Shown: positions 1-25,882 of the stretch, in pieces | Layout of the letters: the number at the start of each line of letters is the position of its first letter | Position numbering within the stretch: position 1 is the stretch's first letter | IMG/VR virus record: IMGVR_UViG_3300024999_000353 | Span: 1 to 25,882 of that record | Strand: one strand, 5' to 3' | Origin: a virus | DNA length: 25,882 bases | Program-made: the position numbers and the translations under genes | Notes under the pieces: generated by a model | What the model was told of the DNA's origin: nothing | What the model saw: the letters and a program-made list of their open reading frames with translations, nothing else | Databases searched by the model: none

Positions 1-42
1 TTCTTTAGTTGGTTTTAATCTAATTTTAATTGATTTTATTAT
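1..42 (-). CDS. tnpB: TnpB (IS605 OrfB-like) N-terminus, cut by window edge
   Basis: Only the first 14 codons are inside the window. They read (M)IKSIKIRLKPTKE, which is the characteristic beginning of TnpB/OrfB proteins, the RNA-guided endonucleases of IS200/IS605 elements (established family knowledge). A strong SD (GGAGG at 55-51) precedes it. The codon at normal spacing that starts the conserved peptide is ATA at 42-40. The only standard start in frame is GTG at 51-49, which overlaps the SD itself and is a poor alternative. The rest of the protein, including the RuvC residues, lies outside the window, so intactness cannot be judged. Confidence 0.7.
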   Translation of the reverse strand, partial: MIKSIKIRLKPTKE

Positions 43-51
43 ATTTATCAC

Positions 52-129
52 CTCCTTTTTATAATATTTATGTATTAATTATATAATATAAATATAATTT
101 ATAACTTATTATAACTTATTGATAACTGC
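52..129. other. AT-rich spacer before tnpB
   Basis: No gene is visible. It holds a direct repeat of AATAAGTTAT (two adjacent copies on the minus strand) and stretches of alternating A/T. It may contain the left end of the TnpB element and its promoter, because the upstream nuclease remnant stops abruptly at 130. No confident boundary can be drawn without the rest of the element. Confidence 0.3.
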
Positions 130-404
130 TTAAACATCTATTCCCATAACTTTGAATTTATCTACATTATTTTCTCTTAGATTTAGATAACTACCTTTTA
201 TTCCCACTACATCAATAGTTTTTTTGATGTTGCTTTAGAATTAAACCATTCGTAATCTTTTAGATATTGTGAGTATTTAGGGAATTGTACTTCTGTTGCA
301 ATGCAATTGTAACCTTTTGAATACAGTATGTATTTTGCGATTTGTTTGAGTTCATAATGAATTTTTGATTCATTTTTGTTGTAGTTTTCATTGAGTAGGA
401 TTAT
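130..404 (-). pseudogene. PD-(D/E)XK-like nuclease remnant, frameshifted and 3'-truncated (copy A)
   Basis: Read with one -1 shift this encodes about 91 residues. It begins with ILLNENYNKNESKIHYELKQ, continues through GYNCIATEVQF and TIDVVGIK, and ends GIDV-stop. The helix, then ATEV, then IDVVG order resembles the first half of MmcB-like PD-(D/E)XK nucleases, where the next element would be the catalytic E-x-K strand. Here the frame stops at that point, so the catalytic half is missing. The frame breaks in a run of seven A (minus strand of 224-230), arranged as A AAA AAA, a classical -1 slip site. The SD is GGAG at 415-412 and the first in-frame codon at normal spacing is ATA (404-402). The family assignment is an inference from motif order. 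Confidence 0.5.
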
Positions 405-406
405 TA
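365..406. repeat. 42-bp imperfect direct repeat, copy A
   Basis: It matches 1963-2004 with about six mismatches and no gaps. Both copies cover the same coding start (ATA ATC CTA CT...) of the small nuclease gene and the tail of the preceding frame (…NPT). The two copies flank the IscB unit. Confidence 0.8.
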
Positions 407-432
407 ATCATCTCCTTTATTTTTTATATAAC

Positions 433-1713
433 TTATATTTTTGATATTTTATTTTTTTCATATGAATAACCATCAAATCGTTGTATAATTTTAAAATATT
501 TATAACTAATTCCTTGTACAATTATTTTTCCTTCTTTATTTTTAATATCAAAATAACCACGTTTTCTACAAGCAATTTCTCCATACCACACTCCTTTGTA
601 TTTTCCTTTTAGAATAATTGCTTTTACCATATCACCTGTTTGGAATCCATAATAATATTTTTGTCTTGATAAATATCCTCTAGGAAAACCATATTTATTT
701 AAACGTGTTCTACAATGACTTCCTCTACCTTTAGCTTTTATGTATAAAATATTATTAGTTTTATAATATAGTTTATCAGGTGTACTTTCACCAACACAGC
801 AAGCATCAAAATGATGATCTTTTGGTAATCCCAATTTAATTCTATTCATTTTTGTTCTTGCACCAGTACCACATTCCACTTCTAATCCAGTATTATAAAG
901 AACATTATAAACTTTCCATCTTGTAGTATTAATAACTGCACAATCTTTTAAAGTTTGTTTAACTTGTTTTTGAATCTCTGGATAACCAAATTCTTCTGCT
1001 GTCAATTTATCTTTTTTATCATTGCATTCTCCACATGCTAAACAAAGATTATCTATTCTATTTGTACCACCTTTTGATTTAGGTATTATATGTTCAATTT
1101 CTAATGGAATATTTTCTTTTCCACAATAACTGCATCTTCTATTAAATTTTTCCAATAAATATTCTCTTAATTCATATCCTTGCAATGTACCTTGTTGATA
1201 TTCTATTCCTGAAATATTAGGATTTCTCATTAATTGAGTATCAAATTTTACATTTTCATAAGATATATTAGTTAATGGTATTAATTTTTGTAATCTATCA
1301 ATCCATGTTTTTATATTATCAACTCTACTTTGTAATGATGGTGGTATCCAACCCTTTTCTTTTTTACGATTTAAAAATCTTGGTTTACGATAACGTAATT
1401 TTCTATTTCTACGTTTGCGTCTATACATACTTCTAGTATTTAATTTGTCTTTTATATTAATACGATGTAAAATCTGTGCCATCCAAATTACTTTTTGATT
1501 ATTTTTTAAAATTGCTAATCCTGTATATCTACTACCATAATCTATTTTTAATCTGTATGTATTAATATTTTCTTCTTTAATTTCTTTATTAAGAATAATA
1601 GTAAATGGATATTTTTTTAATATTTTTGCTTTCTTTTGTTTAAGTAATTTTCTTGCTTTTGCTGGGTGACATGGTGATAAAGGTCTTTTATTTGTATCTA
1701 AAACAAATATCAA
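433..1713 (-). CDS. iscB: IscB RNA-guided nickase/nuclease (RuvC + HNH)
   Basis: This is a complete 426-residue IscB, the compact ancestor-type relative of Cas9 that cuts DNA guided by an omega RNA. Visible domains in order: an N-terminal PLMP-like segment (RPLSPCHPAKARKLL, residues 10-24, with PLSP in place of PLMP); RuvC-I with Asp58 (KIDYGSRYTGLAIL); an Arg/Lys-rich bridge helix (about 94-118); RuvC-II with Glu153 (ISYENV); an HNH domain with zinc cysteines 194/197/227/230 and the EHIIPKSKGG motif (His208); and RuvC-III with His300 and Asp303 (HHFDACCVG). A basic C-terminal region (about 345-426) would be the TAM-interacting part. All catalytic residues are present. The start is TTG (1713) behind AAAGGAG. 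Spacing upstream fits an omega RNA, and tnpB lies downstream on the same strand. No transposase (tnpA) is in view. Confidence 0.93.
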   Translation of the reverse strand: MIFVLDTNKRPLSPCHPAKARKLLKQKKAKILKKYPFTIILNKEIKEENINTYRLKIDYGSRYTGLAILKNNQKVIWMAQILHRINIKDKLNTRSMYRRKRRNRKLRYRKPRFLNRKKEKGWIPPSLQSRVDNIKTWIDRLQKLIPLTNISYENVKFDTQLMRNPNISGIEYQQGTLQGYELREYLLEKFNRRCSYCGKENIPLEIEHIIPKSKGGTNRIDNLCLACGECNDKKDKLTAEEFGYPEIQKQVKQTLKDCAVINTTRWKVYNVLYNTGLEVECGTGARTKMNRIKLGLPKDHHFDACCVGESTPDKLYYKTNNILYIKAKGRGSHCRTRLNKYGFPRGYLSRQKYYYGFQTGDMVKAIILKGKYKGVWYGEIACRKRGYFDIKNKEGKIIVQGISYKYFKIIQRFDGYSYEKNKISKI

Positions 1714-1962
1714 AGATTTTACTCCTTTCCTCGTTAATTAATTAACGGTAACATCTTTCTCGACAATGTTATATCTGCTTTTTACACTTAATACACTGAC
1801 TTAACCCATTACATCTGTTTAATATTAAGCGACAGTTGCTACAAACTGAAAGAGCATCTATAGGTGTCATGACAAATATAACGTAGTTCTCTAAGAACTT
1901 AGTCTGGTTAACATGAATATAAAACTCACAACATAGGTTGTTGGGTAGTTAACAATGCTCTC
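1714..1962 (-). ncRNA. Putative omega RNA of IscB
   Basis: The 249 bases just upstream of iscB encode no protein and are richer in G+C than their surroundings. On the minus strand they hold a 6-bp hairpin AGTTCT-TAG-AGAACT (1885-1899), a TAACAT/ATGTTA stem, a CAGTT/AACTG stem, an ACAAC/GTTGT stem near the 5' end, and a perfect 16-bp palindrome (1732-1747) immediately before the iscB SD. IscB families carry their omega RNA exactly here, with a 5' guide copied from flanking DNA. The guide would therefore end near 1963, where homology to copy A of the flanking repeat ends. Boundaries are approximate and no covariance model was run. Confidence 0.7.
1732..1747. repeat. Perfect 16-bp palindrome before iscB
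   Basis: CGTTAATTAATTAACG is self-complementary and lies directly 5' of the iscB SD. It could form the last stem of the omega RNA or limit ribosome access to iscB. Confidence 0.6.
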
Positions 1963-2004
1963 TTGATTCATTTTTATTATAGTTTTTGTTAAGTAGGATT
2001 ATAT
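1963..2004. repeat. 42-bp imperfect direct repeat, copy B (start of interrupted nuclease gene)
   Basis: On the minus strand this copy encodes ILLNKNYNKNES in the same frame as copy A (365-406), behind an SD (GAAGG at 2015-2011) and an ATA codon at 2002-2000. The frame then runs into the omega RNA and stops after four codons. It is therefore the 5' stub of the small nuclease gene interrupted by the IscB unit. Confidence 0.75.
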
Positions 2005-2201
2005 ATTTCACCTTCTTCTTTTATCAATTCTAATTCTTCAACAATTTCTGCCAATGTATCACACCATGCGACTTGATATTCCTCTCCATCTTCATCTGTT
2101 TTAAAAGCAAACCAACTTTTATAACTATCTGCCATATTAAAATCACCACGTTCAAGTCTAACATTAAATTTCTTTTCTATAACTTTTTTAGTTAATTGCA
2201 T
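1989..2201 (-). CDS. Small hypothetical phage protein (70 aa)
   Basis: 70 residues, acidic C-terminal half with a helical segment (CDTLAEIVEELELIKEEGE). An ATG follows AAGAAAGGAAAATAC. The stop overlaps the start of nuclease stub copy B. The same …NPT ending is duplicated before copy A, so the duplicated segment included the end of this gene. No family recognised. Confidence 0.7.
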   Translation of the reverse strand: MQLTKKVIEKKFNVRLERGDFNMADSYKSWFAFKTDEDGEEYQVAWCDTLAEIVEELELIKEEGEIYNPT

Positions 2202-2236
2202 ATGTATTTTCCTTTCTTATATATATTACTATTTAG

Positions 2237-2452
2237 TTACATACCATATTTACTACCAGTATCATATCTTTTAATTTCTCTTAAATTTTTCTTTTCTTTA
2301 TTACATTTATCACAAAACCATTGTCTACTTAATGTAATTAATCCTAATACTCTATTTTCATTCCATTTTGTACTTATTATTGTACCGCCACATTCACATA
2401 ATTCATCTATGCATTCATAACCATTTTTATAATATGTTTTTATGTTAATCAC
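2237..2452 (-). CDS. Small zinc-ribbon protein (up to 71 aa)
   Basis: Two cysteine pairs (CECGG near residue 19 and CDKC near residue 47) suggest one zinc ribbon; a basic tail follows. The GTG at 2452 overlaps the preceding stop (GTGA) but also lies inside the SD GAGG (2455-2452). The codon at normal spacing is ATA at 2443-2441, giving a 68-residue protein. Which of the two is used is undecided. It belongs to a run of small Cys-rich genes. Confidence 0.65.
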   Translation of the reverse strand: MINIKTYYKNGYECIDELCECGGTIISTKWNENRVLGLITLSRQWFCDKCNKEKKNLREIKRYDTGSKYGM

Positions 2453-2769
2453 CTCACTTTAAATTCATGTAATTTATTAAATGTAAAATCACAGTCAGGG
2501 CATCTCCAAATAGTGATAAATCCTTCTTTAGTGATATGCCCGTAATTAGTATCAAACGCATTTTCATGTTTACAATCTGCTATAATTGCATTATTTATTT
2601 GTTTTCTAATATCTTGCATTTGTTTATCAATTTCTTCCTTTTCTTTATTTAATTCTTTAATTTTCTCTTCTCCATGTATTTTTGCACATTTACCACATAG
2701 TACTTTCATACTTACATAATATTTTGAATTAGTTGGAGAAAAACATTCAAAACAAAATTGTGTTAACAT
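2449..2769 (-). CDS. Small double zinc-ribbon protein with coiled coil (106 aa)
   Basis: An N-terminal CFEC…CGKC zinc ribbon is followed by a charged helical segment (about residues 32-62, likely coiled coil), then a second Cys/His cluster (C-H near 66 and CPDC near 90). The ATG at 2769 has a GAGGT SD. The stop TGA overlaps the GTG of the next frame by four bases, which suggests coupled translation. Function unknown. Confidence 0.7.
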   Translation of the reverse strand: MLTQFCFECFSPTNSKYYVSMKVLCGKCAKIHGEEKIKELNKEKEEIDKQMQDIRKQINNAIIADCKHENAFDTNYGHITKEGFITIWRCPDCDFTFNKLHEFKVR

Positions 2770-2785
2770 ATTAATTACCTCATAT

Positions 2786-2983
2786 TTATTTATACTTTTC
2801 TAAACTTTCTTTATGTATTGGATTTTCTTTATGAAGAGTTTCTTTTTTACAATTAATACACCAAATATGTTTATTATGTCCTGCTTTATGCAATTTACCT
2901 AATAATCTTATTATCACTTGTTTATTACCACATTGTGTACATATTAATTCAGTATCAGTAAAATAAGTAGTTCTTTTTGATAT
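2786..2983 (-). CDS. Small zinc-ribbon protein, probable ATA start
   Basis: The protein carries CTQC and WCINC pairs about 28 residues apart, a typical zinc ribbon. SD GAGG at 2995-2992 is followed by exactly 8 nt and then ATA (2983-2981) in frame. The standard alternatives are TTG (3001), upstream of the SD, or GTG (2992), overlapping it. From the ATA the protein has 65 residues. Function unknown. Confidence 0.6.
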   Translation of the reverse strand: MSKRTTYFTDTELICTQCGNKQVIIRLLGKLHKAGHNKHIWCINCKKETLHKENPIHKESLEKYK

Positions 2984-3026
2984 AATTTTCACCTCTTTCA
3001 AGTTATTATAAAAACATTAATCTATT

Positions 3027-3269
3027 TCAACCAAAAACATACATACTTACTGTACCTATCATTATTCTTCCACAATGACTACAAACCCAACATTTTTTTC
3101 TATATGGATTACCTTTTTTAGATATAACTGTTGTCCACTTGTATTCTCCATCACTTCTTGGATATTTATATTCTCCTTGTCTAGCAGGACAATTTTCATG
3201 ATAACAATAATAAGTTACTAGAAATGGGTTATAATTTGCTTCTGGATGTGTTTTAAATTCTATGGTCAT
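3027..3269 (-). CDS. Small zinc-finger protein (80 aa)
   Basis: Starts ATG behind AAGGAG. Contains C-x4-C (CYHENC) near residue 22 and CWVCSHCG near residue 60, consistent with a zinc finger. The middle is aromatic and charged. No family recognised. Confidence 0.7.
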   Translation of the reverse strand: MTIEFKTHPEANYNPFLVTYYCYHENCPARQGEYKYPRSDGEYKWTTVISKKGNPYRKKCWVCSHCGRIMIGTVSMYVFG

Positions 3270-3283
3270 AATATCTCCTTAAA

Positions 3284-3541
3284 TTATTCTGACGCTATGT
3301 CCCAACATTTTTCACATTGTTTTAATTGTTCTTTAGAATCTATTCCCACATTTTCTTTCTCACATTCACCAATAAAATCATCTAATCCAAATGCACTAGG
3401 ACAATGACTTATTAAATAATTTCTATCTTTATCATTTCTTCTTAATGATTCTCTAATATCTATACATGTTTGCAAATGGTCTATATCACCAGTTTTAATA
3501 TTGTCACAATACTCTAAGATTATTTCTTTCCCAGTTTTCAT
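3284..3541 (-). CDS. Conserved small phage protein with CPS-GL…C-x2-CW motif (85 aa)
   Basis: The C-terminal half holds the pattern CPSAFGLDDF…C…C-x2-CW, which I recognise as recurring in small Firmicutes phage and prophage proteins; its function is not known. The four cysteines could bind zinc. ATG start behind AAGGAG. Confidence 0.7.
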   Translation of the reverse strand: MKTGKEIILEYCDNIKTGDIDHLQTCIDIRESLRRNDKDRNYLISHCPSAFGLDDFIGECEKENVGIDSKEQLKQCEKCWDIASE

Positions 3542-3577
3542 GTTATATTGTTCTCCTTCATATTAATATAATTTTTA

Positions 3578-3904
3578 TTAAATAATTATATTTCTTAAAT
3601 ATTCCATTTCTTTCTTAAAGTCTATTTTGTCATTTTTATTTGTTTTAATAATTCTAATAGTATAATTTTCATTTTTATTAAACCAATCCCATTTAACTAA
3701 TCTAACAACAATATCAAATTCATCAAATTCTTTTAATTTTCCTATCATTTTATATTTTGTATTGTTAATATTTATTCCATAAAATAAATTAGGTTCATTA
3801 GTTATATCTGTAGAAATACTTATAAATTTAAACTGATTTTCAAATAAGTTTTTATCTATTTGTAATTCCATAAATTTTTCTAATTTAATTGCTTTTATTT
3901 TCAT
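3578..3904 (-). CDS. Hypothetical phage protein (108 aa)
   Basis: The start chosen is the ATG at 3904, which has GAGGT 5 nt ahead. The longer frame, from 3949, would overlap the upstream small gene and has no SD. The product is mostly beta-strand-like with Lys/Asn-rich loops and no cysteines. No family recognised. Confidence 0.65.
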   Translation of the reverse strand: MKIKAIKLEKFMELQIDKNLFENQFKFISISTDITNEPNLFYGININNTKYKMIGKLKEFDEFDIVVRLVKWDWFNKNENYTIRIIKTNKNDKIDFKKEMEYLRNIII

Positions 3905-3932
3905 ATTAACCTCATTAAATTTTTTATTTATT

Positions 3933-4067
3933 TTACGTTTCATCATCACAATCGTACACAGGATGATACTCTATATTTAAACAATATATGCATATATTAC
4001 ATATATTTTTCTTTTTACAATTAAAACATAAGCAATCTTCACATTCTAAAGGGATATTTTTTATCAT
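3933..4067 (-). CDS. Tiny cysteine-rich protein (44 aa)
   Basis: The frame from ATG 4067 to TAA 3933 encodes 44 residues with eight cysteines, including C-x2-C-x-C-x2-C and a second C-x2-C-x2-C cluster. That density is far above chance and implies metal binding, probably zinc. An SD (GAAAGGAAGG) lies about 16 nt upstream, longer than ideal. It sits neatly between the stop of its left neighbour's start region and the next gene. Confidence 0.6.
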   Translation of the reverse strand: MIKNIPLECEDCLCFNCKKKNICNICIYCLNIEYHPVYDCDDET

Positions 4068-4094
4068 ATAATATATTTTTCCTTCCTTTCTAAT

Positions 4095-4292
4095 TTATAA
4101 AAACTTAATAATATCTCTTAATGTAAAATTTCTTTCTGCACATTTTTCTATATCATATGCGTGAAGTAACCACTGTTCTTCAGGATGAAATTCTGTACTG
4201 CCAAGCCAAATTTTATAAGGTATAACTTTTCTATTATTTGTTTCATCTTTATATTTGTATTGTAAGACTGGTGAAATTACTGTATCCATCAT
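4095..4292 (-). CDS. Conserved small phage protein (65 aa)
   Basis: Motif HPEEQWLLHAYDIEKCAERN is a conserved block that I associate with small Firmicutes phage proteins of unknown function. ATG behind AAAGGAGG. Confidence 0.7.
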   Translation of the reverse strand: MMDTVISPVLQYKYKDETNNRKVIPYKIWLGSTEFHPEEQWLLHAYDIEKCAERNFTLRDIIKFL

Positions 4293-4311
4293 ATTAATAT
4301 TCCTCCTTTAT

Positions 4312-4542
4312 TTATAATATTTCTAAATTAATCTTTAAAATAACTTTTTCTTCCCATTCATGTTCACATTCACTACAATAAAAATGAATGTTAATTGGAG
4401 TGTTGATTTCTGGATAATAAAAACAATTATTCCATTTTCTTTCATGATTACAATTAGGACATATAATAAACATTTCCAATTCGTGTAAATAAAATCTTTT
4501 AACTTCTAATATTCCACTTGGTTGATTAATTATTTTTAACAT
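4312..4542 (-). CDS. Small zinc-ribbon protein (76 aa)
   Basis: CPNC at about 28-31 and CSEC at about 56-59 form a standard zinc ribbon, with aromatic residues between. ATG behind AAAAGGAG. It may bind nucleic acid or a host protein; nothing more specific can be said. Confidence 0.7.
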   Translation of the reverse strand: MLKIINQPSGILEVKRFYLHELEMFIICPNCNHERKWNNCFYYPEINTPINIHFYCSECEHEWEEKVILKINLEIL

Positions 4543-4570
4543 GAATTTACTCCTTTTAATCTATATTAAT

Positions 4571-4828
4571 TTAATTTTCTATATAATCCAATTCCAATAT
4601 ATATCCTTTAGATTTTACTTGTGCAACAATACCTACTAATTTAACATGGTCACCATTAGGTTTAATTCCATCTCTATTACAATTAGGTGAAGCAAAATAT
4701 GATTTATCAACTAATTTTGTACTAGATTCTTTATATAAATAATAACATTTACTTCCATGAATCCATTGTACTATATCACCAATTTTTAATTCTACATTTG
4801 GATATGTATTTTGTTTTACTATTAGCAT
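4571..4828 (-). CDS. Hypothetical protein, SH3-like barrel (85 aa)
   Basis: Short beta-rich protein with LKIGDIVQWIHGSK and VKLVGIVAQV segments, suggestive of a small SH3-like barrel. ATG behind AGGAG. No family recognised. Confidence 0.6.
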   Translation of the reverse strand: MLIVKQNTYPNVELKIGDIVQWIHGSKCYYLYKESSTKLVDKSYFASPNCNRDGIKPNGDHVKLVGIVAQVKSKGYILELDYIEN

Positions 4829-4852
4829 GTGATTTCTACTCCTATTACTTTA

Positions 4853-5155
4853 TTAATTATTCTCATGTTTAATATTCTTAATAAATTCACCTTTCTCATA
4901 TACTTCGATACCATTTTTTGTCCATAAACTAAAATCCATTTCCATTGCTTTCATGTATTCTAATTGCCCTTTTTGTAATATTGCTTTTCCATATCTATAA
5001 GGAGTAAAATATAAAATGTTTTTATCTTTTACAATTATAGTTTTTAAATATGTTTTCTGCTAAGAATATAGTTTTATATTATAATAGTCTTCAACAAAAG
5101 CAACAGGATTATTTTGATATTTTTCTTTAAAGTTTAGTTTTTCTTGATCTGTCAT
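4853..5155 (-). pseudogene. Small terminase-N-terminus-like protein interrupted by in-frame TAG
   Basis: From ATG 5155 (SD GAGGTG) the frame reads NNPVAFVEDYYNIKLYS, then TAG at 5062-5060, and continues in the same frame QKTYLK…LYFTPYRYGKAILQKGQLEYMK…MDFSLWTKNGIEVYEKG to TAA at 4853, 100 codons in all. The first part resembles the N-terminal adaptor of large terminase subunits (…F.E…GI.L..WQK). At that position a Trp/aromatic is usual, so TGG to TAG is the simplest explanation. Both sides still look like good coding sequence. Readthrough or suppression is the alternative to a dead gene. The whole family is only about 100 residues, so this is not a full terminase. Confidence 0.55.
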
Positions 5156-5189
5156 AAGACACCTCACTCATAATGAATCAAACTTTTTG

Positions 5190-5321
5190 TCAAGATATTG
5201 TTTTATATTGTGGACATTGAAATTCTTTAGGACATTTTAATCCTAAATCACAATTACATTTTTCATCACTGGTTAAACAATTAACTTGTTTTTTTGTGTA
5301 GTGTATACATATAATTTTCAT
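5190..5321 (-). CDS. Tiny cysteine-rich protein (43 aa)
   Basis: ATG 5321 behind ATAAAGGAG; TGA at 5192-5190. Six cysteines in 43 residues (C5, C15, C22, C24, C30, C36) point to a small metal-binding knuckle. Function unknown. Confidence 0.6.
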   Translation of the reverse strand: MKIICIHYTKKQVNCLTSDEKCNCDLGLKCPKEFQCPQYKTIS

Positions 5322-5353
5322 TAATTTTATCTCCTTTATCATAATGTTTCAAA

Positions 5354-5548
5354 TCAATATTCGCTTTCTTCATATAACCAATCTAAAAACCATTCTAATT
5401 TTTTATTTATAATACCATTAACTTCACACAATTCTTCACCATTATTATATTGAGCAATCATTTCTCCATTTTTAACAAGTATTATTGTTTCATCATTTTG
5501 TAGAAATTGTTCTTTTTCTTTTAGAATTTCATTTAGTCTTTCTCTCAT
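5354..5548 (-). CDS. Small acidic hypothetical protein (64 aa)
   Basis: N-terminal helix (RERLNEILKEKEQFL), a short strand pair, and an acidic Trp-containing C-terminal helix. ATG behind AAAGGGAG. No family recognised. Confidence 0.6.
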   Translation of the reverse strand: MRERLNEILKEKEQFLQNDETIILVKNGEMIAQYNNGEELCEVNGIINKKLEWFLDWLYEESEY

Positions 5549-5581
5549 AATTATCTCCCTTTCAATTTTATTGTTTTTAAA

Positions 5582-5773
5582 TTATCCTAATTCATTATCT
5601 AAACATATAACATTTTTCATGTTTATATCATTTATACTAAATATTTCACCATTAAATGCTAAATATTTATATCCTACTCTTTCTGTCCATTCTCTACATT
5701 GATTATAATTCATAGGCCACATTTTTTGACTGTTGAACACTTCTTTCCAAGTTAATTTTAATTTATTATTCAT
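5582..5773 (-). CDS. Hypothetical phage protein (63 aa)
   Basis: The start chosen is the ATG at 5773, preceded by AAAGGAG; the longer frame from 5803 lacks an SD and overlaps the upstream gene. Contains LTWKEVFNSQKMWPM and a central aromatic stretch. No family recognised. Confidence 0.6.
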   Translation of the reverse strand: MNNKLKLTWKEVFNSQKMWPMNYNQCREWTERVGYKYLAFNGEIFSINDINMKNVICLDNELG

Positions 5774-5799
5774 ATTATTATATTCTCCTTTATTACAAA

Positions 5800-6105
5800 T
5801 CAATATTCTTCTTCGCTAAAATCAATAAATTCTTCTCCATCTTCGTATCCTTCAAGCAATAGATCAAAAACATTATCAAATGCTTTGGTTATATGAGTAT
5901 CACCTGTTTCTTGATTACATTCTTCTAAAATATGCTTCGCTATAAATTCAGCAAACATTTGACTTTTGCCTCTTTTAACTTTAGATTCATTATGATTATT
6001 AGGATAAAATTTAAATGCGTTTATTAAATTTTTAATAGGTATTTCAATTGTTAATTTTTTATTTGTAAGTTTAGTGGTAATACCTAAATTTTCAAATTTT
6101 TTCAT
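5800..6105 (-). CDS. Conserved hypothetical phage protein (101 aa)
   Basis: Pattern IEIPIKNLINAF…VKRGKSQMFAEFIAKHI…ETGDTHI…FD.VF..LLEG recurs in Firmicutes phages without known function. Acidic C-terminal tail. ATG behind GAAGGAG. Confidence 0.65.
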   Translation of the reverse strand: MKKFENLGITTKLTNKKLTIEIPIKNLINAFKFYPNNHNESKVKRGKSQMFAEFIAKHILEECNQETGDTHITKAFDNVFDLLLEGYEDGEEFIDFSEEEY

Positions 6106-6126
6106 ATGAATATTTCTCCTTCACTA

Positions 6127-6483
6127 TTAAAATACTTCAATACTTTCTAATTTAAATTTAATTTTACTATCATCAAATAGTATACACCAATTATTATATT
6201 TGTCTTTCCATAAATCCATTTTACTATATTCTTTAAATAATTTAATATCTGCATATACATTATTATCTTCAATAACGATTTTACTATTTTCAGGTATTAT
6301 ACCTATCACTTTACAATTTTTATAGTTATCTATATTGTTATAATCTTTATATTCAGATTTTTCATTCCATACTATAGGTGCATTATAAAATGATTCTAAT
6401 GAATTTTCAATCATTTCTCTAGTTAATTCCCAATTATTCTCTGTCATTCCAATTGTCATTATTAATTGTTTTTCTAATAGCAT
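6127..6483 (-). CDS. Conserved hypothetical phage protein (118 aa)
   Basis: Contains YNAPIVWNEKSEYKDY…VIGII…VYADIKLF. This is weakly reminiscent of the N-terminal fold of phage head-maturation proteases or DUF2213-type proteins, but at 118 residues it would be only a fragment of one, so I leave it unassigned. ATG behind AAAGGAG; the stop of the upstream gene is 1 nt away. Confidence 0.6.
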   Translation of the reverse strand: MLLEKQLIMTIGMTENNWELTREMIENSLESFYNAPIVWNEKSEYKDYNNIDNYKNCKVIGIIPENSKIVIEDNNVYADIKLFKEYSKMDLWKDKYNNWCILFDDSKIKFKLESIEVF

Positions 6484-6484
6484 A

Positions 6485-6664
6485 TTAAACTCCTTTCTTT
6501 ATATTATATTTCATGTTTTTTAATAATGGACATTCAATTAATTCTTCACGTTTATTAAAATATGTATCAACTATTTCTGATATTTTATTATTACATAATT
6601 TACATCTATACTCAACCCAATATCCTACCAAATTTCCGATTGAGTGTTCACATTCAAAACACAT
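6485..6664 (-). CDS. Tiny zinc-ribbon protein (59 aa)
   Basis: ATG 6664 behind AAAGGAG, TAA at 6487-6485. CFEC at residues 2-5 and CKLC at 21-24 form a zinc ribbon. The last codons supply the SD for the next gene, so the two are probably translated together. Confidence 0.65.
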   Translation of the reverse strand: MCFECEHSIGNLVGYWVEYRCKLCNNKISEIVDTYFNKREELIECPLLKNMKYNIKKGV

Positions 6665-6683
6665 ATTTATTCTCCTTTATAAA

Positions 6684-7010
6684 TTAGTTTTCGATACATT
6701 TATTTATAATATCTTTTATATAATCTTCAATATTAAATTCTTTTTCATACCAATAAATAGAGAAACTATATGTACTTAAATTAGTTTCAAATCCTTTTAG
6801 TTTAAAATATTTATCTAATTCATCTTTTACTTCTTGGACATCTATATTTTTATTAAATAGGAAATATGCACATCTACTTAAATTATTAACTTCTTCATCA
6901 ATAACATATTTAATTTTTTGTAATAATTCTTTATTTTCATGCTCAAATTTAATCATAAAATATATTTCATTTTCCTTTGTTTTATTTTTTATATCATTGA
7001 TATTAAACAT
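6684..7010 (-). CDS. Hypothetical protein (108 aa)
   Basis: The start is the ATG at 7010, which overlaps the previous stop as TGATG; a TTG one codon earlier is also possible. The product is charged with an amphipathic helix pair and no recognised motif. Confidence 0.6.
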   Translation of the reverse strand: MFNINDIKNKTKENEIYFMIKFEHENKELLQKIKYVIDEEVNNLSRCAYFLFNKNIDVQEVKDELDKYFKLKGFETNLSTYSFSIYWYEKEFNIEDYIKDIINKCIEN

Positions 7011-7405
7011 CAATATCTTTCTCCTTTATCATTCTGTTTTTGTTTCTTCTTAACTTTTTTAATCTCTATTGCAATTTTACTATCATTTTCATTTATTTCT
7101 CTCTTATTTTCTTTATTTTTATTATTCTTATCACACCATTTCATTACACCACAACATCCTACATAACCTTTTATTGTTTTATCTTTACATGTACTTCTTG
7201 GAAATTCCATATACATATCATATTCTTCTTTTGCTGTCCAATTCATCTTAACAATTTCAGTAATTAAATTAGGGCATTTGCTTTGTGATGTTGTGGATTC
7301 TTTACTATTTGAATCATCTTCATTTTCTATGTATTGATTTTCTTTTTCTATTTCCTCATTATCTTTATGCTTATCATCTATTAAATTATTTTTAGTTTTT
7401 CTTAT
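7010..7405 (-). CDS. Hypothetical Lys/Asn/Glu-rich protein, probable ATA start
   Basis: A low-complexity charged N-terminal third, a central block with conserved-looking residues (NLITEIVKMNW…STCKDKTIKGYVGCCGVMKWC) and a very basic C-terminus. A perfect SD GGAGG (7418-7414) is followed by 8 nt and ATA (7405-7403). The only standard start in frame is TTG at 7441, which precedes the SD and lies inside the previous gene. From ATA the protein has 131 residues. Function unknown. Confidence 0.6.
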   Translation of the reverse strand: MRKTKNNLIDDKHKDNEEIEKENQYIENEDDSNSKESTTSQSKCPNLITEIVKMNWTAKEEYDMYMEFPRSTCKDKTIKGYVGCCGVMKWCDKNNKNKENKREINENDSKIAIEIKKVKKKQKQNDKGERY

Positions 7406-7428
7406 GATTGGTTCCTCCTTTCTATTTA

Positions 7429-7854
7429 TTAATCTGCACAATTATCACATTTACCTGTATCATAATAATCAGCAAATAATTCTCCACATACTAAACATGT
7501 ATCTAAACAATCATCACAAAAATATTCATCAAAACTTTTATCTTTATTATGTGGTTTTAATTTTAAAGGTTTTAATATTTTGCCACACCCTCTGCAAAAT
7601 ATTTCTAATGTTTCAATTTCTATTTTTACTTTAATCTTACTATCAACATTACCAAAAATATCATCAGGATATAATCTAACTTTATTTCCTATTGGTTTAT
7701 AATTCCACATATCTGATGTATCTTTTTCTACATAATCATGAATTTCTGGTTCTTTACCTTTTATTTTTTTGAATGTTTCAATATCAACCTCCCAACAGAA
7801 ACATTCAAAATCTCCAGAATTAATTGCTGTGAATTCTATTGTTTTATTTTTCAT
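7429..7854 (-). CDS. Conserved phage protein with C-terminal zinc fingers (141 aa)
   Basis: The N-terminal domain (WEVDIETFKKIKG…VRLYPDDIFG…VKIEIE) resembles a small domain seen in Firmicutes phage proteins of unknown role. The C-terminal 55 residues hold CRGC, CDDC, CLVC and CDNC pairs, enough for two zinc sites. ATG behind AAAGGAG, overlapping the upstream gene's end region. Confidence 0.7.
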   Translation of the reverse strand: MKNKTIEFTAINSGDFECFCWEVDIETFKKIKGKEPEIHDYVEKDTSDMWNYKPIGNKVRLYPDDIFGNVDSKIKVKIEIETLEIFCRGCGKILKPLKLKPHNKDKSFDEYFCDDCLDTCLVCGELFADYYDTGKCDNCAD

Positions 7855-7857
7855 ATT

Positions 7858-7971
7858 TTAATCTCCTTTATAATATTTTAAATATTCTTCTATCTTTGTC
7901 TTTCTATTTTTCTCTTTAAATTCTATAAATTTAATAATTAATTTTTGCCACCAATACAAATTGCTATTCAT
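7858..7971 (-). CDS. Tiny basic protein (37 aa)
   Basis: ATG 7971 behind GGGAG; TAA at 7860-7858. Sequence NLYWWQKLIIKFIEFKEKNRK suggests a short amphipathic helix with a basic face. Its final codons overlap the next gene's SD. A real but uncharacterised micro-ORF is likely because spacing to both neighbours fits. Confidence 0.5.
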   Translation of the reverse strand: MNSNLYWWQKLIIKFIEFKEKNRKTKIEEYLKYYKGD

Positions 7972-7972
7972 A

Positions 7973-8500
7973 TTATTCTCCCATCCTTCCTACATGTTTA
8001 CCATATTCCCATAATTTAGTTGGTGTATATCTATTTTGTAAATCTAATACCCAATTCTTATATTTTTCACTATAATTATCTATATCTTTTGCATTAATCC
8101 AAATACTATGCCATTTTGTGAATAATTTCATTGGAGCATTTACTAATCTTAGTGTTTGAATTAGATTATTGTTACTTTCTATACTTATTACATGTACTAG
8201 ATTACTTTTGATAATATTCATAATTCTATCGTCTTTATATAATGTAGGATCAAAATCTAATTCAAATATGAGACAATCACCAAATTTAAATAGTGTGTAA
8301 AGATAATTAGATTCCTCAAGTATACGTACTTCTATTTTATTAAATCTTAATGATTGTTTTTCTGATTTCGTCATATTGTTGATATAAATATTTAAGAATA
8401 ATTCACCTTTTTTATTACATTCAAAAATACAGCATGTTTGATTTTTTGTGTTTCTACCTGTGAATAAAGTGTATGGTTTGCCAACTTCTAGTTTTTGCAT
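7973..8500 (-). CDS. Hypothetical protein, first gene of the small-gene array (175 aa)
   Basis: The start chosen is ATG 8500, preceded by AGAAGG; the longer frame from 8545 would begin in the promoter-proximal leader. The product is a mixed alpha/beta protein with no recognised motif; a KWHSIWINAKDIDNY segment is notable for aromatics. It is the first gene after a consensus promoter (8742-8770), so probably the lead gene of the leftward transcript. Confidence 0.65.
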   Translation of the reverse strand: MQKLEVGKPYTLFTGRNTKNQTCCIFECNKKGELFLNIYINNMTKSEKQSLRFNKIEVRILEESNYLYTLFKFGDCLIFELDFDPTLYKDDRIMNIIKSNLVHVISIESNNNLIQTLRLVNAPMKLFTKWHSIWINAKDIDNYSEKYKNWVLDLQNRYTPTKLWEYGKHVGRMGE

Positions 8501-8595
8501 GTGATATACCTTCTTTCTGTGTGAGATTATGTATTTATTATACACTAATTTAAGTTTGAATAAAACATAGATTTTATCACGATTTTGAGAATAAC

Positions 8596-8670
8596 AAAGT
8601 GTTGATTTTGTTGGGTTTGTGAGGTGTGTAATTTTTGATATTTTTAATAATTTTGCAAAATCAACACTTT
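8596..8670. repeat. 15-bp perfect inverted repeat in leader
   Basis: AAAGTGTTGATTTTG at 8596-8610 is exactly complementary to 8656-8670, with 45 nt between. In the leftward RNA this could form a stem, and the loop contains ACACCUCAC, complementary to GAGGUG-type SDs. As DNA it could be two operator half-sites. Confidence 0.65.
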
Positions 8671-8733
8671 TAGTTATTTTTAGTTATTTTTGTTTGTTTT
8701 TAATTATTTTTTAATTATTTTTTAATTATTTTT
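8671..8733. repeat. Helically phased T-tracts (10-11 bp period)
   Basis: Units TAGTTATTTT (8671, 8681), a degenerate TGTTTGTTTT (8691), then TAATTATTTTT(T) at 8701, 8712 and 8723. The 10-11-bp period puts the A/T-tracts on one helix face, which is known to bend DNA. Confidence 0.7.
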
Positions 8734-8741
8734 CTATTTAT

Positions 8742-8770
8742 ATTATAAATGATAGAATACGGATTGTCAA
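8742..8770 (-). promoter_or_regulatory. Consensus sigma-A-type promoter for small-gene array
   Basis: On the minus strand TTGACA (8770-8765), a 17-bp spacer, TATAAT (8747-8742): a perfect match to the vegetative consensus. Transcription would start near 8735, giving a leader of about 235 nt before the 8500 start codon. A second weaker -10 (TGTATAAT, 8537-8544) lies closer to the gene. Confidence 0.75.
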
Positions 8771-8791
8771 TATATTTATTTTAGTATTTTG

Positions 8792-11086
8792 TTAAAATTC
8801 TTTCGTTTTAATTTTGCTATAATCCTTTAATATATCTTTTAAATGAGTTTGTTTTGTAGAGACACTGGTTTGTTTTGTTGCATATCTTAATGCTTTATTT
8901 TCAGCACACAATACACAATATTCTTTTGCTCTAGTTAACATTGTATATGCCATTTCTTTTGTTAATAATTTATAATGAGAATAATCTAAACCTGCTATCA
9001 CATATTTTATTCCCATTCCCTGTATCTTGTGACATGTTGCTGCGTAACCAAGAGTAATTTTAGATAAATGAGACTTAGGGATATATATAATACCTTTATT
9101 ATTGAAATTTACAAGTAATGTTTTTCTATATATATCAATATCTACTACTATACCTAAATCACCGTTAAAAATAGGAACTTCGTTTCCATATTCATCTAAT
9201 GTTTTATAATTATTTTTATTATTTAATACTTTATCTCCAATATAAATTTTGAAAGGATATTTTGTATTTTCTCCAATTGATATATATTGATTAGTATTTG
9301 TATCAATAACAATTTCTTGTAGCAGATTATTTAAATAATATGCACTTGCCTTTCCTCTTTCTTTCATAGGAACAATAACTTGAATATCAAAAATATTTTC
9401 GGTTCTAGGTAATAACTCTTTAAAATGTTCAATTACTCTTTCATGAGTAGTATTTTTATTTGTATAAATATCTAACTTTAGATCTTGTAATTCTCCTCGT
9501 ATTTCTATACCAGTAAAATCTTTATCAATTATTTGTTTTTTATCTTTAATTTTTATACTTTCTGTAATAATAGCTGATTTTTCTGCTTGTCTATGTATTT
9601 TTGTTAATTCTACTACTTTGATATAACCACTTTCAATCATATCAAACATAATATTTCCTATCCCAATTGCTTCTAATTGATGTTTATCCCCTAACATAAC
9701 CAATTTAGAACCATTTTTTATAGCTTGAATTAATTTATAAAAAATATCTGCTCCAACCATAGATATCTCATCTAAAATGCATATATCAATAGGTAATTTA
9801 TTATCTTTATTGTAGGTGAAACCATTTTCAGGAGTATATCCCAATGCCCTGTGTATCGTATATCCATCTTCACCAGTTATTTCACTTAAATTACAAGATG
9901 CTCTACCACTGAGAGCAGTTTGAATAAATGAATAATACTCTTTAAATACTTCTAATTTTCCTGCTACAGTGGATGATTTTCCATTTCCTGCCCCACCAAT
10001 AATTAATACTACTTGATTTTCTAATATTGCTTGAATACCTTCAATTTGTTCATTGGTGAATTCCCATTTTTGTCTTCCTTCAAGTTTCTTAATTTTATCT
10101 CGCCAATTTTCAAATTTAAAACAATTTTCTGCTTCATTTAATCGTATTAATTCTTTAGCAATATTTTCTTCCAATTTATAATATTTTAACAATCCTATTT
10201 TATCTTTATCTTCATTAGTCCAAATAATATTAGTTTCATTCATTTCTCTTAATGTTTGTGCTAATATTTCTTGTGGTAAATCATAACCAATTGTTCCATC
10301 TATAGCATCTAATAAATCATCTATATCTACCCAAGTATTTCCTATATTAGCTTCTTCATATAAATAATATTTAATATATGCTTTAATTCTTATAAGAGAA
10401 TGTTCACCTAATCCTCCTTGTAAAGCCATATCATCTGCTGTATCCCATCCTATTCCATCTACTTCATCAATAAGTATATATGGATTTTCTTCTATTTTTG
10501 CAATTACTGTATGAGGACTTCCATAATAATCAACTAATTTATCTATTTTATTTTTAGTTAATCCATATTTATCTAATTTAACATATGCTTCTGAATAATC
10601 TTTACTGTTTTCATATCTTTCTATTAATTTTAAAGCAGTAGGAACACCAATTCCTTTTATTGAAGTTAATGCTTGAATATCTTTATTTTCTAATATTTCT
10701 ATAGGATTATCAAATGTTTTGAAAAGTTCTACACATTGTTTTTCAGGTAATACTTTTTCTAAAAATATAAACTGATCATTTCTATTTGTTAATTTTATAT
10801 CAATACACATAAATATTACTTCATATTGCAATCCAAATTTTTCATCTTCAGTTTCTTTGCCTATTGCTATATATATTTCATCATCATTTATTTCATTGCA
10901 CCATCTTGTGCCTTTTAAGGTTATTGTTCCCCATTTATTTATTTGTGGTTCACCTTGTAGAATATCTAATACTGTAACGGAGATTATACCAAAATCTCCG
11001 TTACTAATAATTTTGTTTTTAGGAAACATTTGTTTAGATAAACGACATTTACATTTAATTATTGTATCTTCTTGATTTTGTTCCAA
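8792..11086 (-). CDS. recD2: RecD2-like helicase (superfamily 1B)
   Basis: A 5'-3' DNA helicase of the RecD2/TraA type, probably acting in phage recombination or fork processing. The start is TTG at 11086, seven bases after AAAGGAGG. The longer frame to 11170 would overlap the HNH gene and contains that SD, so it is rejected. The 764-residue product has a helix-hairpin-helix region (TSIKGIGVPTALKLIERY, about 141-158), then the helicase motifs: Walker A GGAGNGKSS (about 364-372), Walker B ILDEISM (about 437-443), GDKHQLEAIG (about 466), the IHRQ motif, ATCHKIQGM (about 700) and YTMLTRAKEY near the end. All core motifs are intact. It follows the homing endonuclease and dnaE and ends the replication block. 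Confidence 0.92.
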   Translation of the reverse strand: MEQNQEDTIIKCKCRLSKQMFPKNKIISNGDFGIISVTVLDILQGEPQINKWGTITLKGTRWCNEINDDEIYIAIGKETEDEKFGLQYEVIFMCIDIKLTNRNDQFIFLEKVLPEKQCVELFKTFDNPIEILENKDIQALTSIKGIGVPTALKLIERYENSKDYSEAYVKLDKYGLTKNKIDKLVDYYGSPHTVIAKIEENPYILIDEVDGIGWDTADDMALQGGLGEHSLIRIKAYIKYYLYEEANIGNTWVDIDDLLDAIDGTIGYDLPQEILAQTLREMNETNIIWTNEDKDKIGLLKYYKLEENIAKELIRLNEAENCFKFENWRDKIKKLEGRQKWEFTNEQIEGIQAILENQVVLIIGGAGNGKSSTVAGKLEVFKEYYSFIQTALSGRASCNLSEITGEDGYTIHRALGYTPENGFTYNKDNKLPIDICILDEISMVGADIFYKLIQAIKNGSKLVMLGDKHQLEAIGIGNIMFDMIESGYIKVVELTKIHRQAEKSAIITESIKIKDKKQIIDKDFTGIEIRGELQDLKLDIYTNKNTTHERVIEHFKELLPRTENIFDIQVIVPMKERGKASAYYLNNLLQEIVIDTNTNQYISIGENTKYPFKIYIGDKVLNNKNNYKTLDEYGNEVPIFNGDLGIVVDIDIYRKTLLVNFNNKGIIYIPKSHLSKITLGYAATCHKIQGMGIKYVIAGLDYSHYKLLTKEMAYTMLTRAKEYCVLCAENKALRYATKQTSVSTKQTHLKDILKDYSKIKTKEF

Positions 11087-11102
11087 AACTTTACCTCCTT
11101 TA

Positions 11103-12011
11103 TTATTTTTGATTTTTATATCTCCATATGAAACCATGATGACTTTTTCTTTTTCCTTTGCAACATGCATATATATGTTGAGAATTGCAATTTAATACTC
11201 TTTCAGCTTCTTTGCCACTAACCCATTCTTTTATAAAATTATTTTGTTTGTCAAATTGCAAAATTGGAATTTTTAAATCATTTCGAGTATGTATATTAAT
11301 TTTTAATATTTCTTTAATGCTTATTCCACAATAATCTTCTATTTCTTTATCGTGATCTATACTTCTAAATTCTTTGTAGTATTTATCTTCTGCTTGAACC
11401 CTTACGATTATTGCATCCTTTAAGTTTTTATATGTTCCCAATTCTATTTTATTATCATTATAATTTATTACTGCTCTATAATTTCCTTGTCTTTTATCTT
11501 TAGATACCCCTTTAAAACCAGTTTCATTCTCTTGGTATTTTTTATTCCAACTATTTTCTTGTGAAGAACATATTCTAAGATTGACTTTTCTATTATCTTT
11601 TGTTTTTTGAAACATATGATCAATTTCTTTATCAACGATATCAAAATATTTTCCCATTATAAAACGATGCAGTAAAATATTTTCTCCATTTATATATCCC
11701 CAAACATATCCATTTTCATTTATATACCATATATACTTTTTTACTTCATTTAATTCTTCTAGATCGATAAAGAATACATCTTCTTTTTTGTTATTATATG
11801 TTTTTACCTTAACATAATTTTCTTCAAATTCATATGTATTTTCTAAACATCTACCACAACTTTGCACATCTCCATTTTTCAATAAATCTGCTCTAACTTT
11901 TGTTATATATTTATGAACACAATTACATTGACAAATCCAATAAGTTTTATTATTATTTCTTTCATAACTTAATGCTGTTAATTTACCAAATTTTTGATTT
12001 GTTAAATCTAT
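11103..12011 (-). CDS. HNH homing endonuclease with AP2 and NUMOD1-type domains, probable ATA start
   Basis: Selfish site-specific endonuclease inserted between dnaE and the recD2-like gene. Order of domains: an N-terminal (I)DLTNQKFGKLTAL segment with a zinc ribbon (CQCNC and SCGRC); an HNH nuclease (HRFIMG…EIDHMFQKTKDNRKVNLRICS…N); an AP2-like DNA-binding domain (GFKGVSKDKRQGNYRAVINY…LGTYKNLKDA); and a C-terminal NUMOD1-like helix-turn-helix (ILQFDKQNNFIKEW…IYACCKGKRK…GFIWRYK). Relatives begin M-x-D-L-T-x-Q-x-F-G. Here the codon before DLT is ATA (12011-12009), five bases after GGAG. TTG at 12023 is in frame but overlaps the SD. The gene follows the dnaE stop directly. Confidence 0.85.
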   Translation of the reverse strand: MDLTNQKFGKLTALSYERNNNKTYWICQCNCVHKYITKVRADLLKNGDVQSCGRCLENTYEFEENYVKVKTYNNKKEDVFFIDLEELNEVKKYIWYINENGYVWGYINGENILLHRFIMGKYFDIVDKEIDHMFQKTKDNRKVNLRICSSQENSWNKKYQENETGFKGVSKDKRQGNYRAVINYNDNKIELGTYKNLKDAIIVRVQAEDKYYKEFRSIDHDKEIEDYCGISIKEILKINIHTRNDLKIPILQFDKQNNFIKEWVSGKEAERVLNCNSQHIYACCKGKRKSHHGFIWRYKNQK

Positions 12012-12023
12012 AAAAACTCCCAA

Positions 12024-15000
12024 TTAAATATCTTCCACCCTTCTGTCACTTTGTAAAATTAAAGTTCCATCTTCTTTGACTTCTATTATTCTTTGAACAC
12101 TATGTTGATAAATAGAATTTTTATACCTTTTTGGTTTAAATATATCTCCTCTTCTAAATCCTGTTATTAATAATAATTCTGATCTTTTGAACCATCCGTT
12201 TTCTAAAATTATTTTTTTTATTTTTCCTTTATCATCTATACCATTATCTTTAGAAATTGTTTTATCATAAAATGAAAATTGTCCTGAATAAAACTTTAAA
12301 GTTACAACACCTTCAGGAGTCAATATGGTAACAGAATGTTTATTTTTATCTCTATCTAAAACAGTTCCTATAATTCTATCTAATTGAAACTTAGGATATT
12401 GTAAACCTTTATATTTCGTAAAACCTACAACAATAGGTTCTTCAGGTAAAGAATAAAAATCAACTATCCCATATTTCTCTTTATTAACATTTGCTAATTC
12501 ATGTCCAGATTCTTTACTATAAAAATTCATACTCTCCATTTCCCATGAACTGATACTACCTTGCATATTTTCATTTTTAATATTTTGAAAAACAATATCT
12601 GTATATGTTTTTACACATTCCTCAGTGGTTATCCATTTATTTAATTGAATAATTTTATTTTTATAAATAGATTCAAATGAACCTTTACGTGATGTTCCTA
12701 ATGCTACAAGTAAATAACCTTCATCATCATATTTATAATCTTTATTTTCTTGCATATCATTTGCAAAATGTTCTAAGAAAAAATTATTTGCATATTCTAT
12801 GTTTTCTTCATTAAATTCATCATATAATTTATACCATATAATAGATTTTGTTTGCTTATCTTGAGTTTTCTTCATGCTTGTTAAATATTCTCTAAAATTA
12901 TAATATTTTAATTCTTCTTTTAATTTAGATGGTACTATTCCTAATTCAGCTATTTTACTAATATCTTTAGAATTTAATTTTGTTTTAGATGGATTTAATA
13001 ATCGTAAATAATTTTCTAATATTTTTTCTCTTGGTTTATCTTCTATTTTATCGAATGCCCCTGCTTTAATTAACATAATAGTTTGACTTTCTGTTACTAA
13101 AGACTTCATTTGTGTTTTCCTAGTTTTCAAAATCACTTCTCTTTTTACTAAGACTAATCTTTCATGAAAATCCTTTAAACTTATGTATGGTCTATTTTGC
13201 ATAATGGTTTGTGCTGTTTCATTATTGATCTTCATAATACCTTTAAATCCAAAAATAATTTCGTTATCTTCTTCATTAGGTAAAAATCCTTGTTCAGCTT
13301 TATTAACATATGGCAATGAGATATTAATATCTTTGGCTTGTAGTTTGCCAATAGCTTTTGCAATTTCTCCATAATTAGTTGTTCTTTCTTTTGCTTCTAT
13401 ATCAGAATTATCACATATTTCTCTATCAACTGCTCCTGATTCAACCATTAATACTGCTGTATTCCAATAAATAGGAGGATAATAATAAACTAGATTTAAT
13501 TGTTGAATGAGAATAATTGTATAAGCGACAGAATGCAATATTGAAAATGAATACCCAAGTTGTAATGCTATTTGTTCATTCCAAATATACTCTAATAAAA
13601 TTTTAGGAGCATTAGCTTTTTCTCCCCATTTAAAAAACAATGTTTTAGCATCATCAATTAACTTCTGTTGTTTTTTTGCCACTCCTTTTCTTAATTTGTT
13701 ACTTTCTATTACTCCAAATCCAGCAACGTCCTTATCCATAGTTAATAACATCATTTTTTCTTGACTTGAACATACTCCATAATCTTGTAACAAATGTTTT
13801 TCCATTATATTAATTTGTTTTTCGTTGAGTCCAAATTTTTTCATGTCTTTATACCATTCGGAAATATTATTTTTATATCTAACAAATTTCTCTAATGGTT
13901 GTTCTCCACTTTCTACCATTAATCTCATAACTGTATTGCCATTGGAAGCATCAATTAAATTTTGTGGTTGAATTAATTTAATTGCTTGTTCCCCAACGGA
14001 AGATTCAAATTGAAAACAAGAAAGCAATTCTCCTTTACATAAAATATTCCACATTTCTTTTGATTTAAAATCTATAACATCTGGATGTAGATATTTATTA
14101 TATGTTTTTCTCAAGCTTCCTTGCCATTCAATTTTTTTATTTTTTACTAGCATTTCCATAGTTAATTGAAGCATAGATTCTGTTTTGGTATTTAGAAAAT
14201 CATATTTTAAATTTGATACTTGCTCTGAATCGTGTAATTCATATGCAGATATTAATTCTCCACTTGGACTTCTCATTACTGAATTATGTTTTGTGATTGG
14301 TTCATTTAGAATAAGAATTCCACAAGCATGTGTTGATCTTTTATTAATTAATCCTTCAATACCTAATATAATATTTAATAAATTTTTATCTGTATATTCA
14401 TTGATAATGTTTTTAAATTCAGTTATTTGTTTTCTTCCATTGTCTGAATCTCCATAGAAGCAATCATGAATACTCCACACTTTTCCTCTTTCTATTGGTA
14501 CTAAAGAACTCAAATATAACGCTACATCATTGTTGATATGTAATCCTCTACAGCCAGTAAGAATTGCTGATTTAGAAGTTTCCGTTCCAAAGGTACACAC
14601 CCTTATTGCATCTCCACCTATGCTTTGATAATACTTTACTATTTTATCCATTACTACATCTTTTTTATGAGAACTGTAATCTATATCAATATCAAAAATA
14701 TCTGGTCTTTCTGCTGACATAAATCTCCAATGAGGCATTTCTACACCTTGCTCTAATGGATTTACTTGTGTAATACCTAATAAATAATTAATTATATATC
14801 CATTAGCTGAACCTCTTCCAGGGCCGACAAATGATTCAGCTTCTTCCCAGATAATATCTATATTTTTTTGCATGGTTACTAAATAAGCTCCCATAGGTTG
14901 ATGTTTTGCTTTGCTTGCTCCTATAATTTCTTTGCATTCAATATTAACTCTTTCTAAAACATCATCTAATTTTTCTTTTTTAATTTCTCTTTCTTCTATT

Positions 15001-16077
15001 CCTTTAAATATTTGAGTAATTAAATATTTATGCTGTATTTCCTTATCTTCATAAAGTTCTTTTATATATTGATATTTGTTTAATATTTTTTTGTCAACTG
15101 GATACCATTCTGATTTATTAGGTAATTTTGTTAATGGAATAATTGATTCTGCAAAAAATTCATATCCTACAATTTTATCAGCAATTTCTTTAGTGTTTAA
15201 TATTGCTTTTTCAATATCTTCACTTTCTAAATAATCTATATTTTTAAATATTTCATCTACAGTAAAGAAATAAGTTGTGCTATAAAACATATCTACTTCA
15301 CGATTACCATTTGAATCTTCTTCTGAAGTTAAAAATGCTTTATGCACTTCTCTATCCTTAGATGTTAAATAATGTGCATCAGTTGTCACTATCCATTTTA
15401 TTCCATATGCTTTAGCTATTTTTATTGCCATTTTGTTAAAATCTATTTGTTCATCTTGCAAAGAAGGTTGTAATTCAATATAAAAATCTTCTCCAAATAA
15501 ATCTAAACACCAATTTATAAAATAATCTATTTCATCTTTTATTTGTTCTTGTTTTTCTTCGTTTTCTTCTTGTAGTAAATTTAATATTAAATATGGTAAC
15601 ATTCCACCCAAGCAACTACTTGATGCAATTAAATGTCCTCTATTTTCATTTACAATATCTTCTATATCACTATAATAAGTGGGTACTCTTTCTATACCTT
15701 TATAATTAAACATTCGTTTCCATGCTCTAGTTGATAATTTTCTAATTTGTTCATGGCCAATATTATCTTTTGCTAAAATTAAAAAATGATAAAACTGCGT
15801 TTTCCCTTGCTCTTTCATTTCTTCATACATTATTTCTTCATTAACCAAATAAATTTCATTCCCTAATATTGGTTTAAAATCTTTATGTATTTTTTCTTTA
15901 GATTTTAATTCTTTAACTATATTCAAAAATTTTACATGTCCTGAAACAGTATCATGATCTGTTAAAGCTATAGCACTATTTCCTAATGAATTAACATGTA
16001 AAACCATATCTTTAATTTTATTAATTGAATCAAAGTAAACGGATATTACTATACTCTGAATGAACATGTAAATGCAC
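12024..16077 (-). CDS. dnaE: DNA polymerase III alpha subunit (DnaE type), needs +1 frameshift
   Basis: The phage replicative polymerase, about 1350 residues. GTG 16077 follows AAGGA and starts MHLHVHSEYSNIRLL, the PHP-domain signature. The frame then meets TGA (16032-16030) right after CTT. A +1 shift at CTT-T-GAT continues DSINKIKDMV…ALTDHDTVSGHVKF, restoring the RLLDSINK block typical of this subfamily. Later motifs: LGNEIYL, STRAW, VPTYYSD, ASSSCLGG and TTDAHYL (PHP, residues up to about 235); GPGRGSANGYIINYL (about 418); the catalytic PDIFDIDID (about 458-466); STHACGILI; YDFLNTKT with the third acidic residue; and an HhH/OB-type C-terminal region. Everything after the shift is intact over 1335 codons. 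The neighbours are recJ upstream and a homing endonuclease downstream. Confidence 0.92.
16030..16038 (-). promoter_or_regulatory. Putative programmed +1 frameshift site TTA CTT TGA
   Basis: The 0-frame codons are CGT TTA CTT TGA; one base must be skipped at CTT-T to reach GAT TCA. CTT TGA with Leu-Asp read across the site is identical to the bacterial prfB +1 recoding site. The internal SD-like sequence that stimulates prfB is not seen. An ordinary one-base insertion is the alternative. Confidence 0.5.
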
Positions 16078-16119
16078 AAAATCCTTATCTTGTAACAATA
16101 TCCAACCCTTCTTTCTAAT

Positions 16120-17910
16120 TTAAAATCTAAATTCCTTTGCATTTTCCACATTAAAATCTATTATATTTACTTGTGGAAAATCATTATTATTCCATTTATT
16201 AATTTCAAACTCACCAATAACATCCATTTTTATTTTATTAGTTTTTGATTTTGATAACCCTTTATGTGACTTCATAATCATTTTATTATATGTATCTTCA
16301 CCAGAAAATTTTTTAATAAATGAAATTTTATTATTACCTATATTTTTTTCAAACTTAATTAAATTTCTTTTTTCTCCCAATAATTGAATATCAGTTACTT
16401 GTAAAATTATCTGTGTAATAGCAAAAATAGGTTTTCTTAATGTATTTCCCCATATATTTTCCCATTGACCAATTTGAAGCACATGTTTTTCTTTTAATTT
16501 CCCTACAGGTATTTCATAATCAACTAAATAAACATCCTCTATATCTATATCTTTGAAAAATTCGTTAAGTTTGTTTTGTGTTTCTTGAATTTTACTTTCT
16601 TTAATTTGATGTCCTCCTGCGTTATTATGGCCACCCACCATAATAAACGTATCTAGCTCTTTTAATATATCCATAAAAGATTCTACTGGAAATAAATTAT
16701 AATTTCTAAAACTACCTCCATATATTATTTCATTGTTTTTCTCTTTCATTTTTTTTAAAATAATTATTGGTCGTTTATAAATGTTAGTTAATTTATTAGC
16801 TACTAAACCAGTAAATGATTTCTCTAAAATATCAGTAGCATCCACAATTATAACTTTATTATTATTTAATTTTTGTGTCTCAATTATTTCTATTAATTGT
16901 TCCATTGATTTAGTAACTAATTTATCTTGTCTTGATTTTATATTGTTGCTTTCTCTAACCATCGTTTTTTGTAGAGTATGTATTTCAACTGGAGGTTTAT
17001 CATCTGTTTTCTTTTTCCTTCTAGGTTGATATTCTCTTAAATCTTCTATTCCTAAAAAAGCATTAATCAAATCCATTTTTTCTTCTTGTGTACCAATTCT
17101 TGTGACAGCATTAATAAAAGGTGCTATTTTCCAACCAACGAATTCAAAATTTATTGATTCTTCTTCTTTTTTGTTTTTAATTAAAAATTCTTTAATAAAA
17201 TTATTATTTATTTTTTTTAATCCTTCAATAGCTAAATATCTAGTTTCATAATTTCTTAAATCCATTGAATCCCCAACGATACCAATTGCAACTAAATCTA
17301 AATCATTTTCTGCAAAATCTAATCCATATTTTTTGTCATATTCTTTAATAAACTTATAAACAACCCCTGCCCCACTTAAAGTAGGATTAGGATATTGTCC
17401 ATCTTGACAATTGATAACTATTGCATAGGGATTATCTTCTTCAATAGTATGATGATCTAAAATTAATATATCTACATCTCTTGTTTCTATTAATTCTTTA
17501 GACTGTTTAACATCTGATGTTCCAGCATCTGGAATTATTAATAAATCAAATTCATATTGTTCTAAATTTTTAACAATAATACCATGAATTTTATTATCAT
17601 TCATTGAATGTGTAATATCAATATTGTTATTTATATTTTTAATGTAATTATGAATTATTGTTGCTGAAGTAAGTCCATCTTGATCAACATCATCTATAAT
17701 ATGTATTTTACTATTATTTTCAATATGCCAATTAAGCATATTAAGACCACGTTCCATATTTTTAAATAATATTCCATCATGTAAAACTGATCCATTTATA
17801 TTTAATAATTCTTTTGGATTTTCAACACCTCTGTTTTTTAATAATATATCTAATAATTCATCTTCTGTAATTAAATCGTAACCTTTGTTCAACACTTTAT
17901 ATTTAATAAT
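16120..17910 (-). CDS. recJ: RecJ-like DHH single-strand exonuclease, probable ATT start
   Basis: A 5'-3' ssDNA exonuclease or nanoRNase-like DHH/DHHA1 phosphoesterase. Motifs (numbered from the GTG codon): DDVDQDGLTSA (68-78), IIPDAGTSD (about 119-127), LDHHTIEED (145-153), IGIVGDSMDLRN, and the DHHA1 motif GGHNNAGGH (about 445). The C-terminal OB-like extension is retained. The shortest standard start is GTG 17895, but it lies 20 nt from the only SD (GGAG, 17919-17916). Five bases after that SD is ATT ATT AAA TAT AAA, giving (M)IKYKVLNKGYDLITEDELL, which looks like the natural family N-terminus, so ATT (17910) is preferred. It ends 42 nt before the dnaE GTG start. Confidence 0.9.
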   Translation of the reverse strand: MIKYKVLNKGYDLITEDELLDILLKNRGVENPKELLNINGSVLHDGILFKNMERGLNMLNWHIENNSKIHIIDDVDQDGLTSATIIHNYIKNINNNIDITHSMNDNKIHGIIVKNLEQYEFDLLIIPDAGTSDVKQSKELIETRDVDILILDHHTIEEDNPYAIVINCQDGQYPNPTLSGAGVVYKFIKEYDKKYGLDFAENDLDLVAIGIVGDSMDLRNYETRYLAIEGLKKINNNFIKEFLIKNKKEEESINFEFVGWKIAPFINAVTRIGTQEEKMDLINAFLGIEDLREYQPRRKKKTDDKPPVEIHTLQKTMVRESNNIKSRQDKLVTKSMEQLIEIIETQKLNNNKVIIVDATDILEKSFTGLVANKLTNIYKRPIIILKKMKEKNNEIIYGGSFRNYNLFPVESFMDILKELDTFIMVGGHNNAGGHQIKESKIQETQNKLNEFFKDIDIEDVYLVDYEIPVGKLKEKHVLQIGQWENIWGNTLRKPIFAITQIILQVTDIQLLGEKRNLIKFEKNIGNNKISFIKKFSGEDTYNKMIMKSHKGLSKSKTNKIKMDVIGEFEINKWNNNDFPQVNIIDFNVENAKEFRF

Positions 17911-17921
17911 AACATCTCCTT

Positions 17922-19058
17922 TTAAATTATCATTTCTCTTAATTCTTCTAGATCATCTATGTAATATCGTTCTCTATATAATTCCTCAAATATTTTTTTA
18001 CTACAATCTATTGGTGAATCCTTATATCCAATCCTAAAATCCCAACATACAATTATTGATACATTACAATATGGCATAAGTATTTCTGATATTTTTATTA
18101 GTCTTTTTATATAATTCTCATACTCTTTCCATGCTTTTGAATTCTTATCTATATTCTCATCATCTATTAATTCGATTTGATATTGTTTATCAAATGCAAT
18201 AATAATTTCTTCAATTCCTAATGATAATAATAAATCTCTTTGATAAAGACTCAAACTCATTCCGCATAATGCGATACTAATATTATTTTCTTGACCGTAA
18301 TAACTACTATATAACATCACTGCTTTTTCTGATTCAAAAATAATTGCTTTTTTAAATTGTTTTATATTATCCTGATTTTGAAATATCCCATAAAGATTAA
18401 AAGACATTGGATATTTATAAGTAAGATTTTGAATAGTAATTGGCATATATTTTTTACCATTTTCAATCTCATGCTTAAAAAATGTCCTTCCTCTTATACC
18501 TACTAAATTTCCATTAATATCATAGTGAGGAATAATTGCTTTATTTTGATTTATATAAAATTTAATTTGAAATATATCTGCAATTTCATCTTTTATTCCT
18601 TCATCATACCATGATAAAGGAATGTAATCATCAAACATATTTAATATATATTTATCATATGTAGGAAGTTGTATTATTCTATCTTCTTTTTTGTAAAGAT
18701 GAAGTTTTAAAAAATCTAAATCCTTATTTTGTATTTCTCGTTTTTGTAATCCTCTTTTTAATTTCTTGAATCTTGAAATTCCTTTAAAATTACAAATGTA
18801 ATTATAAGATTCAGTAAAATCAATTCCTTTAGCAGACATAATAACATCAAACAAACTTAATGATCCACAACAAGTAAAACATTGAAAAAATTTACTATCT
18901 GTAAAATAATATAATTTATTACTATTTCCTCCATGACAAACAGTATTGAAATAAATATTTCCTTTATCATCTAATTTATAATTATCTGATCCTAAATCTT
19001 TTAATATATTAATAATATCTTCAGTAGTAATTAAATTAATTAATTCGTTTCTATCCAC
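17922..19058 (-). CDS. dnaG: DnaG-type primase
   Basis: Makes RNA primers for DNA synthesis. The N-terminal zinc-binding domain reads VCHGGNSNKLYYF…FQCFTCCGSLSLFDVI (residues 40-73), a phage version of the CHC2 zinc finger. The central region VGIRGRTFF fits the polymerase core, and a TOPRIM domain follows with Glu in AIIFESEKAVML and the Asp strand IIIAFDKQY. At 378 residues it is shorter than bacterial DnaG and has no obvious C-terminal helicase-interaction domain. The GTG start overlaps the end of the helicase gene by 19 nt, indicating coupled expression. Confidence 0.88.
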   Translation of the reverse strand: MDRNELINLITTEDIINILKDLGSDNYKLDDKGNIYFNTVCHGGNSNKLYYFTDSKFFQCFTCCGSLSLFDVIMSAKGIDFTESYNYICNFKGISRFKKLKRGLQKREIQNKDLDFLKLHLYKKEDRIIQLPTYDKYILNMFDDYIPLSWYDEGIKDEIADIFQIKFYINQNKAIIPHYDINGNLVGIRGRTFFKHEIENGKKYMPITIQNLTYKYPMSFNLYGIFQNQDNIKQFKKAIIFESEKAVMLYSSYYGQENNISIALCGMSLSLYQRDLLLSLGIEEIIIAFDKQYQIELIDDENIDKNSKAWKEYENYIKRLIKISEILMPYCNVSIIVCWDFRIGYKDSPIDCSKKIFEELYRERYYIDDLEELREMII

Positions 19059-20647
19059 GGTAAATCACTCTTTTCGGTGACTTTATCTTCTAATTCTATA
19101 ATCGTTTTATCTATAGATATTGGTTCGTAATCTCTATTTGTACAAAATAAATCTATTGTTTTCATATTTCCTAAATTTTGATGACACCATATTTTAACTT
19201 CTTCTGTGATTTCACCAAATCTATTTTTATATATTGTATAGCATATATTAGGATTTATAGTTTTATTTAACCCTTTACTTTTTTGAATTAATGGTTGTAT
19301 GTAATCAAGTTCTTTTTTTGTAGGAGCAAAAACAATAATTCCTACATCAGCTTTGTTTGGTAATGATCTGGCTCCTTTTACAGCCCTTTGATCTCTAACA
19401 TTGTCTCTACGTGCTTCATCTGTTGTTTGTGTAAAACCAAAAATTACAATATCATAATCTGTGGCTAATTTTTTGATATTTGCAGAAAGATTTAATAATA
19501 CTTGATCTTCTCTTGCTGACATTCCTTTAATTGATTGAACGTATTCTGCAATCAACGCTTGAGTTAATTCAAGATAATCAATTGCAAGGACATCTAACCC
19601 TTCTTTAAGTTTATATCTATCTATAGTATTTCTTAGATATGATAAGTCATAATTAGATTCATCTTCTAAATAAATTTTAGCTTGTTTTATATATTCTATT
19701 GCTTTATCAATTCTTTTTTCTTCTTCTTTAGTTAAAATATTTTTTTTAATTTTATATTCTTCTACTCCACTAACGAATGCCCACATCATAGGTTCTAATT
19801 CTTCATATATTTTCATTTCTGTTCCTATGTATAGACCTACATTATTTTGACCATTAAGATTAGGTAGAAAATCTTCCTTGTCATGATCCCACAAATAAGG
19901 ACAACAAATCAACAATAATCTTTCTATAGCACATCTGCTTTTACCTTTCCCACTATCTCTTGTCTCAAGAAAGAATCCTCCTTTTAAAGCACCTCTTGTA
20001 AGTGTATTTATATATTTACTTTCAAGTCCATATCCATAACATGGAGATTTCTTCATTTTAATTCTTAATTCCTCTGCATTATCTCCAGATTTTCGTCGCT
20101 TTGATGAATCTTTTATAAAAAATTTCTCTTTAATATTAAAATTTTTTCTATCAAAATGTTGTTGTATTTCATTTAACGTCATAGATTCAAATTTTTCTTG
20201 TTGTCGTTTAATGATCACATGATCTATTTCTTCCATATCCAATATTTCTGATATGTCTATACCTTCATTCATATAACTTCTTAATAAAGATAATTTTCTA
20301 ATTTTATTATAATAATATTCATAATTAACAACATTTGCATCTTCATATATTTGAGATAACCACTCAAGATTCTTTTCATTTTCAAATAATAAAACATATC
20401 CCTTTGGATCGTTTGTATTTAAATATGTTTCAATGTCTGAAATTTTAATTTCCTTTAATTCTTGAAGAGACAAATTATAAATACAGGTAAAAGTTAATTT
20501 ATGTATGCCATTTGGAAAATCTTCATTTACATTTAATATAAATTTTTTGTCTTTTAATAAATAAGGATCTTTCATTAAACATCCTAATACTTGACAAGAT
20601 GCTCGTTTATCAAAATACTTTTCAATTTGTTTTTTAGTTATCCTCAT
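19040..20647 (-). CDS. dnaB: DnaB-family replicative helicase
   Basis: Hexameric RecA-fold helicase, 535 residues. An N-terminal helical domain (SCQVLGCLMKDPYLL) is followed by a linker and then the ATPase core: GGFFLETRDSGKGKSR (Walker A, about 230-237), LDVLAIDYLELTQ (Walker B, about 348), FGFTQTTDEARRD (Gln sensor) and VKGARSLPNKADVGIIV. The first Gly of the GxxxxGK[S/T] motif appears replaced by Arg (RDSGKGKS), a small departure from the consensus. ATG 20647 has GGGAGG six bases ahead and overlaps the upstream gene by 14 nt. It precedes the primase, as expected for a helicase-primase pair. Confidence 0.88.
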   Translation of the reverse strand: MRITKKQIEKYFDKRASCQVLGCLMKDPYLLKDKKFILNVNEDFPNGIHKLTFTCIYNLSLQELKEIKISDIETYLNTNDPKGYVLLFENEKNLEWLSQIYEDANVVNYEYYYNKIRKLSLLRSYMNEGIDISEILDMEEIDHVIIKRQQEKFESMTLNEIQQHFDRKNFNIKEKFFIKDSSKRRKSGDNAEELRIKMKKSPCYGYGLESKYINTLTRGALKGGFFLETRDSGKGKSRCAIERLLLICCPYLWDHDKEDFLPNLNGQNNVGLYIGTEMKIYEELEPMMWAFVSGVEEYKIKKNILTKEEEKRIDKAIEYIKQAKIYLEDESNYDLSYLRNTIDRYKLKEGLDVLAIDYLELTQALIAEYVQSIKGMSAREDQVLLNLSANIKKLATDYDIVIFGFTQTTDEARRDNVRDQRAVKGARSLPNKADVGIIVFAPTKKELDYIQPLIQKSKGLNKTINPNICYTIYKNRFGEITEEVKIWCHQNLGNMKTIDLFCTNRDYEPISIDKTIIELEDKVTEKSDLPWIETN

Positions 20648-21152
20648 TATTTTCCTCCCAATTTATTTGCAATGGTAGAGGCTCTTTGATATTGATTTGC
20701 TTATTTATTATTTTTGTTTTTATTTTTATAATTTGTTCATTATTAGCAAATTCATCTGCTTTATCTTCTAAACTAAATATCTTATTATAATGATTTTTAG
20801 CTTTATCATAATAATAAGGTATAATACCTAATCCAGTTTCATCTAAAACTTTATTTTCTAGTACATCATAATAGTATAATAAAGTATAATACATACCTAT
20901 ATTAGTATATTCATATTCAGTTCGATAATTTTTTAATTGTTGAAACATCATACCTGTTGGAACTTTTATATTATATAATTTACATATATATTGAAATAAC
21001 AAATCCCAGTCATTTTTATATTTATCAGATTCTTCTTCTTTTGCTTTTAAACATTTACTACAGTATTTTTTGCTATTTTTAATTGTTAATTCTTCTTTAT
21101 CAAAAGATTCTTTACATATACAACACTTTAATTGTTTTTGTTTTTTCTCCAT
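20634..21152 (-). CDS. Zinc-finger protein next to helicase, possible helicase loader
   Basis: 172 residues. An N-terminal zinc ribbon (CCICKESFD…YCSKC, about 10-38) is joined to a helical domain containing LFQYICKLYNIKVPTGMMFQQLKNY and GLGIIPYYYDKAKNHY, a block I have seen in Firmicutes phage proteins near replicative helicases. Its position immediately upstream of dnaB, with overlapping coding, suggests a helicase loader or replisome organiser, but this is inference from context only. Confidence 0.65.
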   Translation of the reverse strand: MEKKQKQLKCCICKESFDKEELTIKNSKKYCSKCLKAKEEESDKYKNDWDLLFQYICKLYNIKVPTGMMFQQLKNYRTEYEYTNIGMYYTLLYYYDVLENKVLDETGLGIIPYYYDKAKNHYNKIFSLEDKADEFANNEQIIKIKTKIINKQINIKEPLPLQINWEENNEDN

Positions 21153-21172
21153 AAATAACCTACCTTTTAATA

Positions 21173-21202
21173 AATAAAGAGGTAGAAATCTACCTCTTTA
21201 TT
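21173..21202. terminator. Perfect 14-bp intergenic hairpin
   Basis: AATAAAGAGGTAGA (21173-21186) pairs perfectly with 21189-21202, loop of two bases. It lies between the Sak4-like stop and the SD of the zinc-finger gene. A U-rich stretch follows in the leftward RNA, but not a clean run, so partial termination or RNA processing is as likely as full termination. Confidence 0.6.
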
Positions 21203-21219
21203 CTTTTATAATGTTATTC

Positions 21220-22245
21220 TTAACCCTCTAATTCCTCTAATAATTCTTCTAAATCTTGTTTAATTCTCATCAGAGGCTGAATTTGTTTTTTAGTTGATTC
21301 GCTAACAGTAATATCCTCTCCAAGATGTTCAGCAACAATATCTGCATATTCTTCAAGTTTATCAAATTCTTCAAATCGTGCAAATAATTCTCCAATAGAT
21401 TCTTTTAATTCTTCATGTGTAGGTTCTTCACCTTCGTAAATTTCTCTTTGTGCTTTATAATTAATATCATCTTCTTGACCAGACATTTCTTTTTCTTTAA
21501 TTAAACCTGCAACAATAATCTTCTCTAAATTTTCTGCTGTAAAATCTTCAATATATCTTTCTGTATAAATATTTCTGCATCGAGCAAAGAATTCATCTGT
21601 TTCTGCTAAATAACCACTAGAATGAATTGGATTTCCTTCATCATCTATACCATTTGATTTTAAATATACAACATAATCAGAATTATTACGCATTGGAGCA
21701 ATATTTCTTTCGTCACCTTCAATAACAAATTTATCTTTATCTTTATCAAATTTTTCATGTCCAAGAAAAACCACAGTAAATCCTAATTTTAATAATTTAT
21801 TAACTTGATTAAACATTTCATCTTGATATTCTTGCCATAAACCATATCCTTTATTACCTGTTTTAATACTTGTTGAGCCAAATTTCTCAGTTATGTAATC
21901 TCTACACCATCTACCCATAGTTTCCATTCCATCACAAATAAGTGTTACTTGTTCTTGTTGAACTATTTTTTGCCATTTTCTATTACTTAAAGTTTTTAAA
22001 TGACCTGTAAAATCACTCCATTTATTTGCTTTTAAAACAATAGCACCACTAATTCCATTTAAACCTTCTTCAAAAGGAATAAACACTGGATTTTTGAATT
22101 TTGATGTTTGATATGTTTTTCCCAGATCGTTATAACCATAAATTGTAATTATTTTACCTCTTAAATCTGTCGTAATTTTACTTACTTTAGCTCTATCTCT
22201 AAATGTTTCTTCAACTAAACTTAATAAATCATTTGAAATTGCCAT
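21220..22245 (-). CDS. Sak4-like RecA-fold ATPase (single-strand annealing/recombination)
   Basis: 341 residues from ATG 22245; GGAGG lies 11 nt ahead, and the longer frame from 22263 contains that SD. Walker A GYNDLGKT (residues 37-44), Walker B VTLICDGMET (Asp105), and VVFLGHEK (sensor strand) fit the AAA_24/Sak4 group of phage recombinases. These work with the phage SSB to anneal DNA. The next upstream gene is the SSB-like protein, the usual arrangement. The C-terminal 90 residues are acidic and helical. Confidence 0.82.
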   Translation of the reverse strand: MAISNDLLSLVEETFRDRAKVSKITTDLRGKIITIYGYNDLGKTYQTSKFKNPVFIPFEEGLNGISGAIVLKANKWSDFTGHLKTLSNRKWQKIVQQEQVTLICDGMETMGRWCRDYITEKFGSTSIKTGNKGYGLWQEYQDEMFNQVNKLLKLGFTVVFLGHEKFDKDKDKFVIEGDERNIAPMRNNSDYVVYLKSNGIDDEGNPIHSSGYLAETDEFFARCRNIYTERYIEDFTAENLEKIIVAGLIKEKEMSGQEDDINYKAQREIYEGEEPTHEELKESIGELFARFEEFDKLEEYADIVAEHLGEDITVSESTKKQIQPLMRIKQDLEELLEELEG

Positions 22246-22262
22246 AAATATATATTCCTCCA

Positions 22263-22307
22263 TTTTATTTTTATTTTATTTTTATTTTATTTTTATTTTA
22301 TTTTTAT
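22263..22307. repeat. 11-bp tandem repeat (TTTTATTTTTA type), about four copies
   Basis: A nearly perfect run of an 11-bp A/T unit between the hairpin at 22313-22354 and the Sak4-like SD. In the leftward RNA it gives an unstructured A-rich leader. As DNA, the helical period would phase the A-tracts. Confidence 0.7.
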
Positions 22308-22312
22308 ATAAT

Positions 22313-22354
22313 AAGTTAATAAGAAAGAAGAAATCTCTTCTTTCTTATTAACTT
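22313..22354. terminator. Perfect 19-bp intergenic hairpin
   Basis: AAGTTAATAAGAAAGAAGA (22313-22331) pairs perfectly with 22336-22354 around the loop AATC. It follows the SSB-like gene by 11 nt. Leftward, the RNA after the stem is AU-rich without a long U-run, so it may be a terminator, an attenuator or a 3'-end stabiliser of the abundant SSB mRNA. Confidence 0.65.
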
Positions 22355-22365
22355 TAAATACCAAC

Positions 22366-23325
22366 TTAAAACTTAGGACGTTCTCTTCTTGTATTTGTCT
22401 CTGATCCTTTATTATTTAATCCTTTTCCTTTTTTATTTTCAACAGGTTCTTCATTTTTCTTATTTTCAATTTCATTATCTCTTTCAATTTTAGCTTTTTT
22501 AATAAGTTCTGGATCAAATTCTTTTTCTTCGTCTTCTTGAATATCTGCACCAAGAATAATTAATTCATTAACATATTCTCTGTGTTCTTCAATTTTTGCT
22601 TTACCTAAAGTCCCACCTTTTTTAGTTTTAATAATTTTACTTTGATAATTGATATTGCCCCACAATTCTAATGTCATACCTTCTTCAACAGAATTTAAAA
22701 TATCTTCACCAAAATCATATTCTTCACCTTCATCATCAATAATTGTTCCTGCAATAAATTCCATAGGAATAACTTTCCCACCGTATACAGGTGTCCATCC
22801 AGAAATTATTGTTCTGCCAGTTTCTTCATCGTTTTTTATTTCTTCTTTAACTGATGTAACATACATTTCTACATCAAAATCAGCTTTATAATCTTCAGAT
22901 TTAATGCTATTATCAATAGAAACAGTACCAAAACCTAATTCAATAGTAATTTTGGTTTTTACTTCTTCAGCTTCTTTAATTTTAAATATTTCTTCTTTAA
23001 AATGCGGTACAAATTCTTTATTACCAAATACTCTTACTTTAGTTACATTTTCTCGATCTTCATCATTCTTACAATCTGCAAGTGTTAATTGTTCTCCTTT
23101 AATAAATTTATCTAGAGTCTCAAAAACTTTTTTAGCTTTACCATCTTTATTTTTCTCTTTTACAAAAACTTTTATTTCTAATTCTGAAAATTCACCAGTT
23201 TTAATAATTAGAGAACCATTTATATAGTTACCATCTTTATCTTTATTAAATTTTAATTTATGTTCTTTAACTTCACCTGTTAATGTAACATTGTTGATAC
23301 CTTGTCTTAATTCATTATTTGCCAT
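22366..23325 (-). CDS. ssb: Single-stranded DNA-binding (OB-fold-like) replication protein
   Basis: 319 residues; NNVTLTGEVKEHKLKFNKDKDG at the start is typical of OB-fold SSB strands. A repeated beta-rich segment (FGTVSIDNSIKSEDYKADFDVEMYVTSVK…GWTPVYGGKVIPMEFIAG) and a low-complexity Lys/Glu/Asn-rich tail follow. Firmicutes phages of this type encode such large SSB-like proteins upstream of Sak4 recombinases. The exact family is not certain, and the tail lacks the DDDIPF-like ending of bacterial SSB. ATG behind AAAGGAG. Confidence 0.72.
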   Translation of the reverse strand: MANNELRQGINNVTLTGEVKEHKLKFNKDKDGNYINGSLIIKTGEFSELEIKVFVKEKNKDGKAKKVFETLDKFIKGEQLTLADCKNDEDRENVTKVRVFGNKEFVPHFKEEIFKIKEAEEVKTKITIELGFGTVSIDNSIKSEDYKADFDVEMYVTSVKEEIKNDEETGRTIISGWTPVYGGKVIPMEFIAGTIIDDEGEEYDFGEDILNSVEEGMTLELWGNINYQSKIIKTKKGGTLGKAKIEEHREYVNELIILGADIQEDEEKEFDPELIKKAKIERDNEIENKKNEEPVENKKGKGLNNKGSETNTRRERPKF

Positions 23326-23416
23326 ATGTATAATTATCTCCTTTATATATGTATTTTTATTTTATTATTCTTACTAACTATTTAATCTATTAACCTATTA
23401 AAGTAAACCTTACCTC

Positions 23417-23659
23417 TTATTCTTCATCTTCTCCATTATCACCACCCTTATCTACTTCATCTACTTCAATATCCTGTTTAGTTGACTCACTCACACTAAT
23501 ACTAATATCACCTTCAATAAAAATTTTAAAATCATCTAAACTAAGAACATCTACTTCTTCACTTTTCTTATCATAAATATGCAATCCTTCCTCATCAATC
23601 TTTACTAATTGACCTTTTGCCTTAAGTGTGTTTTTAATTTCTTGTTCTTTTGTAATCAT
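23417..23659 (-). CDS. Small acidic hypothetical protein (80 aa)
   Basis: Lys/Glu-rich N-terminus, central ISVSESTKQDIEVD and a strongly acidic end (GGDNGEDEE). The phrase VSESTK also occurs in the Sak4-like protein (ITVSESTKKQIQ). First gene after the promoter at 23745-23774. ATG behind AAAAGGAG. Function unknown. Confidence 0.65.
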   Translation of the reverse strand: MITKEQEIKNTLKAKGQLVKIDEEGLHIYDKKSEEVDVLSLDDFKIFIEGDISISVSESTKQDIEVDEVDKGGDNGEDEE

Positions 23660-23744
23660 AAATCATTTCTCCTTTTCATTTTAATTTTTTATTTTGTTTT
23701 TAGGATTTGTGTTTAATCTTAAATCCCTTACTCGATCCTTGCTT

Positions 23745-23774
23745 ATTATAACATTTATATTATCATTCTGTCAA
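23745..23774 (-). promoter_or_regulatory. Strong promoter with extended -10
   Basis: TTGACA (23774-23769), 18-bp spacer ending TGT, TATAAT (23750-23745), on the minus strand: consensus -35, extended -10. It drives the acidic-protein/SSB/Sak4 part of the block, separately from the ligase. Confidence 0.75.
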
Positions 23775-23815
23775 GAGATATTTTATTTATTTTTATTTTA
23801 CTTCCCTTGACAGAA
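23766..23815. repeat. 10-bp inverted repeat covering two -35 boxes
   Basis: TTCTGTCAAG (23766-23775) and CTTGACAGAA (23806-23815) are exact reverse complements, 30 nt apart. Each arm contains the TTGACA of one of two back-to-back promoters. Confidence 0.7.
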
Positions 23816-23834
23816 ATTAATAACTATTTATAAT
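23807..23834 (+). promoter_or_regulatory. Promoter-like sequence pointing antisense into ligase gene
   Basis: TTGACA (23807-23812), 16-bp spacer, TATAAT (23829-23834) on the plus strand, the only consensus promoter seen in that direction. Transcription would run antisense to the ligase 3' end. No open reading frame of note lies downstream, so any product would be an antisense RNA. Confidence 0.5.
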
Positions 23835-25791
23835 TGCCAATCATTTTAATAAATTCATCTTCTCCTATAACTCTTATACCATCCTTCTTAGCTTTTTCGA
23901 CTTTACTACTACTTTTTAAACTTCCTTCGATTAAACAATCTAAACTCTTAGCATAACCTGAAGCAAATGTAGCACCTAAATTTTCTAATAATGATTTAAG
24001 TTCGTCTTTTTTATAATTAGCAAAACTGCCAGTCGCATACGTTTTCTTTCCAGCAAAATAATTATCTGTATTCACATTATCTCTCCTTTCTTCATCCTTC
24101 ACAACATTAACAATACTCAACAATTCCTTAAACTGTTCCATATTATCTTTATCTTGAAAATATGAATAAATACTCATTGCTGTAGTCTCACCAAAATCTT
24201 CAATACCAATAAAATTACGATAAGAATCAACTGCATTTAAAAAAGCATTTATATCACTATTAAAATGTTTTTCTAATCTCTTAGAACTACCAAAACCTAC
24301 ATTTTTAATTCCTAATGATGCAATTAATGAACGCATTTTGATATTTTTAGAATTTTCTATCGCTTTAATCATTTTGTTAAAAGATCGAATTCCAAATCCA
24401 GAAAGTGATACAATATCTTTCTTAAACCTTTCTAATTTAAAAATATCCATATAACAATTAATAAAACCTTTGTCAATAAATACTTCTAAAGATGCTTCGC
24501 CAATATCACTAATATTAAAACATTGCTTACTAACAAAGTGCTTTAACTTTTTTAGTAATTTTGCATCACAATCAGGATTAAGACAGAATAGATCATGTGT
24601 ATTTACTACTTTTCTTACTTCTACTTTTCCTTTACATGTAGGACATTCTTTAGGTATTTCTTCTGTTCCACTTCTGGTAATATTATTTTCAATTGCAGGA
24701 ATAATTTTATTTCTCTTACTAATTTCAATCACATCATCTTTACCAAGTTTTAATTGCCAAAACCTATCTAAATTATGTGTAGTTGCTCTAGTTACTTCTG
24801 TCCCTTCAATTAAGACTGGTTGAAAAATCCCTGTTCCAACAATCTTACCAAATCTACTTGTATTCCATTCTGTATATAGATATTTTGATTTATGCCAACT
24901 ATCCTCAAATTTGAATGAAATTGATCCATTATAATGATGATTTGTCTTGCCTAATGATTCAGCATATTTTATATCATTGAAGGTTAACACTAGGCCATCT
25001 ATCGGATAATCAAAACTTGGTATATCTTCAATTATCTTATTTATAATTCCTTCAAGATTATTTTCATCTACTATCCAATATTGAACAACATCAAAACCTT
25101 GTGATTTTAACCATTCTAATTGTCCAAGTTTTGTTTCAAATTTATTCCCTTTAAGAATATTAAAAGCACAGAATTCAATATTTCTATCTTTGCATACTTT
25201 CGCATCAAGCAAACCAACCGAACCATTTGCTAAATTCCTTGGATTTGCATATTTATCATCTGAATTTTTAATTTTAGAGTTAATTTCATTAAATGAAGAA
25301 TATTTCATATAATTCTCACCAACAATTTGAATTTCATTTTCATCGTCAATTGTTAATGGAATATTTTTAATACTATTTACGTTATGAGAAATATCTTCTC
25401 CGATATTAGTCTCTGAATCACCTCTAGTTGTAAATTGCTTAAACTCTTTTTGATAAGTTATTTTACCTGTTCCACCATCAATTTTTAACATTAATACACC
25501 TTGCTTATCACCCAACCATTTTATTAATTTAGTAATTTCTTTTACCTTGTCAAGTGAAAGCAAAGGAATATCATGTTTTACTTTTGGTAAATTTGAAACT
25601 ACTTTATATCCTGCTCTCTGCGTGGGAGAATTCGATAATGTTATTCCTAATGATTCTTCTAATGATTTAAGTTTATCAAATAAGGTGTTGTATTCACGAT
25701 TTTCCATGATAGGTGAATTTAAATTATAGTATGCATCACATGCATTGTTTAATAATGAAACTAATTCATGAATGCGTTTAACTTTATCCAT
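23824..25791 (-). CDS. ligA: NAD-dependent DNA ligase
   Basis: Seals nicks using NAD+; 655 residues, full length for LigA. Visible features: domain Ia (EYNTLFDKLKSLEE), SPTQRAG (55-61), catalytic Lys103 in LKIDGGT, TRGDSETNIGEDISHN (122-137), VGENYM with Glu159, YANPRNLANGSVG (181-193), DGLVLT (265-270) and FKFED with Lys294. Then come the OB fold, the zinc finger Cys383/386/403/408, four HhH motifs (ISDIGEASL, LSGFGIRSF, LIASLGIKNVG, IEDFGETTA) and a C-terminal BRCT domain (about 573-655). All key residues are present. ATG has GGAGG five bases ahead. It ends in TAG, the only TAG terminator among the genes here. Confidence 0.95.
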   Translation of the reverse strand: MDKVKRIHELVSLLNNACDAYYNLNSPIMENREYNTLFDKLKSLEESLGITLSNSPTQRAGYKVVSNLPKVKHDIPLLSLDKVKEITKLIKWLGDKQGVLMLKIDGGTGKITYQKEFKQFTTRGDSETNIGEDISHNVNSIKNIPLTIDDENEIQIVGENYMKYSSFNEINSKIKNSDDKYANPRNLANGSVGLLDAKVCKDRNIEFCAFNILKGNKFETKLGQLEWLKSQGFDVVQYWIVDENNLEGIINKIIEDIPSFDYPIDGLVLTFNDIKYAESLGKTNHHYNGSISFKFEDSWHKSKYLYTEWNTSRFGKIVGTGIFQPVLIEGTEVTRATTHNLDRFWQLKLGKDDVIEISKRNKIIPAIENNITRSGTEEIPKECPTCKGKVEVRKVVNTHDLFCLNPDCDAKLLKKLKHFVSKQCFNISDIGEASLEVFIDKGFINCYMDIFKLERFKKDIVSLSGFGIRSFNKMIKAIENSKNIKMRSLIASLGIKNVGFGSSKRLEKHFNSDINAFLNAVDSYRNFIGIEDFGETTAMSIYSYFQDKDNMEQFKELLSIVNVVKDEERRDNVNTDNYFAGKKTYATGSFANYKKDELKSLLENLGATFASGYAKSLDCLIEGSLKSSSKVEKAKKDGIRVIGEDEFIKMIGNYK

Positions 25792-25882
25792 ATGTACCTC
25801 CTTTAATTCTTCCTTTATATATCTACCCTTTGAAAATTCATGACATTTATCATTGTATATATCATCTAAACCATTACATTCT
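25792..25882 (-). CDS. C-terminal part of a small Cys-containing protein, in frame with ligase
   Basis: The 30 codons before the ligase ATG are open to the window edge and read ECNGLDDIYNDKCHEFSKGR followed by YIKEELKEVH, which looks like the tail of a small phage protein (C…KC.EF.KGRYI.E.LKE). It has no stop before the ligase ATG. Either an upstream gene is fused to the ligase or its stop was lost. Confidence 0.4.

Follow-up and report, generated by a model that had tools for sequence, protein, structure and literature searches.

Several genes in a stretch of viral DNA of 25,882 nucleotides (here the window; positions 1-25,882 of IMG/VR record IMGVR_UViG_3300024999_000353) carry good Shine-Dalgarno (SD) sites with ATA or ATT in the position of the start codon, which raises the question of whether translation begins there. 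To our knowledge, AUA, AUU and AUC (jointly AUH; NTG stands for ATG, GTG or TTG) have been held almost forbidden as bacterial starts and are known from few regulated genes. An earlier sequence-only reading had claimed that AUA and AUU serve as real starts in these genes, and we find this claim well supported by reading frame, spacing and homologue alignment, on which the predicted starts rest.

Candidate start sites in the window

We re-read the sequences at the reported SD-ATA/ATT sites and found them as described; all features given here lie on the minus strand. The site list holds for genes 2443, 2983, 7405 and 404 and for recJ, with its start moved to 17907, all of which combine a strong SD at a spacing of 7-9 nt with the lack of a usable standard start, and it loses the site at 2002. 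The gene for a small Cys-rich protein (2443-2237) has its ATA at 2441-2443 and the extended SD GAGGTGAT at 2448-2455, and its L170 homologue (79% identity) has an ATG at exactly the ATA codon (AAAAGGAGGTAAA-ATG-AAAACA), behind AAAAGGAGG, which confirms this ATA as the predicted start codon. For the nuclease-like gene (404-207), with ATA at 402-404 and GGAG at 412-415, the copy in the window is a frameshifted remnant, and the evidence comes from the intact homologue in L170, a 205-codon frame whose first 87 codons contain no ATG, GTG or TTG and which has an ATA behind GAGGTGA; this supports the ATA at 404 as the putative nuclease start.

The gene for a small CxxC protein (2983-2786) reads GAGG-N8-ATA, with the SD at 2992-2995 and the ATA at 2981-2983, and the canonical codons in reach are TTG at -18 and GTG at -9, neither with a properly spaced SD; a search for a homologue found none. 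Similarly, the gene for a 131-residue acidic, low-complexity protein (7405-7010) reads AAAGGAGG-N8-ATA (SD at 7414-7421, ATA at 7403-7405), the sole nearby in-frame canonical codon besides the ATA is a TTG 36 nt upstream without an SD, and a search for an informative homologue gave none. For tnpB, which is cut by the contig edge so that 14 codons fall in the window, a start at the ATA (40-42) in GGAGG-N8-ATA (SD at 51-55) is probable, and a DNA scan found no relative of this start. The ATA at 12009-12011 is a candidate start of a NUMOD-type endonuclease (HNH) gene, the alternative being a TTG at 12023 with a weak SD; the homologues reach the C-terminus only and leave the N-terminus uncovered. 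The ATA at 2002, which had been taken to open a second nuclease copy, is no gene start because it lies inside the last codons of an ATG gene (2201-1989) beside an IscB/HEARO element, and what follows it is a 17-codon stub adjoining that element.

The recJ-like ssDNA exonuclease gene (16120-17907; DHH, DHHA1 and RecJ_OB domains by Pfam) has a start column that can be read in 27 homologues as ATA in 13, ATC in 6, ATT in 2, TTG in 2 and ATG in 4. The reading had placed the start at an ATT at 17910; an ATT start stands, and its position is the second ATT (17907-17905), 8 nt behind the SD AAAAGGAG at 17916-17923 (GGAG-N8). There is no upstream in-frame NTG in the window. We rejected the sole nearby canonical codon, GTG at 17895, as the recJ start because it is not conserved, appearing among homologues as GTG, GTA, GTT, GTC, GCA or ACT.

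Start columns and frequencies in related phages

Upon comparing homologues, we observed that start columns interchange ATG, TTG, ATA, ATT and ATC, with AUH in frame where homologues begin (recJ, phrog_2475, gene 2443, the small gene RKVKFLKDF and the primase), and that protein conservation starts after the AUH column. In recJ the start codon has changed no fewer than 9 times, including 4 changes between AUH and NUG. The phrog_2475 column contains ATA three times, TTG four times and ATG three times, and the annotated ATG of Bacillus phage vB_BcoS-136 aligns exactly with the ATA; the RKVKFLKDF column has three ATA, two TTG and one ATG, and the primase column reads ATA in the C. difficile phage LIBA6276 as against ATG or TTG in relatives and GTG in the window. 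Start columns derived from ATG-vote clusters mis-picked internal columns and were abandoned.

Next, we took genes with a strong SD but without a standard start and counted in-frame ATA, ATT and ATC at a spacing of 7-9. Across the related contigs, AUH occupied 45 of 67 in-frame sites versus 13 of 134 out of frame (p = 6.5e-17, a pooled value that is too extreme because the relatives lack independence), and 32 of 268 in-frame control slots. Within a single 106-kb relative (G001), the corresponding counts were 11/14 and 7/56 (p = 3.8e-6). The reading had named an SD-ATA frequency no higher than expectation as what would refute it; run on the relatives, this check gave an AUH excess and did not refute it. 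Frame-blind counts of SD-to-codon offsets gave excess noise at 25% GC, and the in-frame, gene-aware test was used instead. We also took out candidates reading ATACATATG (IHM...), since an ATG comes next at an SD spacing of 13-14.

Start inference covered 898 genes in the phage clade, of which 45 (about 5%) were assigned AUH starts and 853 others, and AUA (30) was commoner than GUG (14). The share is about 3-6% of genes across this phage lineage and the C. difficile phages; LIBA6276 and phiCD27 had been picked as controls, proved to have the trait and are reported as such. In the AT-rich control phages AR9, Fnu1, CP220 and BcoS-136 the trait is essentially absent, far below the level in the clade. 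The spacing from AUA to the SD peaks at 8, the same as for AUG. The mean SD match is 7.8-8.3 nt for ATA and ATC versus 6.1 nt for ATG, a comparison with a built-in bias, as an SD of at least 6 nt was the selection rule for AUH genes. In the guanylate kinase gene with a candidate AUH start, the first downstream NTG lies 183 nt in, past the P-loop.

Possible explanations for the AUH codons at start positions

We consider it probable that the AUH codons are genuine starts; they are presumably weak, and extended pairing with the SD would rescue them on a host ribosome that tolerates them. An extended SD helix of the AAGGAGGTGA type, ending 7-9 nt ahead of the codon, probably places the ribosome, and ordinary fMet-tRNA(CAU) would pair with the first two AUH bases only, so that initiation on a Clostridium-type ribosome would be reduced yet useful. 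Point mutations, with the 25-29% GC composition as the driver, could exchange AUG and AUH, and AUH would be retained in genes whose strong SD makes up for it and for which less product is acceptable or advantageous. What we infer here is that initiation occurs at AUH, how much it yields, which residue comes first and which host is involved. The phage hosts are probably Clostridia, as indicated by the SD type, the C. difficile phage relatives and the IscB relatives, the last of which point to Clostridia and other anaerobes and to no specific host.

It is clearly improbable that the proteins start instead at in-frame GTG, ATG or TTG codons overlapping or preceding the SD, with AUH as an ordinary isoleucine codon. 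A spacing of 8 behind GGAGGTG or GGAGATG does create an in-frame NTG at -9, the GenBank annotation uses this codon in three LIBA6276 genes, and 24 of 49 AUH candidates have an in-frame NTG upstream, usually ATG or GTG at -9, where some low-level initiation may occur. However, the other 25 have no upstream in-frame NTG at all, the -9 codons have no SD of their own at a usable distance, and five sequences (the window, L012, G004, G005 and L027) lack the -9 ATG of recJ or have it in another frame and still show the AUH column, with conservation beginning past that column and the ATG or TTG of homologues falling exactly on it. Artefacts, whether sequencing or assembly errors turning ATG into ATA or genes in decay, have a negligible probability: a frameshift has indeed left the nuclease gene at 404 as a remnant, but AUH genes retain long open frames and the ATA, ATC and ATT columns recur across contigs of many distinct metagenome datasets and in C. 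difficile phage isolate genomes.

The reading had further suggested that these genes form one class under start-codon control. Attenuation as regulation, in which AUH keeps selected genes low or responsive to IF3 levels or growth state, is in our view unlikely. The known bacterial AUH genes infC, pcnB, ccpN and cvfC1 are attenuated by their start (PMC13009471), and several AUH products would be required at low levels (recJ, primase, TnpB, homing endonucleases). On the other hand, the functions are mixed, comprising recJ, primase, guanylate kinase, a carbamoyltransferase-like protein, an anti-repressor, homing endonucleases, TnpB, an fn3-containing protein and small unknown proteins, and therefore argue against a single regulon; AUH switches quickly with AUG and UUG among close relatives, neither coherent functions nor AUH conserved within the clade were found, and tight spacing to the preceding stop is not enriched (21/45 versus 406/853). 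No AUH gene in the phage records searched encodes IF3, as infC-type autoregulation would have it.

The other suggestion was a phage or host device for initiating at AUA and AUU, and a search for a phage-encoded one in the available contigs was negative. More broadly, a dedicated device could relax start selection, be it an unrecognised phage factor or a host whose IF3, initiator tRNA or 16S modification has diverged, with AUN near-normal; we regard this as rather improbable, and likewise give little credence to hosts or infected cells with relaxed third-base initiation proofreading, in which AUN would be near-normal and AUA an ordinary alternative start commoner than GUG. The AUH share far above that of the control phages and the excess of AUA over GUG would fit such a device, as would the AAGGAGGTGA-N5-ATA pattern, which is at background in 391 Clostridia genomes (50 matches, none with more than 2 per genome) versus 3 matches across 0.58 Mb of clade sequence, a pattern too strict for a strong test, with just 31 ATG matches in 31 genomes. 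However, IF3 (IF3_C) was found in none of the phage records searched and TilS (PF01171) gave no match above cut-off in the phage contigs searched, contigs that may be incomplete in both cases. ARAGORN found no tRNA genes in the close relatives searched and only tRNA-Lys, tRNA-Trp and tRNA-Pro in a distant contig (G002), leaving no initiator-like or otherwise unusual tRNA in the contigs searched. Furthermore, the SDs at AUH are stronger, as expected of weak starts, and the trait is common to C. difficile phages and appears as AUH candidates at about 1% (4/402 genes) on an Acetoanaerobium chromosome, so a special host is not needed. Host-side tolerance is our preferred reading over a phage-encoded means.

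Known AUH starts and gene annotation

In E. coli, infC has an AUU start and is autoregulated by IF3, and pcnB reportedly starts with AUU as well, cases for which PMC13009471 cites Binns and Masters 2002 and Butler et al. 1986. These genes resemble the phage cases in a near-cognate AUU start that limits expression and differ in being single regulatory cases, with infC absent from the phage contigs searched. The phages also resemble S. aureus, where AUA and AUU starts behind an extended SD reach about 10-30% of the AUG output (PMC13009471): both have AUH behind an extended SD near the codon and an AT-rich Gram-positive type of ribosome, whereas S. aureus offers four measured sites in a bacterium (infC AUA, ccpN AUA, cvfC1 AUU and citZ AUA; PMC13009471) and the phages about 5% of inferred starts, interchanging with AUG and UUG and known from sequence alone. 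Additionally, an engineered AUU start works in C. butyricum and C. sporogenes (PMC11040787), indicating that clostridial ribosomes initiate at AUU enough for protein secretion, in an artificial construct as opposed to a natural gene set. The dozens of matched AUG/AUH gene pairs in the phages constitute a natural set for the trade-off between SD strength, IF3 and initiator tRNA.

Standard gene annotation misses AUH starts. In Borrelia burgdorferi, pncA/bbe22 has an AUU start, and an annotation error led to a truncated database entry (PMC13398362); this resembles the LIBA6276 primase, but concerns one bacterial gene with proof by structure and biochemistry. In GenBank MF547662, that primase is annotated 70 codons short, and other LIBA6276 genes are given a start at a GTG inside the SD. 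These cases suggest that gene finders should permit AUH behind an extended SD in AT-rich Gram-positive phages.

Start sites in the window

The window, an entire IMG/VR record, is linear, 25,882 bases long and 25% GC, and its gene content is that of the early/replication region of a phage, with most genes on the minus strand. These include a DnaB-type helicase (20647-19040, minus) and a primase-like gene (19058-17922, minus) encoding a CHC2 zinc finger, with recJ, DNA polymerase III alpha-like, RecD2-like helicase and NAD ligase-like genes in the same region. We found no DNA-level match to GenBank phages, and its RecJ and DnaB are 30-36% identical to those of Firmicutes phages. Searching viral_contigs with recJ and with dnaB yielded 26-27 related contigs per gene, and the long ones (30-135 kb) were examined over their full length.

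A sequence-only reading had named minus-strand sites at which a Shine-Dalgarno sequence (SD) precedes ATA or ATT instead of a canonical start, and the letters at these sites are as it described. The ATA starts of the genes at 2443, 2983 and 7405 hold, each with a strong SD 8 nt upstream and no other properly spaced start, and at 12011 ATA is one candidate for the start of an endonuclease gene. For recJ, an ATT does stand behind a strong SD at 8 nt with no other well-spaced start, but the codon is at 17907, one codon 3' of the named 17910, since it directly precedes the conserved KYKVLNKGY and aligns with the ATG (G006, L025, L073, G007) or TTG (L017, L019) of homologues in related contigs. ATA is likewise the first codon of the nuclease gene at 404, whose intact homologue in the related locus L170 contains no ATG, GTG or TTG in its first 87 codons; the window copy (207-404) is a remnant with a one-base deletion relative to L170. 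The proposed tnpB start at 42 has a fitting SD/ATA arrangement, but the gene is truncated at the contig edge, and position 2002, taken for another start, falls at the end of gene 2201-1989.

An IscB RNA-guided nuclease with a TTG start codon lies at 433-1953 (NF040563, E=4e-132), and its HEARO/omega RNA occupies 1953-1748 (Rfam RF02033, 136.6 bits). The imperfect ~40-nt repeat on both sides of it (near 2005-1960 and 407-365) derives from the nuclease gene hosting IscB, which in L170 has no IscB adjoining; downstream of IscB, the broken gene at 207-404 runs on into the tnpB element, which lies at the contig edge.

AUH codons behind strong SDs

ATA is a frequent triplet at 25% GC, and the test was therefore made gene-aware and in-frame. 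Genes were stop-to-stop frames of 50 codons or more, and those with an SD-supported ATG, GTG or TTG were excluded. In the remaining genes, we located each strong SD (a match of 6 nt or more to AAAGGAGGTGATC, with GGAG or GAGG inside) and scored the codon lying in frame 7-9 nt downstream. Across the clade of AT-rich phages related to the window, this codon was ATA, ATT or ATC (AUH) in 45/67 cases, compared with 13/134 out of frame at equal spacing (p=6.5e-17) and 32/268 in frame at 13-24 nt (p=5.7e-19), p-values that are too small because the relatives have genes in common. The refuting condition set by the sequence-only reading, a genome-wide frequency no higher than expected, was not borne out in the relatives. 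The 106-kb relative G001 by itself gave 11/14 versus 7/56 (p=3.8e-6), and SD-to-ATA spacing has its maximum at 8, like that of ATG.

Inferred starts in the clade were ATG (760), TTG (79), ATA (30), GTG (14), ATT (9) and ATC (6). The same inference returned zero AUH starts in outgroup contigs, and the AT-rich control phages AR9, vB_BcoS-136, Fnu1 and part of CP220 had 1/647 combined. Among C. difficile phages, there were 6/151 in LIBA6276, originally picked as a control, and 5/145 in AR1086-1. A 400-kb sample of an Acetoanaerobium chromosome (L147-L166) held 4 candidates among 402 genes, all with an extended SD ahead of ATT or ATC and lacking a canonical start, so the trait is not limited to phages, only denser there; the annotation of clostridial chromosomes may likewise miss AUH starts.

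The mean SD match was 7.8-8.3 nt at AUH versus 6.1 nt at ATG, a comparison biased by the 6-nt selection rule; unselected clade counts after GAGGTGA-N5 (11 ATA, 7 ATT, 6 TTG, 5 ATG) agree with it. The genes concerned encode an fn3-containing protein, homing endonucleases, TnpB, an anti-repressor, guanylate kinase, a carbamoyltransferase homologue, a thioredoxin-like protein, primase, RecJ and small proteins of unknown function. Such mixed functions do not support a single regulon. The genes lie no closer to the preceding stop codon than others do (21/45 versus 406/853).

Start codons of homologous genes

The strongest evidence is that AUH codons occupy the start position of homologues. The recJ start column of 27 contigs holds 13 ATA, 6 ATC, 2 ATT, 2 TTG and 4 ATG, and the RecJ protein tree requires at least 9 changes among these five codons, 4 of them between AUH and NUG. 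The phrog_2475 gene starts with ATA in three relatives (G001, G007, L189), TTG in four (L187, L188, G004, G005), and ATG in L190, LIBA6276 (offset by one residue) and annotated vB_BcoS-136 (exact alignment); none of five loci checked, two of them ATA, has an upstream in-frame NTG. A 58-residue protein shows 3 ATA, 2 TTG and 1 ATG in its start column, and gene 2443 has ATA in the window versus ATG in L170. The primase start is ATA in LIBA6276, ATG in AR1086-1 and ES-S-0107-01, TTG in a Staphylococcus phage and GTG in the window. The guanylate kinase gene of G001 has no canonical codon until 183 nt in, beyond the P-loop, so a working enzyme needs a non-canonical start.

The deposited LIBA6276 primase (MF547662 79599-80660, locus L143) begins at an ATG 210 nt downstream and is 70 codons too short; homology reaches upstream to the ATA, and the start appears to be this ATA at 80660, behind AGGAGGTGAT. 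Three further genes in MF547662 are annotated from a GTG within the SD.

Probable initiation at AUH codons

AUH starts are already known as single cases. In S. aureus, extended SDs precede the AUA starts of infC, ccpN and citZ and the AUU start of cvfC1, and those tested with reporters reach ~10% of AUG, with ccpN up to 30% in rich medium (PMC13009471). An engineered AUU start is functional in C. butyricum and C. sporogenes (PMC11040787), and Borrelia pncA is misannotated owing to its AUU start (PMC13398362). A phage family in which AUH codons account for ~5% of starts, and whose orthologues have exchanged AUG, UUG and AUH in the course of evolution, was not found in the literature searched, which was of partial coverage, and would appear to be new.

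The phage data fit the S. aureus mechanism, in which extended SD pairing would hold the 30S subunit in place and fMet-tRNA could then start on a codon matching at two of three positions. AT pressure would convert AUG to AUA, and a strong SD would make the change tolerable; this would explain the interchange without a dedicated regulator. A phage-encoded means of AUA/AUU initiation had also been proposed; neither IF3, TilS nor an unusual initiator tRNA was found in the searched contigs, which are fragments.

G001 also carries a TnpB-like gene (L031:3045-4502; G001:23045) apparently starting at ATA, as TGGAGGTGTATACTA-ATA, and an aspartate/ornithine carbamoyltransferase homologue (L032:441-1409; G001:41409) with both OTCase domains above cut-off. 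Its recD2-like gene (L078:10001-13195) extends over ~900 nt more than its counterparts in the other relatives, which suggests an intron, an intein or a gene insertion.
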